The translations under genes were made by a program, and so were the position numbers. A stretch of DNA of 64,000 nucleotides, taken from assembly GCF_014201095.1 (NCBI RefSeq), contig NZ_JACHDN010000001.1:1674001-1738000 (forward strand), written 5' to 3'. Source of the DNA: Cellulomonas hominis (GTDB lineage: Bacteria > Actinomycetota > Actinomycetes > Actinomycetales > Cellulomonadaceae). This document shows, one piece after another, positions 1 through 64,000 of this stretch (position 1 is its first letter; each line of letters starts with the position of its first letter). A model generated the notes under the pieces. It did no database searches and was not told the origin of the DNA. It saw nothing but the letters and a program-made list of their open reading frames with translations.

Positions 1-57
1 GCGGGCGCCGGGGTCGAGGCGGAGGAGCGCCAGGGGGGCGCCGGTGCTGCTGGGCAC
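1..57 (-). CDS. N-terminal start of a gene that runs off the left edge
   Basis: Only 19 codons are visible, reading MPSSTGAPLALLRLDPGAR on the minus strand. The GTG start at 57 is preceded by AAGGA with six bases of spacing, which is a convincing ribosome binding site. Too little is present to name a function. It is divergent from the glycosyltransferase that begins at 279, and the 220 bases between them must carry both promoters, although no clear hexamers stand out. Confidence 0.5.
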   Translation of the reverse strand, partial: MPSSTGAPLALLRLDPGAR

Positions 58-278
58 GTCCGTCCTTCCGTCGGGGGTCGGCGGCTCGGGCCGCCGCGGG
101 TCACGGTAACCGGCGGGTACGACGTCCCGCAGCGGGGCCACGCCGGTGTCCCGCGGACCCCTCCGCGCGCCATCTGCGCCCACGTGTCCTACGATTCCGG
201 ACAAATCGCCGCATACCGGGCCAGGCAGGGGCGGGCAGGCGGCGGACAACCCCAGCGTCGGAGCGAGAGGTTCCCGCC

Positions 279-1235
279 ATGCCCCGTGCCCGAACCACGC
301 ACGTCCCGCAGCTGTCGGTCGGCGTGCCCGTGTACAACGGCGCCCTGTTCCTCGAGGAGGCCCTGACCGCGCTCCGCGACCAGGACCTCGAGGACATCGA
401 GGTCGTCGTGTCGGACAACGGCTCGACCGACGCGAGCCCCAAGATCGCGCAGAAGTTCGCCGACGCCGATCCGCGGTTCCGGCTGGTGCGCTCCGCGGTG
501 AACCAGGGCGTGGCGCGGAACTTCAACCGCACGCTGGCGCTCGCCCGCGCCCCGCTGTTCATGTGGCACGCCGCGGACGACCGCGTGGGTCCGGGCCACC
601 TCGCCGCCTGCCGGGACGCCCTCGCCGCCCATCCCCGGTCCGACATCGCGTTCCCGCTGGTCACGCTCATCGACGCGGCGGGCGACCCGGTCGGCCGGAT
701 GGACGACGAGGGGCTGACCTTCACCGGCCTCTCGCCGTCGGCGCGCGTCGACGTGCTGCTGCGCCGGTCGGTGTACCAGTCGATCGCGTGGGGCGGCGTG
801 CACCGCACGGAGCGGCTGCGCGCGCTCGGCGGCCACCCGCGGTTCTTCGGCGGGGACATCGTGCTGGCCATCCGGTCCGCGCTGCGCGGCGAGTGGGTCG
901 TGATCCCGGAGCAGCACTTCTTCTGCCGCCGGCACGACAACCAGAACAGCAAGGCCGTCGGCGCCGACCCGACCGTGCAGGTCCGCAGCTACGACCCGTC
1001 GTTCCGCCGGCCGGTCGCGTTCCCGCAGTGGTACCTGACGTTCCGGATGCTCACCGAGGCGGCCTCGGCGCCCGTCCCCGCGGTCGAGCGCGTGCGGGCG
1101 ACGGGCGCCGTGGTCCGCCGGTGGGTGGTCCCCGAGTGGCGGATGCTGCCCTACGACGTGAAGCGGAACCTGATCCGGCTGCGCACCGGGACGTACCGGG
1201 GCGCGTTCTCGTCCTCGTCGGGCTACTGGGTCTGA
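279..1235 (+). CDS. Family 2 glycosyltransferase
   Basis: This 318-residue protein has a GT-A fold of the GT2 type. It starts with QLSVGVPVYNGALFLEEAL (residues about 10-28), the usual nucleotide-sugar binding strand. VVVSDNGSTDAS follows near residue 45 and HAADDR near residue 98 supplies the DxD-like metal site. There are no transmembrane segments, so it is a cytoplasmic or peripheral enzyme that adds a sugar to a cell-surface polymer or glycolipid. The acceptor cannot be told from sequence. ATG 279 has GAGAGG eight bases upstream. The gene ends two bases before the convergent alpha-galactosidase and does not appear to belong to that operon. Confidence 0.85.
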   Translation: MPRARTTHVPQLSVGVPVYNGALFLEEALTALRDQDLEDIEVVVSDNGSTDASPKIAQKFADADPRFRLVRSAVNQGVARNFNRTLALARAPLFMWHAADDRVGPGHLAACRDALAAHPRSDIAFPLVTLIDAAGDPVGRMDDEGLTFTGLSPSARVDVLLRRSVYQSIAWGGVHRTERLRALGGHPRFFGGDIVLAIRSALRGEWVVIPEQHFFCRRHDNQNSKAVGADPTVQVRSYDPSFRRPVAFPQWYLTFRMLTEAASAPVPAVERVRATGAVVRRWVVPEWRMLPYDVKRNLIRLRTGTYRGAFSSSSGYWV

Positions 1236-1236
1236 G

Positions 1237-2745
1237 TCAGAGCGGGTAGTGCCCCGCCTCGCCCTCGACGGCCGGCCGGAAGTCCACCAGCCGGTCCCCG
1301 ACCCGCCACCGGTACCGGTCGACCTGCTCGGTCGCCGGGTCCTCGGCGAGGAACGCGCGCAGGGCGTCCAGGTCCGCGGGCTCGACCCACTCGGGCGGGT
1401 CGGACACCGCCTTGAAGCCCGAGAGCGTCGCGCAGTCCCGCAGCCACTGCATCTGCTCGTCCCCGAGCAGGTTCCGCCGCCGCCGGAAGTACGCCGCGTC
1501 CGGGTCCAGGCCGATCAGCCCGCGCAGCCACAGCCGGTGCACCGCGTTCGTGAGGGCGTTCCGGGCGGTGGCGTCGGACGGGTCGTCGGTGGCGTAGTTG
1601 TCCCACATCGGCGCGACGTCAGGGCCGGTGCGCACCGCGTTCAGCACGCCCAGGGAGGGGAACACCGGCGCGCCCGAGCCGAGCAGGTACGCGTCGGGCC
1701 CGGCGGCCTCCCGGACGGTCTCGACCGCCAGCCGGTAGGCGGCCTCGCGGTCGACGTCGGCGCCGCGCGCCCCCGCCACTGCGCCGGCGTTGACGAAGTC
1801 GAGCTTGAGGTACGTGAAGCCCCAGTCGTGCACCGCCCGGCCGATGGTCTCGGCCAGCAGCTCCCGGGCGTCCGCCCGGGTGAAGTCGAACGTCCAGTAC
1901 GGGCTGCCCCAGTTCGTGCCCGCCGCCACCGGGGCGCCGTCGGCGTCCCGCAGCAGCATCGCCGCGTGCCGCTGCGCGGTGCGCGACGACGGCAGGGCGA
2001 TGAACGGGGCGATCCACAGCCCGGGCCGCATCCCGCGGTCGCGGATCGACGCCGCGGTGTCCGCCATCCCCGCCGCGAACTTCCCGTTGGGGTGCCAGTC
2101 CCCGACGACCTCCTCCCACCCGTCGTCGAGCTGCACGGTGTCGAAGCCCAGCGCGGGCAGCTGCGGCACGATCCGGTCGAGGTCCGCGCGGGACACCGTC
2201 TCGTACAGGGAGTACCAGGAGGACCACACCGTGCCGGGGTGCGCGGGCAGCACGCCCCAGCGGTCCGCGAGCAGGTCGCGGTACCGCGCGAACACGTCGC
2301 GCTCGGGGCCGACGAGCAGCACCCACAGCGCCTCCCGGCCGGTCTCGGTCCAGGCCGCGAGCACGTCCCGGTCGGCGTGCAGCCGCGGGGTCTCGCCCTC
2401 CAGGCAGCCGAGCAGCAGCACGTCGGCCCCGCGGTCGACGGCGATCAGCCAGGAGGAGTGGTGCCGCGCCGGGTCGTCCCACGACGCGTCGTCGGCCGTC
2501 TGCCGGCGCACGGGGTTCGCCACCCGCAGCGGCGCGTCGGACATCCGGCGCCACCCGGTCGGCGACCAGGAGTTCTGGCCGTGCCGGTACACGGTGCCGT
2601 CGCCGGCGCCGTGCAGCAGCGACACGCGCGCTGACCGCAGGAACGTCTCCTCGACGTCGCCGGCGGGCCGGGCCCAGTCCGGGCGGACCGGGTCGGCGGC
2701 ACCGGGCGGGTGCAGCGGGAGAGCGGTCGGCGTGCTGACAACCAT
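1237..2745 (-). CDS. Alpha-galactosidase, GH36-like
   Basis: This 502-residue intracellular glycosidase should cleave terminal alpha-linked galactose from oligosaccharides such as melibiose or raffinose. LDDGWEE near residue 190, GLWIAPF and the nucleophile strand YLKLDF near residue 290 are typical of clan GH-D. The region VRTGPDVAPMW carries the likely acid/base aspartate. The length matches the short GH36 group related to Thermotoga GalA rather than the 700-residue forms. There is no signal peptide, so the substrate is imported first. GTG and ATG alternatives exist upstream, but ATG 2745 has GAGGAGG at ideal spacing. It is the last gene of the importer operon that begins at 6074. The exact substrate is inferred. 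Confidence 0.85.
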   Translation of the reverse strand: MVVSTPTALPLHPPGAADPVRPDWARPAGDVEETFLRSARVSLLHGAGDGTVYRHGQNSWSPTGWRRMSDAPLRVANPVRRQTADDASWDDPARHHSSWLIAVDRGADVLLLGCLEGETPRLHADRDVLAAWTETGREALWVLLVGPERDVFARYRDLLADRWGVLPAHPGTVWSSWYSLYETVSRADLDRIVPQLPALGFDTVQLDDGWEEVVGDWHPNGKFAAGMADTAASIRDRGMRPGLWIAPFIALPSSRTAQRHAAMLLRDADGAPVAAGTNWGSPYWTFDFTRADARELLAETIGRAVHDWGFTYLKLDFVNAGAVAGARGADVDREAAYRLAVETVREAAGPDAYLLGSGAPVFPSLGVLNAVRTGPDVAPMWDNYATDDPSDATARNALTNAVHRLWLRGLIGLDPDAAYFRRRRNLLGDEQMQWLRDCATLSGFKAVSDPPEWVEPADLDALRAFLAEDPATEQVDRYRWRVGDRLVDFRPAVEGEAGHYPL

Positions 2746-2807
2746 GCGGGTCCTCCTCAAGGGCGGCGGGGGCGGCGCGCACGGCACCGCCCCCGCCGGG
2801 TGGGGGC

Positions 2808-4148
2808 TTACTGGAACAGGGCCTCGACGGCGTCGTTCGCCTCGGTCAGCCGCTGCTGCGGGTCGGCGCCCTGCGCGATCGCCTGCATCGCGTCCTGGAC
2901 GGCCGTGTTCACCTCCGCGGCGCGGTTGAAGGCCGGGAGCATGAACGTCTCGCCGTCGTCCGCCACGGACACGAAGGCGGTGGAGTCGATGCCGGCCTCC
3001 TCGCGCGCCGCCATGGCCGCGTCCGTGCCGGAGCTGCGCGCCGGGAAGATCAGGCCGGCGCTGCCGACCGCGTCCTGGCACTCGGCGGAGGCCAGGTACT
3101 CGACCCAGCGGTACGCCTCGTCGGGATGCTTCGTGCCCGACCAGATCACGTCCGACAGGCCGTTCGTGGCGGCCGTGCGACCCTCGGGGCCCTCCGGCAC
3201 CGGCGCGAACGCGAGGTCGACCGTGGCGTCCGGGCCGACGTACGTGGACGCCATCCAGGACCCGGCGATCGTCGACGCCGCGGTCCCGCTGGTCATGACG
3301 GCCTCGGTGCCGAGGGTGGACTGCGAGTCGAACGCCGGCATGTAGCCGCCGTCGATCATCTGCTGGATCCACGTCATGGTCTCGACCAGCGGCGCCGAGT
3401 CGAAGTTGAACGTCGTCGGGGCGACGTCCTCGTCGCTGTACGTGAAGCCGTTCGAGTGCGCGAAGTTGCCCCAGCCGTTCTGGCCCGTCGCCCCGTCGCC
3501 CCACTCGGGGTAGTAGCCGTACCGGACGACGCTGCCCTTGTCGAAGGCCGGGTCCAGCCCGGTGCGGCCCGCGGAGTCCAGCGTCAGGGCCTTGACGAAC
3601 TCCCCGAACGTGCCGCCGTCCTGCGGGTTCCAGGTCAGCGCGGCCACGTCCCCGGCGGAGTACCCCGCGGCCTCGGCCGCCGGCACGTCGTACAGGTACG
3701 CGACGGTGTCCCAGTCCTTCGGCAGGCCGTAGCGCTTGCCCTCGTACACCCAGCGGTCCGCGAGGCCCTCCTTGAAGTCGGCGAAGTCGATGTCCGACGC
3801 CTCGACCCGGTCCGTGAGGTCGAGCAGCTGGTTCGTCTCGACGAACTGCAGGAAGTACGAGATCTGGTTGGTGAACACGTCGGGCGCGGTGCCCGCCGTG
3901 ATCTGCGTGCTGAGGTTCTGCCAGTACTGCGCCCACCCGGTCTGCGTGAGCTTCACGGTGATCTCGGGGTTCGCCTCGTGGAACGCGTCGGCGCAGCCCT
4001 GGTACAGCGGCAGCTGCGTGTCGTCCCAGAGCCAGTAGTCGAGCGTGACCTCGCCGCCGGCGGCGTCGTCGCCGCCCGCGGAGGAGCACGCGCTCAGCGC
4101 CAGCACCGATGCTGTCGCCAGGAGCGCGACGGCGGTGGTCCTCTTCAT
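2808..4148 (-). CDS. Sugar-binding lipoprotein of an ABC importer (SBP family 1)
   Basis: This 446-residue protein starts with a lipoprotein signal: MKRT, a hydrophobic stretch, then the lipobox LSAC with the modified cysteine at about residue 21. The mature part has features of family 1 solute-binding proteins: VTLDYWLWDD, a FHEANPEITVKL segment and conserved aromatic residues. It would sit on the outer face of the membrane and deliver an oligosaccharide to the two permeases encoded upstream. No ATPase gene lies in this operon, so a shared MsiK/MalK-type ATPase elsewhere probably energises it, as is common in actinobacteria. The adjacent alpha-galactosidase suggests an alpha-galactoside ligand, which is an inference. 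Confidence 0.9.
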   Translation of the reverse strand: MKRTTAVALLATASVLALSACSSAGGDDAAGGEVTLDYWLWDDTQLPLYQGCADAFHEANPEITVKLTQTGWAQYWQNLSTQITAGTAPDVFTNQISYFLQFVETNQLLDLTDRVEASDIDFADFKEGLADRWVYEGKRYGLPKDWDTVAYLYDVPAAEAAGYSAGDVAALTWNPQDGGTFGEFVKALTLDSAGRTGLDPAFDKGSVVRYGYYPEWGDGATGQNGWGNFAHSNGFTYSDEDVAPTTFNFDSAPLVETMTWIQQMIDGGYMPAFDSQSTLGTEAVMTSGTAASTIAGSWMASTYVGPDATVDLAFAPVPEGPEGRTAATNGLSDVIWSGTKHPDEAYRWVEYLASAECQDAVGSAGLIFPARSSGTDAAMAAREEAGIDSTAFVSVADDGETFMLPAFNRAAEVNTAVQDAMQAIAQGADPQQRLTEANDAVEALFQ

Positions 4149-4203
4149 GGGTCTTCCTCTCGTGTGGGAACTGCGGGCGAGCGGGCGTGCGGGAGCCGGA
4201 CGG

Positions 4204-5124
4204 CTACTTGCCGCCCGAGAAGTTGAGGGACTGCACGAGCTGCTTCCCCAGGAACACGAGGATCAGCAGCACGGGGATGACGGAGAGCGTCGAGCCGGCC
4301 ATCAGACCCGTCCAGTCCGGCGACGTGTTCGGCGACTGCTGCTGGAACACGCCCAGCGCGACGGTGAGCACGCGGGTGCCCTCGGAGTTCCCCGCGACCA
4401 GCGGCCACAGGTAGTCCTTCCACATCCCCACGAGCGTGATCAGCATCATCGTGGCGATCGGCCCGCGGCTCATCGGCAGCGCGATCCGCCAGAACCGGCC
4501 CAGCGCGCCGACGCCGTCGATCATCGCGGCCTCCTCCACCTCCCGCGGCAGGGACAGGAAGAACTGCCGGAGGAAGAAGATCGCGAAGGGGCTGGTGAGG
4601 ATGGCCGGGGCCACCAGGCCGACCATGGTGTTGAGCAGACCGGCCTGGCGCATCAGCGCGAAGTTCGGCAGCAGCGTGAAGATCCCCGGGATCATGAGGC
4701 CGGCCAGGATCACCGCGAACAGCGCGTCCCGGCCGCGGAACCGCAGCCGCGCGAGGGCGTAGGCGGCGGCCGCGCAGGACAGGGTCTGGAGCACGGCGAC
4801 CGACCCGGCGTACAGGACCGAGTTCACGGTGTACCGGGCGAAGTCGATCGTCGCGCCCGTGCCACCCGCGGCGACGGCCTCCTCGATGCTGGTCAGGCCC
4901 AGCACGCGCTGGAAGTTGATCAGCGTGGGGTCGGTCGGCCACAGGCGGCTCGCGTCCCCGATCAGGCCGGCGGCCGGGGTGAGCGCGGTGCGGACCATCC
5001 AGTAGAACGGGAACACCGTGGCCAGGACGACGGCGCCGACGACGACCCAGGCGGCGGCGCGGCCGGGGCGGACGGCCCGGCGGCGGCCGGCACGGGCGGG
5101 GCGCGGCGCTGCGGGCGCGGTCAT
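4204..5124 (-). CDS. ABC sugar permease, MalG type
   Basis: This is a 306-residue inner-membrane permease with about six transmembrane helices. The EAAMIDGVGALGRFWRIALP segment near residue 200 is the EAA loop that contacts the ATPase. The N-terminal region with FPFYWMVRTALTP is typical of MalG/LacG proteins. ATG 5124 overlaps the stop codon of the upstream permease as ATGA, so the two are translationally coupled and start choice is firm. It pairs with the MalF-type permease and the binding lipoprotein to import the substrate of the alpha-galactosidase. Confidence 0.9.
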   Translation of the reverse strand: MTAPAAPRPARAGRRRAVRPGRAAAWVVVGAVVLATVFPFYWMVRTALTPAAGLIGDASRLWPTDPTLINFQRVLGLTSIEEAVAAGGTGATIDFARYTVNSVLYAGSVAVLQTLSCAAAAYALARLRFRGRDALFAVILAGLMIPGIFTLLPNFALMRQAGLLNTMVGLVAPAILTSPFAIFFLRQFFLSLPREVEEAAMIDGVGALGRFWRIALPMSRGPIATMMLITLVGMWKDYLWPLVAGNSEGTRVLTVALGVFQQQSPNTSPDWTGLMAGSTLSVIPVLLILVFLGKQLVQSLNFSGGK

Positions 5125-6074
5125 GACAGGTCCGATCGGTTCGCGCGCATGAGACGCATCTGGGCGAAGGTGAGGGCGCCGAGGATCACGACGAGGATCA
5201 GCGAGACCGCCGAGGCGTAGCCCATCCGGTAGAACGCGAAGGCCTGCTGGTAGATGTAGTAGTAGATGACCCGGACCTCGGGGATCGGGTTGTTCCCGTA
5301 GCCGACCTGCACCAGGTCGAACACCTGGAACGAGCCGATCAGCGAGACCACGACCACCAGCGCGAGCACCGGGCGGATCAGCGGCAGCGTGATCCGGGCG
5401 AACATCCGGGTCTCCCCCGCGCCGTCCAGCGCGCCGGCCTCGTAGAGCTCGCCGGGGACCTGCAGCATCCCGGCGTACAGCAGCAGCGCGGTGTACCCGA
5501 GGCCGGACCAGACGGAGATCGCGACGACGATCCACAGCGCGGCGCCCGAGTTGTAGAACGTCACGCCGTGGATGCCGATCGAGTCGAGCAGGTTCTTGAG
5601 GAACCCGACGTTCGCGTCGAGCAGCCAGCCCCAGATCAGCGCGATGGCCACGTTCGGCACCAGCCAGGGCAGCAGGAGCAGCGAGCGCACCCAGGTCCGC
5701 AGCTGGAGCCGCTGCATCAGGGCGGCGAGCACGAGCGCCAGCACCATGACGACGACGATGTTCACGACGGCGAACACGGCCGTGATCCGCAGCGACGCCC
5801 ACACCTGCGGGTCGTCCAGCACCTCGCGGAAGTTGTCGGCGCCGACGAAGGACGGCTCGTTCAGCAGGTTGAAGTCCGTCACCGAGTACCAGGCGCCCCG
5901 GACGGTCGGGTACAGGTAGAACACCGCGAACCCCAGCAGCGCCGGCAGCAGCAGCACCGCGGCGGCCCACGCCTCCCTGCGCCGGACCCGCGACCGGGAC
6001 GCGCCGGCGCCGGGCGGCGGGTCGTCGCTGATCGGCCGGCGCGCCTGCGCGTCGACCGCGGTCACTCTCGACAT
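5121..6074 (-). CDS. ABC sugar permease, MalF type
   Basis: This 317-residue permease has six predicted membrane helices and an EAA-type loop, YEAGALDGAGETRMFARITL. The entry LLPALLGFAVFYLYPTVRGAWYS is the usual first helix of MalF/LacF proteins. ATG 6074 has GGGAGG six bases upstream; longer upstream readings would run into the promoter region, so they are rejected. It is the first gene of the importer and alpha-galactosidase operon, which runs 6074 to 1237 in the order permease, permease, binding protein, glycosidase. The ROK regulator gene is divergent, with a palindrome between them. Confidence 0.9.
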   Translation of the reverse strand: MSRVTAVDAQARRPISDDPPPGAGASRSRVRRREAWAAAVLLLPALLGFAVFYLYPTVRGAWYSVTDFNLLNEPSFVGADNFREVLDDPQVWASLRITAVFAVVNIVVVMVLALVLAALMQRLQLRTWVRSLLLLPWLVPNVAIALIWGWLLDANVGFLKNLLDSIGIHGVTFYNSGAALWIVVAISVWSGLGYTALLLYAGMLQVPGELYEAGALDGAGETRMFARITLPLIRPVLALVVVVSLIGSFQVFDLVQVGYGNNPIPEVRVIYYYIYQQAFAFYRMGYASAVSLILVVILGALTFAQMRLMRANRSDLS

Positions 6075-6145
6075 CGAGAACCTCCCTGGTGGGCCGTCTG
6101 ACGTCCTTCCGGGCTGCGGCCAGGGGTTAGGCAAGCAGTGCTGTA

Positions 6146-6173
6146 GGGTTCTGTCAAGGACGTTGCAGAACCC
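6146..6173. promoter_or_regulatory. Candidate operator palindrome between ROK gene and sugar operon
   Basis: Eight-base arms GGGTTCTG (6146-6153) and CAGAACCC (6166-6173) are perfect inverted repeats around a 12-base centre. The site lies 72 bases upstream of the permease start at 6074 and 92 bases before the proposed ROK start at 6265, so one bound dimer could control both directions. This is an inference from position and symmetry. Confidence 0.5.
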
Positions 6174-6264
6174 GCGCACCCGGAGTGACCGCGAACCACC
6201 CCGGGACGCGCGCGTGCTGCCGTACATTCACGACGGACGAGCAGGGGCGGGAGGCGACGACGCG

Positions 6265-7410
6265 GTGGTGGCGCGCGAGAGCGGGGTGCGGGAGCTCAAC
6301 CTCCTGCGGACCTTCCGGGAGATCCGCGCGGGCGACGGCGCGACCACGGCCGGGCTCAGCCGCGCGACCGGCCTGTCCCGGCCCAGCGTGAACTCCCTGG
6401 TCACCGAGCTGGTCGACCTCGGCTGGGTGGACGTCGTCGAGCCCGTGCCCGACGGCCTCGGCGGCCGCCCGCCGCAGCGCTTCCGGTACCGGGCCGACGC
6501 CGGCCACCTCGCCGGCCTCGACATCGGGGTGCACCGGGTCACCGCCGTGGTGTCCGACCTGGCCGGCACCGTCCTCGCCGGCCGGGAGCTCGAGGTGGAC
6601 GCCGCGGCGCCCCCCGCCGCCCGCCTCGCGCGGGTGGACGAGGTGCTGCGGGACGCGCTCGACGCCGCGGGTCTCGCCCCCGAGCAGATGTGGGGGGTCG
6701 CCGCCGCCGTCACCGGCCCGGTCGACTCCACGGGCCGCACGTCGCTGTTCAGCCCCCTGCCCGGGTGGACCGAGGTCGACCTCGTGGCGCACCTCAAGGG
6801 GACCTTCGCCTGCCCCGTCCGCGTCGAGAACGACGTGAAGCTCGCGCTCCTGGCCGAGAGCGAGTGGGGCGTCGCCCGGGGCGCGCGCGACGTCGTCTAC
6901 ATCCTCGCCGGCCTGCGCACCGGCGCCGCCGCCCTGGTCAACGGCCGCCTCGTCATCGGCCACGCCGGCGCCGCGGGCGAGATCGGCGCGCTGCCCGCGG
7001 TCCGCTGGCTGCGCGCCGTCGACCGCCTCGAGCACGCGCCCGGCATGCCGGAGTCCGCGCAGGGCAGCGGGTTCGCCGCGTGGACGTTCGAGCGCGCCCG
7101 CCGGGGCGACGCCGAGGCCCGCAAGCGCGTGCGGAAGTACGCCCGCGACGTCGCCACCGGCGCGTCCGCCCTCGTGCTGACCCTCGACCCCGAGCTGCTC
7201 GTCCTCGGCGGCGGCAGCACCCCGTGGGCCGACCTGTGGGTGCCCGAGCTCGGCGCCGCCGTCGGCCGCAGCGTCATCCGGATGCCCGAGGTGCGGGTGT
7301 CCAGCATGGGCAGCGACCACGTCGCACGCGGCGCGGTCCGGCTCGCGATGGCCCAGGTGGAGGCGGACTACTTCACGACGCGGGTGCGGGCGGCCCGGCA
7401 GCCGGGCTGA
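6265..7410 (+). CDS. ROK-family transcriptional regulator
   Basis: The protein has an N-terminal winged helix (ELNLLRTFREIRAGDGATTA, then SRATGLSRPSVNSLVTELVD) and a sugar-kinase-like ROK domain with GLDIGVHRVTAVVSD and ENDVKLALLAESEWG. It probably represses the divergent importer and alpha-galactosidase operon until a sugar inducer binds. The zinc-binding CxCGxxGC motif that most ROK regulators carry is absent; the region after GAAGEIGALP contains no cysteine at all. GTG 6265 is chosen because GGGAGG lies ten bases upstream and the helix-turn-helix starts soon after. GTG 6214 or a start at 6163 in the same frame would lengthen it. Confidence 0.82.
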   Translation: MVARESGVRELNLLRTFREIRAGDGATTAGLSRATGLSRPSVNSLVTELVDLGWVDVVEPVPDGLGGRPPQRFRYRADAGHLAGLDIGVHRVTAVVSDLAGTVLAGRELEVDAAAPPAARLARVDEVLRDALDAAGLAPEQMWGVAAAVTGPVDSTGRTSLFSPLPGWTEVDLVAHLKGTFACPVRVENDVKLALLAESEWGVARGARDVVYILAGLRTGAAALVNGRLVIGHAGAAGEIGALPAVRWLRAVDRLEHAPGMPESAQGSGFAAWTFERARRGDAEARKRVRKYARDVATGASALVLTLDPELLVLGGGSTPWADLWVPELGAAVGRSVIRMPEVRVSSMGSDHVARGAVRLAMAQVEADYFTTRVRAARQPG

Positions 7411-7411
7411 C

Positions 7412-7440
7412 CTGACCCCGCACCGCCCGGCGCGGGTCAG
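7412..7440. terminator. Bidirectional hairpin between ROK gene and galM
   Basis: CTGACCC (7412-7418) and GGGTCAG (7434-7440) pair around a GC-rich centre, just after the ROK stop and overlapping the galM stop. There is no T tract, as is usual for actinobacterial terminators. Confidence 0.4.
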
Positions 7441-8363
7441 ACGTGGACGGCACGGATGGTCCATCCGGCGGACACGGACGCGCCGGGCGCCAGCACGGTG
7501 AGGTCCCGACCCGAGCGCAGGGCGTCCGGCGGGCAGGTCATCGGCTCCACGGCCAGGCCCGCGCGCCTGCCGGGTCCGTCCTCCCGATCGGCGGAGTACA
7601 GCTGCAGCCAGCGGCAGCCGGCGTCGCTCGCGAGCTCCACCCCGCGGCCCCCGGGGCTCGTCAGGCGCGTCCGCACCAGGCCGTCCGCACCGGGACGCAG
7701 GGCCGTGTACGCATGGTTCAGCACGGTCTCCCCGATCCGCCGCGGGCGACGGAAGTCCAGCGCCCCGCCGTCGTGCTCGGCCACCGCGACGTCACGGACC
7801 GGGAGCCCGCGCGGGTCGGCGAGCAGCACGGACTCCGCAGGGAGCTCGAGGGTCCAGTCGTCGACCGCGCCTCCCGCGGCCGCGACGAGGTACGGGTGCC
7901 CGCCGAGGCCGCAGGGCGCGGCGGTCGGGCTCTCGTTCGTGGCGGTGACACGCTGGGTGAGGCCGTCGGCGCCGAGCGCGTGCTCGACGTCGAGCCGCAC
8001 GCGCCACGGGTAGCCGGACCGCGGCTGGACCGTCCCGGCCAGCACCACCCGCGCGCTGCCGGCCTCCACCAGCCGGAAGTCGACCCACGCGGCGAGGCCG
8101 TGCAGGGCGGTGCCGGACGCGGGCTCGTCGACGGGGAGCTGGTGCGTGCGCCCGGCGAACTGGTACCGGGCGTCACCGACCCGGTTCGGCCACGGGGCCA
8201 GCACTGCGCCCCGCATGCCCGGACGCACCTCGTCCTCGTCGAACGGGAGCACGAGGTCGCGGTCGTCGTGGCGCAGCGACCGCAGCGTGGCGCCGACGCT
8301 CGCCACGCCGGCCTCGTACCCGTGCGCGCGGATGACGATCTGGTCCCCCGACAGCGGCCTCAT
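7437..8363 (-). CDS. galM: Aldose 1-epimerase (galactose mutarotase)
   Basis: This 308-residue cytoplasmic enzyme interconverts the alpha and beta anomers of galactose or glucose. LAPWPNRVGD, the HGLAAW histidine, GGHPYLV (catalytic histidine region) and VEPMTCPPDAL match the bacterial mutarotase family in order. It lies 64 bases downstream of the DUF5107/TPR gene and is likely co-transcribed with it. Its product would feed released galactose or glucose into metabolism, in keeping with the alpha-galactosidase next door. The start ATG has only a weak ribosome site. Confidence 0.87.
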   Translation of the reverse strand: MRPLSGDQIVIRAHGYEAGVASVGATLRSLRHDDRDLVLPFDEDEVRPGMRGAVLAPWPNRVGDARYQFAGRTHQLPVDEPASGTALHGLAAWVDFRLVEAGSARVVLAGTVQPRSGYPWRVRLDVEHALGADGLTQRVTATNESPTAAPCGLGGHPYLVAAAGGAVDDWTLELPAESVLLADPRGLPVRDVAVAEHDGGALDFRRPRRIGETVLNHAYTALRPGADGLVRTRLTSPGGRGVELASDAGCRWLQLYSADREDGPGRRAGLAVEPMTCPPDALRSGRDLTVLAPGASVSAGWTIRAVHV

Positions 8364-8427
8364 GGTCGGTCGGTGCCCGTCGTGGTACCGGCGGCCGGCG
8401 CGGGCGCGACGTCCCGCGGGACGGTGG

Positions 8428-11400
8428 TCACTCCTCGGACTCCTCGCGGGCGAACAGGAGCAGGTCGGGCAGGCTCGTGGCGAAGTAGTCCGTCACGCCG
8501 TCCTCACGGACGGCGGCCGGCGGAACGTAGTGCGCCCGCGCCTCGCCGAGCGTCGCCGGGGGGTCCGCCAGCGGCAGGCCCAGCGCCGTGAGCGTCGCGT
8601 CCCACGCCCCGACCGCACGTCCCTCGCCGCCCTCCCACGGGTGGAACGGCCGCGTCACGAGGATCTCGTACGCGCGCTCGGCGCGTCCCGCGTCGACCAG
8701 CAGCCCGACGTACTCGATGGTCAGGTCGTCGCGCGTGAGCACGAGCTCCTCGACCGGCGCGAGCCGCGCCAGGCGGTCCGCGGCGCTGTGCCCGAGACGC
8801 ACCGCGAGCTGGTCCTGCTCGTAGCGCAGGCGGGCGTCGTCCGGCGCGAGCACGACGGCCTGCTCGTACCGCCGCCACGCCCGCCGGTCGTCGTGCGCGA
8901 CGTTGTACGCGCCCAGGGCGGCGTCGCGGAGCAGCACCGGGTCGTCCAGACCTCCCTCGATCGCCTCCTCCCAGCAGTCCAGCGCCTCCGAGCGCCGACC
9001 GTGCGCGTACAGCAGCGTGCCCAGCAGGTACCGCGCGACGGCGTCCTGCGGGTCGGCGGCCACTGCCCGGTGCAGGACGTCGTGCGCGTCCAGGCCGTGC
9101 GGGAACGCCCAGGTCGTGTCGGTCACCCGCGCACGCAGGCGCCGCTGGGCGGCCTCGCCCCGCCGGCCGAGGTCGTCGAGCACCGCGGCAGTGGTGTACA
9201 GCGCGAGGGGCCGGACGTTCCCGGCCGGGGTGACGGGCGCGGCCGCGGCACGGTCCAGGAGCACCACGGCGTCGGCAAGGGCACCCGCACGGCGCAGATC
9301 CGCCGCGACGTCGAGCAGGATGCCCGGGTCCGTCGGGACGTCGTGCCCGGCGAGCGCGCGCAGGGTGGCGTCGAGCGGGTCCACGCGCAGCGCCTCGTCC
9401 AGCAGCGCCTCCGCTCGCCCCGCGTCCCCGTGCCGCCGCAGGACGACGGCGCGCAGCGCCGTCCGGCGGGTGTCGTGACCGACGACGCCGTCGAGGGAGT
9501 CGAGCACGCGCAGCGCCGCGCGGTTCTGCCCGCGGGCCGCGAGCGACCGGGCGAGCTCCAGGCCCGCGGCGGCCGCCCACGTGGCGTCCCACCCGGCCTT
9601 CCCGAACGCCTGCTCCGCCTCCGCGGTCCGCCCGAGACGCGCGAGCGCGAGGCCGGTCAGGTAGAACGCCTCCGCGTCGAGCGGGTTCGCGTTGCGCCGG
9701 GTGAGCCGCCGCAACGCCGTCCGGGCGAGCTCGAGCGCGCGGTCGTAGCGGCCCGCCCGGTAGGCCCGGTCGGCCAGCGCGAGGTTGGTGCGCACCTCCC
9801 CGGGGTCGCGGCGCAGCGCCTCGCGCCAGTACGGCAGCGGCGACCTCGTCGGGTGCCGGTATTGGCTCAGGTGCAGACCGGTGAGGTACAGCTCCTCGAC
9901 GGTGCCGACGGCCTCGGGCAGCGGCGGCTCCTCGGCGACCCACGGCTCCTCGTCGTCGACCGCCGTGGGCGTCCACCGCACCAGCAGCCGGCCGGTGGCG
10001 TCGACCAGCTCGGCCGCGAGGTCCTCGCCGGGGCGGGTGTCGGTGGCGAGCTCCGCCACCTCGCCCGGGACGAGGTCGACGGTACGGCTCGCGAGCACGG
10101 CGTCGCCCTGCACGAGGCGCAGCGTCGCCCCGGCGCGGGCCGACGTCACCGCGAACCGCGCCGTGACCGGCCCCTCCCGGTCGACGTGCACGGCGGCGTC
10201 CGGGGTGGCCTGGTGCGCGGCCCCGATGCCCGGGATCGGGTACCAGTACTGGGAGAAGACCTTCGTCTCGCCGGGGAGCAGCCAGGTGAAGTCGGGCTGG
10301 TTGTCGGTGTACACGCCCGCCATCAGCTCCACGTACGGGCCGTCCGCGTCGGTGAGCTGGGCGTCCCACGCGTGACCGAACGGCGCGTTCCCCCACGTCC
10401 ACTGCTTCTTGCCGGGCGAGACCCGTCGCTCGGCCCAGTGCACGAAGCCTGCGCCGGCGGCGTGGTCGTAGCCCCCGAAGAAGTCCTGCTGGGAGTCGAC
10501 GATCATGTACGACGTCGGGACCGGGATGTTCCGGTAGAAGTCGATCCGGTCCGCCCCGGGGTCCTGCGCGGCCAGCGCCGCGTAGTCGACGCCGTAGTAC
10601 GGGCGGTCGGCGTGCGGGAACGACGTGAGAGCGCGCCGGGCGTGGTCCGCGACGTAGCGCACGTCCTCCGGGAAGAACGACTGGTAGTCGTCGTTCACCC
10701 GGGCGGCCACGTTGGCCCACCACAGGAACGTCTGCCGCTCGCTGGTCCGGTTGTGCAGCCGGACGACGAGCTCCACCACGGAGCTCTCCGGGCGCAGCCG
10801 GACGCCGTGCTGCGCCGACATCCGCGCGAACGGGTCGTGGTCGTGGCACCAGACCGTCACCGACCCGTCCTCGCCCCGCTCGACCGTGGTCTCGACGGGG
10901 AGGTACGTGGCGGGCCGGTGGTGCTGGGGCCAGTTGAATTCCACGCCCCCGCTGATCCACGGACCGCCGAGCCCGACCAGCGCGGGCTTGATGACGTTGT
11001 TCCGGTAGAAGAAGTCGTAGCCCGTGGTCTTGTCGTACCCGATGTGGATGCGGCCGCCGAGCTCCGGCAGGACGACGAGCCGCACGTACGCGTTCTCCAG
11101 GTGGATCGCCCTCCAGGACCGCGGGTGCCCCTCGTCCTCGACGTGCTCGACGAACGGCAGCGGGTAGACCGCGCCGCTCGACCCCTGGTAGACGCGCCGG
11201 TCGAGGTACATCGGGTACCGGCTCGGGGTCCCCGCCTCGTAGGTCCGGATCGTCAGCGGCTCGCTCCACGCCACGGCACCGCCGGCCGCCAGCACCACCG
11301 CCTCGTCGGCGGGCGCATCGGGCAGCGTGATCGTCGCGTGCGGGTGGCTCGTGGTCTCGGCCGGGCTGGGCTCCCGGACTGCCACGGGCTCCTGCGCGGC

Positions 11401-11439
11401 GTTCGTCGCGGCGGGCTCGGTGCGCTCGTCGGTGGACAT
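8428..11439 (-). CDS. DUF5107 domain protein with TPR repeats
   Basis: This large soluble protein of 1003 residues has no signal peptide or membrane segment. Residues of about 45-480 form a beta-rich, mutarotase-like DUF5107 region: ENAYVRLVVLPELGGRIHIG, YDFFYRNNVIKPA, GVEFNWPQHH. About residues 530-870 are tetratricopeptide-like helical repeats rich in ALELARTAL and AEALLDEALRVDP. Proteins of this type occur in sugar-utilisation clusters of actinobacteria; a carbohydrate-active or sensing role is plausible but unproven. ATG 11439 has GAGGAGG six bases upstream, so the longer in-frame N-terminus is not used. It forms an operon with galM and is divergent from the AraC regulator. Confidence 0.8.
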   Translation of the reverse strand: MSTDERTEPAATNAAQEPVAVREPSPAETTSHPHATITLPDAPADEAVVLAAGGAVAWSEPLTIRTYEAGTPSRYPMYLDRRVYQGSSGAVYPLPFVEHVEDEGHPRSWRAIHLENAYVRLVVLPELGGRIHIGYDKTTGYDFFYRNNVIKPALVGLGGPWISGGVEFNWPQHHRPATYLPVETTVERGEDGSVTVWCHDHDPFARMSAQHGVRLRPESSVVELVVRLHNRTSERQTFLWWANVAARVNDDYQSFFPEDVRYVADHARRALTSFPHADRPYYGVDYAALAAQDPGADRIDFYRNIPVPTSYMIVDSQQDFFGGYDHAAGAGFVHWAERRVSPGKKQWTWGNAPFGHAWDAQLTDADGPYVELMAGVYTDNQPDFTWLLPGETKVFSQYWYPIPGIGAAHQATPDAAVHVDREGPVTARFAVTSARAGATLRLVQGDAVLASRTVDLVPGEVAELATDTRPGEDLAAELVDATGRLLVRWTPTAVDDEEPWVAEEPPLPEAVGTVEELYLTGLHLSQYRHPTRSPLPYWREALRRDPGEVRTNLALADRAYRAGRYDRALELARTALRRLTRRNANPLDAEAFYLTGLALARLGRTAEAEQAFGKAGWDATWAAAAGLELARSLAARGQNRAALRVLDSLDGVVGHDTRRTALRAVVLRRHGDAGRAEALLDEALRVDPLDATLRALAGHDVPTDPGILLDVAADLRRAGALADAVVLLDRAAAAPVTPAGNVRPLALYTTAAVLDDLGRRGEAAQRRLRARVTDTTWAFPHGLDAHDVLHRAVAADPQDAVARYLLGTLLYAHGRRSEALDCWEEAIEGGLDDPVLLRDAALGAYNVAHDDRRAWRRYEQAVVLAPDDARLRYEQDQLAVRLGHSAADRLARLAPVEELVLTRDDLTIEYVGLLVDAGRAERAYEILVTRPFHPWEGGEGRAVGAWDATLTALGLPLADPPATLGEARAHYVPPAAVREDGVTDYFATSLPDLLLFAREESEE

Positions 11440-11636
11440 CGCCGACCTCCTCGTTGTGCGGCGGCGCTCCTGTGCGCCGGCTGCCTCGACCGTAGGGGCG
11501 CGACCAGCGGGGGGTACATGGGCTGAGCGACGGAGATCATGGAGGAACCGCCGATGCGAGCCGGGCCGGCCGCCCGGCGCGGCACGGCGATCCGACTCGC
11601 CTTGACGCACGAGCGCGCCGGCACTTGGATCCGGGT

Positions 11637-12527
11637 ATGGATGAACCAGCGCTCGTCACCGCGGACTCGAGACGCGAGGGCTTCGCCGGCCAGCGGATGT
11701 TCGTCGTCGCCCGCCCCGTCGCCCGCGCGGCACTGGCGCGGCCGGTCACGGGCCGCCTCGTGGTCACCGACGCGGGGTGCTTCCCCCACGCGGCCCGGCA
11801 CGGCCGGGCCCGTCCCGCGGGTGCGGCGCAGCACGTCCTGCTGGTCTGCACGGAGGGCTCCGGGTGGTGCCGGACCCCGGACGGCCGGGAGCCGGTCCAG
11901 CGCGGGGACGCAGTGCTGCTGCCCGCCGGCGTCGAGCACGAGTACGCGGCCTCCGACGAGGACCCGTGGACCCTGTGGTGGTTCCACTTCGCGGGATCCG
12001 ACGCGGCGGAGCTCGCCGTCACCGCCCGGGCCGCCGCCGGGGGCCCGGTCACGCACCTGCGGGACGCCGCGCCGGTCGCGAGCCTCGTCTCGCAGATCCT
12101 GGACGAGCTGGACACCGGCACAGCCGGCGGCCTCACGCGGGCGACCGGGACCGCCTGGAACGCGCTGACCGAGATCATCGCCACGGGCCGGCGCTCCCCG
12201 GGGCCGACCCTCGGGCCGGTGGAGCGCGCGGTGGAGCACCTGCGGGCGACGACCCCTCGGCGGACGTCCGTCACCGCCCTGGCCGCCATGGTCGGGCTCG
12301 GGACGTCCCAGTTCGGGACGCTCTTCCGCGAGCACGTGGGGGTGTCGCCTCTGCGGTACCAGACCGACCTGCGGATGGCCCGTGCCCGCGAGCTGCTCGA
12401 CACCACCACCCTGTCGGTCACGGCTGTCGCCGGAGCCTGCGGCTACGACGACCCTCTGTACTTCTCGCGGCAGTTCGCGAGCACCCAGGGCCAGTCCCCC
12501 CGCGCCTTCCGCCGGCGCGCGACGTGA
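11637..12527 (+). CDS. AraC-family transcriptional regulator
   Basis: This 296-residue regulator has an N-terminal cupin-like sensor (VQRGDAVLLPAGVEHEYAAS, then WTLWWFHFAG) and a C-terminal double helix-turn-helix (TSVTALAAMVGLGTSQFGTL, then VTAVAGACGYDDPLYFSRQF). Binding of a sugar to the cupin would switch it. It is divergent from the DUF5107-galM operon, its most likely target. A TTG at 11625 is in frame; ATG 11637 is preferred, though neither has a strong ribosome site. A strong hairpin separates it from the convergent ABC operon. Confidence 0.88.
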   Translation: MDEPALVTADSRREGFAGQRMFVVARPVARAALARPVTGRLVVTDAGCFPHAARHGRARPAGAAQHVLLVCTEGSGWCRTPDGREPVQRGDAVLLPAGVEHEYAASDEDPWTLWWFHFAGSDAAELAVTARAAAGGPVTHLRDAAPVASLVSQILDELDTGTAGGLTRATGTAWNALTEIIATGRRSPGPTLGPVERAVEHLRATTPRRTSVTALAAMVGLGTSQFGTLFREHVGVSPLRYQTDLRMARARELLDTTTLSVTAVAGACGYDDPLYFSRQFASTQGQSPRAFRRRAT

Positions 12528-12533
12528 GACGGC

Positions 12534-12566
12534 CCGGCCCGGCCCGCGGGGCTCGGGCCGGGCCGG
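12534..12566. terminator. Bidirectional terminator, 13-bp stem
   Basis: Arms CCGGCCCGGCCCG (12534-12546) and CGGGCCGGGCCGG (12554-12566) pair perfectly around a 7-base loop. It sits exactly between the convergent araC-type gene and the permease gene, so it can end both transcripts. Confidence 0.7.
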
Positions 12567-12577
12567 CGGCCTCGGCG

Positions 12578-13615
12578 TCACTTGGGCAGGCCCACCCGGC
12601 GCTCGCCGTTCCGGAGCTGCTGGATGACGACGGCCGCCACGAGCAGCGTGCCCTGGGCGACGTTCTGCCAGAAGACGTTCACCCCGAGCAGGCTCATGCC
12701 GTTGAGCAGCACGCCGAGCAGGATTACCGCGAGGATCGTCCCGCCGATCGAGCCCTTGCCGCCGCGGAGCGCGACGCCGCCGAGCGCGGCCGCCGTGATC
12801 GACTGGAACTCCAGCCCCTCGGACCCGGACACCGGCTGGCCCGATCCGGTGCGCGCGGTGATGAGCACGCCCGCGAGAGCGGCGACCACGCCGGCGAGGA
12901 CGAACACGCCGAGGATGTACCGGTTGATGTCGATGCCGGAGAGCCGGGCGGCGGTGTCGTTCCCGCCCACCGCGTAGATGTTCCGCCCGAAGCGCGAGTA
13001 CCGCAGCATGACGTGGATCGCGACGGCCACGAGCGCCAGCACCCAGACCAGCGTGGGGATGCCCAGCAGCGAGCCGCGGGCCAGGAAGATGAACACCGGG
13101 TCGGCGCCGGTGTACCCCTGGGCACGCCCGTCGGACACGAGCTGGGCGACGCCCTTGTACGCGATGAGCCCCGCGAGCGTGGCGATCATCGGCGTGACGC
13201 GCCCGAACACGACGATGCAGGCGTTGAGCAGACCGCACACAGCGCCCACGGCCAGCGCCCCGGCGATGCTGACCGCGGCCCCGCCGGTCGTCGTGAAGAG
13301 CATCGCCGACGTCACCGACGCCAACCCGGCCACGGACCCGACCGACAGGTCGATGCCGCCGAGGATGATCACGACCGTCTGCACCAGCGCCAGCAGGCCC
13401 GAGATGGTGACGGCCATGCCGATCGTCTTGAGGTTCGAGGTCAGGAAGAACGCGGAGTTCTGCGAGCCGATGACGGCCACCAGGATCGCGATGGCGAGGA
13501 TCAGCGAGAGGTTCTGCACGCCGATCGCCAGCACCGCGCGACGCAGCGGGTGGGCGACCGGCCGGGCGGTGGCGGCGGAGGACGCGGCGGGCGCGGTCGT
13601 GGGGGCGGCGTTCAT
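12578..13615 (-). CDS. ABC monosaccharide permease (RbsC/XylH type)
   Basis: This 345-residue membrane protein has eight to ten hydrophobic helices and the family pattern IILGGIDLSVGSVAGLASV near residue 85 and AVGGNDTAARLSGIDINRYI near residue 205. It forms the channel of a ribose/xylose/arabinose-type importer with the ATPase and binding lipoprotein encoded upstream. ATG 13615 overlaps the ATPase stop codon as ATGA, which fixes the start. It is the last gene of the operon that begins at 16266. Confidence 0.92.
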   Translation of the reverse strand: MNAAPTTAPAASSAATARPVAHPLRRAVLAIGVQNLSLILAIAILVAVIGSQNSAFFLTSNLKTIGMAVTISGLLALVQTVVIILGGIDLSVGSVAGLASVTSAMLFTTTGGAAVSIAGALAVGAVCGLLNACIVVFGRVTPMIATLAGLIAYKGVAQLVSDGRAQGYTGADPVFIFLARGSLLGIPTLVWVLALVAVAIHVMLRYSRFGRNIYAVGGNDTAARLSGIDINRYILGVFVLAGVVAALAGVLITARTGSGQPVSGSEGLEFQSITAAALGGVALRGGKGSIGGTILAVILLGVLLNGMSLLGVNVFWQNVAQGTLLVAAVVIQQLRNGERRVGLPK

Positions 13616-15141
13616 CGGGTGTGCTCCTCGGAGGCGGTGTGGTCGGCGATGGCGAGGGTGAGGATCCGCTCCTCGGTGGCGTCCTCGCGGGTCAGCTCGC
13701 CGGCGACCCGCCCGTCGCGCATCACGACGACGCGGTCGGCCAGGCCGAGGACCTCGGGCAGCTCGGACGAGACGACCAGGACCGCGGCACCCTCGGCCAC
13801 GAGCTGGTCGATGATCGTGTAGATCTCGGACTTCGCGCCGACGTCGACCCCGCGGGTCGGCTCGTCGAGCACGAGGATGTCGGTGCGGCGCGCGAGCCAC
13901 CGGGCCAGCACCACCTTCTGCTGGTTGCCGCCCGACAGGTTCTGGACGCGCTGCTCGAGCGACGGCGTCCGCACGCGGAGCTGCTGCACGTAACGCTCCG
14001 CGAGCGCGCGCTCCTGACGCGCCCGGACGAAGCCGAACCGGCTCAGGCGGTCCAGGACGGCCAGGGCGATGTTGTCCCGGACCGTGCGGACCATCACGAG
14101 CGCGTCCGCCTTGCGCTCCTCGGGGGCCAGCCCGATGCCCGCGGCGATCGCGTCGGCGGGTGACCGGAAGGTCCGGCGCGTCCCGTGCACCAGCACCTGC
14201 CCGGACCGCACCGGCCGGTCACCGGCGATCGCGAGGGCCAGCTCGCTGCGTCCCGCGCCCACCAGGCCCGCCAGCGCGACGACCTCCCCCCGGCGCAGCG
14301 TGAGCGAGACGTCGCCGACGTCGTCGGTGGTGACGTGCCGCAGCTCGAGCGCCACGTCCCCGGGCGTCACCCGGGTCCGGTGGAACATGCTGGACAGGTC
14401 GCGGCCCACCATCATCCGCACGATCTCCCCCACGGTCGTGTCGCCGACCTCGCGGGTGCCGACCAGGCGACCGTCGCGCAGCACGGTCACCGAGTCGGCG
14501 ATCTGGAAGATCTCGTTCATGCGGTGCGACACGTAGGCGATCGCCTTCCCCGCCGCCCGCAGCTCGCCGATCAGGCGGAACAGCACCTCGGTCTCGGCGT
14601 CGGACAGCGAGGACGTGGGTTCGTCGAAGCAGATGACGCGGGGGTCGTCGACCAGCGCGCGCACGATCTCGACCATCTGCCGCTGCGCAGGCGACAGCGC
14701 GTCGCCGCGCAGCCGCGGGTCGAGGTAGCGCAGCAGCCCGAACCGCTCGAGGTCGCCGGTGGCGCGCTGCTGCAGCGTCCGCTGGTCGACGAACCCGGCC
14801 CGGCCGGGCAGGGCCCCGAGGTAGATGTTCTCGGCGACGCTGACGAAGGGCACGATCTCCGGCTCCTGGGCGATCACGCGCACCCCGGCGGCGCGGGAGG
14901 CGAGCGGCCCGGAGAACGCGACGGGCTCACCGCCGATCTCGATCGTGCCGGCATCGGGCTGGTAGTCGCCGGTGAGGATCTTCAGCAGCGTGGACTTGCC
15001 CGCGCCGTTCTCCCCCATCAGCGCGGTCACGTGCCCGGCGCGGAGGTCCAGGTCCACGCCCTGGAGCGCCTGCACCCCGGCGAAGCCCTTCGCGATGCCG
15101 CGCGCGGCGAGGCTCGCGCTGGCCGTCGTCAGTGTGGTCAT
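13612..15141 (-). CDS. ABC sugar importer ATPase, two fused nucleotide-binding domains (RbsA type)
   Basis: The 509-residue protein carries two ABC ATPase halves. The first has Walker A GENGAGKST (about residue 44), a degenerate signature LSPAQRQMVEI and Walker B VICFDEPTSSL. The second has a degenerate Walker A (LVGAGRSEL), the signature LSGGNQQKVVLARWL and Walker B ILVLDEPTRGVDVG. This asymmetry is normal for RbsA/MglA/XylG proteins. It energises uptake with the permease and lipoprotein of the same operon. The sugar cannot be fixed from the ATPase. Confidence 0.93.
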   Translation of the reverse strand: MTTLTTASASLAARGIAKGFAGVQALQGVDLDLRAGHVTALMGENGAGKSTLLKILTGDYQPDAGTIEIGGEPVAFSGPLASRAAGVRVIAQEPEIVPFVSVAENIYLGALPGRAGFVDQRTLQQRATGDLERFGLLRYLDPRLRGDALSPAQRQMVEIVRALVDDPRVICFDEPTSSLSDAETEVLFRLIGELRAAGKAIAYVSHRMNEIFQIADSVTVLRDGRLVGTREVGDTTVGEIVRMMVGRDLSSMFHRTRVTPGDVALELRHVTTDDVGDVSLTLRRGEVVALAGLVGAGRSELALAIAGDRPVRSGQVLVHGTRRTFRSPADAIAAGIGLAPEERKADALVMVRTVRDNIALAVLDRLSRFGFVRARQERALAERYVQQLRVRTPSLEQRVQNLSGGNQQKVVLARWLARRTDILVLDEPTRGVDVGAKSEIYTIIDQLVAEGAAVLVVSSELPEVLGLADRVVVMRDGRVAGELTREDATEERILTLAIADHTASEEHTR

Positions 15142-15228
15142 GGATGTTCCGTCCGCTCGGAGGGGGTACGAGGTGGCGCCGCGGTGGGGTGCGGGCTCGC
15201 CGACGACGATCCCGCACCCCCCGGCCGG

Positions 15229-16266
15229 TCACGTGCAGACGACGCCCTCGGCCTCCCAGTTGGACGCGTCGACCATGTGCGTGTCCGCGATGGTCTCCGG
15301 CGGGAGCACGACGCCGTCGCGGATCTGCGCCACCATCGCGTCCACTGCGGCGGCGCCCACGTCGCGACCGGAGATGAACAGCGCGGCCTTGTTGCCCGTC
15401 TCCTGGCCCGCCGACCAGTCCTTGCAGGTCAGGTACGCGCCGAGGCCGACGCCGATGATGTTGTCCGGCGAGATGCCGGCGTTCTGCAGGGCCGTCACCA
15501 CGCCGGTCTCTGTCTCGTCGTTGCACCCCACCACGACCCAGTTGTCGACGTCCTGGTTCGCGGTGATGACCGCGCCGGCACGGTTCATCGCGTCGGTCGC
15601 CGAGTTGTCGTTGCCCAGCTCGATGACCTCGGGCATCGGGTCCACCGCGGCGCCGAACGACTCCGTCGCGCCGTCCAGGCGCTGCACGCATACCGAGAGG
15701 TCCATCTTGCCGGTGGCGATGATCCGGGTCGCGCCGGCGTCCCAGCCGGCGTCGGTGTAGAGCTCCGCGGCCTTCTCACCCACCGAGTTGCCCATCGCCG
15801 TGCCGTTGAACCCCACGAACGGGGCCGGTGCGCCGTCCGCGTCCTCCAGCGAGTCGTCCGACGCCAGCAGCGGGATCCCGGCGGCCTCCGCCTTCTCGAT
15901 GACCTGCGGGCCGATCGCCTGGTCGGGCGCGACCATGATGATGCCGTCCACACCGCGCGCGATCGCGGCGTCGAGCTCGGAGATGGCCTTGTTCGAGTCG
16001 GTCCCGAGGTTGACCACCGTCACCGTCACGTCACCGAGCTCGGCCGCGGCCGCCTTGGCCCCGTCGGCCTGGTCGACGAAGTACTGCTGGTCGCCCTGCT
16101 TCTGCAGGTACACGATCTCGATCGGGCCGCCGTCGGAACCGCCGCCGGCTGCCTGCGCCGCGCCGCCCCCCTGCTCCTGGCCGGAGCTGCACGCGGCCAG
16201 CGCCAGCACCAGGCCGACGGCGCCGACCGCCGCGCGGGCCCGCGCCTTGTCCGTGGATGTCTTCAT
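15229..16266 (-). CDS. Sugar-binding lipoprotein of ABC importer (periplasmic-binding type 4)
   Basis: This 345-residue protein has a lipoprotein signal with lipobox LAAC and then the fold of ribose/galactose/arabinose-binding proteins: EIVYLQKQGDQQYFVDQADG, VDGIIMVAPDQAIGPQVIEK, WVVVGCNDETETGVV. It is the first gene of the ATPase-permease operon. Two ATGs are close together; 16266 is preferred because AAGG lies eight bases upstream, while 16272 would be too near it. Opening residues with KQ and an aromatic resemble arabinose-binding proteins, but the ligand is uncertain. Confidence 0.88.
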   Translation of the reverse strand: MKTSTDKARARAAVGAVGLVLALAACSSGQEQGGGAAQAAGGGSDGGPIEIVYLQKQGDQQYFVDQADGAKAAAAELGDVTVTVVNLGTDSNKAISELDAAIARGVDGIIMVAPDQAIGPQVIEKAEAAGIPLLASDDSLEDADGAPAPFVGFNGTAMGNSVGEKAAELYTDAGWDAGATRIIATGKMDLSVCVQRLDGATESFGAAVDPMPEVIELGNDNSATDAMNRAGAVITANQDVDNWVVVGCNDETETGVVTALQNAGISPDNIIGVGLGAYLTCKDWSAGQETGNKAALFISGRDVGAAAVDAMVAQIRDGVVLPPETIADTHMVDASNWEAEGVVCT

Positions 16267-16560
16267 CGTCATCGCCTTGTCTGTCGTGGTGCGGGTCGGC
16301 CTGCTCGGCCGGTGAGCCTGCTCGGACGACGCCGGTCCCCTCCGCGGATCGCCCCCGGTCCCCGCGTGCCCCGCTCGTCGTCGAGCACGGAGGGAACCTA
16401 ACGCCACGCGGACGACGGGCAGCAGGGGTGTTCGGACGGACTTCATGGACGAATCGGCGATCGAGCCGCACCCGCGTGCCTCCGGTCCCCCCGCTCCGGC
16501 CACGCACGACCCGAAGACTCCCCCGTTGCAGGCGCCTTCGTCCGCACGCGGCTCCTGAGC

Positions 16561-16807
16561 ACGACCACGGCTGCTGCCGACGCCGAAGCCCAGCGCCGCG
16601 CCCTCAACCGCCTGCGCCGCCCGCGGCCAGCTCAACGCCGTGACCGACGCCGTCGACAACGGGGCGCCCGCCCGGTGGTGCGACGGGCACGCCGACTCCC
16701 CGCCCGCCGTGCTGTTCGGCCGCGGCCTGCTGCAGCTCCTGCTCACGGCGCGGCTCCGGCGAGGGCCGTGCCCGGAGGCGGCGAACCCCCGGCCAGAGGA
16801 CCTCTGA
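16561..16807 (+). pseudogene. Decayed CsoR/FrmR-like metal-sensor remnant
   Basis: Joining two frames gives ALNRLRR followed by ARGQLNAVTDAVDNGAP and a stop at 16805. This matches the first helix of CsoR/FrmR repressors, which usually reads RLRRAxGQLxAVxxMxExG before a conserved cysteine; a tryptophan-cysteine pair follows here. A one-base shift near 16620 separates the halves and the C-terminus does not look like the family. It is therefore read as a remnant. It marks the left border of the accessory region. The match is short and could be chance in GC-rich DNA. Confidence 0.3.
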
Positions 16808-16876
16808 CCGGGGGTGACCTGCTGCTCGGGCTGTTCTGACGAACACACCCACTGTGGCTTGTTCGGCCAACTCTCC

Positions 16877-16902
16877 GACCAGGCGGTATGTCTTGCCTGG
16901 TC
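16877..16902. repeat. Inverted repeat with 8-bp arms
   Basis: GACCAGGC (16877-16884) and GCCTGGTC (16895-16902) pair perfectly. It lies beyond the stop of the AbiTii gene (minus strand), so a terminator is possible, but no T tract follows. Two copies of TGTACA lie just to its right. Confidence 0.35.
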
Positions 16903-16949
16903 AGGTGCCATGTACAGACCGAAGGTGTGCTTGTGTACAGGCTGGGCGG

Positions 16950-17855
16950 CTAGCCCGTGAATCCGGCGACGAGATCGAGGAGTCCAGTGGCCGCGACGTT
17001 CGCGGCCACATCTCCAGCGAGTGCGATCGCACCGACGCGTACACGCTCGACGAACGTCTTGGTGTGCTCCCCGGCGACACCGCCGTCTGCTTCGACGGCG
17101 GCACCGAACTCGGTCGCGTGCTCGGTGCTCAGGCCAAGCTCGCGGGCGGCACGAACCAGGTCAGCGAGGTCGCTCTTCTTCACGGTGGAGCGTTGCCGCG
17201 ATCGATCGCCAGTGGCGATGTTCGCGCCGTCGCCGTTGACGGTGATGTTGAAGTTCTGGACGACGGAACCGAGCTGGCGGTCCTCGACAGTCGGCCCTCC
17301 TGGTTCGCCGGCGTCTGGCGCGACATCTTCGAGGGCCAGCGCGAGATCCAGGACTCGCGTACGGATCTTGTCGAGCGTTCCGGTGAGCATCGTGCGCGGC
17401 ACCACGAGCCACGCCTCCGAGAGCACGAGCATCTCGATCCGAGCGCCGCCTTCTCCGTTGCGTGAGCGCCGGTCGTACTCGTTCACCTGGTGCGGTTCCC
17501 ACCTGAGCACGGGGTCGCTGTCGCCAGCGCTGAGCCGTTCGAGCTCGGCGACAGGCTCGCGAAACTCTGCCGTGAACATCGTGAGGAAGTCCTCGGCGAT
17601 GCCCGCGGGTGACACCTGGCCAGGGACGCTGAAGCCGCCCGGGCCAGACCAGGTGCCACGAGCCGGCAGCGACCGCCGAGCGCGGTACTCCGGAAGGTCC
17701 TCATCGGGTCCGTAGCCGTTGAGCTCGTTGGTCGCCCATCGGGCGAGCGTGTTGTCACCAATCCTGGCGGCAAGGATCTTGACCTGACGGATGACGTCGG
17801 AGAGCGAGCGCGATCCATCGGCTGCTTGGTCGATCAGGGTTGCGAGTCGTGACAT
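16950..17855 (-). CDS. AbiTii-domain protein
   Basis: The N-terminal 60 residues match the AbiTii domain: a short helix LATLIDQAADGSRSLSDVIR, then VKILAARIGDNTLARWATNE and ELNGYGPDEDLPEYR. AbiTii proteins are linked to abortive-infection systems, but no biochemical activity is established for the family. The middle region is mixed alpha/beta with no known motif. The last 100 residues have a VVQNFNITVNGDGANI beta strand and an alanine/glycine-rich amphipathic end. The 301-residue length is typical. ATG 17855 is chosen because GGGGAG lies six bases upstream; ATG 17861 would abut that site. It is divergent from the SEC-C protein, and the two may act together. Confidence 0.75.
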   Translation of the reverse strand: MSRLATLIDQAADGSRSLSDVIRQVKILAARIGDNTLARWATNELNGYGPDEDLPEYRARRSLPARGTWSGPGGFSVPGQVSPAGIAEDFLTMFTAEFREPVAELERLSAGDSDPVLRWEPHQVNEYDRRSRNGEGGARIEMLVLSEAWLVVPRTMLTGTLDKIRTRVLDLALALEDVAPDAGEPGGPTVEDRQLGSVVQNFNITVNGDGANIATGDRSRQRSTVKKSDLADLVRAARELGLSTEHATEFGAAVEADGGVAGEHTKTFVERVRVGAIALAGDVAANVAATGLLDLVAGFTG

Positions 17856-17948
17856 CGGCATCTCCCCGTCTTGATGATGTGCCGATCGTAGATGCCCCCG
17901 TCCGCGTACTCGCGGTCCGCGGGAATTCGATCGACCTTGCGTCAGAAG

Positions 17949-17981
17949 TTGACTGCCTGTCCCGGGCGTGACGGATACCGT
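17949..17981 (+). promoter_or_regulatory. Promoter of a leaderless gene
   Basis: A TTGACT (17949-17954) and a TACCGT (17976-17981) precede the GTG at 17988 by six bases, so transcription should begin at or next to the start codon. The 21-base spacer is long, so the -35 assignment is weaker than the -10. Confidence 0.5.
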
Positions 17982-17987
17982 GCCTGT

Positions 17988-19499
17988 GTGGACCCACTCG
18001 CTCCGTTTGGACGTCAGGAACCGTGCTGGTGCGGTTCAGGCAAGACGTACCGGCTGTGCCACAAGCGTTGGGCGACCCCGCAGTCCCAGCCAGGCGATCC
18101 GACGCCGCCCGACCCCGAAGACGCGATCTTCCTGAGCCCACGGGTGAGCCTCGCCAGAGGCGCCCTGTCGAACGCCATGCCAGCCGGCACCCCGATCACG
18201 ATGCCCGCGGCGCCATCCGAGCCCCGGCCGTCTCCCCTGAGTTACGTCGAGCACGCCATCGCGACGTTCCCGACGGAAGAGCCCGCTTTGTCGGTCCGAG
18301 ACCTCGGGCGACTGCGCGTCGACCTGCTGCACCGACTGTCTCGCCTGCCCGACAACACAGACGAAGTCCAGCTAGAACTGCGTGAGGGCGTCGCACAAGC
18401 GGCGCTACTCGCCTGGCAGACCGTGGGAACCCTCGCTTTGACCCCCGCGACGCTTCTGTGGAACGAGGAACTCGACCCCGCCACCTTCATCGGTCGGACG
18501 ATCCTGCTCGCCGACCACGTCCTCACACCCGACAGGATCCTCGCGGCCGCTTCCCACCGCACCACGAACGCCGCCCTGCGTCACCTCGCCCGCACCGAGC
18601 TGCGCCGCGAAGGTCTGATTCGAACTGGCCGCGTCATATCGGTGCCGTCCGGCCCAGCACTGGCCACCGGAGGCGACGCCGCCTACGAAGCCGCCCGCCT
18701 CGACCTCACCAACGCTGAGCTGACGGACTTCATCCGAGACCAGCTCGTCATCGAGGGTCCGACCGCGCGAGAAGCACTGTTCGTGAACGCAAAGGACGAC
18801 TTCGAGCACGAACCACACATGTGGCTCTACGCGCACTTCGTGCCCGGCAGCGTCGACGAGGACGGCCACTTCCAGACACGGATGCTCGGACACTTCGACC
18901 CTCAGCACGACTACCAACCGTGGATCGCACAGACCATCGACGACGCCGTTCGCGCCTACGTGCAGCGCACCGCTGATCGGCTCGTCGTTGCCGACCTCGT
19001 CGGAGCCGAGTACGTAGCGGCCTCGCCGTTCGAAGCCCGGCTGCTGCGCCGACGAAACCCAACCTTCACGCCAGGTCCCGCTTCTGCGGGCGTCTGGGCA
19101 GATGTTCCCGTCCTGCGCAGCCTCGAATCGAAAGACCTAGTGAAGATTCTCAACGAGGATGAGGCCGTGCACGACCTGCGAGGGAGGGTGCAGCTGGCAG
19201 TCAAGAGCGCGAGCGACCTGGCAGGACAGGCCAAAGCCATCCAGGAACTAACTGACGAGCTCGATCACTCGTCCGCGATCCTGGATCGCAAGTTGCGCAC
19301 CGAGCGCGCCTACTCCGCGATCACTCCGGCTGCCCTTGGAACGGCAGGTCTCGTCATCGGCGCCGCTGGCGGTGTGCCTGGATTCGCGGGCGCCGCGATC
19401 GGCGCTGTCGCCGGGATCGTCCCGTGGATCGGCGCCCGCAGAAACGCCCGCCGTGACGCGGCGTACTTGTTCGTCACCGCGCGGCGTCGGAAGCGCTGA
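17988..19499 (+). CDS. SEC-C zinc-motif protein with C-terminal membrane segment
   Basis: This 503-residue protein begins with a SEC-C zinc-binding motif, CWCGSGKTYRLCHK at residues 13-26, in which a histidine follows the last cysteine. The centre, about residues 100-400, is unrecognised and includes a helical stretch KSASDLAGQAKAIQELTDEL that may form a coiled coil. Near the C-terminus is a glycine-zipper hydrophobic segment (AGLVIGAAGGVPGFAGAAIG) followed by a basic tail. It may insert into or contact the membrane. The GTG start is supported by a -10 six bases before it. It is divergent from the AbiTii gene with 132 bases between starts. Function unknown. Confidence 0.75.
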   Translation: MDPLAPFGRQEPCWCGSGKTYRLCHKRWATPQSQPGDPTPPDPEDAIFLSPRVSLARGALSNAMPAGTPITMPAAPSEPRPSPLSYVEHAIATFPTEEPALSVRDLGRLRVDLLHRLSRLPDNTDEVQLELREGVAQAALLAWQTVGTLALTPATLLWNEELDPATFIGRTILLADHVLTPDRILAAASHRTTNAALRHLARTELRREGLIRTGRVISVPSGPALATGGDAAYEAARLDLTNAELTDFIRDQLVIEGPTAREALFVNAKDDFEHEPHMWLYAHFVPGSVDEDGHFQTRMLGHFDPQHDYQPWIAQTIDDAVRAYVQRTADRLVVADLVGAEYVAASPFEARLLRRRNPTFTPGPASAGVWADVPVLRSLESKDLVKILNEDEAVHDLRGRVQLAVKSASDLAGQAKAIQELTDELDHSSAILDRKLRTERAYSAITPAALGTAGLVIGAAGGVPGFAGAAIGAVAGIVPWIGARRNARRDAAYLFVTARRRKR

Positions 19500-19546
19500 C
19501 TCCGTCGTCGCGCTAGTCGTTCGCCCCCGATTGTCTGACGGTAGCG

Positions 19547-20890
19547 TCAGGGTCGACTGTTCGACATCAGCACGGCCAGCAGGGAAACCAGATCGGCGGG
19601 CGGTTCGAAGTAACCCCAGTTGGTGGTGGAGTTGCCGAACGCGCTAGTGATCGCATTGTTGATCGCTTGGTCATCCAGCAAGTCAACCGGAACGGCCTGA
19701 GACACCGCGATTGGACTCACCTTGGAGCGCTGGCCGAGCAGGTTGAGATCGATGTACTCCTCCAGCGAGTCGCGGGTGCCAGCCCCGCGCATCGCACCCC
19801 GCCCTTGCGCGTGCAACTCCAAGACGCCCTCGTCGGGTAGCGGACCCGGCAGGTCTCTTGCGAGCCACTGCGGCAGGTCGCGGGTCGCGTGTCGGGCAAG
19901 CGCCGCCAGGCTGCGCAGCACCAGATGCAAGGGCAGCGGGGCGCCCGGGACGGACAGGCTGACGTCGGCGACGAACCGCAGCGACGGTTCCCCGTCGAGC
20001 AGTGCTACCGCGGCACGCACGGACGCCTCGGGGGCGGCGCCTACCGCTCGTGCGAGGTCCTGGTGAGCGACGAAGCACGTGTCGTTCGTTGCCACTGCGT
20101 CGAGCCACGATGGTTGGGTTCCGCCTACCCCGCCGTTCGAGGCGTAGTAGTCGTGCCAAACGTCCAGCAGGGAAGTCGGAGTGAGCGCCGGGAATGCCCT
20201 CGGGTCGGCGAGTCGCCCGGGAACCCCGGTGGGGGACGTCGGGCGCCAGACCGCGCGCAGGTGCACGCTCGTACGGTTCTGGTTCGCGTGCGCGAAGCGC
20301 CCCGGGCGCGAGCCGGCGAACATCTGGTCTAGCCCGTGACGCGGGAACGGCTGCGCCTCGAGGGCGGAAGGGGCGCTGGCGACGACTGGAATCGGCGCGC
20401 GCGCGGGTCTGGGCCCGAGACGTGCCATGGTCTTCTTCGCGGACATGGCCGGCCTGGCCATAGCCGCGGTGACGTTGGCGTCGTCCCGGAGTGTGTAGTT
20501 CGGCAGCCGATTGAGTCCGAGTAGGTCGCTGGGGAGCTTCAGTCGATCTACCCCATTCGGGCAGAGCAGGAAGACGCGACGCACTCCGAGCGCTCCCATG
20601 AACAGGCCAGTCTCGAACAGCACGTTGTCGCGCGGAGCGGGGGTGATCTGTCCCCTGGCCTCGACAAGGTCGTCGGGTGTCACGAGCAGCACGGCGAAGT
20701 CGCTCGACTCAGCCTGCTCGACCAACGCTTCCATCGCGTACAGCCCGGGAGTGAACACGTCCTGATCCCACACGGTCGCTTCGCACTCGAAGACGCCCTC
20801 GAGGGCGATCTGGAAGTGCCGCGCTACGTCGAGTGCTTCCGTCGACGATCCGATGAAGACGGCAGGCTTGGTCACGACGACTCTCTTCAC
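19547..20890 (-). CDS. TIR-like (PF10137-type) effector candidate with unknown C-terminal domain
   Basis: Residues about 8-145 match the TIR-like predicted nucleotide-binding domain: PAVFIGSSTEALDVARHFQI, ATVWDQDVFTPGLYAMEAL, DFAVLLVTPDDL, then RDNVLFETGLFMGALG and LKLPSDLLGL. The glutamate at about 93 is in the position of the NAD-cleaving residue of this class. Related domains act as NADase effectors in CBASS-like and Pycsar defence. Residues 155-447 have no motif I recognise and may be the sensor or oligomerisation part. Start is GTG 20890; GTG 20875 has a better purine-rich site. It lies downstream of the AAA ATPase gene on the same strand, separated by a 35-bp palindrome. NAD cleavage is an inference. 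Confidence 0.75.
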   Translation of the reverse strand: MKRVVVTKPAVFIGSSTEALDVARHFQIALEGVFECEATVWDQDVFTPGLYAMEALVEQAESSDFAVLLVTPDDLVEARGQITPAPRDNVLFETGLFMGALGVRRVFLLCPNGVDRLKLPSDLLGLNRLPNYTLRDDANVTAAMARPAMSAKKTMARLGPRPARAPIPVVASAPSALEAQPFPRHGLDQMFAGSRPGRFAHANQNRTSVHLRAVWRPTSPTGVPGRLADPRAFPALTPTSLLDVWHDYYASNGGVGGTQPSWLDAVATNDTCFVAHQDLARAVGAAPEASVRAAVALLDGEPSLRFVADVSLSVPGAPLPLHLVLRSLAALARHATRDLPQWLARDLPGPLPDEGVLELHAQGRGAMRGAGTRDSLEEYIDLNLLGQRSKVSPIAVSQAVPVDLLDDQAINNAITSAFGNSTTNWGYFEPPADLVSLLAVLMSNSRP

Positions 20891-20950
20891 TGAGTGATTG
20901 GCGGACAGCGCACTGGGGTGAGCGCGGCGGTCCTGTGAGCGTTCGCGCGA

Positions 20951-20985
20951 TTAGCAACTTTATCCACGGTGGATAAAGTTGCTAA
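20951..20985. promoter_or_regulatory. Perfect 35-bp palindrome upstream of the TIR-like gene
   Basis: The arm TTAGCAACTTTATCCAC (20951-20967) is repeated exactly in reverse complement at 20969-20985 around a single G. It is AT-rich in a GC-rich region, lies 61 bases upstream of the TIR-like start and 27 bases after the AAA gene stop. No T tract follows on either strand, so an operator is more likely than a terminator. Confidence 0.6.
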
Positions 20986-21011
20986 GAACCTTAACTTGCC
21001 TCGCGCGACAC

Positions 21012-22238
21012 TCAGGACCCCGCCGCGGACCGCGGCCTGCGCTTCAGAGGCGGGATCACAAGGTCTGGCATCGCCCGGAGCATGAACTTGTCGAAGTGCG
21101 GCACCGTGAACGCGGCGTACCCGTGCTGAGGCGTGTACAGCAGCCCCATGTCGATGAGTTCAGCACGGGTCGGGCCCAGCTGGGTCGACTCTCGTTCCAG
21201 CACCGCAGCGACCTCTCCAGCCTTCTGCGGTTCAGGCCCGAGCTGGGCCATCGCCCGCAGGTACGCACTCTGCAGCTCGGTCGCCCGGTCAAGTCGGACT
21301 CGGAAGAACGACGCATCGAGCTTGGCTTCGTAGAGCTCGGATGCGTCCTCGATGTCACGGCGGGTGATCGGCGTTGAGCCGGCGACTCCCCACGCGGCGT
21401 GCCCGAGCTCCTGAATGAAGTACGGGTAACCACCCGTCAGCTCGAACGCGAGGTCGAGCGCGTCGCTGTCGTAGCTGACGTCCTCCGCGGTGGCGGGCTC
21501 ATTCAGGGCGCGCCTGGCGTCCTGCTCCTCGAGGTTCCCGATCTGGGGGAACTTGAACAGCCGCTCGGCGTACGACTTCGCGTCACCGGCAAGCTCGGCG
21601 ATCTGCGGCAGACCCGCACCAACGAGCGTGATCGGCAGGGCACGCTGGACGACCTTGTGGAGCGCGACGATCAGGGACTCCAACTGCCCCTTGCTGAGGA
21701 ACTGGATCTCGTCGAGTAGCAGGACGACACCCTTGCCCTTGTCCTGGGCTGCTTCGCCGAGGGTCAGGAGCACATCGGTGAGGTCCATTGAGAGGTCGCC
21801 GTGATCAGCGAGGCCCTCAATCGCGTCCACGTTCAAACCCGCCTGCCACGTGCCCTCAGCGTCGACCGACACCGTGAACGACGCGAGAGCCGCGGCCTCC
21901 TTCTTGAACCGCTCCGACCACCTCGCCCTCGGCTCCAGCTCGAGCAACGCCATCCGCAGTCGAGCAGCGATATCCATGCGGAAAGCCTTGTCGTCGTGCT
22001 TGACGACCTCGTACTCGATGACGCTCCAGTCTTGCTTCAGCGCGACCTCGCGGAATTGCCCCAAGAGCACGGTCTTCCCGACGCCTCGCAGGCCCGTGAT
22101 GATCATCGACTGCTCAGTGCGACCACGAGCGATCCGCTTGAGGAGCACATCGAACGCCGCGAGCTGGTCGTCACGGCCCACGAGGACGTCGGGGCGCGCG
22201 CCGGCGTTCGGTGTGTACGGGTTGAGCACGGGATCCAT
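21012..22238 (-). CDS. AAA-type (STAND/ORC-like) ATPase
   Basis: This 408-residue ATPase has VLVGRDDQLAAFDVLLKRIA, Walker A GLRGVGKT at residues 49-56, Walker B VVLLLDEIQF with D176-E177 and a sensor-like VGAGLP. The second half is a winged-helix-like region ending in VPHFDKFMLRAMPDLV. The design is that of AAA ATPases that sense something and control a partner. ATG 22238 has AAAGG five bases upstream; a longer in-frame start is rejected. It precedes the TIR-like gene on the same strand with a 121-base gap, so the two may form a switch and effector pair. It might also be an unrelated ORC/MalT-like ATPase. Confidence 0.8.
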   Translation of the reverse strand: MDPVLNPYTPNAGARPDVLVGRDDQLAAFDVLLKRIARGRTEQSMIITGLRGVGKTVLLGQFREVALKQDWSVIEYEVVKHDDKAFRMDIAARLRMALLELEPRARWSERFKKEAAALASFTVSVDAEGTWQAGLNVDAIEGLADHGDLSMDLTDVLLTLGEAAQDKGKGVVLLLDEIQFLSKGQLESLIVALHKVVQRALPITLVGAGLPQIAELAGDAKSYAERLFKFPQIGNLEEQDARRALNEPATAEDVSYDSDALDLAFELTGGYPYFIQELGHAAWGVAGSTPITRRDIEDASELYEAKLDASFFRVRLDRATELQSAYLRAMAQLGPEPQKAGEVAAVLERESTQLGPTRAELIDMGLLYTPQHGYAAFTVPHFDKFMLRAMPDLVIPPLKRRPRSAAGS

Positions 22239-22433
22239 GAGAGCCTTTGGGCATTGAGGTCGATTTATCCGTGCGCAGTAAAACACCTAAGGTCGGTAGC
22301 TGGTGCCCCTGACCGGCCAGCTTCGCCCGGTCGGACTAGTGCGCAGATGTCATCGTCGGAGTCTTAGCGGTGTTACCTGCGCGAGATAACTGACGGCTGA
22401 GTGTTCAGCCCCACCGGGGTGCAGCCCTCGGGC

Positions 22434-23000
22434 TCACCGCCACGCGCGACCCCCTACCGCGATCTCGTCCAGAGCCGCCAGGGGAGACCGAGCGATCACG
22501 CGCTGGCTCGCGACTGTCCACGCGAACCAGACGTCGTCGATCGGGCTTCGGGCGGCGATCCCCGAGTCACCTGGCTCCTGCGGTGCTCGCGACGCGCCGA
22601 CGACGACGTGCTTACCGCGGGCGAGGGCGTAGCCGACCTCTACGAGAGTTCCGTAGGCGGTGCAGTGCTCGCTGGGTTCCAGTTCGTCCAGCCAGGCGAA
22701 GACGACGTCGGCACGATCGATCTGCGCCAAGCAGTCCGCTGCGGTCCTCGGCCTGCTGTGCCCGTTCGTGCAGCCTCCTGCACGTGCATGGGTGTCGCCA
22801 CCGTGCGCACACCCATGATCGCAGCCAGCGAAGAACGGTCCGACGTACGTGACACCGTCGTAGCGTGTGCCGATCTGGTCCGGGAGATCACCGACGCTGT
22901 TCGAGTAGCTCCGGTCGGTGCTCGCGTCGCGCAGTTCGGCTGAGACGTGGTGCCGCCAGTCGCTCTTCGCGATCTTTCCGGCGAGGTAGATCTGTGTCAT
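22434..23000 (-). CDS. Nucleoside 2-deoxyribosyltransferase-like protein
   Basis: This 188-residue protein begins MTQIYLAGKIAKSDWRHHV, the usual opening of the nucleoside 2-deoxyribosyltransferase fold, and has CLAQIDRADVVFAWLDE and a GTLVEVGYALARGKHVVVG helix with a glutamate at the expected catalytic place. Phage and element-borne members act on nucleotides or deoxynucleosides, but a sugar-nucleotide hydrolase role is also possible. ATG 23000 has GGAG six bases upstream. It is transcribed in the same direction as the AAA gene but is 196 bases away, so it may have its own promoter. Confidence 0.7.
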   Translation of the reverse strand: MTQIYLAGKIAKSDWRHHVSAELRDASTDRSYSNSVGDLPDQIGTRYDGVTYVGPFFAGCDHGCAHGGDTHARAGGCTNGHSRPRTAADCLAQIDRADVVFAWLDELEPSEHCTAYGTLVEVGYALARGKHVVVGASRAPQEPGDSGIAARSPIDDVWFAWTVASQRVIARSPLAALDEIAVGGRAWR

Positions 23001-23316
23001 GTTCGCTCCACTTCATCGTGCAGGGACAGACAGCGCGTGAGGGCTGTGTGTCCGATCATCCCGCTAGACGCACACGCCTGGGCCAGAACCGGCCCCCGAT
23101 CTGTGCTCGACGGGCCGACGGCGCCCAACCGGTGTTCACCGTTCTGCCTCAGACGGCGAACACGGGCCCGGAAGCTCTCGTCGCAGCGGACGGAGTCGAC
23201 GACGCCAAATCGAGCGCTCGACGCCCGCCTCGACCCACACCTACTTCTGCCCCCGTTCACCTACCTCGCCGTCGAGGGATAGCGGCCAGTGTCGGCGTCA
23301 GGGCGCACCGGACGCA
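23001..23316. other. Non-coding stretch, no gene seen
   Basis: About 316 bases lie between the deoxyribosyltransferase-like start and a hairpin at 23317. Open frames here lack ribosome sites and protein-like composition. It should contain the promoter of the gene at 23000. Confidence 0.4.
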
Positions 23317-23351
23317 CCCTGCCCTGCCAGCGCTCGGCTAGCAGGGCAGGG
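23317..23351 (-). terminator. Hairpin after the small membrane gene
   Basis: CCCTGCCCTGC (23317-23327) and GCAGGGCAGGG (23341-23351) form an 11-bp stem with a 13-base loop, six bases beyond the stop codon of the gene at 23357. Confidence 0.6.
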
Positions 23352-23356
23352 CGTCT

Positions 23357-23557
23357 TCAGTGGCGCGCCCGCATCGCCTGGATCAACGCGATGACGTCCT
23401 TGCGGACCGGGTGCGGCTGCCGGGCGAACCATTTCAGCATCAAAGTGAACATGAACGCTGCGGTCACTATCGCGCCGAGAACGACGAACGCGAGCACCGG
23501 GTGGAACGTTGCTACTGCGCCGAGACTGCACGCCCCGACGACCTTGGTCAAGTTCAT
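23357..23557 (-). CDS. Small membrane protein, 66 residues
   Basis: The protein is one or two hydrophobic helices (VVGACSLGAVATFHPVLAFV, then VLGAIVTAAFMFTLMLKWFA) followed by a basic tail. AGGAG lies four bases before the ATG, a strong ribosome site. A terminator hairpin lies between it and the upstream regulator gene, and another follows it. Small proteins of this sort are common on actinobacterial integrative elements, but no function can be assigned. Confidence 0.6.
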   Translation of the reverse strand: MNLTKVVGACSLGAVATFHPVLAFVVLGAIVTAAFMFTLMLKWFARQPHPVRKDVIALIQAMRARH

Positions 23558-23580
23558 GTGAGCTCCTGCCTGCGGGCATG

Positions 23581-23605
23581 AAAAAAGCCCGCACGAGGCG
23601 GGCTT
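23581..23605 (-). terminator. Rho-independent terminator of the HTH gene
   Basis: On the minus strand the stem AAGCCCGC pairs with GCGGGCTT and is followed by six T residues (23586-23581). It lies 98 bases after the regulator gene stop and only 24 bases before the start of the small membrane gene. Confidence 0.8.
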
Positions 23606-23703
23606 GGTTCACGGGATAAGGGGTTGGGTTTGGAGGGCTGCGGGCAGGGCCCCGCCTAGGGAGGTCGCAAGGGAGACCTCCCCTCGTACTCACAGGGGTG
23701 TTG

Positions 23704-24507
23704 CTACGTGGGCGTTCGCACCCACGCTTGGGGCCGCCGGCGCGGGAGTCGCCGCTCTCGCGCGACGCGCATCAGGTCCCCGACGCGCAGCAGCACGCGT
23801 GAGTTGCCTTCGATGCGGATCGGGGTGAGGTGCCCTCGGTGGATCCAGGAGCGAATGGTTGCCGGGCTTACATCGGCGAGCACCGCGGCGTCCGGCGTCG
23901 TGACGAGGTTGTCGTGGTATCGGCCCGGGACTTGGTCGATGGGGCGCAAGGTTCGGGCGTGCCAGGGGTCAGGAGACGGGATGCCCGTCCCGCGGTGCCG
24001 TTCGCTGATCAGCTGGTGGGCTCGTCGGACATCTACTGCGGCGAACACGTGAGACGGCCCCTGCTTGGCGACCGGGGCTAGATACCCGCGACGCACCCAC
24101 TGTCTGACAGTCGCGGCGGTCACACCCAGAAGATCGGCTACGTCCCTCGTAGTGAGCCGGTCCTGGTAGCGCAGAGTGTCGTAGATGTCGTCGTACTCAT
24201 CGCCATACCGGCGGTACTCGCGCAACGTCTGAGGTCGTGGACCACGTCGGTGCGGGCCACGCCTCCACTCCGTCGGTGCAGCGCGAGCGGTCGGCTCCGT
24301 CGCCACAACGCGTGTGGCGGGTGCGGTGGGCGGGGCGGTGACGTCTCGAGCGCGATCTGCAAGAGCCGCCTGCGGCCGGTAACGACGGACGACGGGTGCG
24401 GGAACAGAACTCAGGTGCGAGCTGACCCATTCGCCCTCGGCGCGCAGTCGCGCGACGAGATCACGGGACGAGATGCCCAGCGCCCACGCCAGCTCGTGAA
24501 CTCGCAT
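23704..24507 (-). CDS. Regulator with an IF2-N-like segment and two MerR-type HTH motifs
   Basis: The first 35 residues, MRVHELAWALGISSRDLVAR and on to VSSHLSSV, resemble the IF-2 N-terminal helical module, which here may serve as a small DNA- or protein-binding unit. After a low-complexity linker come two helix-turn-helix segments: TTRDVADLLGVTAATVRQWV with RRGYLAP, and TTPDAAVLADVSPATIRSWI with HRGHLTP. Each is of the MerR/excisionase type, so it could be an element regulator or excisionase. A true terminator follows it. The combination is unusual, but no target is evident. Confidence 0.7.
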   Translation of the reverse strand: MRVHELAWALGISSRDLVARLRAEGEWVSSHLSSVPAPVVRRYRPQAALADRARDVTAPPTAPATRVVATEPTARAAPTEWRRGPHRRGPRPQTLREYRRYGDEYDDIYDTLRYQDRLTTRDVADLLGVTAATVRQWVRRGYLAPVAKQGPSHVFAAVDVRRAHQLISERHRGTGIPSPDPWHARTLRPIDQVPGRYHDNLVTTPDAAVLADVSPATIRSWIHRGHLTPIRIEGNSRVLLRVGDLMRVARERRLPRRRPQAWVRTPT

Positions 24508-24581
24508 CTCGTCACTCTATCTACGTGACATCGCAACACGACGCTCGGCACCGCTTGGCGCGGCTTCGCACCAGGACAGCG

Positions 24582-24611
24582 AAAAGCCCCGACACCTTCG
24601 ATGCCGGGGCT
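24582..24611 (-). terminator. Terminator-like hairpin on the minus strand
   Basis: AGCCCCG and CGGGGCT arms with a TTCG-containing loop are followed on the minus strand by four T residues. No convincing gene ends here on that strand, so it may be a relic or insulate the HTH gene. Confidence 0.5.
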
Positions 24612-24982
24612 CCGTCTGGGCGCACGTCTCCTACCGATGAAAGCGTGACATACCTGGACGTGCGCTGCAAGGAAACGCACGTGCCGACGCTCGCCCGTGC
24701 CCTGGCTGGACGAGCGTCACCGACGAAGCCAGGTGACTCTCGGCAACGCAAATCGGGTGTCACCTACCCATGCAGCGGACCCCCGCCTGGTGATCGCGGC
24801 GTACGCGAGCGGCCTGGCGCGACCGAGCGGCCGACCCCTCTGACCTGCGCGTGCGTCGGTTCCTTCCGCCCCGAGTTCACCCGAACGGGTGTTTGTGCGG
24901 GACGAACCACTAAAGCGGACATCCCCGCACCCGCGACGTGCCACGGTGAGCGGACCACTCGATCAGAAGGGGGCCTGACCGG
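24612..24982. other. Non-coding stretch, no gene seen
   Basis: Some 370 bases without a credible gene. ACCCG and CGGGT form a small hairpin near 24890, followed by TGTTTGTG. The plus-strand promoter for the KTSC gene should be in the right part. Confidence 0.35.
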
Positions 24983-25192
24983 ATGCCTCCGCTCATCGCG
25001 ATCGTCTCGGAGAACGTGGCGGCCGTCGCGTACGACCCGCCGTCGCGGACCATGCGCGTGCAGTTCCGCAGCGGAGGGACCTACGACTACCGCGGAGTCA
25101 GCGCCGACCTGTACCAGCAGATGCTCCTTCCGCACCCGTGGCGCCGGGTCGGCAAGCGGGTCCTGGCACACCCGGTCTCGCGAGTGCGCTAG
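24983..25192 (+). CDS. KTSC-domain protein, 69 residues
   Basis: The sequence follows the KTSC pattern: IVSENVAAVAYDPPSRTMRV, then FRSGGTYDYRGVSADLYQQM and a basic tail with GKRVL. KTSC domains are small and often linked to lysyl-tRNA synthetase-like or mobile-element genes; their role is unclear. AGGGGG lies upstream of the ATG. It is 48 bases before the large ATPase gene and probably in its transcript. Confidence 0.7.
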   Translation: MPPLIAIVSENVAAVAYDPPSRTMRVQFRSGGTYDYRGVSADLYQQMLLPHPWRRVGKRVLAHPVSRVR

Positions 25193-25240
25193 GTCCCCAC
25201 CGCGCGAGCGTCCGGACCCGTCCGAGCAGGAGCGAGCACC

Positions 25241-27817
25241 ATGTCCATCGAAGCGAGCATCGTCGAGTGGGCGCTCACACGTCCCGGATGGCAGCAGGAC
25301 GTCCTCGTGGCGGCCAGCAAGGGTGAGCAGCTCGACGAGCAGGGTGTCGTGGAGCTCGCCGACACGATCGTCGCCGGCACGGCCGCCGCTCCGACGAACG
25401 AGGCCAAGGCCATAGAGCTGCGCCCCGCGACCCCCCAGCAGGTCTGGCTCTCGTCGATCTCGGAGACGTCGGGCGTCAACGCCCTCGTCGAAGGTCAGAC
25501 CCTCGACTTCGGCATGAAGGGCCTCACCGTCGTCTACGGCGACAACGGCAGCGGCAAGTCCGGGTACGCGCGGCTCGTCAAGGCCCTCGTCAGCGCACGG
25601 CACCGACCGACGATCCTGCCGAATGTGTTCACTCCCACGACGACTCCTCCCTCGTGCACACTTCGGTTCAACGTGGCAGGTCAGGAGCGTGCGTTCGCGT
25701 TCCCCGGCGACACCGTGCCGGAGCTCGAGAAGATGCGCTTCTACGACGAGCACTGCGGCGACACCTATCTGACCCGGGAGTCCTCCGTGTCGTACCGACC
25801 GTCGGCGCTGACGGTCATTGACACGCTCATCCGGGTCTGCGACCAGGTTCGCGCGGAGCTCGCCACCCGGATCAGCACGACCGAGGCGGCGGCGCTCGAC
25901 TTGGACCTCGCGCCCGGAACCCCGGCCGCGACGTTCACCGGCGGGCTGCGCGCGAGCACCTCCGCTGCCGAGATCACGACGGCGACGACGCTCCCGACCG
26001 GTCACGACCAGCGGCGCGCCGACGCGATCACCGAGGAAGCGCGGCTGCGATCGACCGATCCCACGAAGGAGCAGGAGCGTCTGCGGGACCTGGCGAGGCA
26101 CGTCTCACGACTCGCCACCGACCTGGCGGCCCTCGTCGAGGTCCTCTCCGTCGAGCGAACCCTGACCCGGGTCGCACTCCGTGACAAGGCGCGGACTGCT
26201 CGCACCACGGCAGCGGTCGCAGCAGGGGCGTCCTTCGACGACCTCCCGCTCCCGGGGGTCGGCTCCGAGACCTGGCGCACCTTGTGGGAGACCGCCCGCT
26301 CGTACTCGACGGCGGAGGTCGACCACGAGCATCCGTTCCCGGCGCTCGAGGACGACAGTCGCTGCGTGCTGTGCCAGCAGGTGCTGTCCGCCGAGGCACG
26401 TACCCGCATGGGGCGGTTCGACGCCTACATGACCGACACGACCGAGCGCGACGCGGCCGCAGCGGAGACCGCGGCCGCGACGGCGGTCGAGCAGCTGCGC
26501 GCCCTCGCGTTCACCACGCCGGCTCAGTCCGCGGCACTGACAGCGCTCGCCGCTCACGATGCGGCACTGAGCGCGCAGGCCGCCACGCTGATCGACGCGA
26601 TGCAGGCGCACCGCGACGCGATCTCCGCCCACCTGGCGACCACCGATGCTGCGGCCGCACCGGCTCCACCGACGACCGGCGACCTTCCGGCGCGGCTCTC
26701 CGCGCTCGCGACCCAGCTCTCCGAGCAGGCGGAGTCGCTGGACCCGGCCGCGTTCGCGGTTGCTCTCGCGTCGGCATCTCGGCTCCGGCACGAGCTCGAG
26801 GCTGCTTCCCAGCTCGCCGAGGCCGCACCGCGAGTGCACGCCGAGGTGGCACGGCTCGCTCGCCTCTCCGCGCTCACGGGCGCCCGGTCGAGCGCGGACA
26901 CCACGGCGATCAGCAAGAAGGCGGCCGAGCTGGCGGAGACGTTCGCCGCCGACCAGGTCCAGCGCCAGTTCCACGCTGAGGCGGTGAACCTGCGGCTCGA
27001 CCGTGTGGCGTGGCAGAAGGTGAAGGTCACCAAGGGCCAGATCAGCCAGAAGTTCGCGCTCCAGGGAGCGAGCGCGGGGTCGACACCGAGCGCCGTGCTG
27101 AGCGAGGGCGAGCAGACGGCGCTCGGACTCGCAGGCTTCTTCACCGAGGCGGTCTTCGACGACTCGCGGTCGGCGATCATCCTGGACGACCCCGTGACCT
27201 CGCTCGACCACGGGCGTCGGACCAAGGTCGCCGAACGCCTGGTCGAGTTCGCGAAGAACCGTCAGGTCGTGGTCTTCACGCACGACGTGGCGTTCGTGAC
27301 CAGCCTCTCCGCCGCGTGCGCCCGCGAGGACGTCACGCTCACCAGCAGGGCCGTCGAGCGTCGCGGCAGCGACCCGGGAGTGTGCTTGACGTCGTTCCCG
27401 TGGAACGCGAAGGACTTCGGCCAACGCACGAACCTCCTCGAGACTCGACTGGCCGCGATGAGGAAGGCACGCCCCGACCTCGAGCAGAGCCTGTGGGAAG
27501 AGCAGGTCGCGAGCTGGTCGGGCTTCCTCTCCGAGACCTGGGAACGCTGCATCGTCACCGACATCCTCAACGAGGTGTTCGACCGCGGGTCGTCCGAGGT
27601 CCGGGTCCGCATGTTTCGCGTGCTCGCGCGGATCACCGCCGCGGACGACGTCGATCTGCAGACCGGGTACGGCGCCACCTCGCGGTGGGGTCGGCGGCAC
27701 GACAAGGCACCCGAGACGCAGTACCAGGCTCCTGAGCCCGACGAGCTCGAGGAAGAGCTCGTCCGGATCCGGGCGTGGCGCAAGCGTGTCCGTGGTTACC
27801 TGAACGCGACGACCTGA
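25241..27817 (+). CDS. Rad50/RloC-like (AAA_13) ATPase with CxxC hook
   Basis: This 858-residue protein has Walker A YGDNGSGKS at about 99-107, then a long alanine-rich helical region. CVLC at about 374 is in the place of the zinc hook. The second ATPase lobe has the signature LSEGEQTALGL (about 620), Walker B AIILDDPVTSLD (about 647) and VVFTHDVAFV as the H-loop. The C-terminal 130 residues, with LSETWERCIVTDILNEVFDR and SRWGRRHDKAPE, resemble the tail of AAA_13 proteins, the group that includes RloC and PrrC anticodon nucleases. An RNase activity is not shown by sequence. It may be a DNA-damage or phage-triggered effector. ATG 25241 has AGGAGCGAGCACC upstream. Confidence 0.8.
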   Translation: MSIEASIVEWALTRPGWQQDVLVAASKGEQLDEQGVVELADTIVAGTAAAPTNEAKAIELRPATPQQVWLSSISETSGVNALVEGQTLDFGMKGLTVVYGDNGSGKSGYARLVKALVSARHRPTILPNVFTPTTTPPSCTLRFNVAGQERAFAFPGDTVPELEKMRFYDEHCGDTYLTRESSVSYRPSALTVIDTLIRVCDQVRAELATRISTTEAAALDLDLAPGTPAATFTGGLRASTSAAEITTATTLPTGHDQRRADAITEEARLRSTDPTKEQERLRDLARHVSRLATDLAALVEVLSVERTLTRVALRDKARTARTTAAVAAGASFDDLPLPGVGSETWRTLWETARSYSTAEVDHEHPFPALEDDSRCVLCQQVLSAEARTRMGRFDAYMTDTTERDAAAAETAAATAVEQLRALAFTTPAQSAALTALAAHDAALSAQAATLIDAMQAHRDAISAHLATTDAAAAPAPPTTGDLPARLSALATQLSEQAESLDPAAFAVALASASRLRHELEAASQLAEAAPRVHAEVARLARLSALTGARSSADTTAISKKAAELAETFAADQVQRQFHAEAVNLRLDRVAWQKVKVTKGQISQKFALQGASAGSTPSAVLSEGEQTALGLAGFFTEAVFDDSRSAIILDDPVTSLDHGRRTKVAERLVEFAKNRQVVVFTHDVAFVTSLSAACAREDVTLTSRAVERRGSDPGVCLTSFPWNAKDFGQRTNLLETRLAAMRKARPDLEQSLWEEQVASWSGFLSETWERCIVTDILNEVFDRGSSEVRVRMFRVLARITAADDVDLQTGYGATSRWGRRHDKAPETQYQAPEPDELEEELVRIRAWRKRVRGYLNATT

Positions 27818-28068
27818 CCTGCCTCGCGGCCGGCCGCACGACGCGCGCTCGGCGGCCGCACGCCGGGTGAGGCACACGCGTCACACACGCGTGCCAGCCT
27901 CCGCTGCGTGAAGCCGGAGCACCACCCCGTCCAAGAGATCCCACGACGTCGTCGTCAAATGGTCGAGCGCGGGGTTCGCCCCGGCAATCGTCCGGAGCAC
28001 CTCACCCGACAGGATCATCGCGGCCGCGGTGACGGGTCAACGGACCGCGCGAAGGTACCAGCGCCCCC

Positions 28069-28872
28069 TCAGATGTCGAGCAGCGCGCCTTGCTCGGGGT
28101 TCACGCGCACACCTCGTGCCGCAGCAGTCGCACCGGGAACCACCTCCGAGAGCAGGCTTGCGACCTCGAACACGACACCTTCGACCGCGGACTTCGTCAC
28201 GCACGTGGGGTCCTGCCGCTTCAGACGGGTGTAGACGCGATCCCGGATCAACGTCCGCGACATTGCCGGCGTCAGGTCCTCCTCGGCGAGGATCCGCCCG
28301 GCAAGGTCGGCCACATCGGAACGTAGGAGCATCGCGTGGCTGTCTCGTAACCCGTCATGCAGCATCGAGGCGAATTCACCGGTGACAAACCCCGCCTCCG
28401 ACAACACGGCGGCGACCTGCGGCTGACGCTCTCCGAGGTACCCGAGGAGGAGAGCACGCGCCTCGCGCAGCCCTCCGTGCGAGGACAGCGGTGTCTCGCG
28501 CACGAGGTCCTCGACAGCCGCGACGACTACTGCCCGGTCGTCCTCTGTGAACTCCGCTCTCGTGTCATCGGCGTCGGTGTCCTCGAACCGTGCGAGCGCG
28601 TCGGTGGTGACGAACAGCAGCTGGACCCACGATGCACCGGCGAGGTGGGCACCGAACTCCTCCGCCTCGTCGTCGGGCACCTCGAGGATCACGACGCGCG
28701 GGTCGAGGGCGGTGACCACCTGGATGGCCGTCGCAGTGGCGTCCTCGTCGAGCGGGACGACCACGACGCCGGCCCCCTCAGGGGCCGAGACGCTCGGCGA
28801 CCCCACGACGGGACGGCCGTCGCTTTCGAACGCGGACCGGATCGCGTGGTGCCAGGCGGCGAGGTCGGTCAT
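28069..28872 (-). CDS. Hypothetical protein, 267 residues
   Basis: I do not recognise this protein. It is acidic and alpha/beta. The first half alternates strands and helices, with AGVVVVPLDEDATATAIQVV, DPRVVILEVPDDEAEEF and WVQLLFVTTDALARF, like a Rossmann-type or P-loop-free domain. The second half is mostly helical. There is no signal peptide, cysteine pair or membrane segment. ATG 28872 is taken as the start. It is convergent with the AAA_13 gene and divergent from the membrane gene at 29074. Confidence 0.55.
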   Translation of the reverse strand: MTDLAAWHHAIRSAFESDGRPVVGSPSVSAPEGAGVVVVPLDEDATATAIQVVTALDPRVVILEVPDDEAEEFGAHLAGASWVQLLFVTTDALARFEDTDADDTRAEFTEDDRAVVVAAVEDLVRETPLSSHGGLREARALLLGYLGERQPQVAAVLSEAGFVTGEFASMLHDGLRDSHAMLLRSDVADLAGRILAEEDLTPAMSRTLIRDRVYTRLKRQDPTCVTKSAVEGVVFEVASLLSEVVPGATAAARGVRVNPEQGALLDI

Positions 28873-29073
28873 GCCCCGAGGATGCCAGCGTTCCGAACCC
28901 CACGGGTGCGGAATAGGAGAGCGAGATCCACGTCCAGGCCCAGGGATCTGACCGTCGTCGCCGAGCGCGCACGGAAGGACAGCACTTGCCGATCGTGGAG
29001 GTCGTGACCAGCAGCGACGCGCACGACTCGATCGGCAGCGGGGCCGAAGCTGCGAGCTCTCCCTCGGCCATCC

Positions 29074-29783
29074 GTGCCTGACGTCATCGGCATCATCAAC
29101 GATCGTCGGCTCCTGGACGGGGTCTACGGCGTGGTCACGTCGCTGCTCGCGATCGCCACCGCGATCGCCCTCAACCTCGGCACGACGCCGCTAGACGAGA
29201 TCGCGGCGTGGTTGCGCGCAATCGAGGCGCACACGTTCGCGCGCTGGCTGGACGGCAGACTGACCGACACGCTCGCCGCAGCGGCACCCGTCGTGTGGGT
29301 GATGGTGCTGCTCGTGTACGGCGCCGCGTGCGTGTCTTTCCGGCTGGAGGACGGGGACGCCATCGCGCGGTACCGGACGGGAGCGAGCCTGTGGGTCGGA
29401 TTCGCGCTGACCATCCAGACCGGCGCCTCGAGGTCCGGTTGGTACTCGTCGGGATCGTGCTGATCTCGGTCTCAGCGATGGCTGTGGTCGACAGCATCCA
29501 GAGCCGCGCTTTGCGCCTGGATCGGCTCACCGTGCTGGGCTTCATCGTGCTCGAGGCTGCGCTCTTCCTGCCCGCCTCGGTCATGGCATGGGCAATCGGC
29601 GGGACGTCCGAGCGAACCGACGCTGATCGAGCGGCGGAGACAGTTCTGGACGCCAGGCGCCGGGACGCCGAACGCCGGCCTTCGCCGGTTCAGGAGCCTG
29701 CGTCCATCACAGTTGTGGTCGATCCGCGTTCCACGATGCGGTCCCCACCGGCCGCAGGTTCCGGGCCGAGTCTCTGCGACTGA
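29074..29783 (+). pseudogene. Membrane protein gene with an apparent frameshift
   Basis: Frame 1 from GTG 29074 encodes VYGVVTSLLAIATAIALNLG and VVWVMVLLVYGAACVSFRLE, then SLWVGFALTIQTG before it drifts into GASRSGWYSS and stops at 29463. The hydrophobic coding continues in another frame as LEVRLVLVGIVLISVSAMAV and LTVLGFIVLEAALFLPASVM to 29783. A single missing base near 29430 would join them into one four-helix protein of about 236 residues. The alternative is two overlapping genes, with a GTG at 29457. Function unknown. Confidence 0.55.
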
Positions 29784-29901
29784 ACGCCTGCGGCGAGGCG
29801 CGGGCAATCCACCACGCGCCGCCGCGGTCCGACGCCCTTGGCGCCCTGCCGAGGACGCGAGTTGCTCGCGGTGGGGTCTGCTGCACGAGGAGGTGACAGC
29901 G

Positions 29902-30783
29902 TGACCTGCCCTACGGCTTGGTTACCACGGTGCGTGTGGTGGTCAGGCCGGGATGGGTGGCAGTTCGGAGCGTAGCTCGAACTCGATCGGGCTGAGGTAG
30001 CCCAGGCTCGAGTGTCGGCGGCGACGGTTATGGAAGATCTCGATGTACTCGAAGATCGCGTTCGCGAGCTCGACTCGGGTGTTCCAGCGTTGCCGGTTGA
30101 GCAGCTCGATCTGCATCGAGGACCAGAACGACTCCATCATCGCGTTGTCCAGACCGTCACCGACGGACCCGAACGAGGGCATGAGCCCAGCACGGCGGAT
30201 GCGGTCGCCGAACGCCCACGACGTGAACTGGGCCCCGTGATCGGCATGCACGATCCCTCCCGGGGCCGGGTCGCGGTTGCTGATCGCCATGTCGAGGGCG
30301 TTGATGACCAGACGGGTGTCCTGGGTGGAGTCGATCGACCAGCCGATGATCTTGCGGCTGAAGGCGTCCAGCACGCAGCAGCAGTAGAGCTTGCCCTCGC
30401 GGGTGGCGTGCTCGGTGATGTCGGTGACCCACAGCTCGTTCGGTCGAACCCGGTGGAACTTGCGGTTGACCAGGTCACCGGCCGTGACGACACCGCGCAG
30501 CCGTTTGACCCTGGCGGGGCCCGGCAGCCCGTAGATCCCGGCATCGTGCATCAGGGCGAACACCAGTCGGGAGGAGACCGTCACATCCATCGCCATGGTC
30601 AGTTCGGCGTGCACGCGCCGGTAGCCGTAGGTGCCGCGCGAGGCGACATGGACCTCCCGGATGAGGCCCGTGAGCCACTGGCGGCGTAGCTGGGTCTGGG
30701 ACGTGGCACGGTTGCGGTAGCGGTAGTAGCCGGGCTTGCTGACGCCCAGGACACGGCAGCAGATTCTGCGTTGTTCATTGAGG
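29902..30783 (-). mobile_element. Truncated IS3-family element
   Basis: The 3' part of an IS3-type transposase gene is present on the minus strand, but orfA and the 5' end are missing. The likely right tip begins TGACCTGCCC near 29902. The other end is cut at about 30783, where an unrelated coding frame begins. No matching terminal repeat can be identified because of the deletion. Confidence 0.65.
29943..30782 (-). pseudogene. IS3-family transposase orfB, 5'-truncated
   Basis: The frame is open from about 30782 and reads RICCRVLGVSKPGYYRYRNR, the normal N-terminal region of IS3 OrfB, then continues to 29943. The catalytic DDE residues are intact: LWVTDITEHAT, IVHADHGAQFTS and MESFWSSMQIELL. 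The first residues and orfA are lost at the junction, so it is not a working gene. It is clearly different from the complete IS3 copy at 31819. Confidence 0.8.
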
Positions 30784-31370
30784 CGCTGGTCGAGGTCGAG
30801 AGCGTCCTGGCGGGCTACTTGTCAGACCGTGCCCGCTCCGCCGTCGATCTGCGCGAGGCGCTCGCTCGAAGCGGTGTCTCGGACTTGATCGGCCGCTTTA
30901 TCTCGAGCGTGGTCATCTCGGCCACGCCCTTGTGGGTCAACGGCCCTCACATCGGGCTGAGCCGGCCGCAGTGGCATCAGGTGCAGGTGCTCAAGGAGAT
31001 CACCAAGCGCTACGTGATCGACGGCGCCGAACTCGCCCTGCTGCAACGCGGGCAGGAGCACGTGCTGGGTGGCCTCGTGGACATGTTGCACTCGTGGACG
31101 CAGAATGACCCGTCTCGACTGCCCCCGCGCCTCGCAGCGGAGATCAAGCTCGCGACCACGCAGGGAGGGGCCAAGTACGAACAGGAGTACTACGCCCATC
31201 TCGCACAGCGTGAGCCTGGCGACGACTTCATGGAGCCTGCGCCCCGCGGGGAGCCGAACCGGGCCATCGTCGACTACATCTGCAGCCTGAGCGACGCAAA
31301 GTGCATGGCGCTGTATCAGAAGCTCAGCGGTCAGCGAGTTCACCGGGCGGGCATCGAGTTCGGTTTCTGA
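30771..31370 (+). CDS. Truncated hypothetical protein next to IS remnant
   Basis: This frame encodes FIEALVEVESVLAGYLSDRA and RFISSVVISATPLWVNGPHI, then a helical domain that ends in VHRAGIEFGF. It is protein-like and has no family I recognise. The TTG at 30771 falls inside the IS3 remnant, so the true N-terminus was probably removed by the insertion or deletion. It is best regarded as the 3' part of a gene. Confidence 0.45.
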   Translation: MFIEALVEVESVLAGYLSDRARSAVDLREALARSGVSDLIGRFISSVVISATPLWVNGPHIGLSRPQWHQVQVLKEITKRYVIDGAELALLQRGQEHVLGGLVDMLHSWTQNDPSRLPPRLAAEIKLATTQGGAKYEQEYYAHLAQREPGDDFMEPAPRGEPNRAIVDYICSLSDAKCMALYQKLSGQRVHRAGIEFGF

Positions 31371-31818
31371 GGTTTGCGCGCTGGCTCGACGGTGCCATGG
31401 CGCCGCTACTCGTGAGTCGGTTCGGCAGGGCGTGCGACCGTCGACGTATCTCCGATGCACCTGACCGCCGGACACAGATCGTCCCAGTTCAGGGGCTTGG
31501 TGGCCTAAACGCTCAGGTGCGAGGCGTACGCCCGCGCGATGTCGTCGTCGGCCGACGACGTCGTCAGCGCAATGACCGGCATATCGGCTCGACGGCGGTG
31601 ACCCTGGCCTTGTCGGTGCTGTCGGCGTGTCCCGGCCCGGACCTGATGCGTGGGGCTGCGTGTTGGTCGCGGTGAGACGACGACCCACCGGCCCGACGCT
31701 CTGCCGGCGCGCTGCTCCCGGAGAGCGTTGCCTGACAACGATCGTGATTCGCTCGCCTCTACTGGTGCGAGAAGACAGCCGGCGCTGCCCATAAGCGATG
31801 CCAGCCCTTGCTTGACTT
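31371..31818. other. No gene seen; left flank of the IS3 element
   Basis: About 450 bases with no protein-like frame on either strand. The last three bases, CTT at 31816-31818, are the left copy of the target duplication of the IS3 element. Confidence 0.4.
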
Positions 31819-31858
31819 GGAGCCTGACCCGGTTTCCCGGACAGTTGCGGTGTGGTGA

Positions 31859-32734
31859 TCATGCCGCCGCGGTGGCGGCGGTGTGTAGGTCCTCGAAGTC
31901 GTTCGGGGACCGGTAGCCGAGGCCGGAGTGGCGTCGGACGGGGTTGTAGAAGCCCTCGATCCACTCGAAGATCGCCGAGGCGAGCTCCTCGCGGGAGGAC
32001 CAGGCGTGGCGGTCGAGCAGCTCGCGCTGCATGCTCGACCAGAAGCTCTCCATCATGGTGTTGTCGACCGAGGACGCGACTCGGCCCATCGAGCCGAGCA
32101 GGCCGGCCTCGCGCAGCCGGTGCCCGAAGATCCACGACGTGTACTGGCTTCCGCGGTCCGCGTGCACGATCGCACCTGGTGCGGGGTGGCGCCGCCAGAT
32201 CGCCATCTGCAGGGCGTCGACGACCAGCTCCGAGCGCATGTGGTCCGCGATGGACCACCCGACGATCTTGCGGGTGAACACGTCCAGGACCGCGGCGCAG
32301 TAGACCTTCCCGGTGCCCGTGGGGTGCTCGGTGATGTCGGTGCACCACAATCGGTCCGGGCCGTTGGCGGTGAACCGCCGCTGGACGAGGTCGTCGTGCG
32401 GTGCTGGCAGCGGTCGTTGCCCGCAGCGTTTGCGCCGGTGGCAGACCCCTATCAACCCGGCCGCGCGCATCAGCCTCGCGACGCGTTTGCGTCCGCAGGC
32501 GACCCCGAGCCCGAGACGCAGCTCGGCATGGACTCGCGGGGCGCCGTAGGTCGCCCGCGAGCCGTGATGGATCGCCGTGATCGTCGCGGTCAGCGCCTGG
32601 TCGGCGATCGCGCGGGTGCTCGGCGGTCGGTTCATGGCGTCGTAGAGCCCGGAGCGGGAGATCCCGAGGACCCGGCAGGTCGCCGCGACGGGCACCCCGT
32701 CAGCGGCCAGCTCTTGGACCAGCCGGGCGCTCAT
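31859..32734 (-). CDS. IS3-family transposase OrfB
   Basis: This 291-residue integrase-type transposase has the DDE residues in LWCTDITEHPT, IVHADRGSQYTS and MESFWSSMQREL. The N-terminal part with ATCRVLGISRSGLYDAM is the usual OrfB start. Its ATG overlaps the orfA stop as ATGA after a run of four A residues, a place where a -1 frameshift could fuse OrfA and OrfB into the active transposase. Confidence 0.92.
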   Translation of the reverse strand: MSARLVQELAADGVPVAATCRVLGISRSGLYDAMNRPPSTRAIADQALTATITAIHHGSRATYGAPRVHAELRLGLGVACGRKRVARLMRAAGLIGVCHRRKRCGQRPLPAPHDDLVQRRFTANGPDRLWCTDITEHPTGTGKVYCAAVLDVFTRKIVGWSIADHMRSELVVDALQMAIWRRHPAPGAIVHADRGSQYTSWIFGHRLREAGLLGSMGRVASSVDNTMMESFWSSMQRELLDRHAWSSREELASAIFEWIEGFYNPVRRHSGLGYRSPNDFEDLHTAATAAA

Positions 32735-33018
32735 TTTGGGAGGACGTTCTCCCGGGCGAAGTACGCCGAGGCCCGCTTGAGGATCTCGACCTCCATCTCC
32801 AGCACCCGGTTGCGGCGCCGCAGCTCGACCAGCTCGCGGCGCTCGTCGGAGCTCACGCCCTCACGGCGACCGGCATCGACGTCGTCCTGGGCCATCCACC
32901 GGCGCAGACACGACTCGCTGATCCCGAGATCGGACGCGACCTTCGCGACCGGCTGCCGACCCGAGCGGGCCAGATCCACTGCTCGACGCCGGAACTCCGG
33001 CGGCTTGGCTGCAGGCAT
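32731..33018 (-). CDS. IS3-family transposase OrfA
   Basis: This is a 95-residue DNA-binding protein: an HTH with FRRRAVDLARSGRQPVAKVA and SDLGISESCLRRWMAQDD, then a leucine-zipper-like VELRRRNRVLEMEVEILKRA. It directs OrfB to the IS ends. It starts at ATG 33018, and its stop overlaps the orfB start. Confidence 0.9.
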   Translation of the reverse strand: MPAAKPPEFRRRAVDLARSGRQPVAKVASDLGISESCLRRWMAQDDVDAGRREGVSSDERRELVELRRRNRVLEMEVEILKRASAYFARENVLPK

Positions 33019-33083
33019 CCAGGACTCCTCTCCGAGACGATCATCGCCTCAGACCAGGTGTCCGGAGAAGCGGGCCAGGCTCC

Positions 33084-33467
33084 CTTCCCTGATGCACCGC
33101 TCACGCGTGGTGCTCCTGACCGTCGCTCGGCGGCTGCTCGCCTGCCTTGTCCTTCAACCGTGTTCCAGAACTACTTCCATGCAGGATCCCTCGACTTCCC
33201 TCCTCACGTCCTTGATCACCACGGAGAGCGGCGAGACTCGGGGTCAGTCACCGTGACGATGATGGGTCGGCGAGTGGCCCGCCCAGCGAACTACGTCGTC
33301 GCGGCGATCGCTGCGGTGGCGGCCGCGAAGACGGCGATAACAGGCATGTTCACGGGCAGGGGCTGTCCGTGCCCGTATGCATGGAGCGTTCACCCTGCAT
33401 GGGCTGACGGTGTTGGCGGAGCGGGGCTTCGCCGCCGCCGGTGTGTCTAGCGGGCCACCGCCCACGG
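33084..33467. other. No gene seen; right flank of the IS3 element
   Basis: About 380 bases beginning with the right CTT duplication. Short open frames are present on both strands, none with a ribosome site and protein-like composition. It follows the small gene downstream of lnt. Confidence 0.4.
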
Positions 33468-33698
33468 TCATACCGCTATCGCCTGGTCGAACAGCAGCCC
33501 AGCGACCGAAGGCGGGCGTGCTGCACTGGTGGTGTCGTCCTTGGGGCGGCTACCGGCGCCGGACGACACGACGATCACAACGACCACGACTGCGACGGCG
33601 ATGACGGCGACGATCGACAACGCCAGGATCGTGTTCCGGTTCAGCAGGGCCTCGTCGTGTGCGGGTTCATGGTCTCGCTGGCGGGGGGCGGGGTTCAC
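33468..33698 (-). CDS. Small single-helix membrane protein after lnt
   Basis: The 76-residue protein has a charged N-terminus, one long hydrophobic helix (ILALSIVAVIAVAVVVVVIV) and a polar tail. GTG 33698 overlaps the lnt stop as GTGA and has AAGGA seven bases before it, so it should be translated together with Lnt. No family is recognised. Confidence 0.6.
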   Translation of the reverse strand: MNPAPRQRDHEPAHDEALLNRNTILALSIVAVIAVAVVVVVIVVSSGAGSRPKDDTTSAARPPSVAGLLFDQAIAV

Positions 33699-35308
33699 GT
33701 CGGTCCTTCCTTGGTGTCGCGCCCTCGGGATCGGGGTGCGCCGGCAGGTGCCTGCAAGCCGGCACCGAGCGCGCCGAGCGCGAGGACCACCGCAATGGTC
33801 ATGGGGGCGTTGCTGAGGCGATCGGCAAGGGTGAGCGTCGTGCGCAGTGGAAGACGCGCAGACTGGGTGTCGGCGGTGAACAGCGCGGTGCGGTCCAGCA
33901 CGGTGCCGTCGGGGGCGACGATCGCACTGACGCCGACGGTGGACGCCTGGATCGTGGCGCGGCCGTGCTCGACCGCACGCAGCCGGGACATCGCGAGCTG
34001 CTGCGTCGACTGCGCGGTGCGTCCGAACGAAGCGTTGTTCGTCGGGACCACGAGCAGCTCGGCCCCGCGCCGGACGGCGTCGCGCACCACGTCGTCGTAC
34101 GCGACCTCGAAGCAGATCACGGTCGCCACCGGGACGTCGCGGCCCAGCCGGTCGACGGGAACGCGAAGGACCGCAGGCTCCTCCCCCGCCACCATGTCCA
34201 CCGGGACCCGGTCAACCTCGGAGGAGAACAGCCGGACGAACGAGCGCAGCGGCACGTACTCACCGAACGGCGCCGGACGCTGCTTGGTATAGGACGAGAG
34301 GAAGCCCCGCTCGGGGTCCCAGACCAGGACGTCGTTGAACCGCGCGTCCGGCCGGTACCGCATCGCTCCGACCAGCACCGGGACGCCCACCGCGTCGGCC
34401 GCGTCCTGCACCGCGGCGCGGGTCTGGACATCGGTCCGGGGGTCGACGTCAGTGGCGTTCTCCGGCCACACGACGACGTCGAGCTGCGTACCGGCCGCGG
34501 CGAGGTCCCGGGTCCCGGCGACGTGGTTGTCCAGGACCCGGCGCGCCCGGTCGGGTGCGCCGTCATCCGGGACGTCGCCCTGGACCACCCCGACGGCGAT
34601 CACGCCGCTCTCCGCCCGCGAGGGCAGCGGGATCAACGGGCCGGCGGCGAGCGCGAGCCCGGCGAGGAGCGCGAGCGGCGTCAGCGCCCGGACCCGTGCA
34701 CGGGTCGTGTCGAACGGTGCTGCGAGGGCGTAGCCGACCAGGGCGACCACGAACGAGACCCCCGGCGCTCCGGCGACCGACGCTAGGGCGAGCAGCGGGC
34801 CGTCCACCTGGGAGAACGCGAGCCGCCCCCAGGGGAAGCCGCCGAACGGGACGACCGACCGCAGCTGCTCGCCGGCGACCCACACGGACGCAAACGTCAG
34901 ACCCAGCAGCGTCGGTCGCCCCCGCAGCCACGGCGCCCGTGAAGCGAACGACCACGCGGCCCCGACGACCGCGACGACCAGCGCCTGCAGCACCGCCAGC
35001 GCGATCCAGGCGACCGGCCCTGCGGCCTCGGATGCCCAGACCACGTGCGGGACGAAGAAGGCGGCACCCCACACCGACCACAGCAGCGCGGTGACGAACG
35101 CCCCACGGCCGCGGGAGACGAGCACGAGGGCCGTGATGCCGACGAACGCGAGCGGCCACCACCCGAGGTCAGGGAACGCCGCGGCGGTGAGCGCGCCACC
35201 CCAGCCGGCCACGACGACCCGCAGCACCGGCCGGGTCCGCCCCTCCGTCGCCAGAGCCACCCGCGGGCTCGGCACGTCCAGCAGGAGCGAGGAGGACACG
35301 GGTGGCAC
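33695..35308 (-). CDS. lnt: Apolipoprotein N-acyltransferase
   Basis: Lnt adds the third acyl chain to the N-terminal cysteine of lipoproteins in the membrane. The N-terminal 200 residues hold about six to eight helices (WWPLAFVGITALVLVSRGRG, then FPWGRLAFSQVDG). The nitrilase-like periplasmic domain has the catalytic triad in context: glutamate in VVWPENATD, lysine in YTKQRPAPFGEYVPLR and cysteine in VICFEVAYDD. GTG 35308 gives 537 residues; GTG 35299 is an alternative. A tandem-repeat box and a TACGTT element lie upstream. It lies among mobile DNA, so it may be a second, island-borne lnt that modifies the binding or thioredoxin lipoproteins encoded nearby. Confidence 0.87.
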   Translation of the reverse strand: MPPVSSSLLLDVPSPRVALATEGRTRPVLRVVVAGWGGALTAAAFPDLGWWPLAFVGITALVLVSRGRGAFVTALLWSVWGAAFFVPHVVWASEAAGPVAWIALAVLQALVVAVVGAAWSFASRAPWLRGRPTLLGLTFASVWVAGEQLRSVVPFGGFPWGRLAFSQVDGPLLALASVAGAPGVSFVVALVGYALAAPFDTTRARVRALTPLALLAGLALAAGPLIPLPSRAESGVIAVGVVQGDVPDDGAPDRARRVLDNHVAGTRDLAAAGTQLDVVVWPENATDVDPRTDVQTRAAVQDAADAVGVPVLVGAMRYRPDARFNDVLVWDPERGFLSSYTKQRPAPFGEYVPLRSFVRLFSSEVDRVPVDMVAGEEPAVLRVPVDRLGRDVPVATVICFEVAYDDVVRDAVRRGAELLVVPTNNASFGRTAQSTQQLAMSRLRAVEHGRATIQASTVGVSAIVAPDGTVLDRTALFTADTQSARLPLRTTLTLADRLSNAPMTIAVVLALGALGAGLQAPAGAPRSRGRDTKEGPT

Positions 35309-35390
35309 GACTCCCGGGACGAGAGAGGGGGTGAGTGGCCCCCGCGGCGGCAGTGCCTGGGTCCGTGGGACGCCGCCGCGGGGTCTCCTC

Positions 35391-35447
35391 AACGTAAGCA
35401 GGCCGGAACACCCCGATCCACCGGAACCGGTTGAGGTTCGATGAAAA
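35391..35447 (-). promoter_or_regulatory. lnt promoter with two-component box A
   Basis: On the minus strand TTTTCATCGAA and then CCTCAACCGGT form an 11-bp tandem (about 35426-35447). A TACGTT -10 candidate is at 35396-35391, about 32 bases after the second CTCAACC. The same layout is found at 37530-37586 and at 45740-45795. Confidence 0.6.
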
Positions 35448-36023
35448 GTGCGGGCGCGCCCCCGCCGGCGGGCGATGCCTGCAGCCGCGACATGTGCCTG
35501 GCGAGCGCTCATCCACTCGTCAAGCTTTGGCACCGCCGCGATCGCCGGCTCTGGCGCGAAGCGCCCTAACCCGGTCGGCGACCTCGCGGCCCTTCCACCG
35601 CACCGTCCAAGCCGGTGCATCCGGCACGCGCGCGTCGCGCGGCCCGTCGAGGAACTCGCGCTCGTCGTTCGACGCCACGGTGACTGCGCTGACCCGCAGC
35701 CTCAGCTCGTCGCGCGCCGCAGCCGGCATCCGCTCGCGCTCGGCACTGGCGATCTCGCCACGCGTGTTCGCGCCCAGTCCCTTGCCCTCCCACTTCGGGG
35801 TCTCGGTGACCGTCAGCCGTAGCGGTGCTCGACATCGTTCATGATCCGCTACGACCGGGCCCAGTCGCGGAGCAGGTCAGCCCTCGCCCCTCCCTCGCGC
35901 ACCAGGTTCAGCACGACGTGCACCTGGTCGTTGCCGTTCGCCGAGACCACGTGCAACTCGTCAACGACCGGCACCACGCTCAGTCGACACCCTTGTCGGC
36001 GAGCCGCATCGCCGCGACCTAGT

Positions 36024-37120
36024 TGTACTCGGCCGGGACGTTGATGACGGTGCGGGACCGTTGACGTGAGGAGAACCTCCGGCTGGGGTGTGGCTTGTCG
36101 AAGGCCCACGTCCCGCCGGAGGTTCTCGTGTCTCACGGTAATGCGCGTCTGACTGTCCATGGCCGAGCTCTGCTGGTCCGGCGGGTGATCGAGGGCCATC
36201 GCCCGGTCGCCCACGTCGCCAAGGAACTCGGCGTCTCTCGCCAGTGCGCCCACCGGTGGGTCAATCGGTTCCGCAGCGAGGGACCGGCAGGGCTGGCCGA
36301 CAGGTCCTCACGCCCGCACCGCTCACCGACCCGCACCGATCCCGAGATCGAGCTGGTGGTAGTCCTCGCGCGCCGCGCCCACCGTCGAGGGCCTGCCTGG
36401 CTGGCCGAGCAGACCGGCGTCCCGGCCCGCACGGTCTCGCGGATCCTGGCCCGTCATCGAGTCCCGCACCTGGCCGACTGCGACCCGCTGACCGGCCAAC
36501 CGATCCGAGCCACCCGCCTGACCACGCTGCGCTACGAACGCGAACGACCCGGCGAGCTGGTCCACATGGACGTCAAGAAGATCGGCCGCATCCCGCCCGG
36601 TGGTGGCTGGCGCGCTGGCGGCGGCTGGACCCTGGCCAACCACCAGTCACGCGTGGACAAGACCCCGATCGGCTACGACTACGTGCACGCCCTGATCGAT
36701 GACTGCTCCCGGCTGGCCTACTGCGAGATCCTGCCCGACGAGAAGGGCCCGACCTGCGCGGGCTTCCTGGCGCGCGGCGCGGCCTACTTCGGCGGCTGCG
36801 GCATCGAGCGCATCGAGCGGGTCATGACCGACAACGCCTACGCCTACAGGTACTCGGGCGACCTGCGCGCCGTCGTGGCCGCGCTCGGCGCCCGCCAGGT
36901 GTTCATCAAGCCGCACTGCCCCTGGCAGAACGGCAAGGTCGAACGACTCAACCGGACCCTGGCGACCGAGTGGGCCTACCGGCAGATCTTCACCAGCAAC
37001 GACGACCGCGCCGCCGCTCTTGCTCCCTGGCTCGAGCACTACAACACTCGCAGACCACACATCGCACTCGGCGGACGACCGCCGATCAGCCGACTGTCAC
37101 CAACGTGATGGCCGAGTACA
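36024..37120 (+). mobile_element. IS481-family insertion sequence, 1097 bp
   Basis: The element starts TGTACTCGGCC at 36024 and ends GGCCGAGTACA at 37120, with inverted repeats of about 25 bases (ACGTTG and TGAC also conserved). CCTAGT occurs on both sides (36018-36023 and 37121-37126), a 6-bp target duplication. The single transposase gene is intact. It interrupts a relaxase gene that was probably already decayed. Confidence 0.92.
36128..37108 (+). CDS. IS481-family transposase
   Basis: This 326-residue DDE transposase has an N-terminal HTH (VAHVAKELGVSRQCAHRWVN, FRSEGPAGLADRSSRPH) and the catalytic residues in ELVHMDVKKIGRIP, RVMTDNAYAYR and CPWQNGKVERLNRTL. GTG 36128 is chosen because GGAGG lies five bases upstream. 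The reading frame that starts at 36095 would include the leader. Confidence 0.9.
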   Translation: MSHGNARLTVHGRALLVRRVIEGHRPVAHVAKELGVSRQCAHRWVNRFRSEGPAGLADRSSRPHRSPTRTDPEIELVVVLARRAHRRGPAWLAEQTGVPARTVSRILARHRVPHLADCDPLTGQPIRATRLTTLRYERERPGELVHMDVKKIGRIPPGGGWRAGGGWTLANHQSRVDKTPIGYDYVHALIDDCSRLAYCEILPDEKGPTCAGFLARGAAYFGGCGIERIERVMTDNAYAYRYSGDLRAVVAALGARQVFIKPHCPWQNGKVERLNRTLATEWAYRQIFTSNDDRAAALAPWLEHYNTRRPHIALGGRPPISRLSPT

Positions 37121-37529
37121 CCTAGTCCGCCGCGACCTTGGTCTACGTCTCGTCGCTCAGCCCCTTTCGACCGACGCCGCCGAGGTGGACACGTAGTAGA
37201 CGTGCCCGAGCACCCGCTCGGCAGTGCGCTGCTTTGCGCTGCAGCTGTTCGCCCCACCTCGACTTATGCACCAGTACCTTCGTGCCGAGCACCTTGCGCG
37301 GCAGGTCCAGGCAGTCGCGATCGCCACCGCGTCGTCGAGGCTCAGGTCGCGATCGTGCGACACCGCACCCACCACGGAGTCGTGACCGGCGAGCGCGTGC
37401 GTTCGCCGTCGCGGCCGGGAGCACGACGGGCTGGTCCCGCGCGGCTCATGCGCACGAGGGCGGGGTGCGGTGGTCCCCGTGGCGGCCGAGCGCTCGGATC
37501 CATCGAGAGGGCCGCCACGGGGTGCGTCC

Positions 37530-37586
37530 AACGTAAGCGCCTGGGATCCCGAGTTCGGCCGCCGCCGGTTGAGGTTCGATGAAGAT
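37530..37586 (-). promoter_or_regulatory. Promoter-like copy with two-component box B
   Basis: TCTTCATCGAA and then CCTCAACCGGC on the minus strand (37565-37586) and a TACGTT at 37535-37530 have the same spacing as the lnt promoter. Its downstream side is the decayed relaxase, so its original target may have been lost; a duplication of the lnt promoter region is possible. Confidence 0.5.
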
Positions 37587-37609
37587 CCGTGGCCGGGCGT
37601 CCTCCATGG

Positions 37610-38101
37610 TTACTGATAGACGAAGTTGCTGAAGTAGACGTCGACGACTTCGCCCTCGTACACCTCGGTCAGCTGAGCGGCGAGCTCGCGCTTGAGCGCA
37701 TTCCTGCCCTCAGGCGTGCTGATCTCCTCGACGGGCCGCTGCGAGAACAGCGCAATCGCGAGGTCGAGCGCCTTGACCGTGTCCACGTCCTCGGCGACCT
37801 CGGCGGTCAGCTGTAGTCCTAGCCCGAGACGCAGGTAGCGACCGCCCGCAAGGTTGATGCTGATCGGCTCAACCGCCTGGACGGTACCGAGCTCGACCTT
37901 CATTGGCTCGGCCTCCGACGCTGCACCGGGCCGAAGCAGGAACCAGCCGGCTCCGGCCGCAACAACAAGCGCCCCGACGACCACCAGCCCACGCCTGCCT
38001 CGCTTCTTCGGTACAGGCGCGGGCTCCGGCTCTGTGTGGGTCGACGACGAGCGCTGGCCACCGATCTTGTTGCTGGACCCGACGATCCGTTGTTCGGGCA
38101 T
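37610..38101 (-). CDS. fliL: FliL-family membrane protein
   Basis: This 163-residue protein has a polar N-terminus, one membrane helix (GLVVVGALVVAAGAGWFLL) and an extracellular FliL domain: GGRYLRLGLGLQLTAEV, VKALDLAIALFSQRPVEEIS and VYEGEVVDVYFSNFVYQ. FliL normally supports the flagellar motor, and flagellar genes would usually surround it. None do here. ATG 38101 has GAGGAG six bases upstream; a GTG at 38125 is less likely. It may be a displaced flagellar gene or an island-specific envelope protein with a stomatin-like fold. Confidence 0.82.
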   Translation of the reverse strand: MPEQRIVGSSNKIGGQRSSSTHTEPEPAPVPKKRGRRGLVVVGALVVAAGAGWFLLRPGAASEAEPMKVELGTVQAVEPISINLAGGRYLRLGLGLQLTAEVAEDVDTVKALDLAIALFSQRPVEEISTPEGRNALKRELAAQLTEVYEGEVVDVYFSNFVYQ

Positions 38102-38211
38102 CCGCCCCTCCTCGCTGGTTCGCACCTCGTGTCGTGCAGCGACTGGATCGTCCGGTAGGCGGCTATCGGTGAGCGCCTGCTGATGAAGATCCGGCTAAGC
38201 CCGGCTCGACG

Positions 38212-38886
38212 TCACGGCTCGCGGCGCTCGTGATCGTCGTTCGACGCCCCGAGGTTCCGCCGCCGCAGACGCAGAGCTACGAAGACGAGCACGCCGACCG
38301 CTGCGGCGATCGCGATGAGGACCCCGATCGATGTCGGTCCCCACCGCCAAGTGACCTGCTCCTCCTGAGCCTCGCTCGGCGCCGCGGCGGAGTCGACGGT
38401 CTCCTCGGTGCTCGGAACGGTGGTCTCCTCGATCGGCCCCGGCTCCGGGTGGGTCGATCCGCCGGCCGTCTCTTCCACCCCGGTGTCGGTCGCGGCCGTG
38501 AACGTGAGCTCGCCGGACAGCGGGTGCCCATCAGCGGACGTGACCCGCCACTGGATGACGTAGGCGCCTGCCGGTCGCGCCGCGGCGAGGGTCTGGATGA
38601 CGGCAGTGTCGGCGACCGTCGTCGCACCCTCGCTCACGGTCGTCCCGTCGGGCCCGACGACGGCGACCTCCGTGCCGAGCGCCTGCGGCGGTTCGTTGAA
38701 GGTCAGTGTGACGGCGTCGGGCGCGACGTCGACGGTGGCGCCGTCCGCGGGGTCCGACCCGGTCATGCCGGAGTGCGCCGACGCAGGGGCCACGGACAGG
38801 GCCAGGGCACCGGTGGCCAGCACCGGGACGAGCAGCAGGCGGGACAGCAAGGACCGTCGCCGGTTCGGCGCGGGGGCGTGGGACAT
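38212..38886 (-). CDS. copC: CopC-domain copper-binding protein with C-terminal anchor
   Basis: This 224-residue exported protein has a signal peptide that ends at ASA before HSGM, so the mature chain starts with histidine, the usual Cu(II) ligand of CopC. ADGATVDVAPDAVTLTFNEP and TSADGHPLSGELTF supply the family pattern, with the Asp-Gly-His ligand region. A proline/threonine-rich linker and a membrane helix (SIGVLIAIAAAVGVLVFVAL) anchor it to the cell. ATG 38886 has GAGAGG six bases upstream. It is downstream of ctaG, in an M23-tlpA-ctaG-copC order, and would supply or buffer copper for the oxidase assembly factor. Confidence 0.88.
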   Translation of the reverse strand: MSHAPAPNRRRSLLSRLLLVPVLATGALALSVAPASAHSGMTGSDPADGATVDVAPDAVTLTFNEPPQALGTEVAVVGPDGTTVSEGATTVADTAVIQTLAAARPAGAYVIQWRVTSADGHPLSGELTFTAATDTGVEETAGGSTHPEPGPIEETTVPSTEETVDSAAAPSEAQEEQVTWRWGPTSIGVLIAIAAAVGVLVFVALRLRRRNLGASNDDHERREP

Positions 38887-38958
38887 GTCGGACCTCTCGG
38901 GTGGTGCGGATGCTGGTGGAGGTGGTTCGAAACGCGGACCCGGCGGGACGGGTGGGCG

Positions 38959-39927
38959 TCAGGTGGGGCGACGGTCGCGCTCGGCGAGCCCCGCCAGGTA
39001 GACGTTGTAGGCGTCGAGCTCGGCGTCGCCGTCCCGGTCGGCGCGACGGTCGCGCAGCGCCGTGCTGACCGTCTCCTCGCGGTGCCAGCGCGACAGCACG
39101 ATCAGCAGCACGATCAGGGTGGGCAGCTCGCCGTAGGACCAGGCCAGCGCGCCTGCGGTCTGCTGGTCGGCGACCAGGTCGACGCCCCAGCCCGCGGGCG
39201 GGTGCCCGAACGCGGCGACGACGGGTGTGGTCGCCATCATGAGCACGACGCCGAAGAACGCGTGCAGGGGCATCTCGACCGCGACGTCCAGCGCGCGACC
39301 CGCGTGCCCCTGGCGTCTCGGCAGCGGGTCGCGCGAGAGCACCGGTGCCGCGAACAGCACGCCCGCCACGAGCAGGGCGACCTCGAGCGCGGTGTGGCCG
39401 ACCCACGAGGACAGGACCAGGCCGGCAGCGTCGGTCAGGTACAGGCCGTAGAAGGCGAGCAGGAACAGCGGCACGGTGACCGCCGGATGCAGGGCTGCGG
39501 CCGCGACCGGTGACCGCAGCGCACGGCGCGCTGAGACCAGGAGCACCCGCCCCGGCCCGCGGTGCGGAGCCGTGTGCAGCAGCAGCGTGCCCGGGCGGCC
39601 GAGCACCAGCAGGGGCGCGACGAACATCATGAGCGTGAGCTGCTGGAACATGAACACGGAGAACATCTCGTACCCGTACCCCTCGACACCGGCCCCGGTG
39701 ACGACCAGCAGCACGACGCAACCGCCCAGGAACGCCAGCGTCCGGCTGAAGGGCCACCGCCGGCCCCGCCTGTGACGCCGGGCGACGCCCACCACGTAGG
39801 CGGCGCCGAGCAGGACGGCGACCACCGGCAGCACCGGGACCGGCTGGATCCACGGCGCGAGATAGGTCGCCAGGCTCGGGGGCGCGGTCGGGATCAGGGC
39901 CGGGCCGGAGAAGTCGGCGGGCAACAT
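38959..39927 (-). CDS. ctaG: Cytochrome c oxidase assembly factor, CtaG (Caa3) family
   Basis: This 322-residue membrane protein has seven or eight helices. GYEMFSVFMFQQLTLMMFVA and HTALEVALLVAGVLFAAPVL are in the order expected for the Caa3_CtaG family, which assembles the copper site of terminal oxidases. ATG 39927 lies 20 bases after the tlpA-like stop; GTG 39978 would overlap that gene and lacks a good ribosome site. The copC gene is 72 bases downstream. Confidence 0.85.
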   Translation of the reverse strand: MLPADFSGPALIPTAPPSLATYLAPWIQPVPVLPVVAVLLGAAYVVGVARRHRRGRRWPFSRTLAFLGGCVVLLVVTGAGVEGYGYEMFSVFMFQQLTLMMFVAPLLVLGRPGTLLLHTAPHRGPGRVLLVSARRALRSPVAAAALHPAVTVPLFLLAFYGLYLTDAAGLVLSSWVGHTALEVALLVAGVLFAAPVLSRDPLPRRQGHAGRALDVAVEMPLHAFFGVVLMMATTPVVAAFGHPPAGWGVDLVADQQTAGALAWSYGELPTLIVLLIVLSRWHREETVSTALRDRRADRDGDAELDAYNVYLAGLAERDRRPT

Positions 39928-39946
39928 CACGCGTCGCCTGCTGGTC

Positions 39947-40534
39947 TCACGGCGCACCGGCTTCGTCGACGACGTCACCGACCACGGCGTCCAGGGTGGA
40001 GTCTTCGGCGAGCCCGACGATACGGGCGGCGACGCGCCCCTGACGGTCGAGGACGACGGTGGTGGGGACAGCCTGCAGGGGCACGGTCCCTGACAGGGCG
40101 CTCACCGCGGTGCCGGTCGAGTCGTCGATCGACGGGTACGGGATGTCGAAGGTGCGCTCGAACGCCAGTGCCGCGCCGGCGGCGTCCTCGACGTTGATCC
40201 CCAGCAGCCGCACTCCCTCGTCCGCGCGGTCTCGAGCGAGCGCCGCGAGGGTCGGCGCCTCAACGCGGCACGGCGGGCAGGCTGCGTACCAGGTGTTGAG
40301 CACGACGACATCGCCGGCCCAGTCCGCGGTGTCGACCTGGTCGCCCTGGTAGGTCGTGCCGGTGACCGCCACAGGCTCGCCCCGCTCGTCGCGCTCCCAC
40401 GTCTGCACGCTGCCGTCGCCGGAGACGTACCCCTGGCCGGGGACGGTCGCGCCCGTCGTCGACGACGGGCTGCAGGCGGCGAGGGCCAGCACCGCGGTCG
40501 CGATCAGCCCCGCGGCGCGGCATGTGCCGCGCAC
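39947..40534 (-). CDS. TlpA/ResA-like thioredoxin lipoprotein
   Basis: This 195-residue protein has a lipobox LAAC with the modified cysteine at 21 and a thioredoxin domain with the active site TWYAACPPCRVEAP (C86-x-x-C89). LLGINVEDAAGAALAFERTF and VPTTVVLDRQGRVAARIVG are standard TlpA segments. It would reduce disulfides outside the membrane, for example in apocytochrome c or copper sites, with electrons from CcdA. The GTG at 40534 is eight bases after GGGGAGG; the GTG at 40543 overlaps the M23 stop but abuts the ribosome site. It lies between the M23 and ctaG genes. Confidence 0.87.
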   Translation of the reverse strand: MRGTCRAAGLIATAVLALAACSPSSTTGATVPGQGYVSGDGSVQTWERDERGEPVAVTGTTYQGDQVDTADWAGDVVVLNTWYAACPPCRVEAPTLAALARDRADEGVRLLGINVEDAAGAALAFERTFDIPYPSIDDSTGTAVSALSGTVPLQAVPTTVVLDRQGRVAARIVGLAEDSTLDAVVGDVVDEAGAP

Positions 40535-40539
40535 CCCGT

Positions 40540-41886
40540 TCACCTCCCCAGCAGCGGTGCCGGGTCGACGGTGGAGCCGTTGACGTAGACCTCGAAGTGC
40601 AGGTGGCACGCCCCGGACAGCCCGGTGTTGCCGGAGTAGCCGATGAGGTCGCCCTGGCGGACCTGCTGGCCCGCGGAGACGACGGACCGGGTCATGTGGT
40701 TTGAGCTGCTCATCATGGGCTGCCCGTTCACGGTGCCGTAGTTGAGCATCACCTGGTTGCCGAACCCGTTGCGCCACTGCGCCCACTGCACGGTCGCGTC
40801 GCGGGGGGCGTAGAGCGGGGTGTTGCAATAGGTGCGCAGGTCGATCCCGGCGTGCAGGCGGGTGTAGCCCAGGATCGGGTGCAGCCGCATGCCGTAGTTC
40901 GAGGTGACGTACATCGGGTTGATCGAGGTGGGGTTGGCGAAGATCGCCCCGGACCCCGACGAGGGCGGAGGAGGGGCTGCGGGACCGGGCGCCGCGGGCT
41001 GGTTCGCCGCCGCCGCGGCCTCGGCCTGCCGGCGCTGCTCGGCGATGATCCCCGCGAGCTCGCTCTCCAGCGCGCCGCGTTCACGCTCCGCCTGCGCCTG
41101 CTCGGCCTCGGCCTGCGCCTTCATGCCGGCCAGCCGCTGCTGGCTCGCTCGCTGATCGGTGATCAGCTGCTCGATCTCCTGCTCGCGGGTGGCCGCTGCT
41201 GCTCGGGCCTGGTCCGCGACGGCGACCTCCTCGTCCGCCTCCACCTTGAGGTCGGCGATGCGGTCGGTGACCGCGACGAGCCGGGCCTCGGCCTGGCGAG
41301 CTTCCCCGGCGAGCCGCGCCAGCTCGTCGACCATCTCCGACTGAGCCCGTTGAGCGGCGGCGGCAGCCTGGTAGCGGCGGTTGAAGTCGTCCAGGTCCTG
41401 GGCGTCCAGGACCACGGCGAGGGGGGACACCTCGCCGCCGTTCTGGTACGCCTGGCGCGCCAGCTGCCCGACGCTGGCCCGCACCTCCTCGCCGCGGGTG
41501 GCGGACTCGGCGACCTGCGCGGTGATGCGCTCCTGCTGCTCGATGGCGTCCGTGAGCCGGGCCTGGACGAGCGCCGCCCCGCGCTCGGCACCGGCCAGCT
41601 CGTCCTGCGCGGCCTTCAGCTCGGCCTGCGCGGCCGGGAGCCGGGCCTCAGTCGCCGCGAGGTCGCTGACCGCCTGGGCGAGCTCGGCGGAAAGCCCCTC
41701 GACCGACGCCTGCAGGTCGTCGGAGCGCTGCTGCGCGGCGTCCGCGCGTTCCTGCGCGGCCCGGCGCCGGTCGTCCAGGTCGTCGGCGGACCCGGTGACC
41801 GGGGCGACCGAGACCAGCACGGCGGCGGCGACCAGCGTGGCGATCAGGCGCCTCCAGGCGCGGACGGGACGGAGGGCGGGGCGCAT
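40540..41886 (-). CDS. Secreted M23 peptidase with coiled-coil domain
   Basis: The 448-residue protein has a signal peptide (LIATLVAAAVLVSVAPVTGS), a long coiled coil of about residues 35-290 and a C-terminal LytM/M23 domain. YGMRLHPILGYTRLHAGIDL gives the HxxxD zinc site and CHLHFEVYVNG the second histidine site, so the peptidase should be active. It resembles EnvC-like and actinobacterial peptidoglycan hydrolases that remodel the wall. ATG 41886 follows GACAGGAATCCCGC. It is first in the operon with the tlpA-like gene, ctaG and copC. Confidence 0.88.
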   Translation of the reverse strand: MRPALRPVRAWRRLIATLVAAAVLVSVAPVTGSADDLDDRRRAAQERADAAQQRSDDLQASVEGLSAELAQAVSDLAATEARLPAAQAELKAAQDELAGAERGAALVQARLTDAIEQQERITAQVAESATRGEEVRASVGQLARQAYQNGGEVSPLAVVLDAQDLDDFNRRYQAAAAAQRAQSEMVDELARLAGEARQAEARLVAVTDRIADLKVEADEEVAVADQARAAAATREQEIEQLITDQRASQQRLAGMKAQAEAEQAQAERERGALESELAGIIAEQRRQAEAAAAANQPAAPGPAAPPPPSSGSGAIFANPTSINPMYVTSNYGMRLHPILGYTRLHAGIDLRTYCNTPLYAPRDATVQWAQWRNGFGNQVMLNYGTVNGQPMMSSSNHMTRSVVSAGQQVRQGDLIGYSGNTGLSGACHLHFEVYVNGSTVDPAPLLGR

Positions 41887-41921
41887 GCGGGATTCCTGTC
41901 GTGGGGCACGAGGGCGCGACC

Positions 41922-41987
41922 ACCGTAGGTCGGGGCGGCCACTGTGCGACCGGGGCGCGGGCGCGCCTTCAGCGTTCCTTCATCTGG
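41922..41987 (-). promoter_or_regulatory. M23 operon promoter with two-component box D
   Basis: CCTTCAGCGTT and CCTTCATCTGG (plus strand, 41966-41987) are an 11-bp tandem overlapping the kinase stop codon. A TACGGT -10 candidate on the minus strand is at 41927-41922, 38 bases further toward the M23 gene. Confidence 0.55.
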
Positions 41988-43119
41988 GGCTCGCCGCGGC
42001 GCTGCGGCTGCGTCGGACCGGGAGTCGGAGGGTGAACGTCGCGCCCTGCCCGGTGCCGGGGCTGGCGGCGTCCAGCGAGCCGTCGTGGGCCTCGGCGAAT
42101 GCCTTGCTCACGGTCAGCCCGATCCCTGACCCGCCGTGGTCGCGGTCCCGGGCGGTGTCGGCGCGGTAGAACCGGTCGAACACGTGGGACAGGTGCTCCG
42201 CAGCGATGCCGTCCCCGGTGTCGTGCACCGCGATGGCCACGGCGTCGCGCTCGGCGCGCACGCGCACGACGACGGCGGCCCCGCGGTCGCTGTGCCGCAG
42301 CGCGTTGTCGAGGAGATTCGCCAGGACCTGCCCGATCCGGTCACGGTCGACGCTGACGGCGGGGACCCGGACCGCGGCGTCGACCTGCAGGTAGACGCCC
42401 TTGGCGGCGAACGCGGGGTTCGCGGCCGCGGCCGCCGCCCGCACCAGGTCCTCGGGTGCGGCGTCGGCGAGCCGCAGGGGCAGGCGTCGCTCCTCGGCCA
42501 GCGAGACCGCCGAGACGTCCTCGGCGAGCCGGCTGAGGCGGTCGACCTGGTCGCGCAGCACCTGCAGCGTCGCCGCGTCCGGATCCCGCAGTCCGTCCTC
42601 GATCGAGTCGACGTACACGGTCAAGGTCGCCAGCGGCGTGCGCATCTCGTGCGCCAGGTCCGCCAGGAGCCGGCGGCGGGTGCCGTCGACGTGCTCGAGA
42701 CGCTCGGACATCGCGTTCATCGCGGTCGCGACGTCGTCGAACTCGGCGCCCAGACCCGGCACCGGGACCCGGCGGTCGTACACCCCACGGGCCACGCTCC
42801 CGGCCGCGGTGACGATCGGCTGCAGCGAGCGGGTCACCCGGCCGGCGATCCAGATGCTCAGGGCCGACGACACGAGGAGGGCCAGCAGCAGGGCAGCCGC
42901 GAGCGAGACGCTCCCGGCCGTGCCGAACGCGGCCTCGGCGTGCTCGGTCGCGTCGTCGGACGCGTCCTCGTTGTGCTGGAGCAGGTTCTCGTGGAAGATC
43001 CCCGGCCCGATCACCCACGCGACCGCGCCGGCGGTCGCGACGGTGACCACGATGACCGCCCAGAGCGCGACGCTCAGCCGGAGGGCGACGCCCCACCGGC
43101 GCCAGGGCGCGCGGCTCAT
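41980..43119 (-). CDS. Two-component sensor histidine kinase
   Basis: This 379-residue kinase has two membrane helices (about 14-36 and 70-92) flanking a short acidic, histidine-containing extracellular loop, a HAMP domain, the dimerisation box LADLAHEMRTPLATL with H157, and the ATPase motifs NLLDNALRHS, DTGDGIA and GGSGIGLTVSKAF. The extracellular loop of about 33 residues is too small for a classic sensor domain, so it may sense the membrane or a partner. ATG 43119 overlaps the response regulator stop as ATGA. Confidence 0.92.
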   Translation of the reverse strand: MSRAPWRRWGVALRLSVALWAVIVVTVATAGAVAWVIGPGIFHENLLQHNEDASDDATEHAEAAFGTAGSVSLAAALLLALLVSSALSIWIAGRVTRSLQPIVTAAGSVARGVYDRRVPVPGLGAEFDDVATAMNAMSERLEHVDGTRRRLLADLAHEMRTPLATLTVYVDSIEDGLRDPDAATLQVLRDQVDRLSRLAEDVSAVSLAEERRLPLRLADAAPEDLVRAAAAAANPAFAAKGVYLQVDAAVRVPAVSVDRDRIGQVLANLLDNALRHSDRGAAVVVRVRAERDAVAIAVHDTGDGIAAEHLSHVFDRFYRADTARDRDHGGSGIGLTVSKAFAEAHDGSLDAASPGTGQGATFTLRLPVRRSRSAAASPR

Positions 43120-43817
43120 CCGTCGCCCAGCTGGTAGCCGATGCCGCGCACGGTCCGCACGAACCGCTGGGTGGCGGCGTCGTCGCCGAGCTTGCGGCGC
43201 AGATGCAGCACGTGCACGTCGATCAGGCTCTCGTCGCCGAACCAGTTCTCCCCGCGCAGCGCCTCGATCAGCGCCCGCCGGGTCATGGCGGTCCCGGCGT
43301 TGTCGAGCAGGCACGCCAGCAGGTCGAACTCGGTCGGCGTCAGATCGATCAGGGCCCCCGCCAGCGTCACCTCGCGGCTGCGCAGGTCCACCACCAGGGC
43401 GCCCACCTCGCGGGTGGGTGGGGCGAGCGGCCCGGGGGTGCGGGCGCGACGCAGCAGCGTGCGGACCCGCGCGAGGAGCTCACGCGGCCGGAACGGCTTG
43501 GTCATGTAGTCGTCCGCCCCTGAGCGCAGCCCCTGCAGCACCTCGGTCTCATCGGCGCGGGCGGTGAGCATCACGACGTAGGCGTCGGAGAACTCCCGCA
43601 GCTGCCGGCAGACCTCGATGCCGTCGACCGTGGGCAGCCCGAGGTCGAGGACGACGACGTGCGGGGCGATCGACCGGGCCGCCTCCAGCGCGCGGGCCCC
43701 GTCGCCGACCACGGCCACGTCGTACCCGTCGGCGCGCAGGTAGTCGCCGATGACGGCGGCGAGCACGCTCTCGTCCTCGACGACCAGGACGCGCACGCGG
43801 TCCGTCTCAGTGGGCAT
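43116..43817 (-). CDS. OmpR-family response regulator
   Basis: The 233-residue protein has a receiver domain with D58 as phosphorylation site (VVVLDLGLP), acidic residues in VEDES and K107 in YMTKPF, and a C-terminal winged helix with LTPTEFDLLACLLDNAGTAM and VLHLRRKLGDDAATQRFVRT. It should bind tandem 11-bp half-sites, the spacing expected for OmpR-type dimers. One such pair (43878-43899) lies 61 bases upstream, and six more occur only in this island. ATG 43817 is chosen by alignment to the receiver start. Confidence 0.93.
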   Translation of the reverse strand: MPTETDRVRVLVVEDESVLAAVIGDYLRADGYDVAVVGDGARALEAARSIAPHVVVLDLGLPTVDGIEVCRQLREFSDAYVVMLTARADETEVLQGLRSGADDYMTKPFRPRELLARVRTLLRRARTPGPLAPPTREVGALVVDLRSREVTLAGALIDLTPTEFDLLACLLDNAGTAMTRRALIEALRGENWFGDESLIDVHVLHLRRKLGDDAATQRFVRTVRGIGYQLGDG

Positions 43818-43877
43818 GGTCCACCGTCGCACGCGCCGGTTCCCGATCCGTGCCAAGGCGGCAGCGATCCACCTCGG

Positions 43878-43899
43878 CCTTCATCGGAACTTCACCGCG
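43878..43899. promoter_or_regulatory. Two-component box E, upstream of the regulator operon
   Basis: CCTTCATCGGA and ACTTCACCGCG form an 11-bp tandem 61 bases upstream of the response-regulator start, overlapping the end of the methyltransferase gene. It suggests autoregulation. No clear -10 is seen in this case. Confidence 0.5.
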
Positions 43900-44387
43900 C
43901 GGGCAGCCGCGACGAGCGCTCGTACCGAGCGCAGGTCCGCCCAGCGCGGCACCTCGGCGCGGTACCGCGCGTACTGCTCGCCGAACCGCGCGTCGAGCGC
44001 CATCTCCTCGGCGGCGATCTGCCCGGTGATCAGCACCCCGACGAACCCGGCGACCGGTACCAGCGCGACGGCGGACCGGCGGGCAACGGCGTGCGCGAGC
44101 AGCGCGGCGGCCATGCCCAGGTACATGGGGTTCCGGCTGACCCGGTTGGCGCCGGAGACCACCAGGACGCTGGCCGCCGCCGGGGCGGTGGGGTCGACGG
44201 TCGTGCGGGCGCGCCGGAACCGGACCAGGGCGTCGCCGAGCAGGCAGGCCGCCGCGGCGGCGGGGAGCGCGGCCGCGGCGAGCGAGCCGGGCGTGGGCCT
44301 CGTGCGCCGGGAGACCGCGAGCTGGAGCGCGCCGGCGGCCGCGGCGACGGCCACCGGCGGGAGTGCAGGCGCGGTCCGGAGGCTCAC
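43881..44387 (-). CDS. Isoprenylcysteine carboxyl-methyltransferase-like membrane protein
   Basis: The 168-residue protein has four hydrophobic segments and the family C-terminus: GANRVSRNPMYLGMAAALLA, then EEMALDARFGEQYARYRAEV. This matches the ICMT/phospholipid-methyltransferase family. The bacterial substrate is not known; a lipid or quinone is possible. GTG 44387 overlaps the CDF stop as GTGA. It is the last gene of the arsR-CDF operon. Confidence 0.82.
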   Translation of the reverse strand: MSLRTAPALPPVAVAAAAGALQLAVSRRTRPTPGSLAAAALPAAAAACLLGDALVRFRRARTTVDPTAPAAASVLVVSGANRVSRNPMYLGMAAALLAHAVARRSAVALVPVAGFVGVLITGQIAAEEMALDARFGEQYARYRAEVPRWADLRSVRALVAAARAVKFR

Positions 44388-45313
44388 GCGTGCCCCAGGT
44401 GCTCGTGCGTGCGGTGCGACGCGGGCTCGATCTGGAACGTCGAGTGCTCGACTGAGATCGGGAAGTGCGTGGCAAGGCAGGACTGCAGCTGGTCGAGGAT
44501 GCGGGCCGTGTGCCCGTCGGAGAAGCACTCATCGTCGACCGTGATGTGCGCGGTGACGACCGGCAGGCCGGTCGCGACGAGCGTCGCGTGCAGGTCGTGC
44601 ACCGCGCGCACGTGCTCGACGCCGAGCAGGTGCTCCCGCACCGCGTCCAGGTCGAGCCCCGCCGGGGTGGACTCCAGCAGCACCGCGCTCGTCTCCCGCA
44701 GCAGTTTGAACGCCCGGGGGACGATCAGCGCCCCGATGAGCAGGCCCGCGACGGCGTCGGCCTGGTACCAGCCCGTGGTCGCGATCACGATCGCCGCGGC
44801 GATCACGCCGACCGAGCCGAGCGCGTCGTTCAGGACCTCGAGGAACGCCGCGCGCAGGTTGAAGTTCGCCTTCCGGCCGCCCGCCAGCACCGCGATCGCC
44901 GCCACGTTCGCGACCAGGCCGATGACGCCGAACACGATCAGCTCGGTCGAGGGCACCTCGGGCGGCGCGAACAGCCGCCGGACGCCCTCGACCAGCACGT
45001 ACCCGCCGACGGCCAGCAGCACCGCGGACTGCGCCAGGGCGCCCAGCACCTCCGCGCGGCGGTAGCCCCAGGTCCGCCGCGAGGTCGCGGGCTTCAGCGC
45101 CAGGTGCGCGGCGACCAGCGCCATCGCCAGCCCGGCGGCGTCGGTCAGCATGTGCGCGGTGTCCACGAGCAGCGCGAGGCTGCCCGTGAGCACCGCGCCC
45201 ACGGCCTGGGCGACCAGCACGGTCGAGGTCAGGCCGAAGGCGATCGCGAGCCGGCGCCGGTGGTCGGCGAGGGCGCCGGCCCCCGCGGGCGCGTGGTCGT
45301 GGCCGTGGCTCAC
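44384..45313 (-). CDS. Cation diffusion facilitator, Zn/Cd exporter type
   Basis: This 309-residue transporter has six helices. DTAHMLTDAAGLAMAL carries the HxxxD metal site of TM2 and EVLNDALGSVGVIAAA the TM5 site. The N-terminus is histidine-rich (SHGHDHAP) and a cytoplasmic C-terminal domain holds VTAHITVDD. Zinc or cadmium are the likely substrates. GTG 45313 overlaps the ArsR stop as GTGA, so the repressor, exporter and methyltransferase genes are coupled. Confidence 0.9.
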   Translation of the reverse strand: MSHGHDHAPAGAGALADHRRRLAIAFGLTSTVLVAQAVGAVLTGSLALLVDTAHMLTDAAGLAMALVAAHLALKPATSRRTWGYRRAEVLGALAQSAVLLAVGGYVLVEGVRRLFAPPEVPSTELIVFGVIGLVANVAAIAVLAGGRKANFNLRAAFLEVLNDALGSVGVIAAAIVIATTGWYQADAVAGLLIGALIVPRAFKLLRETSAVLLESTPAGLDLDAVREHLLGVEHVRAVHDLHATLVATGLPVVTAHITVDDECFSDGHTARILDQLQSCLATHFPISVEHSTFQIEPASHRTHEHLGHA

Positions 45314-45690
45314 CGCTCGCCCCCCGTCAGGTGCGCGCAGGAGTCGGGGCTCGAGCCGCCGTGCAGCAGGTCCTCCGCCGCGCCGACCAGCGTCGCCAGC
45401 CGGCCGGGGTCGGCGATCGCGTAGATCGAGGACCGCCCCCGCTGCCGCACCGTCACCAGCCCGCAGTCCCGCAAGCACGCCAGGTGCACGCTCACCGTGG
45501 ACTGAGCGAGGCCGAGGTGGTCGGTGAGCTCGCGCACCGAGTGCTCCCCCGTGAACAGGTGCCGCAGCATCGTCAGCCGCGCCGGCTCCCCCAGCGCCCG
45601 GAACAGCGCGGCGGTCGGGGCCGTGAGCGCGGCGTCGTCCGCGGAACGGGCGTCGTTCTCATTATCGACCACCGGGGATGTCATCGTCAC
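45310..45690 (-). CDS. ArsR-family metal-sensing repressor
   Basis: This 126-residue repressor has a winged helix with ALFRALGEPARLTMLRHLFT and LGLAQSTVSVHLACLRDCGL. The cysteines in the CLRDCG motif are in the position of the CmtR metal site and SCAHL near the C-terminus may supply a third. This suggests cadmium, lead or zinc sensing. GTG 45690 is six bases after a TAGCAT -10 on the minus strand, so the mRNA is probably leaderless; the ATG two codons later is the alternative. It heads the CDF-methyltransferase operon and is divergent from dsbA. Confidence 0.87.
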   Translation of the reverse strand: MTMTSPVVDNENDARSADDAALTAPTAALFRALGEPARLTMLRHLFTGEHSVRELTDHLGLAQSTVSVHLACLRDCGLVTVRQRGRSSIYAIADPGRLATLVGAAEDLLHGGSSPDSCAHLTGGER

Positions 45691-45739
45691 GTGGCGATGC
45701 TACGGGCTAGGGGCGGTCTCCGACCAGGACCATCGGGAG

Positions 45740-45795
45740 TCTTCATCGAATCTCAATCTCGGTCGGCGGATGGGCACCACGGGCTCGCCTAGCGT
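45740..45795 (+). promoter_or_regulatory. dsbA promoter with two-component box F
   Basis: TCTTCATCGAA (45740-45750) and TCTCAATCTCG (45751-45761) precede TAGCGT at 45790-45795 by about the same distance as at lnt. The ATG at 45804 is eight bases after the -10, so the mRNA is close to leaderless. Confidence 0.6.
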
Positions 45796-45803
45796 GCGAT
45801 GCC

Positions 45804-46511
45804 ATGAGGACCGACGCCGCCGCCGCGAACGCCCCGACACCGCTGAGCCCGCGCATGCGCAGCGCGCTGATCGCGGGCGCGCTGGTAGTCATCGCCACCA
45901 CCGGCGTGCTGGTCTACGCGCTCGCCACCGGGCCGCGCGGGCTGGCACCGGAGCAGCAGGACGGCGCGCTGCCCGCGACCCGCACCGACTCGCACGTGCT
46001 GGACGAGGCGGGCCCGGACGCACCGACGCTGGTCGAGTTCATGGACTTCGAGTGCGAGGCGTGCGGCGCCTTCTACCCCGTCGTGGAGCAGATCCGCGAG
46101 CAGTACGCCGGTCGGATCAACTACGTCATCCGCTACTTCCCGATCGCGAGCCACGCCAACGCCATGAACGCGGCGCTGGCCGTCGAGGCCGCCGCGCAGC
46201 AGGGCCAGGTCGAGGACATGTACCACCGGATGTTCGAGACCCAGGCCGAGTGGGGCGAGCAGCAGACCTCGCAGGCGGACCTGTTCCGCTCGTTCGCCGA
46301 GGACCTCGGGCTCGACCTGGACACCTACGACGACGCGATCGCGGACCCCTCGACCCAGGAGCGGGTGCAGCAGGATCTCGACGACGGGCAGGCGCTCGGC
46401 GTGCAGGGCACCCCGACGTTCTACCTCGACGGTGAGCGCCTCGAGCTGAGCAGCGTCCAGGACCTGACCGACGCCCTGGACCGCGCCCTCGACGCGTCGG
46501 GCAGCGCGTGA
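45804..46511 (+). CDS. DsbA-like membrane-anchored thiol oxidase
   Basis: This 235-residue protein has an N-terminal helix (SALIAGALVVIATTGVLVYA) and an extracellular thioredoxin domain with an inserted helical part, as in DsbA. The active site is FECEACGAF with C84-x-x-C87, and GVQGTPTFYLDGERL has the cis-proline. It should introduce disulfides in exported proteins. The next gene, VKOR, overlaps it and would reoxidise it. Confidence 0.9.
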   Translation: MRTDAAAANAPTPLSPRMRSALIAGALVVIATTGVLVYALATGPRGLAPEQQDGALPATRTDSHVLDEAGPDAPTLVEFMDFECEACGAFYPVVEQIREQYAGRINYVIRYFPIASHANAMNAALAVEAAAQQGQVEDMYHRMFETQAEWGEQQTSQADLFRSFAEDLGLDLDTYDDAIADPSTQERVQQDLDDGQALGVQGTPTFYLDGERLELSSVQDLTDALDRALDASGSA

Positions 46512-47143
46512 CCGCGGTCGCCACGACGCCCGGCACCGTGCTGTTCGAGCCCCGTGCGGCCGAACGGCGGCGCGCGATCGCGGTGACCGCCCTGGCCGCC
46601 ATCGGGCTCGCCGCGGCGATCGCCCTGCTCCTCGAGCGGTTCGCGATCCTCGAGGACCCCACCCACGTCCCGAGCTGCACGCTGAACCCGATCCTGTCCT
46701 GCACCTCGGTGATGGCGTCGGACCAGGCGTCGGTGTTCGGGTTCCCCAACCCGCTGATCGGCGTCGTGGGCTTCACCGTGGTCCTGACCGCGGGTGCGAG
46801 CATGCTCAGCGGCGCCCGCCTCGGGGAGTGGTTCTGGCTCGGCCTGCAGGCCGGCGTGACCTTCGGCGCGGTCTTCGTGCACTGGCTGGCGTTCCAGAGC
46901 CTCTACCGGATCGGTGCCCTGTGCCCGTACTGCCTGGTCGTGTGGGCCGTCATGATCCCGCTGTTCTTGTCGGTCACGCTGCGCAACCTCCAGCGCTGGC
47001 AGCTGTCCCTGCCGCGACCCGCCCGGTCGGCGCTCGCCGTCGCGGTGGACTACCGCTCGACCATCCTCACCGTCTGGTACCTCGCGATCACCCTGCTCGC
47101 GGTCCAGCGGTTCTGGTCGTACTGGTCGACCCTCCTACCGTGA
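46508..47143 (+). CDS. VKOR-family quinone-linked thiol oxidoreductase
   Basis: This 211-residue membrane protein has four helices, the CPYC active site (C139-C142) and the loop cysteines C57 and C65 in SCTLNPILSCT. GFPNPLIGVVGFT has the conserved quinone-site region. It reoxidises the DsbA-like partner and passes electrons to quinone; the pair replaces DsbB in actinobacteria. GTG 46508 overlaps the DsbA stop as GTGA. Confidence 0.92.
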   Translation: MTAVATTPGTVLFEPRAAERRRAIAVTALAAIGLAAAIALLLERFAILEDPTHVPSCTLNPILSCTSVMASDQASVFGFPNPLIGVVGFTVVLTAGASMLSGARLGEWFWLGLQAGVTFGAVFVHWLAFQSLYRIGALCPYCLVVWAVMIPLFLSVTLRNLQRWQLSLPRPARSALAVAVDYRSTILTVWYLAITLLAVQRFWSYWSTLLP

Positions 47144-47172
47144 GCCGACCGCCGGATCGCCCTTCTCGTCGA

Positions 47173-47192
47173 TACAGCGAGGGCTGTACTGT
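47173..47192. promoter_or_regulatory. cmtR promoter and operator
   Basis: TACAGC (47173-47178) and GCTGTA (47183-47188) are an inverted pair that overlaps the -10 candidate TACTGT (47187-47192). GTG 47200 is seven bases later, so the mRNA is probably leaderless. The arrangement fits a repressor that blocks its own promoter. Confidence 0.55.
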
Positions 47193-47199
47193 TCAGCCC

Positions 47200-47604
47200 G
47201 TGCTGACCAGTTCCTCGCGCATCGACGTCTTCACCCGCCTGGGCCGGGCCATGGCCGACCCCAGCCGCGCGCGGATCCTGGCCGCTCTCACCGACGGCCC
47301 GGCCTACCCCGCCGAGCTCGCGGACGTCCTGGGGATGACGCGCTCGAACGTCTCGAACCACCTCGCGTGCCTCCGGGGTTGCGGGCTCGTGCTCGCCGAG
47401 ACCGAGGGGCGCCGCACGAGGTACGCGATCGCCGACGCGCACCTCGCGCACGCGCTGACCGCCCTCGTCGAGGTGGTCCTCGCCGTCGACGACGGCACGC
47501 CGTGCGCGAACGACACGTGCGACGTACCGGGATGCTGCGCGGACTGCGACCCCGGGCCGGCCGCGCGGGTAATCGGCGACGACCGGATCGAGGTGCGCGC
47601 ATGA
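47200..47604 (+). CDS. cmtR: CmtR-type Cd(II)/Pb(II)-sensing repressor
   Basis: The 134-residue protein closely follows the mycobacterial CmtR pattern: RLGRAMADPSRARILAALTD, LGMTRSNVSNHLACLRGCGL and a DGTPCAND cysteine in the tail. The two cysteines in the CLRGC helix and the later cysteine are the known metal ligands of CmtR. The extended C-terminus has five more cysteines (CDVPGCCADCD), which could be another metal site. The gene overlaps the ATPase gene as ATGA, and it should repress that operon until metal binds. Confidence 0.88.
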   Translation: MLTSSSRIDVFTRLGRAMADPSRARILAALTDGPAYPAELADVLGMTRSNVSNHLACLRGCGLVLAETEGRRTRYAIADAHLAHALTALVEVVLAVDDGTPCANDTCDVPGCCADCDPGPAARVIGDDRIEVRA

Positions 47605-49646
47605 GCCGGGAGTGCTGCGGACCGGAGGACGACGCGCCGCGACCTGGCCTGTCCATCGGCGTGCGCCCCGCGAGCAGCACGCCCCCGCGCCCCGAGCCGG
47701 ACGACTGCTGCGACCACGACGCCCCACCCCTCGACGCGGACGAGGACCAGTTCGTCGCCTGGTGGCGCGACCCCGCGCTGCGGCTGCCCGCTGCCTCCGG
47801 CGTGCTGCTGCTCACCGGATACGCCCTCGACTGGTCGGGCGCCGGGCCGGTGGCCAGCACCGTGGCGTTCGCGCTCGGGCTGGCCGCCGGGGCCTGGACG
47901 TTCGTACCCGGTGCCCTGCGTCGACTCCGACGCCGGCGGCTCGGGGTCGGCCTGCTGATGACCATCGCGGCTACCGGCGCCGTGGTCCTGGGGCACGTCG
48001 CCGAGGCCGCGGCACTCGCGTTCCTCTTCTCCATCGCCGAGGCCCTCGAGGACCGGGCCATGGACCGCGCCAAGCACGGCCTGCGGGCGCTGCTGACGCT
48101 CATGCCGCAGACCGCCCGCCTCTCCCGCCTGGCCGGCGAGGTCGTCGTGCCTGCCCAGGACGTCCGCGAGCTCGATGTGCTGGTGGTGCGCCCGGGCGAG
48201 CGGGTCGCGACCGACGCCGTGGTCGTGACCGGGCGCAGCGCGGTGGACACCTCGGCAGTCACCGGTGAGTCCATCCCCGTCGAGGTCGGGCCTGGCGACG
48301 CCGTCCCGGCCGGCGCGGTCAACGGCACCGGCGCGCTCGAGCTCGAGGCGACCGCCGACGGCCGGGACAACTCGCTCACGACCATCGTGCGGCTCGTCGA
48401 GGAGGCGCACGCCCGCAAGGGCGAGCGGGCGCGGCTGGCTGACCGCATCGCCAAGCCCCTGGTCCCCGCGGTCCTGGTGGTCGCCGCCGGTGTTGCTGTG
48501 CTCGGTTCGCTGCTGGGCGACCCGTCGGTCTGGATCGACCGCGCGCTGGTCGTGCTCGTGGCCGCTTCCCCGTGCGCGCTGGCGATCGCCGTGCCCGTCA
48601 CGGTGATCTCCGCGATCGGATCGGCGAGCAGGTTCGGCGTCGCGATCAAGTCCGGCGAGGCGTTCGAGCAGCTGGGTGCCCTGCGCACGGTCGCGCTGGA
48701 CAAGACCGGCACCCTGACCGTGAACCGGCCCGAGGTGGTGGACACCCGGACCGTCGAGGGCACCACCCCCGAGCAGGTGCTGGCCTGGGCGGCCGCCGTC
48801 GAGGCACGCAGCGCGCACCCGCTGGCCCGCGCCCTGCTCACCGCGTCGCCCGGCGCAGGGACGGGCGAGGACGTCGTCGAGGAGCCCGGGCACGGGATCA
48901 CCGGGACCGTCGGTGGTGTGCGCGTGCAGGTCGGCTCCACCCGCTGGCTCGAAGCGGGGTCCCTCACCGGTGCCCTGGACGCCATGGAGACCGCCGGCAT
49001 GACCACCGTCGTCGTGCGCGCCGACGCACGCACCGTCGGCGTGATCGGGATCCGCGACGAGCTGCGCCCGGAGGCCGCCGAGGCCGTCGCCGCGCTGCAC
49101 GCCGCCGGACTGCGGACCACCATGCTCACCGGCGACAACAGCCGCACCGCGCACGCCCTCGCCGCAGCCGCAGGCATCCAGGACGTGCGCGCCGAGCAGC
49201 GACCCGAGGATAAGGCCACCGCGGTCCTCGAACTGGGTCCCGGCACCGCGATGGTCGGCGACGGCGTGAACGACGCACCCGCGCTGGCCGCCGCGGACGT
49301 CGGCATCGCGATGGGCGCGACCGGCACCGCCGCCGCGGTCGAGTCCGCCGACGTCGCGTTCACCGGCAACGACCTGCGGCTGCTGCCCCGCGCCATCACC
49401 CACGCCCGACGCGGGCGACGCATCATGACCGGCAACATCGGCCTCGCGCTGCTCATCATCATCGCGCTGTTCCCCTTGGCCCTGACCGGCACGCTGGGCC
49501 TGGCAGGCGTCGTCCTCGTGCACGAGGTCGCCGAGGTCGTGGTCATCCTCAACGGGATCCGAGCCGCCCGCGTCACCACCCCGGGACCGCGCACCGGCGC
49601 CGACCGCGCACTCGCCGCACCGGCACCCACCCCGGCGCCCGCGTGA
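47601..49646 (+). CDS. Heavy-metal P1B-type ATPase (SPC subgroup)
   Basis: This 681-residue pump has AVTGESIPV, the membrane site AASPCALAIAVP, phosphorylation motif DKTGTLTV, the SAHPLA motif, GDNSRTAHA and VGDGVNDAPALA, in order. SPC in the sixth helix rather than CPC, with HEVAEVVVILNG in the last, points to the P1B-4 group (Co, Zn, Cd or Fe). There is no standard N-terminal HMA domain; the N-terminus instead has CCGPEDD and CCDHDAPP clusters. Its control by the CmtR-like gene favours cadmium or lead efflux. Start ATG 47601 overlaps the cmtR stop. Confidence 0.9.
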   Translation: MSRECCGPEDDAPRPGLSIGVRPASSTPPRPEPDDCCDHDAPPLDADEDQFVAWWRDPALRLPAASGVLLLTGYALDWSGAGPVASTVAFALGLAAGAWTFVPGALRRLRRRRLGVGLLMTIAATGAVVLGHVAEAAALAFLFSIAEALEDRAMDRAKHGLRALLTLMPQTARLSRLAGEVVVPAQDVRELDVLVVRPGERVATDAVVVTGRSAVDTSAVTGESIPVEVGPGDAVPAGAVNGTGALELEATADGRDNSLTTIVRLVEEAHARKGERARLADRIAKPLVPAVLVVAAGVAVLGSLLGDPSVWIDRALVVLVAASPCALAIAVPVTVISAIGSASRFGVAIKSGEAFEQLGALRTVALDKTGTLTVNRPEVVDTRTVEGTTPEQVLAWAAAVEARSAHPLARALLTASPGAGTGEDVVEEPGHGITGTVGGVRVQVGSTRWLEAGSLTGALDAMETAGMTTVVVRADARTVGVIGIRDELRPEAAEAVAALHAAGLRTTMLTGDNSRTAHALAAAAGIQDVRAEQRPEDKATAVLELGPGTAMVGDGVNDAPALAAADVGIAMGATGTAAAVESADVAFTGNDLRLLPRAITHARRGRRIMTGNIGLALLIIIALFPLALTGTLGLAGVVLVHEVAEVVVILNGIRAARVTTPGPRTGADRALAAPAPTPAPA

Positions 49647-50464
49647 CGGCCCCCGCTACCCTCGCGGCCGCAGCCGACGTCGGGTCCGCGTTCGCGACCA
49701 CCGCGTTCTCCGGCCCCCTGCTGCTCGCCCTGCTCGTCTCGCTGGTCGCCGGCGCGGTGTCGTTCGCCTCACCCTGCGTCCTGCCGCTCGTCCCCGGCTA
49801 CCTCGGATTCCTCAGCGGGCTGACCGCGCAGACCGTGCAGCCGGCCCGCGCGGTCGCAGGGCGCAGACCGGCCCCGCCGGCCCCCGGGCGCGGCCGGCTC
49901 ACTCTCGGTGTCGCGCTGTTCGTGCTCGGGTTCGCCCTGGTGTTCGTCGCGCTCGGTGCCCTCGCGGGGTCGCTCGGCGGGGCGCTGCTGCGCTGGCAGG
50001 ACCCGATCACCCGGGCACTCGGCGTGGTCGTGATCGTCATGGGCGTCGCGTTCCTCGGCGGCGTGCCGTTCCTCCAGCGCGAGGTCCGGGTGCACCGCCG
50101 TCCGCCGGCGACGCTGTGGGGCGCCCCCGTGCTCGGCGTGACGTTCGGGCTCGGCTGGACCCCGTGCATCGGCCCCACGCTCGCCGCCGTGATGGCCCTG
50201 TCCCTCGACGGCGGGTCACCCGCCCGGGGCGCCGTGCTGTCCGCCGCCTACGCCCTCGGGCTGGGCCTGCCGTTCGTGCTCCTCGCTCTCGGGCTCCAGC
50301 GCAGCAGCCGCCTGCTCGACATCGTGCGCCGTCGACGCCGCGCCATCTCCGTCGTGGGAGGAACCATGCTGGTGCTGATCGGGATCGCCCTGGTCACCGG
50401 CCTGTGGGGCCGGTGGGCGCAGAGCCTCCAGGGCCTGATCCTGATCTTTCAGCCCGTCGTGTGA
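49643..50464 (+). CDS. ccdA: CcdA-family transmembrane thiol reductase
   Basis: This 273-residue protein has six helices and two conserved cysteine sites, SFASPCVLPLVPGYLGFL (C45) and GWTPCIGPTLA (C175). It carries reducing electrons from cytoplasmic thioredoxin across the membrane to the TlpA-like lipoprotein. GTG 49643 overlaps the ATPase stop, so it is coupled to the metal pump operon. This supplies a reducing arm opposed to the DsbA-VKOR oxidising arm encoded just upstream. Confidence 0.9.
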   Translation: MTAPATLAAAADVGSAFATTAFSGPLLLALLVSLVAGAVSFASPCVLPLVPGYLGFLSGLTAQTVQPARAVAGRRPAPPAPGRGRLTLGVALFVLGFALVFVALGALAGSLGGALLRWQDPITRALGVVVIVMGVAFLGGVPFLQREVRVHRRPPATLWGAPVLGVTFGLGWTPCIGPTLAAVMALSLDGGSPARGAVLSAAYALGLGLPFVLLALGLQRSSRLLDIVRRRRRAISVVGGTMLVLIGIALVTGLWGRWAQSLQGLILIFQPVV

Positions 50465-50479
50465 CGAGGGGCGCCCGAA

Positions 50480-50501
50480 CCTTCAGCAGACCTTCATCGG
50501 C
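50480..50501. promoter_or_regulatory. Two-component box G
   Basis: CCTTCAGCAGA (50480-50490) and CCTTCATCGGC (50491-50501) are a near-perfect 11-bp tandem just after the ccdA stop and about 80 bases before the methyltransferase-like gene. No clear -10 is seen at the expected distance. Confidence 0.5.
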
Positions 50502-50581
50502 GAACGGGTGCTTCTCGCACCGATCCCGCGCAGGCGGCGGCGATGCTGCAAGGGCACAACCGCGGCGAGCCTGGAGGTCCT

Positions 50582-51517
50582 GTGAGCCGAGACGGGCGCC
50601 GTCCCGACGTCCTGCGTTGGCTCGACACCGAACCGACGCTCGACGAGCTGCGCCGGGTGTTCCCCCACGAGTGGGAGGACGTGCAGACGCGCCTGTCCGC
50701 CGCCGCGGAGGACGGTGAGACCGCGCTGCACGCCCTGGTCGCGGAGCTGAGCGCCCCCAGGGTCGGATCGCCCGACCACCGCCGCAGGAAGGACGACCTG
50801 GTCGCCGACGAGGTCCGCCGGCAGATGCTCCTGCACGCCGTCCAACGTGCCGCGTTCACGGCCGAGGCCGGCGTCGACCGGTCCGAGATCGCGTTCGACC
50901 GGCTCAACGGTCAGATCCTGCAGCGGCTGTTCTTCCGGCGCGGGCTGGAGCGCAAGCCCGTCTCGACGCTCGCGTACACGCTGCTGTGGCCGCTCGCGCG
51001 CCAACGCCGGTACGTCATGCCCCTGGTCCGCCCGCGCGGGGTGTACTGCTTCTACTCGGCGGCCCTCGTGCGCAGGCTCGCGAAGCTGATCGGCTCGCGC
51101 GAGACCCTCGAGATCGCCGCCGGCGACGGGACGCTCAGCCGGTTCCTGCGCCAGCGAGGTGTCGACGTCGTCGCGACCGACAACCACAGCTGGGCACGAT
51201 CCATCGACTACCCCGACGACGTCGTCCGCCAGGACGCCGTCGCAGCCCTGCGCGCCCGCCGCCCCCAGGTCGTGGTGTGCTCCTGGCCTCCCGTCGGCAA
51301 CGCGTTCGAGCGCGAGGTGTTCCGTACCCCGAGCGTCCAGACCTACATCGTCATCGGCAGCACCCGCGAGACCGGCAGCGGGAACTGGTTCGACTACCGG
51401 CGCCAGACCGGGTTCACCTACGTCCGGGACCTCTCCATGGGCCGGCTCGTGCTCCCGCGGTACCAGGGCAACGCGGTGCTGATCTTCCAGCGCCGCGCCG
51501 CGGTGACGGGCTCCTGA
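50582..51517 (+). CDS. Methyltransferase-like protein
   Basis: The last 180 residues of this 311-residue protein have a Rossmann methyltransferase start: TLEIAAGDGTLSRFLRQRGV, then VVATDNHSWARS and VVVCSWPPVGN. The N-terminal half is helical and not recognised. SAM binding is likely; the substrate is unknown. GTG 50582 has GGAGG four bases upstream; ATG 50543 is in frame. It follows box G and takes the place between ccdA and ccsB where resB is usually found. Confidence 0.65.
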   Translation: MSRDGRRPDVLRWLDTEPTLDELRRVFPHEWEDVQTRLSAAAEDGETALHALVAELSAPRVGSPDHRRRKDDLVADEVRRQMLLHAVQRAAFTAEAGVDRSEIAFDRLNGQILQRLFFRRGLERKPVSTLAYTLLWPLARQRRYVMPLVRPRGVYCFYSAALVRRLAKLIGSRETLEIAAGDGTLSRFLRQRGVDVVATDNHSWARSIDYPDDVVRQDAVAALRARRPQVVVCSWPPVGNAFEREVFRTPSVQTYIVIGSTRETGSGNWFDYRRQTGFTYVRDLSMGRLVLPRYQGNAVLIFQRRAAVTGS

Positions 51518-51609
51518 AGGCCGCCGGTGCCCGAGACCGACAGCGCCCGCGCACCCGCCGTCGGGGAGATCCCTCCCCGGGGCGGCACCACGACCTCGGG
51601 AGGCGACCT

Positions 51610-51939
51610 GTGCCCGCCGCGCTGAGACGAGACGCCCGGACCCACCTGCGGGCGGCGGGTTCGCTCGCTGCCACGGGTCTGCTCCTGGTGCTGTCCGTCC
51701 TGCCCGCCGACAGGTCGCGGGCGGTCGAGGTGCCCCCTTCGCCCGCGGCGACCGAGAGCGCCGACCCCGGCAGAATTGTGCCGACCACCGAGCCCACGCC
51801 CGAGACCGCGCCCGCGGCGGCCGATCGGCTGCCGTTCGACCTGCGGTGGGCGCTCGTCGGCCTCGGCATGGCCGCGATCGCGGCCGCGCCCTCGGCCGTC
51901 CTGCACCGGCGCGACCGCCCGCCCCGCTCGCGCGACTAG
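51610..51939 (+). CDS. Small exported membrane protein, 109 residues
   Basis: It has a signal-like N-terminus (AAGSLAATGLLLVLSVLPAD), a proline/threonine-rich stretch and a C-terminal helix (ALVGLGMAAIAAAPSAVLHR) followed by a basic tail. GTG 51610 has GGGAGG six bases upstream. No family is recognised; it may be a wall-spanning accessory protein. Confidence 0.55.
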   Translation: MPAALRRDARTHLRAAGSLAATGLLLVLSVLPADRSRAVEVPPSPAATESADPGRIVPTTEPTPETAPAAADRLPFDLRWALVGLGMAAIAAAPSAVLHRRDRPPRSRD

Positions 51940-51962
51940 CACCGGGAGCACGGCCCCGACCG

Positions 51963-52208
51963 TCACCGTCGACGGCGCAGGTACCAGATCCGCGTCCCGG
52001 TCGAGCAGACGAACAGCACGACGACCCCAGCGGCCGTCGAAGCGAGGCTGCTCGTCAGGACGCCGGTGAGGGTCAGGGCGCCGCCCGCGACGAGCGCCAC
52101 GACGATCAGGACGATCGCAGAACGGTCGTCCTGCGGGAGCCGACGCCGGTCCGGCACGGCGCGACCCTCGCGTGGACCGCGACGCGGTGGCAGCAGCGGG
52201 CGGCGCAC
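51963..52208 (-). CDS. Small membrane protein after ccsB
   Basis: This 81-residue protein has two hydrophobic helices (AIVLIVVALVAGGALTLTGV, AGVVVLFVCSTGTRIWYL) between basic ends. GTG 52208 is four bases after the ccsB stop, so it is probably translated by coupling. No function is apparent. Confidence 0.5.
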   Translation of the reverse strand: MRRPLLPPRRGPREGRAVPDRRRLPQDDRSAIVLIVVALVAGGALTLTGVLTSSLASTAAGVVVLFVCSTGTRIWYLRRRR

Positions 52209-52211
52209 GCG

Positions 52212-53225
52212 TCAGATGCCCGAGTAGGAGTGCTTGCCGTTGATGAACAGGTTCACCACCGTGAAGTTCGCGATCACGACGGCATACCCGACGTACACCA
52301 GGAAGGCTGCGCGTCGCCCCTGCCAACCCCGCGTGGTCCGCGCGTGCAGGTACGCCGCGTACACCACCCAGGCGACGAAGGTCGCGACCTCCTTGGGGTC
52401 CCAGCCCCAGTACCGGCCCCACGCCTGCTCGGCCCAGATCGCCCCACCGATCAGCGTGAGCGTCCACAGCACGAACGCGATCGCGTTCAGCCGGAACGAC
52501 AACGCCTCGAGCCGGACCGCGGTCGGCACCGTGCGCAGCCACGACCACGCCGGCCCGGTGATCCGCCACCTTCGCAGCGAACGCCGCAGCTCGTCGCCCG
52601 CGCGCCACGGGCGGTCCAGCCGCGACCGTCCCGACTCGCGGGCGTCCTGCAGGACCTGCAGCACCGACGTCGCGAACGCGACCGTGAAGATCCCGGTCGC
52701 CACGACCGCGATGCTCACGTGGATCACCAGCCAGTAGCTCTGCAACGCCGGCTGCACCGCGTCCGCCCGCAGGTAGAACGAGTTCTGCGCCACGATCAAC
52801 GCCAGCACGGCGATGCCGGTGACCAGCACCCCGACGAAGGGAACCGTGCGCGTGCGCCGCACCCCGAGGAACACCAGCGCGGCCACGAGGATCCCGAAGA
52901 TCGTGAACTCGTACATGTTCGCGGTCGGCCACCTGCCCGCCGCCACCCCGCGCAGCGCCACACCGGCCAGCAGCAGCGCGGTCGCCACGGTCGCCGTCGA
53001 CCGCGCGATGCCGGCCGCCCGCCCGCCCGGCACAGACGGTGCCGGGTCCTGCGAGGCAGGCGCGTCAGCGCCCCCGGCTCCGGCCCCGACCGCTGCGAGA
53101 CGGCGCTGCGAGCGGGCCGAGGCGTCGGCGACCCGGGCGAGCGCGGCGGAGTACGCCACCAGGGCGATGGTGTACGCCGTCACCGCTCCCCACACGAGCA
53201 GCGTGCTGAGGTCTCCGAGGGGCAC
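52212..53225 (-). CDS. ccsB: Cytochrome c biogenesis protein CcsB/ResC
   Basis: This 337-residue protein has eight helices and the haem-handling WWD motif WAEQAWGRYWGWDPKE near residue 265, with histidines flanking it. CcsB normally works with ResB to export haem and attach it to apocytochrome c. Here ResB is not in the window, although ccdA and a TlpA-like gene are. GTG 53225 is the start. The gene follows nlpC by five bases, so both may be under the c-di-AMP riboswitch. Confidence 0.9.
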   Translation of the reverse strand: MPLGDLSTLLVWGAVTAYTIALVAYSAALARVADASARSQRRLAAVGAGAGGADAPASQDPAPSVPGGRAAGIARSTATVATALLLAGVALRGVAAGRWPTANMYEFTIFGILVAALVFLGVRRTRTVPFVGVLVTGIAVLALIVAQNSFYLRADAVQPALQSYWLVIHVSIAVVATGIFTVAFATSVLQVLQDARESGRSRLDRPWRAGDELRRSLRRWRITGPAWSWLRTVPTAVRLEALSFRLNAIAFVLWTLTLIGGAIWAEQAWGRYWGWDPKEVATFVAWVVYAAYLHARTTRGWQGRRAAFLVYVGYAVVIANFTVVNLFINGKHSYSGI

Positions 53226-53230
53226 GCCGG

Positions 53231-54022
53231 TCAGCCGATCCGGATGAACAGCGGATCGGACTGCCAGATCTCGCGGATCTGCACGGACTTGCCCGGAACG
53301 GGGGCGTCGACCTGGAGGTTCCCGCCGGCGTAGATCGCGATGTGACCCGGCGACCAGATCAGGTCACCCGGCTGCGCCTGATCCCGGGGCACGACCGTGC
53401 CGGCGTCCCGCTGCGCAGTCGAGGTCCGCGGGATCGCGATCCCGACCTGGGCGTAGACGTATGACGTGAACCCCGAGCAGTCGAAGCCGGACGGGGTCGT
53501 GCCGCCGTACACGTACGGGACGCCGACCAGGCCCGACGCGACCTCGACGACGGCGCTGCCGTTCGCGGACGCCGGAGGCGGTGCGCCGATCGGCGCGGTC
53601 TCGGCCGGCTCGGCAGCCTCGTCGCGCTGGCTGCCGCGCGATGCGGCTCCGTCGGTCGACCGGGCGGGCGGCTCCTCGATAACGGGCGGCGGAGGGGGCG
53701 GGAGGATCGCGGTCGCGGCCGGGACGTCGAACGACCAGGTGGCCTCCGCCGGCGCGACCGCCGACGGTGCGGCGGTGGCCAGGGCCCGCGCCGCATCCAG
53801 GGCTCGCACGTCGATCGATTCGGCAGCCCGGCTCGGCGAGGGTGCGGCCGAGGCGGGGACGGTGGAGAGAGAGACGGCGAGTCCCGAGGTAGCAACGACC
53901 GCGCCGGTGCGCCGACCCCAGACGACAGCGGTCGCCCGGGCGTTCGTGCCGGCGTCGGTGAGCGGCGTACGAGCGCGACCGGGGTTGCGATGACGCGAGG
54001 GGGCACGCAGGTGTGTGGGCAT
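53231..54022 (-). CDS. NlpC/P60 peptidoglycan hydrolase
   Basis: This 263-residue exported protein has a signal region (AVVATSGLAVSLSTVPASAA), a proline-rich linker and a C-terminal NlpC/P60 domain. The catalytic cysteine is in GFDCSGFTSYVYAQVG (about C182), the histidine in SPGHIAIYAGG (about H227), and both are intact. It should cut peptidoglycan stem peptides. A c-di-AMP riboswitch lies in the leader. ccsB follows five bases after its stop. Confidence 0.9.
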   Translation of the reverse strand: MPTHLRAPSRHRNPGRARTPLTDAGTNARATAVVWGRRTGAVVATSGLAVSLSTVPASAAPSPSRAAESIDVRALDAARALATAAPSAVAPAEATWSFDVPAATAILPPPPPPVIEEPPARSTDGAASRGSQRDEAAEPAETAPIGAPPPASANGSAVVEVASGLVGVPYVYGGTTPSGFDCSGFTSYVYAQVGIAIPRTSTAQRDAGTVVPRDQAQPGDLIWSPGHIAIYAGGNLQVDAPVPGKSVQIREIWQSDPLFIRIG

Positions 54023-54036
54023 GCGGAGCTCCTGGT

Positions 54037-54200
54037 CGCCTGCGAGGTGAGCTGTCGGGTTCGGACGGAGCCGTCCGGCCGGTCTCGTGGATCGGCTTCA
54101 CCCCGAGGGCGCCTGAGCGCCCGTGGAACCTGGGTCCCCCGCTCCTGCCACGCGACGTCGACGGGCCGGACGGCGGCAGGACTCGGCATCCGCGCGGCTC
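54037..54200 (-). promoter_or_regulatory. c-di-AMP (ydaO-yuaA) riboswitch
   Basis: On the minus strand, conserved segments occur in the right order: GCCGAGTCCTGCCGCC, then CAGGAGCGGGGGACCCAGG, GGGGTGAAGCCG and CGAACCCGACAGCTCACCTC followed by GCAGGCG. This is the ydaO-yuaA consensus. In actinobacteria it often precedes cell-wall hydrolase genes, and here it ends 15 bases before nlpC. Ligand binding would turn expression off in known examples. Confidence 0.9.
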
Positions 54201-54225
54201 CCGGACTGAACGTCCGGATCTGATG

Positions 54226-54290
54226 ACGGTAGGCGTCGCGTCGCCAGATCGGCGCCCGCGCGGCGGTCCCTTCAGCAAACCTTCATGGAC
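54226..54290 (-). promoter_or_regulatory. nlpC riboswitch promoter with two-component box H
   Basis: CCTTCAGCAAA and CCTTCATGGAC (54269-54290, plus strand) are an 11-bp tandem. A TACCGT -10 on the minus strand is at 54231-54226, 37 bases away, the same geometry as box D. The region also lies upstream of the exchanger on the other strand. Confidence 0.55.
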
Positions 54291-54424
54291 CGGGAGCGCG
54301 GGCTCCTGATCATCAGTGTTCGAGCCCTCGAAGATCCGGATGCAGAAGATCCAAACAAATAGATTCCTAGATCGGCGTCACGTATTGATGGGTTCACATT
54401 CGTGACATTGGTCCTCTACTGTCC

Positions 54425-54562
54425 TCATTGCGAAGGGGAGTAGCCCGACCGGCGCTGATGCGTGCCGGTAGAGGTGGTCGACATGCTGGCGTCTGCGCCC
54501 GGTCACCTCGCCACGTCAGCCGTGGTGGACGAGACCTTCGACCAGCCGATGTCCGCTGGTCG
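54425..54562 (+). promoter_or_regulatory. yybP-ykoY (Mn2+) riboswitch
   Basis: The conserved core GCGAAGGGGAGTAGC is at 54430-54444 and the distal half CGAGACCTTCGACC at 54529-54542, with paired regions between. This is the yybP-ykoY pattern, which senses Mn2+ and controls metal exporters. A GACCAGC/GCTGGTC hairpin follows. A TACTGT -10 candidate just upstream (about 54418) would start the RNA. Confidence 0.85.
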
Positions 54563-54618
54563 AGGTCGTCGCGCCCCCCCCGGCGCGAGCGGGCTCGGCC
54601 CGTGCCCGAGGAGCCGCC

Positions 54619-55905
54619 GTGCCCGCCCCTGACGAGCAGACGCTCACCACCCCAGCAGCACCCCTGGTGCCGCCCCCGTCCCCCCGGGTCCTGATCCGTT
54701 CGCTGGCGATCGCCGGCGTGATCATGGTCCCGGCGCTGATCACCCGGTTCTCGGGTGCGTCCCCGGCTCCCGTGCTGGAGCTGGTGATCTTCGGCGCCGC
54801 GGTCGTGGCCGCGTCGTTCGTGCTCGCGTGGGCCGCCGAGGCCGCCCAGGTCGACGTGTCCGGCGGGTTCGCGATCGCCGTGCTCGCGCTGATCGCCGTG
54901 CTGCCCGAGTACGCCGTGGACCTGTACTACGCGTACACCGCGGGCAGCGACCCGGCCTACGTCCAGTACGCCGCCGCCAACATGACCGGCTCGAACCGGC
55001 TGCTGCTCGGCCTCGGCTGGCCGCTGGTCGTCCTGGTGTCGCTCTACGTCGCCGGCCGGGTGAGCAAGAAGCCCGCGACCGCGCTCGCCCTCGACCCCGA
55101 GAACCGCATGGAGCTCGGCTTCCTGCTCATCGCCGGCGTGGTCGCTTTCATCATCCCGGCCACCGGGCACATCCACCTGGTGTTCGGCGTCGTGATGATC
55201 GCCTGGTTCGGGTTCTACCTGTACAAGCTCACCCGGGGCGAGGCTGAGGAGCCCGACCTGATCGGCACCGCCGCCGCGATCGGCGCGCTGCCCCGACGCA
55301 AGCGCCGCGCCACGGTCATCGCCCTGTTCGTGCTCGCGGCGACCATCATCCTGCTGTGCGCCGAGCCGTTCGCCGAGGCCCTGGTCGCCTCCGGGACCAG
55401 CCTCGGCATCGACGAGTTCCTGCTCGTGCAGTGGCTCGCGCCGCTCGCCTCCGAGGCGCCCGAGTTCATCATCGCCGTGCTGTTCGCCTGGCGCGGCAAG
55501 GGCACCGCCGCGATCGCGACCCTGATCTCCTCGAAGATCAACCAGTGGACCCTGCTGGTGGGCTCGCTGCCCATCGCCTACCTGGCCGGCGGCGGCTCCG
55601 CCTCCCTCGTGCTGGACACCCGCCAGACCGAGGAGATGCTCCTGACCGCCGCCCAGACGCTCATGGGCATCGCGATCCTGCTGGGGCTGCGGTTCCACCG
55701 CTGGTCCGCGTGGGCGCTGCTCGCGCTGTTCGTCGTGCAGTTCCCGCTCACCTCGACGCACGGCCGGTTCATCCTGTCCGGGGTCTACCTCGCGATCGCC
55801 GCGGTGATCCTCGTGATCCAGCGGCGCCACATCGTGCCGACGCTGACGGCACCCTTCCGCCGGCACCAGCCCGAGCCCGAGCCGGCTCCCGCCGACGCGG
55901 CCTGA
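54619..55905 (+). CDS. CaCA-superfamily cation exchanger
   Basis: This 428-residue membrane protein has eleven helices and two alpha repeats. The first holds AVLPEYAVDLYYAY and AAANMTGSNRLLLGLGWP, the second APLASEAPEFIIAVLFAW and ATLISSKINQWTLLVGSLP. These carry the ion-binding acidic residues of Ca2+/cation antiporters. Because a yybP-ykoY riboswitch lies in its leader, Mn2+ export is the best guess for the physiological role. GTG 54619 has GAGGAG six bases upstream. Confidence 0.88.
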   Translation: MPAPDEQTLTTPAAPLVPPPSPRVLIRSLAIAGVIMVPALITRFSGASPAPVLELVIFGAAVVAASFVLAWAAEAAQVDVSGGFAIAVLALIAVLPEYAVDLYYAYTAGSDPAYVQYAAANMTGSNRLLLGLGWPLVVLVSLYVAGRVSKKPATALALDPENRMELGFLLIAGVVAFIIPATGHIHLVFGVVMIAWFGFYLYKLTRGEAEEPDLIGTAAAIGALPRRKRRATVIALFVLAATIILLCAEPFAEALVASGTSLGIDEFLLVQWLAPLASEAPEFIIAVLFAWRGKGTAAIATLISSKINQWTLLVGSLPIAYLAGGGSASLVLDTRQTEEMLLTAAQTLMGIAILLGLRFHRWSAWALLALFVVQFPLTSTHGRFILSGVYLAIAAVILVIQRRHIVPTLTAPFRRHQPEPEPAPADAA

Positions 55906-55932
55906 CGACCCGAGCCCACGAAGGAGCACCCC

Positions 55933-56709
55933 ATGGCACGACTGAACCGGCTGATCGGCCTGGCACGCACCGTGCTCGAGAGCCAGAGCCAGAGCCAGAG
56001 CACGGGCCGCCCGCCCCAGGCACCGGGCGGGGGCGAGGCGTCCCTGCGCGCGACCCTGACCTCCGCGGCAGCAGCCGCCGTGCGCGCCCGTTCCGGACAG
56101 ACACCCGCCCCCGGGCCGAGCCGGCCGGCTCCGGCGCCCGACGACGCGGCCGCGGTGGCCCGGTACGACTACCTGATGCGCACCGCGACTCCGGACCAGA
56201 TCGAGCAGGTGCACGCCGAGGCGTTCGCCCGCCTCACCCCCGCACAACGCGACGAGGTGCTCCTGCGCATGCGCGACGCGCTGCCCCCGTCCGAGCAGCC
56301 CGCGTCCCCGGCGGCCGGCGAGCTGGCCCGGGCGGCCGCCCGGTCAGAAGCGAGAGAGCCCGGCCTCGTGCACCGGATCCTCGGCGGCCCGGCGCGCGGC
56401 ATCGCCACCACCGCCGCCGTCGCGGGGACCGCCGGCGTCGCCGGAGGTCTCCTCGCCTCGGTGGCGGGCGCCGCCGTCCTGGGAGGAGTGGCCGCACCGC
56501 TCCTGGCGCAGGCCACGGCGATCGGCGTCGACCTCGAGTCGCTGACCTCACTCGACACGGCCGGCATCGCCGAGCAGGCGACAGGAGCCGCGACAGACGC
56601 CCTCGGCGCCCCGCTCGACGGCCTCGCAGGCGTCACTGAGGGTGTCTCCGGCATCGCCCAGCAGCTCAGCGACCTCGCCGGATCGCTGGACCCCCGGAAC
56701 CTGTTCTGA
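55933..56709 (+). CDS. Hypothetical protein after the exchanger, 258 residues
   Basis: A conserved-looking protein that begins MARLNRLIGLARTVLES, followed by a low-complexity linker, a helical module (YDYLMRTATPDQIEQVHAEA, FARLTPAQRDEVLLRMRDAL) and an alanine/glycine-rich hydrophobic C-terminal region (GVAGGLLASVAGAAVLGGVA). Similar actinobacterial proteins are found beside cation transporters, but I know of no function. AAGGAGC precedes the ATG. It is probably co-transcribed with the exchanger and under the same riboswitch. Confidence 0.6.
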   Translation: MARLNRLIGLARTVLESQSQSQSTGRPPQAPGGGEASLRATLTSAAAAAVRARSGQTPAPGPSRPAPAPDDAAAVARYDYLMRTATPDQIEQVHAEAFARLTPAQRDEVLLRMRDALPPSEQPASPAAGELARAAARSEAREPGLVHRILGGPARGIATTAAVAGTAGVAGGLLASVAGAAVLGGVAAPLLAQATAIGVDLESLTSLDTAGIAEQATGAATDALGAPLDGLAGVTEGVSGIAQQLSDLAGSLDPRNLF

Positions 56710-56773
56710 CGGCGGGCGGCCCGGGTGCGAACGGCCTCTCCGCGTCGGGAGACTGCGAGCGCTCGGGTACGAC

Positions 56774-56806
56774 GAAGGCCCGGCACCGTCTCGGTGCCGG
56801 GCCTTC
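56774..56806. terminator. Bidirectional terminator, 15-bp stem
   Basis: GAAGGCCCGGCACCG (56774-56788) and CGGTGCCGGGCCTTC (56792-56806) pair perfectly around a 3-base TCT loop. It ends the plus transcript and also lies where the terminator of the former minus-strand tRNA would be. Confidence 0.8.
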
Positions 56807-56814
56807 GCTCGACG

Positions 56815-56856
56815 TGCGCCTGGAGGGACTCGAACCCCCAGCCCTCTTGGCCAGAG
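56815..56856 (-). tRNA. tRNA 3' fragment, probable attachment site
   Basis: On the minus strand GGGGGTTCGAGTCCCTC is a complete T arm and CAGGCGCA a 3' acceptor strand with discriminator A. The part upstream does not pair with this acceptor and has no D arm or normal anticodon loop. Only the 3' end of a tRNA remains. This is what is left at one end when an element integrates into a tRNA gene. The tRNA species is not certain; the acceptor and T arm would fit a tRNA-Leu. Confidence 0.55.
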
Positions 56857-57032
56857 ATGCTATCGCCCGCGACTCGTCCGATCGCTGCCACGAGCTTGGC
56901 AGGTCGGATCGAGGTGGCGCAGTTCCGCGAAAGGCTCAGACCTCCGCACGAAGGCTCACGCCAGCTCTCTGAGCGCTGGTGGCGCTGCTGCGGTCGCTCT
57001 CACCACAGAACTGGCTGGATATTCTGTGACTC

Positions 57033-57743
57033 ATGGCCATCACGACGTTGTGGGACGAGCAGTCATGGATCGCTGCCCCCTCCCCGATTCCGATAGCGGT
57101 CGTGAACCCGCAGGGTTATGACTGGGGCAACCTCGTCATCCAACTCTTGATCGCTGCGGCGACCGTAGCGGCGCTGTTCTGGGCGATACGAACCGGACGC
57201 GACGAGGCGCGGCGCGCCAGCGAGGAACGTCGTGAGCGACTTGCGTTCGAGGAGAAGGCTCAGGCAGCACAGGTCAGCGCATGGGAGCGTCAGTGGGTAG
57301 AGCTGCGCAACGGACGACCGCTTCCTGACGACCCGGGCGAGTTCGGCGCAGTGCAAGACGACCTTGTCGAGCGGCGGCACATCTACGTCATGAACGACTC
57401 GACTTCGGCGATCTACGACGTGGTCGTTCGCTACTTCGATACCTCGTGGGTCAGGGAGGCCGACGGAGGAGATGAGTCGGATCTCCGCGGTGCTTGGTTC
57501 CACGCGATCCTCCCGCCGGAGGCCCACCCTCGGTCGCTGGCGATCAGACGGGTGCCGAACTGTGGCGCGCTCGCCGAGGACGTCGTACTCGAAGTTGAGT
57601 TCCGCGATGGCGCAGGGCGGCACTGGGTGCGCAATCAGGATGGTGAGCTCGTGCGCCGGCGGGAGCTCGATCAGCTGACGGTTGAGCAACGGCTGGAGCG
57701 ACGTCGTGCGGAAGCGGAGCGCGAGCCCGGCTTTACGCCCTGA
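57033..57743 (+). CDS. Membrane-anchored hypothetical protein, 236 residues
   Basis: There is one N-terminal membrane helix (NLVIQLLIAAATVAALFWAI), a charged helix (GRDEARRASEERRERLAFEE) and a beta-rich cytoplasmic domain with HIYVMNDSTSAIYDVVVRYF. The latter pattern is seen in uncharacterised proteins that share a NxxxxxxxxV immunoglobulin-like fold. Function is unknown. It is the first gene of the integrated segment. ATG 57033 is the start. Confidence 0.6.
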   Translation: MAITTLWDEQSWIAAPSPIPIAVVNPQGYDWGNLVIQLLIAAATVAALFWAIRTGRDEARRASEERRERLAFEEKAQAAQVSAWERQWVELRNGRPLPDDPGEFGAVQDDLVERRHIYVMNDSTSAIYDVVVRYFDTSWVREADGGDESDLRGAWFHAILPPEAHPRSLAIRRVPNCGALAEDVVLEVEFRDGAGRHWVRNQDGELVRRRELDQLTVEQRLERRRAEAEREPGFTP

Positions 57744-58149
57744 GATTCGCGGAGGCCGTCAGCGAACTAAGGCCCTCACCGGCTCAGTCAAGGGGCGTGG
57801 ACGGCTGTTACTCCTGTGACAGATGGGGCCCGTTGAGACAACCCTCAGGGCAACCGCCGAATTGCTTCCTTGATCGGCCGTCGGCGCAGGACGGATTCCT
57901 GTCAGGTCCGAACCGCGGCATTTATAGGTCCCAAGTGGACTCTTCGGGTTCCACGCCCGGATTTCGGTGACGCTTCGGGGTTCCACGCAAGGCGCCAGCC
58001 GCGCGCCAGGGAGCTACGCAGATCGATCGGGGTCGTGGCCCGTCGCTCGTGCAGGGTCAGCTCGAGCCGTCGCCACAGTTGGCAAAGCGGTCAAGCACCT
58101 TGGGCGACGGCTGCGAGCCGGCTGACCTCCGCGGGTCCGTCGTCGTCTG
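57744..58149. other. No intact gene seen
   Basis: About 400 bases with no credible open frame. It leads into the decayed gene at 58150 and may hold its lost 5' part. Confidence 0.35.
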
Positions 58150-58572
58150 ATTTCGACGTGGAGCCGACCGACTAGTACTTCTTCGACCTGGCCCTCGCCA
58201 CGCCCGAGAAGCGCAAGGACCTGCGGGGCCGACGACCTGGTCAAGATCACCGACGAGGAGCGGATCCAGGCCGCCGACCGGATCGGGTTCATCTCTCCGG
58301 TAGGTCGCCAGCAGCTCGATCTCGTTCGCTTCATGCGCAACCACGCCATCGCCGCACACCCGAACCGGCACGAGCTGCAGCCGTTCACACTGCTGGGCTA
58401 CATGGGGACCTGCATCAAGGAGGTCATCACCCTCCCGCAGACCTCCACAATGGTCGCCACGTCGCGGCTGCTGTCGAACATCAAGACGACGACGATGACC
58501 GCCGCCGACACGGGCCCTCGCCGGACATACGCGCGGCCGGCAGCCAGTAGGCCGTCTGATCCGCCGTCGTGA
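58150..58572 (+). pseudogene. Decayed hypothetical gene
   Basis: Two frames joined by a shift near 58220 read FDVEPTD-stop-YFFDLALATPEKRKDL and then DDLVKITDEERIQAADRIGF, FMRNHAIAAHPNRHELQPF and TCIKEVITLPQTSTMVATSR. The second part looks like a real protein with the RNHAxAAHPN motif of an uncharacterised family. An in-frame TAG and a frameshift show decay. The function is unknown. Confidence 0.5.
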
Positions 58573-58637
58573 ACCTGGACGCCCGAGTCCGGCCACTAAG
58601 GATCTCTAGGGATGCCGGGCCGCGGTCTTGGTCAAGG

Positions 58638-59000
58638 TCAGCGATCGGAAACCACCGTCGGGAGCTCCGCGACGCCGACTACTGGAGTCGTCCGGCGCAG
58701 CGTCAGGGCCGCGGCCGGGTCCAGAGGCTCGAGGTACAGCCACATGTCTTGCCCGACGACGATCCCGTTCGACATGGTCGTCCCGCTCGAGTGCTGCACG
58801 CTCATCACCCGCAAGGGCTGGTCGTCGCGGCGCAGCGCAGCGCGCGGGAACCGCAGATCGTCGCCGATTGGGCCAGCCACAACCCTCGTCGCGGTGACCG
58901 CACTGTCCGGATCGGTCGCCTCGATCAGGTAAGCCGCCCCAGACGCGGTCGTCACGAGCCACCGACCGGGCGTCCGCATGGGGTCAACGGGGTCGCTCAT
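58638..59000 (-). CDS. Hypothetical protein, fifth gene of overlapping cassette
   Basis: The 120-residue protein is beta-rich, with GRWLVTTASGAAYLIEATDP, and QHSSGTTMSNGIVVGQDMWL resembles a small sheet domain found near the ends of actinobacterial mobile elements. ATG 59000 overlaps the preceding gene by 17 bases. No function is known. Confidence 0.55.
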   Translation of the reverse strand: MSDPVDPMRTPGRWLVTTASGAAYLIEATDPDSAVTATRVVAGPIGDDLRFPRAALRRDDQPLRVMSVQHSSGTTMSNGIVVGQDMWLYLEPLDPAAALTLRRTTPVVGVAELPTVVSDR

Positions 59001-59355
59001 CAGGCTCGTCGTCCTCGCCGAGCTGAACGGTGGGGTGCAGACGCTCCTGCATCGGCGGCCGCAGGTACGCCAATACCTCCCAGCCGAACCCCGCGGCGTC
59101 GAACCGGCCGGAGCGCCAGAACGCCCAGGACATCGCGGCTGCGTACAGGTAGCGCTCGTGCTGCAGCGTCCACAGGTCCCACCCGACGACGACCGCGATG
59201 CGCGTGCCGCCGTCGGTCAGGACCACGGGAAGACCCGCCTCCACGCTGCTGCGGATCTTCTTGTACTTCGGGATCACGCCCGCCACAGGCATGACCCGCT
59301 CGGTCGCCTCCCACCAGAACCCGCGGCGACGGTCACCGGACGCGCTCATCGCCAT
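58984..59355 (-). CDS. Hypothetical protein, fourth gene of overlapping cassette
   Basis: This 123-residue protein has VIPKYKKIRSSVEAGLPVVL and WTLQHERYLYAAAMSWAFWR, ending in an acidic tail. It resembles the preceding gene product in overall layout (VVLTDGG near VFVEDGK, FDAAGFGWEVLAYL near FDVAGYDSDVTRIL), so the two may be old duplicates. ATG 59355 follows GGAGGG; ATG 59349 and GTG 59361 are alternatives. Confidence 0.55.
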   Translation of the reverse strand: MAMSASGDRRRGFWWEATERVMPVAGVIPKYKKIRSSVEAGLPVVLTDGGTRIAVVVGWDLWTLQHERYLYAAAMSWAFWRSGRFDAAGFGWEVLAYLRPPMQERLHPTVQLGEDDEPDERPR

Positions 59356-59844
59356 CGCCACCCTCCGGGTCGCTCCATTCGTCGACCGGCGACGGGTCAG
59401 GCTTCGTCCCGCGGCGGTGCAGGATCCGGGTCACGTCGCTGTCGTAGCCGGCAACGTCGAACATCCCGGACTGCCACGCGGACCGGAGCGCCGCGGCGAT
59501 GCCGGCGCGCTCCTCGCGCACGTCCACGTACGCCGGCCACGACGTCATCACCGCAACCCGCTTGCCGTCCTCGACGAAGACGATGCGGCCACCCTGGTCG
59601 AGCTCGACCAGCAGGTCCCCGATCCGGACGTCGCCCTCCAGCAAGCCGCCAGCGCCGAGGGAGTTCAGAAGACGTTCGAATGTCAGCGGCGGCCGCATCA
59701 GCTCGACCTCGAAGATCTTGTCGATCTGCGACTGCGAGAACCCACGGCCGAGTGCCCGCGCTCCCTGGACTCGATCACGGCACCCGCGGCGAGCCCCACC
59801 TGGGTCGGCAGCGACCACAACCACCGGCGTCGGGTCCCGGTCAT
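59333..59844 (-). pseudogene. Third gene of cassette, apparently frameshifted
   Basis: The ATG at 59844 overlaps the upstream stop as ATGA and encodes MTGTRRRWLWSLPTQVGLAA, GAVIESRERG, but that frame stops soon. The downstream frame continues as ALGRGFSQSQIDKIFEVELM, LLVELDQGGRIVFVEDGKRV and FDVAGYDSDVTRILHRR to 59333. A one-base change near 59755 would restore a protein of about 170 residues. A GTG at 59824 could start the second frame alone. Confidence 0.5.
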
Positions 59845-60206
59845 AGCGGGTCGTCCTGCGGGAAGGCCGGCAACCCGGCGAGCTGTTCGGCCTCGACGTA
59901 GTCGATCGACGTCACCAACCGCTGGATCCAGAACCCGTAGTCTGCACCGTCAGGGTCCCAGTCGTACACGTAGTGGTGCCGGTCCCCGACCCGGATCACT
60001 CCGAGATCGCCGTGGAACAGCGACTTCACCGACACCAGCGGCACCCACCGCCCGTCACCCGGCCCGACCGCGGACGTCGGCCCGGGCTGACGCAGCAGCA
60101 GCATCGAGTCCAGGTCGAGGAAGTACACCGTGCGCGAGAGCGACCGGATCGCCCACACTCCGGTTCCGTCAGACAGGACGAGCTCGGCGAGGTGGGCGCC
60201 ACTCAC
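59841..60206 (-). CDS. Hypothetical protein, second gene of overlapping cassette
   Basis: The 121-residue soluble protein has VLSDGTGVWAIRSLSRTVYF, FLDLDSMLLLRQPGP and HHYVYDWDPDGADYGFWIQR. GTG 60206 overlaps the previous stop as GTGA, which sets the start. I recognise no family. Its neighbours and overlaps suggest an operon of co-expressed element proteins. Confidence 0.6.
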   Translation of the reverse strand: MSGAHLAELVLSDGTGVWAIRSLSRTVYFLDLDSMLLLRQPGPTSAVGPGDGRWVPLVSVKSLFHGDLGVIRVGDRHHYVYDWDPDGADYGFWIQRLVTSIDYVEAEQLAGLPAFPQDDPL

Positions 60207-60574
60207 CGCAGGCTCCGTGGCCGGATCGGGGGGACGTGCCGCTCCCACGGTTCGGGAATCGGATCACCGTTGACCACGGCGCGCGCTTCGACGTCGGGGG
60301 TTCTGCCGGCCTGGTACTGCAACGCCGTACGGATCGCGGACTCGTACCCGTACCGCCAGCCTCTCCGGAACTCACGGCGGGCGCGGATCTGACCGGTGCC
60401 GGCGATCACGACGATCGCGAACGCGCAGATCGTGACCGCAACCGGCTGGCCGGTCAGCAGCGACCCGATCCCTCCGGCGAGGCCGAGGATGGTGATCAGG
60501 TACGTGGGACCCCACCACGCAGCCCGGGCTACGACGTCCGGGGTCTTGGTGGGGTCGGGGGTGCTCGCTCGCAT
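60203..60574 (-). CDS. Small membrane protein, first gene of overlapping cassette
   Basis: The 123-residue protein has two helices (GPTYLITILGLAGGIGSLLT, AVTICAFAIVVIAGTGQI) followed by a cytoplasmic RRGWRYGYESAIRTALQYQA segment. ATG 60574 has AGAGGA seven bases upstream. It leads a five-gene string with ATGA or GTGA overlaps. Confidence 0.6.
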   Translation of the reverse strand: MRASTPDPTKTPDVVARAAWWGPTYLITILGLAGGIGSLLTGQPVAVTICAFAIVVIAGTGQIRARREFRRGWRYGYESAIRTALQYQAGRTPDVEARAVVNGDPIPEPWERHVPPIRPRSLR

Positions 60575-60731
60575 GGTGGCGTCCTCTTCTCGAGGGGAGC
60601 GTGAACTGCGGGGTGTGGCCCGGGGTTCAGGGTCGCGATGTCACCGACGGTAGTGACCAACTCGACTCAGAGTACGCACGTCCGGGCCCGCGTCAAGACG
60701 CGCGGCCCCGAGGGGGCGGTGTCTGAGCGGC

Positions 60732-60757
60732 TTAAACGGGCAAGGTGTCTATACGCT
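60732..60757 (+). promoter_or_regulatory. Promoter of the XRE gene
   Basis: TACGCT at 60752-60757 is seven bases before ATG 60765, so the transcript should be leaderless. A TTAAAC at 60732 is a weak -35 candidate. Confidence 0.45.
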
Positions 60758-60764
60758 ACGTCTC

Positions 60765-61097
60765 ATGGCGAGGGCGACCCAGAGTCCGTCGACTCAAAGA
60801 CTGCTCGTGCCTACCGTCGAGCAGGTGCCCGTCCCTCCCAGAGAGCTCGCCCAACGCCTCGCGTTCGGCTCGAGCCTGCGGCTGATCAGGACGAACGTCG
60901 GCCTCACCCAAGAAGAGCTCGCCCACGCGGCGGGTCTCGACCGGACCTACATCGGCAGCGTCGAGAACGGGCGACGCAACCTGTCACTCAAGGCCATGTG
61001 GCAGCTCGCTGACGCACTCGCGGTGTCGCCGCGGGCGTTCTTCCCGGTCCGCGAAGACGACGGCGCCGCCCGCGCCTCCAAGCCGTCAGGAGCCTGA
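60765..61097 (+). CDS. XRE-family helix-turn-helix regulator
   Basis: This 110-residue protein has a Cro/C1-type domain: FGSSLRLIRTNVGLTQEELA, HAAGLDRTYIGSVENGRRNL and WQLADALAVSPRAFF. The N-terminal 30 residues are an extension. It is divergent from the overlapping cassette and probably controls it or the element as a whole. Its last 12 bases overlap the convergent gene. Confidence 0.85.
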   Translation: MARATQSPSTQRLLVPTVEQVPVPPRELAQRLAFGSSLRLIRTNVGLTQEELAHAAGLDRTYIGSVENGRRNLSLKAMWQLADALAVSPRAFFPVREDDGAARASKPSGA

Positions 61098-61577
61098 ACC
61101 GGGGACTCGCTGCTCACCTTCGTGCTGAGCGGCCCGCACGGCTGGACGACGGGCTCCCTTTTCCCGCACGGCCAGCGTCAGACGCCGTGCGCCTGAGAGT
61201 TTCTCCACGAGGTCCTCAAGCTCTTTGCTTGAGGTGGCGACCTTCGCCCGGGCCTCGAGTACCCGCCGCTTGGACGTCGGGTCCAGCTGTGAGGTGTCGA
61301 GGAGGAGCAGCATCCTGGTCGCCGTGTCCAGCTCGCCGTTGAGCCGCACCATTGCTTCGAGGACCTCAGGAGCGACGTAGACCCGGTCGACGCGCACCTG
61401 CTCGGCAACGTAGGTGCTGGCGCCGGACGCGCGGCCGGCCTTCTTCGCCTTCCAGGTCGCCTGGTACCACCGTCGGTACGCGGCCCGGTGAGCGTCGCAC
61501 CGCTCGCCCTTGGCCGCGATGCGGTGGCCGAACTTCCAGCAGTCGACGCAGATGTTCGAAGGTACGGATGTCGACAA
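61086..61577 (-). CDS. Hypothetical protein with cysteine-rich N-terminus
   Basis: The 163-residue protein starts with ICVDCWKFGHRIAAKGERCD, which could bind zinc, followed by a helical domain (RVYVAPEVLEAMVRLNGELD, ELEDLVEKLSGARRLTLAVR). TTG 61577 has GAGGGA seven bases upstream. It is convergent with the XRE gene. The family is not recognised. Confidence 0.55.
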   Translation of the reverse strand: MSTSVPSNICVDCWKFGHRIAAKGERCDAHRAAYRRWYQATWKAKKAGRASGASTYVAEQVRVDRVYVAPEVLEAMVRLNGELDTATRMLLLLDTSQLDPTSKRRVLEARAKVATSSKELEDLVEKLSGARRLTLAVREKGARRPAVRAAQHEGEQRVPGSGS

Positions 61578-62006
61578 GAGTCGTCCCTCGGGTGGAGAGT
61601 GGTCCTCGCGACGGAGCGCGGCTGGTCCTGATGACGGTGCGGATCTGGCCCGACGATACCCCGCTGTCGCTCACTGTGTAGACGTGGGCCCACATGTCCG
61701 GTCGACGCCTGTCGACATGGAACTCGCCCAGATCGGCGATCCCGTCGGTCTCATCACGTTGATTGGTAGGCGTGCGGAACAGGCCGCACCCCGGGTCAGC
61801 CCGGCCAAGTACAGAGACATCCGAAGCCCAGGCAAGCAAAAAGCGCCACCCGATGGGGTGACGCTCTCGCTGGCCGAGGAGTTCGCAGCTCCAGGGCCGA
61901 GGTTTGGAGTCCTCGTTGATGACTGTAGACCGGCGTGCCCACAGCACGCCAGAGTTCGACGCGCCCGTCGGCGTGACCTCGATCGCTCGAGTGGCGGTGC
62001 GCGTCC
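61578..62006. other. Non-coding stretch with a terminator
   Basis: About 430 bases with no convincing gene. It holds the promoter of the minus-strand gene at 61577 and a terminator hairpin at 61838. The right part may be the end of the transposon-like pair that follows. Confidence 0.4.
61838..61865 (-). terminator. Rho-independent terminator on the minus strand
   Basis: AGCGTCACCC pairs with GGGTGGCGCT around CATC and is followed on the minus strand by five T residues. The gene it would end, to the right on the minus strand, is not apparent. Confidence 0.6.
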
Positions 62007-62966
62007 GTGGCTAAGCGCACGTCACCGAAGAGGACGGCTCACACCGTCGCGGCTCCTGAGGTGATCGAGTACCGGATCGCGACCTACCGGCCCAAGGGCG
62101 TGATGACCTCCGAGCAGTGGGAGTCGATCGAGCCGAACGTGCGCGACGCTACTCGGCGGTTCGCTCCGAAGTCGCTGTCGGCCGTGTACCTGACGATGCG
62201 TGCGGTCACGATGTTCTTCCTGTGGGCGACCGAGCAGCACCTGCCGCTGGACATCGAGCGACTGTTCGTCTCGGAGAACGTCGAGCGCTTCTCCGAGACC
62301 GGGATGAACCACCTGGCGCAGCACTCCCGCGCCTCGTACCGGTCCGCGCTCCGCGGGATCGGCCGGACCATCACTAGGAAGGCGCCGTGGGCGCCCGAGC
62401 CTGCACGTCTGAAGCGGACGACGCTCGCCGACCCCTACCCGCACAGGGACCTGGCGTGGCTGTGGGAGATCTGCCTCACGCAGCGTTCGGAGGTCCGCCG
62501 CCGCGCCGGTGTCGCGACGATGGCGTTGTGCCATGGCGCCGGCCTGACCGGCGCGGAGTTCTCGACCTTGCACGGCTCGAGCGTCGAGATGGTCGACGGG
62601 GTCGCCGTCGTCCACATCACCGGAGCTCACGCTCGGGACATCCCGGTGCTTCCGCAGTACGCGGACGAGCTCGTGCGTCTGTCCTTGGCCTACGTGGACG
62701 GTCCGATGTTCTCCGACCGTGCACCGACGAGGAACTGGACGTCGGGCGTCCTTCAGTACCTGGAGGTCCCGGCCGGTGCACCCCGACTGGTCCCGTCGCG
62801 GTTGAGGACCACGTGGATGGTGGCGCTGTCTACGGCGGGGGTGCGCATCTCTGAGCTGCAGCACCTGGCGGGAGTCAAGACCCTTAAGGGCTGGGAGGAC
62901 TTCACCAGATTCGTCCCGCGCCGTGACGACGCGGTCCTGCGCCGGCTGATCGGTGGTGGCCTGTGA
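62007..62966 (+). CDS. Degenerate tyrosine-recombinase-like protein
   Basis: The 319-residue protein has the layout of a tyrosine recombinase: an N-terminal core-binding-like domain (SAVYLTMRAVTMFFLWATEQ, HSRASYRSALRGIGRTI) and a catalytic-like domain. The usual box I arginine is replaced in LCHGAGLTGAEFSTLHGSS, box II reads VPSRLRTTWMVALSTAG without its histidine, and no tyrosine is present in FTRFVPRRDD. It is therefore probably not an active recombinase and may serve as a DNA-binding partner. GTG 62007 is the start. Its stop overlaps the start of the transposase gene. Confidence 0.65.
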   Translation: MAKRTSPKRTAHTVAAPEVIEYRIATYRPKGVMTSEQWESIEPNVRDATRRFAPKSLSAVYLTMRAVTMFFLWATEQHLPLDIERLFVSENVERFSETGMNHLAQHSRASYRSALRGIGRTITRKAPWAPEPARLKRTTLADPYPHRDLAWLWEICLTQRSEVRRRAGVATMALCHGAGLTGAEFSTLHGSSVEMVDGVAVVHITGAHARDIPVLPQYADELVRLSLAYVDGPMFSDRAPTRNWTSGVLQYLEVPAGAPRLVPSRLRTTWMVALSTAGVRISELQHLAGVKTLKGWEDFTRFVPRRDDAVLRRLIGGGL

Positions 62967-64000
62967 CCGCCCCACTGCTGCTGCTTCCTCTGCCGAAGCA
63001 TGTCGTGGAGGCGTGCGACCTGTCCTTGGCGCAGGCCACGAAGGTCGCCGAGACGATCGTCGACGCCACCGGCCTTGCAGACGCGTTCGAGTTCTCCCTG
63101 ACCTCGCACACCGGGGCACCCCGGCGGGTGTCGTGGAGGACCCTGCTGGTCGTGTACGTCACCGCGGGGATCCGCGGCGGCGACATGCTCCTGACCCTGG
63201 TCCAGAAGACGGCCGCGGAGATGCTGCGCGACGGCCTGTTGCCGGCGAAGGTCTCGTACTGCCAGCTGTGGGACAACCTGGACCACTTCACGACCGCACT
63301 GGACGCCGGCTACGTGGTGTCCGCTCACACTCACGAGCTCGAGGTGAACAAGACCACCGGCGAGGTCACCGACTGCCCGAACGGCTGCACCGGTGGCCGG
63401 CCCATCACCCGCGAACTGTTCTCCGCTCTGCTGCTGCAGGCGTCCGCGTTCCCCGCCGGGATGACCGTCAACACGACGGTGTTCGCCCTGGACTCCACCG
63501 ACAAGGAGACGTGGGCGGCCCGTAAGTCGTGGGCCAAGGTCCCCGATATCGACCAGTCCTCCGGTGCGGTGCGCCCCGAGGACGAGGGCGAGAAGGTCAG
63601 CTCCCAGGACTCGTTCACCACTCCGGGGTGGCCCCGCCTCGGGCACGACGGCCGCGCTCAGCACTCGGGAGACTTGGACGCCCGCAGCGGGTACGTGTCG
63701 GGTAAGAACATGCGCCGCAAGGGCGTGTTCATCGGTTTCGACGAGCACGTCGGCACGCAGGTCCCGGAGTTCGGTGACCCGGAGACCCCGCACGTGGCGC
63801 TGACGCTGGTGACTGCACCGGCCGGGTCGGACAAGGCCGCTGCAGGCATCCTGGCGGTCGACGCGCTCCGCGCCGTCGGTTACGACGTCAAGGAGCTGCT
63901 GTCGGACCGCGGGTACACGTACCTGGACGCCGAGAAGTGGGCGAACGCCCTGCGCGCCCGCGACATCTCCCAGACCTTCGACCTGCACAAGAACCAGCGT
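62963..64000 (+). CDS. DDE-type transposase, runs off the right edge
   Basis: The frame is open from GTG 62963 to the window end (346 codons). The region FALDSTDKETWAARKSWAK near residue 180 carries the first aspartate and VKELLSDRGYTYLDAEKWA near residue 320 the second. CPNGC near residue 137 is a possible zinc half-site. This is the pattern of a DDE-type transposase related to large IS families, but which one is uncertain. GTG overlaps the preceding stop as GTGA. The glutamate would lie past the edge. Confidence 0.65.
   Translation, partial: MTAPLLLLPLPKHVVEACDLSLAQATKVAETIVDATGLADAFEFSLTSHTGAPRRVSWRTLLVVYVTAGIRGGDMLLTLVQKTAAEMLRDGLLPAKVSYCQLWDNLDHFTTALDAGYVVSAHTHELEVNKTTGEVTDCPNGCTGGRPITRELFSALLLQASAFPAGMTVNTTVFALDSTDKETWAARKSWAKVPDIDQSSGAVRPEDEGEKVSSQDSFTTPGWPRLGHDGRAQHSGDLDARSGYVSGKNMRRKGVFIGFDEHVGTQVPEFGDPETPHVALTLVTAPAGSDKAAAGILAVDALRAVGYDVKELLSDRGYTYLDAEKWANALRARDISQTFDLHKNQR

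Follow-up and report, generated by a model that had tools for sequence, protein, structure and literature searches.

Tandem eleven-base repeats in Cellulomonas hominis as putative operators of a CopRS-type metal regulon that includes envelope genes

In Escherichia coli, lnt was formerly known as cutE. In Corynebacterium glutamicum, the site of the regulator CopR, TGAAGATTTgaTGAAGATTT, is experimentally proven, and the available part of the report gives a single genomic site for this regulator (PMC3140484). Among the copper operons of Listeria, lit2 is described in the accessible text as copper-inducible (PMC7387801). For the CutRS system of Streptomyces, the portion of the report at hand gives TAWATAAA as the CutR motif, two conserved Cys in the CutS sensor, and targets that include a cell wall amidase (PMC12802291). 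Three reports on Cellulomonas that combine copper, two-component systems, and lipoproteins, judged by title, contained nothing on a regulon such as the one described here. Searches for copper resistance with apolipoprotein N-acyltransferase on actinobacterial genomic islands, and for Lit2, copper, and lipoprotein operons in Actinobacteria, retrieved no reports; for regulons of CopR response regulators, the literature covered was that on Corynebacterium and Actinobacteria, with four reports.

The DNA analyzed is a 64,000-nucleotide stretch from Cellulomonas hominis (hereafter the window). With a probability of roughly four in five, its tandem boxes are operators of a CopRS-type metal (copper) regulon whose reach extends to cytochrome-assembly genes as well as lnt, M23, NlpC, and DsbA-VKOR. 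A first-pass annotation had reported seven 11-bp tandem boxes, and all seven were found (35429 and 37567 on the minus strand; 41967, 43879, 45741, 50481, and 54270 on the plus strand), one to three bases from where it had placed them. Each pairs two heptamers with an 11-base period (CTTCATC-N4-CTTCATC type), the second heptamer reading CTCAAYC in three of the seven. With a weight matrix trained on these same seven window sites, including the one duplicated pair, the boxes score 24.5-28.5 across the 64-kb window (18.9-25.7 in leave-one-out) and the best non-box match scores 15.2, while first-order Markov sequence gives 0.65 matches of at least 14 per 64 kb. Since the boxes at 35429 and 37567 look like copies of one promoter, the number of independent sites comes to six, with one duplicate besides.

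Across the same genome, the 18-base consensus with up to three mismatches has 13 matches, all of them in three loci, namely the window island, a paralogous copper island (the second island), and a Csp/DUF305 locus; the reversed pattern has none. Box tracts scoring at least 20 number 15 and are spread over the three loci. The earlier statement that the motif is not seen outside 35-54.3 kb is thus correct for the window, where the next match is the one at 15.2, but not for the genome, which has two more loci. The annotation had also named matches equally common outside the island as an argument against its reading; the whole-genome consensus search and a 400-kb matrix scan found them not equally common, with the strong outside matches at two metal loci. 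The second island has its own CopRS-type pair with the same box type, and its own lnt has no box of at least 20 within 450 bases of the start, making the window's lnt the sole lnt target. The box-bearing islands look mobile. Chance or coding bias, in which a frequent GC-rich word mimics the motif, could account for the output of the least stringent pattern, which fixes 12 bases, allows one mismatch, and yields eight matches outside the three loci and three with the reversed control. However, twenty evenly spaced 20-kb background stretches (400 kb, 8.9% of the genome) hold no matrix match of at least 16 and two of at least 15, and 7/201 boxes fall inside predicted genes. At the matrix level, this explanation is refuted by the window scores, the clustering in the genome, and the 400-kb background, and its likelihood is negligible.

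The window encodes an OmpR-type response regulator of CopR type (43116..43817, minus strand) with 47% identity to C. glutamicum CopR. The box CTTCATCGGAACTTCACC (43879..43896, plus strand, matrix score 25.7) is antiparallel to this gene and separated from its ATG by 61 bases, and the same place is occupied in 6/6 further islands. The CopS-type histidine kinase (41980..43119, minus strand) matches CopS at 45% over 366 aa and contains HAMP, HisKA, and HATPase domains. Its short loop keeps the first and last His and has neither Met nor Cys, and Asn replaces the second His of FHxH, a residue present in 74 of 78 aligned kinases; this exchange suggests that the ligand or signal of the window kinase may have shifted. 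In a quick, midpoint-rooted tree, with the window regulator on a long branch (1.47), the window, second-island, and CopR regulators fall under one node (SH-aLRT 99) and eight other regulators of the same genome lie outside it. This node also holds 42 box-less rows, 23 of them in one clade (support 93), and is therefore wider than the box-bearing set. Membership in two other families was rejected: MtrA (NCBIfam NF040689), although the best NCBIfam score, reaches 217.8 bits where the cut-off is 300, and the proteobacterial CzcR/SilR/CopR family (TIGR01387) reaches 154.9 bits against a curated cut-off of 279.2.

The box TTTCATCGAACCTCAACC (35429..35446, minus strand, 26.8) precedes lnt, encoding apolipoprotein N-acyltransferase (33695..35299, minus strand, start from the gene-finding script; Pfam LNT_N 7.9e-30, CN_hydrolase 2.1e-18), with a -10-like TACGTT 32 bases beyond it (35391-35396). 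A box is found before lnt in 5/6 further islands; G109 has no lnt in its 40-kb stretch. The duplicate box CTTCATCGAACCTCAACC (37567..37584, minus strand, 27.8), with a -10-like TACGTT 31 bases beyond (37530-37535), today points toward an IS element and sequence that looks decayed. Judged by sequence, the two look like copies of one ancestral fliL-box-lnt promoter, 2,138 bases apart, with an IS481-type transposase gene between them (36185..37108, plus strand; Pfam rve_3 2.3e-21, LZ_Tnp_IS481 1.1e-11). The fliL-box-lnt place has a single box in islands G199, G181, and G188b, whereas G188 carries a pair separated by 1,033 bases. Parts of the stretch between the duplicated promoters resemble by eye what we take to be a decayed relaxase; one 93-aa piece of it, scanned against Pfam, gave no match.

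The box CTTCAGCGTTCCTTCATC (41967..41984, plus strand, 24.5) is antiparallel to the M23-tlpA-ctaG-copC-fliL genes, its place being occupied in 6/6 further islands, and a -10-like TACGGT (41922-41927, minus strand) lies 39 bases from the reversed box. On the minus strand, these genes encode an M23 peptidase that has an extended N-terminal region (40540..41886; MepM 5.7e-18), a TlpA/ResA-like thioredoxin protein (39947..40543; ResA 4.5e-14), a CtaG-like membrane protein (38959..39978; caa3_CtaG 1.4e-6), and a CopC-like protein (38212..38886; copper_CopC 2.8e-18), each of these NCBIfam matches being below cut-off, followed by a FliL-family protein (37610..38125; Pfam FliL 2.3e-16). A paralogue of the M23 protein (L023:601-1914) matches Pfam Peptidase_M23 at 4.4e-23.

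The highest-scoring box, CTTCATCGAATCTCAATC (45741..45758, plus strand, 28.5), lies between the divergent arsR-CDF-PEMT and dsbA-VKOR genes, with TAGCGT 31 bases beyond it at dsbA (45790-45795, plus strand) and TAGCAT at 45697-45702 (minus strand). The DsbA-like thioredoxin-fold protein (45804..46511, plus strand; NCBIfam NF041057 4.6e-18, DsbA 8.9e-6) and the VKOR-family protein (46508..47143, plus strand; NCBIfam VKOR 3.7e-12) match below cut-off. The window also holds look-alikes of Zn/Cd transport and sensing proteins (CDF, ArsR, and a P-type ATPase). The box CTTCAGCAGACCTTCATC (50481..50498, plus strand, 26.5), present in 4/6 further islands (G199, G188, G181, and G188b), is flanked by ccdA and a methyltransferase-like gene (50582-51517; Methyltransf_23 at only 2.3e-4, below cut-off). 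The box CTTCAGCAAACCTTCATG (54270..54287, plus strand, 26.6) is antiparallel to nlpC, which encodes an NlpC/P60 hydrolase (53231..54022, minus strand; Pfam 2.5e-23), and a -10-like TACCGT (54226-54231, minus strand) lies 38 bases from the reversed box. A c-di-AMP (ydaO/yuaA) riboswitch (54029..54163, minus strand; Rfam RF00379, 42.2 bits, cut-off 38) sits between this box and nlpC, and RF00379 is also present in further regions (L024, 59.2; L197, 64.7; L106, 65.1 bits). A CcsA/ResC-like cytochrome c assembly protein is encoded at 52212..53225 (minus strand; Pfam Cytochrom_C_asm 1e-41).

As to promoter elements, the TANNGT previously placed about 31-32 bases beyond the boxes was borne out in distance, and in sequence at dsbA, but lnt and 37567 carry TACGTT, which is not a strict TANNGT; the TACNGT claimed 37-38 bases from the reversed boxes is present at M23 and nlpC, at 39 and 38 bases, respectively. 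No TANNNT occurs in the stretch inspected beyond box 43879 towards the regulator or beyond box 50481, nor, in box direction, within the first 56 offsets at 121 or more of the 145 boxes compared. For the -10-like elements, offsets of 31/32 and 42/43 along the box and of 27, 37/38, and 48-50 in the opposite direction were chosen after the counts were known, so that their binomial values are descriptive only.

The presence of dsbA-VKOR and peptidases is why CutRS was considered first. A CutRS-like secretion-stress or redox system would fit the disulfide and cell-wall gene content, which resembles CutR targets such as the cell wall amidase as described in the text available (PMC12802291). However, the published motif TAWATAAA is unlike the window boxes and occurs in none of the seven, and against the two conserved sensor Cys reported for CutS, 0/78 aligned kinase loops, the window's included, contain Cys. 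With CutR judged by its partial published description rather than by sequence, both misfits led us to reject CutRS for the window pair, and a system of this kind is highly improbable here.

Among 200 family genomes, regulator and box occur together in 64, the regulator alone in 4, the box alone in 12, and neither in 120 (Fisher 1e-34), the twelve box-positive genomes lacking the regulator at the cut-off used. In named genomes, a box lies before the regulator in 33/52 loci with at least 54% identity to the second-island regulator, the other 19 having no box of at least 17 directly before it, whereas an antiparallel box is found in 0/28 loci at 50% identity or less, a single weak match lying on the opposite strand. 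Loci with any box of at least 17 number 50/52 among the close and 4/28 among the distant ones, and boxes at regulator genes are antiparallel in 46/46 pairs. The co-occurrence and this constant orientation give strong comparative support to the proposed link between the boxes and the regulator at 43116, which the first-pass annotation had inferred. Neighbors of the 52 close loci include a copper ATPase (30), a multicopper oxidase (26), and DUF305 (23), each absent from the 28 distant loci. Compared in the same way with 0/28, lnt and M23 (3/52 each, Fisher 0.55), lgt (6/52, Fisher 0.086), and NlpC (7/52, Fisher 0.090) are not general neighbors of the regulator.

The window matrix ranks the published CopR site first in the 18-kb C. 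glutamicum cop region (22.2; next 15.1), and this site is oriented to its regulator as in the window. The CopR word with up to one mismatch has no match in 394 class genomes; with up to two mismatches, a Corynebacterium-type genus search found it in 98/242 genomes and the reversed control in 10/242. A plasmid homologue in Corynebacterium halotolerans (54% to the second-island regulator) has no box of at least 17 in its 25-kb region. Among the best 120 of 3,967 matches to that protein, those with a named organism come from Kocuria or Nesterenkonia, and no match bears the name CopR. A 110-kb Cellulomonas plasmid bears a relative of the second island.

A different division of labor is conceivable, in which the boxes serve chiefly the second island's paralogous regulator and the window pair has diverged as a copy that responds to another signal, such as envelope or thiol damage or Zn/Cd. 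The same box type stands before both regulator genes, all seven window-type kinase copies seen carry FHxNLLQH where most of the family has FHxH, and window-type regulators (75-100% identity) occur in 6/68 regulator-positive genomes, each of which has a second match at 58-59%. On the other hand, a conserved antiparallel box stands at the window regulator itself, whose DVHVLHLRRKLG recognition-helix region is intact, and we consider this alternative rather unlikely.

Under the preferred reading of a CopRS-type metal regulon, the boxes are very likely landing sites of a copper-sensing type of regulator, and genes for lipoprotein acylation, wall cutting, and disulfide-bond formation are probably under metal control. 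Excess extracytoplasmic metal, most likely copper, would cause the kinase of the CopSR-type pair (41980-43817) to phosphorylate its regulator. The phosphorylated regulator would then bind boxes just upstream of promoters, a dimer recognizing the direct heptamer repeats head to tail, one helical turn apart, and activate its own operon and surrounding genes. That the regulator binds and activates, and that the window pair responds to copper, is what we infer from these comparisons. Points that speak against this reading are the 19 close loci with no box directly before the regulator, the box-less region of the C. halotolerans homologue, the twelve box-only genomes, the width of the tree node, the long branch of the window regulator, the exchanged kinase His, the Zn/Cd-type genes of the window, and the origin of the matrix in the window sites themselves. 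Such a regulon would be spread over the window island, the second island, where another CopRS-type pair is encoded, and the Csp/DUF305 locus, with the window arm adding lnt, M23, NlpC, DsbA-VKOR, TlpA/CtaG/CopC, and CcdA/CcsA. The OmpR-type two-component regulon (envelope/redox/metal) of the first-pass annotation is backed, at the level of sequence, by clustering, co-occurrence, the antiparallel regulator box, island conservation, and the match to the CopR site. Absent from that annotation were the CopR box type, the second regulator pair with the same box, and the duplication of boxes.

More speculatively, and with considerable doubt, two paralogous CopRS-type pairs may share one operator code. 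The second island would detoxify copper, and the window arm, with its exchanged sensor His, would rebuild the envelope through Lnt/Lgt triacylation, M23/NlpC cutting, and disulfide and cytochrome c assembly, nlpC adding c-di-AMP input through its riboswitch. If so, copper-driven lipoprotein remodeling would be a theme on which Actinobacteria and Firmicutes have converged. The regulon would tie metal stress to lipoprotein acylation and wall remodeling, and it raises the question of whether copper alters the acyl form of lipoproteins in an actinobacterium.

With Streptomyces CutRS, the window shares an envelope two-component system and putative cell-wall targets, but CutRS, as far as its available description goes, differs in its TAWATAAA motif and Cys-based sensor. 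Listeria lit2 and E. coli lnt likewise tie lipoprotein N-terminal acylation to copper; judged from the accessible text, they do so with another enzyme (Lit2) or other regulation, whereas here actinobacterial lnt/lgt would be combined with a CopR-type box. The closest likeness is to CopRS: an OmpR-type regulator with a direct repeat at an 11-bp period (TGAAG-N6-TGAAG before copR, in the same orientation), 13-14 of 18 bases identical to the CopR site in the five window boxes compared, a box some 60 bp ahead of the regulator gene and oriented alike, a HAMP-containing kinase with His in a short loop (the window loop having Asn for the second His and no Met), and a copper ATPase and multicopper oxidase as common neighbors in the family. 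In contrast to the one C. glutamicum site given in the available part of that report, there are here three loci and two regulator pairs, with lnt, lgt, M23, NlpC, and DsbA-VKOR among the neighbors of the boxes. The operator code of a CopR described there with a single site would thus mark a multi-locus regulon on apparently mobile islands.

The proposal of a two-component regulon in the first-pass annotation was largely right, and the best reading is a CopRS-type regulon. All seven of the tandem 11-base boxes that had been claimed are present, at 35429 (-), 37567 (-), 41967, 43879, 45741, 50481, and 54270, each a pair of heptamers with a period of 11 bases. Three of them follow CTTCATC-GAAY-CTCAAYC (37567, 45741, and 35429, the last starting with T for C), while four follow CTTCAKC-N4-CTTCAYS (41967, 43879, 50481, and 54270). 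Scored with a weight matrix built from the seven, the boxes reach 24.5–28.5 (18.9–25.7 with leave-one-out), against 15.2 for the best other match in the window. That match, the weak box CTTAGCCGGATCTTCATC at 38182–38199 (-), sits between copC and fliL, and a better counterpart (19.1) is found at the same place in two further island copies, G181 and G188b.

The TANNNT elements found near some of the boxes concentrate at distances that step by one repeat unit. Among 145 boxes, 18 of the 24 elements found in box direction sit at 31/32 or 42/43 bases, and among 94 boxes, 18 of the 21 found against box direction sit at 27, 37/38, or 48–50, these offsets having been picked after the fact and related loci counted repeatedly. 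The corresponding window values are 32 for lnt, 31 for the 37567 box, 31 for dsbA, 38 for arsR, 38 for nlpC, and 39 for M23.

The window spans bases 1674001–1738000 of a 4,489,147-base contig. The earlier statement that the motif was not seen outside 35–54.3 kb holds within the window but fails for the genome, which contains two further loci. An 18-base consensus, allowing at most three mismatches, matched the genome 13 times (reversed control, 0); of these matches, six fall in the window island, five at 2.126–2.150 Mb, and two at 2.793 Mb. A class-1 pattern with up to three mismatches gave seven matches, all but one (at 3,727,944) within the three loci, and its reversed control gave none. A loose 12-base pattern matched exactly at five places, three in the window and one at each other locus; with one mismatch it gave 10 matches, eight outside the three loci (reversed control, 3). 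Across twenty 20-kb stretches spaced evenly over the same genome, the matrix found two matches scoring at least 15 and none scoring at least 16. Matches of at least 20 number four, two, and three in the own-genome stretches L023, L024, and L025; since two of the L025 matches overlap as one three-unit tract, there are 15 tracts in total, window included.

The second locus is an island paralogous to that of the window; identity to the window proteins is 56% for its regulator and 47% for its kinase (BLASTP). It encodes an M23 peptidase, a YibE/F-type protein, Lgt, the regulator and kinase, glutaredoxin, CcdA, a redoxin, DUF305, Lnt, a CopA-type ATPase, a CsoR-type protein, NlpC with a riboswitch, and a multicopper oxidase, several of these names coming from translations read by eye and from an annotated plasmid relative. 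The third locus carries DUF326 (Csp-like) and DUF305 genes. A close relative of the second island lies on a 110-kb Cellulomonas plasmid (L197, NZ_CP081863.1), near annotated MobC and relaxase genes, although the plasmid is typed as non-mobilizable. The coordinates of contig 2 in genome G198 match L197, so the two are probably the same strain.

Six other copies of the island (G199, G188, G181, G109, G198, and G188b, the second copy in G188) also have boxes at orthologous positions. A box precedes the regulator, M23, and DsbA in 6/6, lnt in 5/6 (G109 is without lnt in the fetched stretch), and nlpC in 5/6, counting G198, where the box precedes an unassigned gene followed by ccsA instead; the 50481-type box recurs in four. 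In G198, one box precedes lnt-dsbA-VKOR and was counted for both lnt and DsbA. The order fliL-box-lnt has a single box in G199, G181, and G188b and two copies in G188 and the window; in the window, the copies are parted by an extra IS481-type element. This element and a decayed-looking stretch fill 35450–37530; by eye, we take the latter to resemble a plasmid relaxase, and one piece of it gave no match in a Pfam search.

Box and regulator largely travel together. Among 200 family genomes, a box (up to two mismatches) occurs in 76 and a regulator homologue (E 1e-65 or better, a cut-off set from a gap in the own genome) in 68; by hand count from tables, 64 have both, four the regulator only, 12 the box only, and 120 neither (Fisher 1e-34), same-genus genomes in these counts not being independent. 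The second-island regulator retrieved at least 80 named-genome loci, several near-duplicate, of which 52 encode a regulator at least 54% identical to it and 28 one of at most 50%. A box of at least 17 lies anywhere in the locus in 50/52 close homologues versus 4/28 distant ones. Such a box precedes the regulator gene in 33 of the 52, always on the opposite strand and 45–151 bases from the match start, and is absent there in 19; no antiparallel box precedes the regulator in the 28 distant loci, one of which has a weak match on the other strand.

A set of 78 loci (the window, L023–L025, 72 homologue loci L097–L168, and plasmid regions L197 and L199), in which L097 and L118, and L114 and L123, repeat the same contig, holds 201 boxes of at least 20. 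Only seven fall inside genes predicted by a simple codon-position script made for this analysis, and in three of those cases the script had set a regulator start too far upstream. All 46 regulator-box pairs, from 45 loci, are antiparallel. At the regulator promoters of L120, L128, L140, and L141, overlapping matches 11 bases apart form three tandem units. Among box targets without a reference name, the most frequent is a small protein (~80 aa) that occurs 31 times across 27 loci (L121 and 26 others), 30 times in box direction; it has no Pfam match and may be the kind annotated as a SHOCT protein beside a multicopper oxidase in L199.

In a quick, midpoint-rooted tree of 92 regulators, in which the window branch is long, a node with support 99 unites the window, second-island, and CopR regulators with 76 other rows, and eight other own-genome regulators fall outside it. 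Of those 76, 34 have a box and 42 do not, 23 of the latter forming one clade (support 93). The box label changes 10 times on the tree against a shuffled mean of 27.9, with 0/500 shuffles as low. Two regulators (L170, L175) on a contig labelled as Vibrio cholerae strain 35D nest among Arthrobacter, and the record is probably mislabelled or contaminated.

As a possible second input, the nlpC leader contains a c-di-AMP (ydaO/yuaA) riboswitch (54029–54163; 42.2 bits) downstream of the box and a -10-like element. The order box, riboswitch, NlpC is shared by the window, the second island (L024), and the Cellulomonas sp. C5510 plasmid (L197); L106 has both elements ahead of NlpC too, and there the box points the opposite way. 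Lipoprotein genes are within reach of CopR-type boxes, lnt in the window and 5/6 further islands and lgt in 8/78 loci (two being the same contig), though neither is a general regulator neighbour (lnt 3/52 and lgt 6/52 close-homologue loci). In Listeria, copper operons are described to carry a lit2 gene that copper induces, and in E. coli both Lnt depletion and cutE are described to have copper effects (PMC7387801); the placement of lnt and lgt here may be an independent parallel.

The kinase loop follows the consensus GPxLFHxH[LM]...HxExA[FY] across 78 aligned rows (70 distinct), with Pro and Phe in 78/78, the three His in 56/78, 74/78, and 75/78, and Cys in none. In the window-type kinase (41980–43119), Asn takes the place of the second His of FHxH, and a further His follows four residues later, in all seven copies seen. 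Copper ATPases, multicopper oxidases, and DUF305 genes occur in 30, 26, and 23 of the 52 close-homologue loci; each occurs in 0/28 distant ones. Because of these neighbours and the published copper response of CopRS (PMC3140484), copper is likely the ancestral signal. For the window pair itself, copper is an inference; genes resembling Zn/Cd transporters and sensors are among its neighbours, and its sensor is different.

The nearest known system is CopRS of C. glutamicum, in which TGAAGATTTgaTGAAGATTT, spanning -59 to -78 of copR, is the site bound by CopR (PMC3140484). This word, with up to two mismatches, occurs in 98/242 genomes of a Corynebacterium-type genus search (reversed control, 10/242). 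In one genome, G656, it stands exact and at exactly the published distance before genes for a regulator of 240 aa and a kinase of 399 aa. Because a review gives CopR and CopS matching lengths and a matching kinase loop (PMC3353115), G656 was taken to be C. glutamicum or closely related to it. The window matrix scores the G656 CopR site at 22.2, the next match in 18 kb being 15.1, and five window boxes share 13–14 of 18 bases with TGAAGATTTgaTGAAGATTT. The window regulator is 47% identical to CopR and the window kinase 45% identical to CopS. As a CopRS-type regulon, the system would depart from known CopRS by its regulon size, its two kinase-regulator pairs, and its envelope arm.
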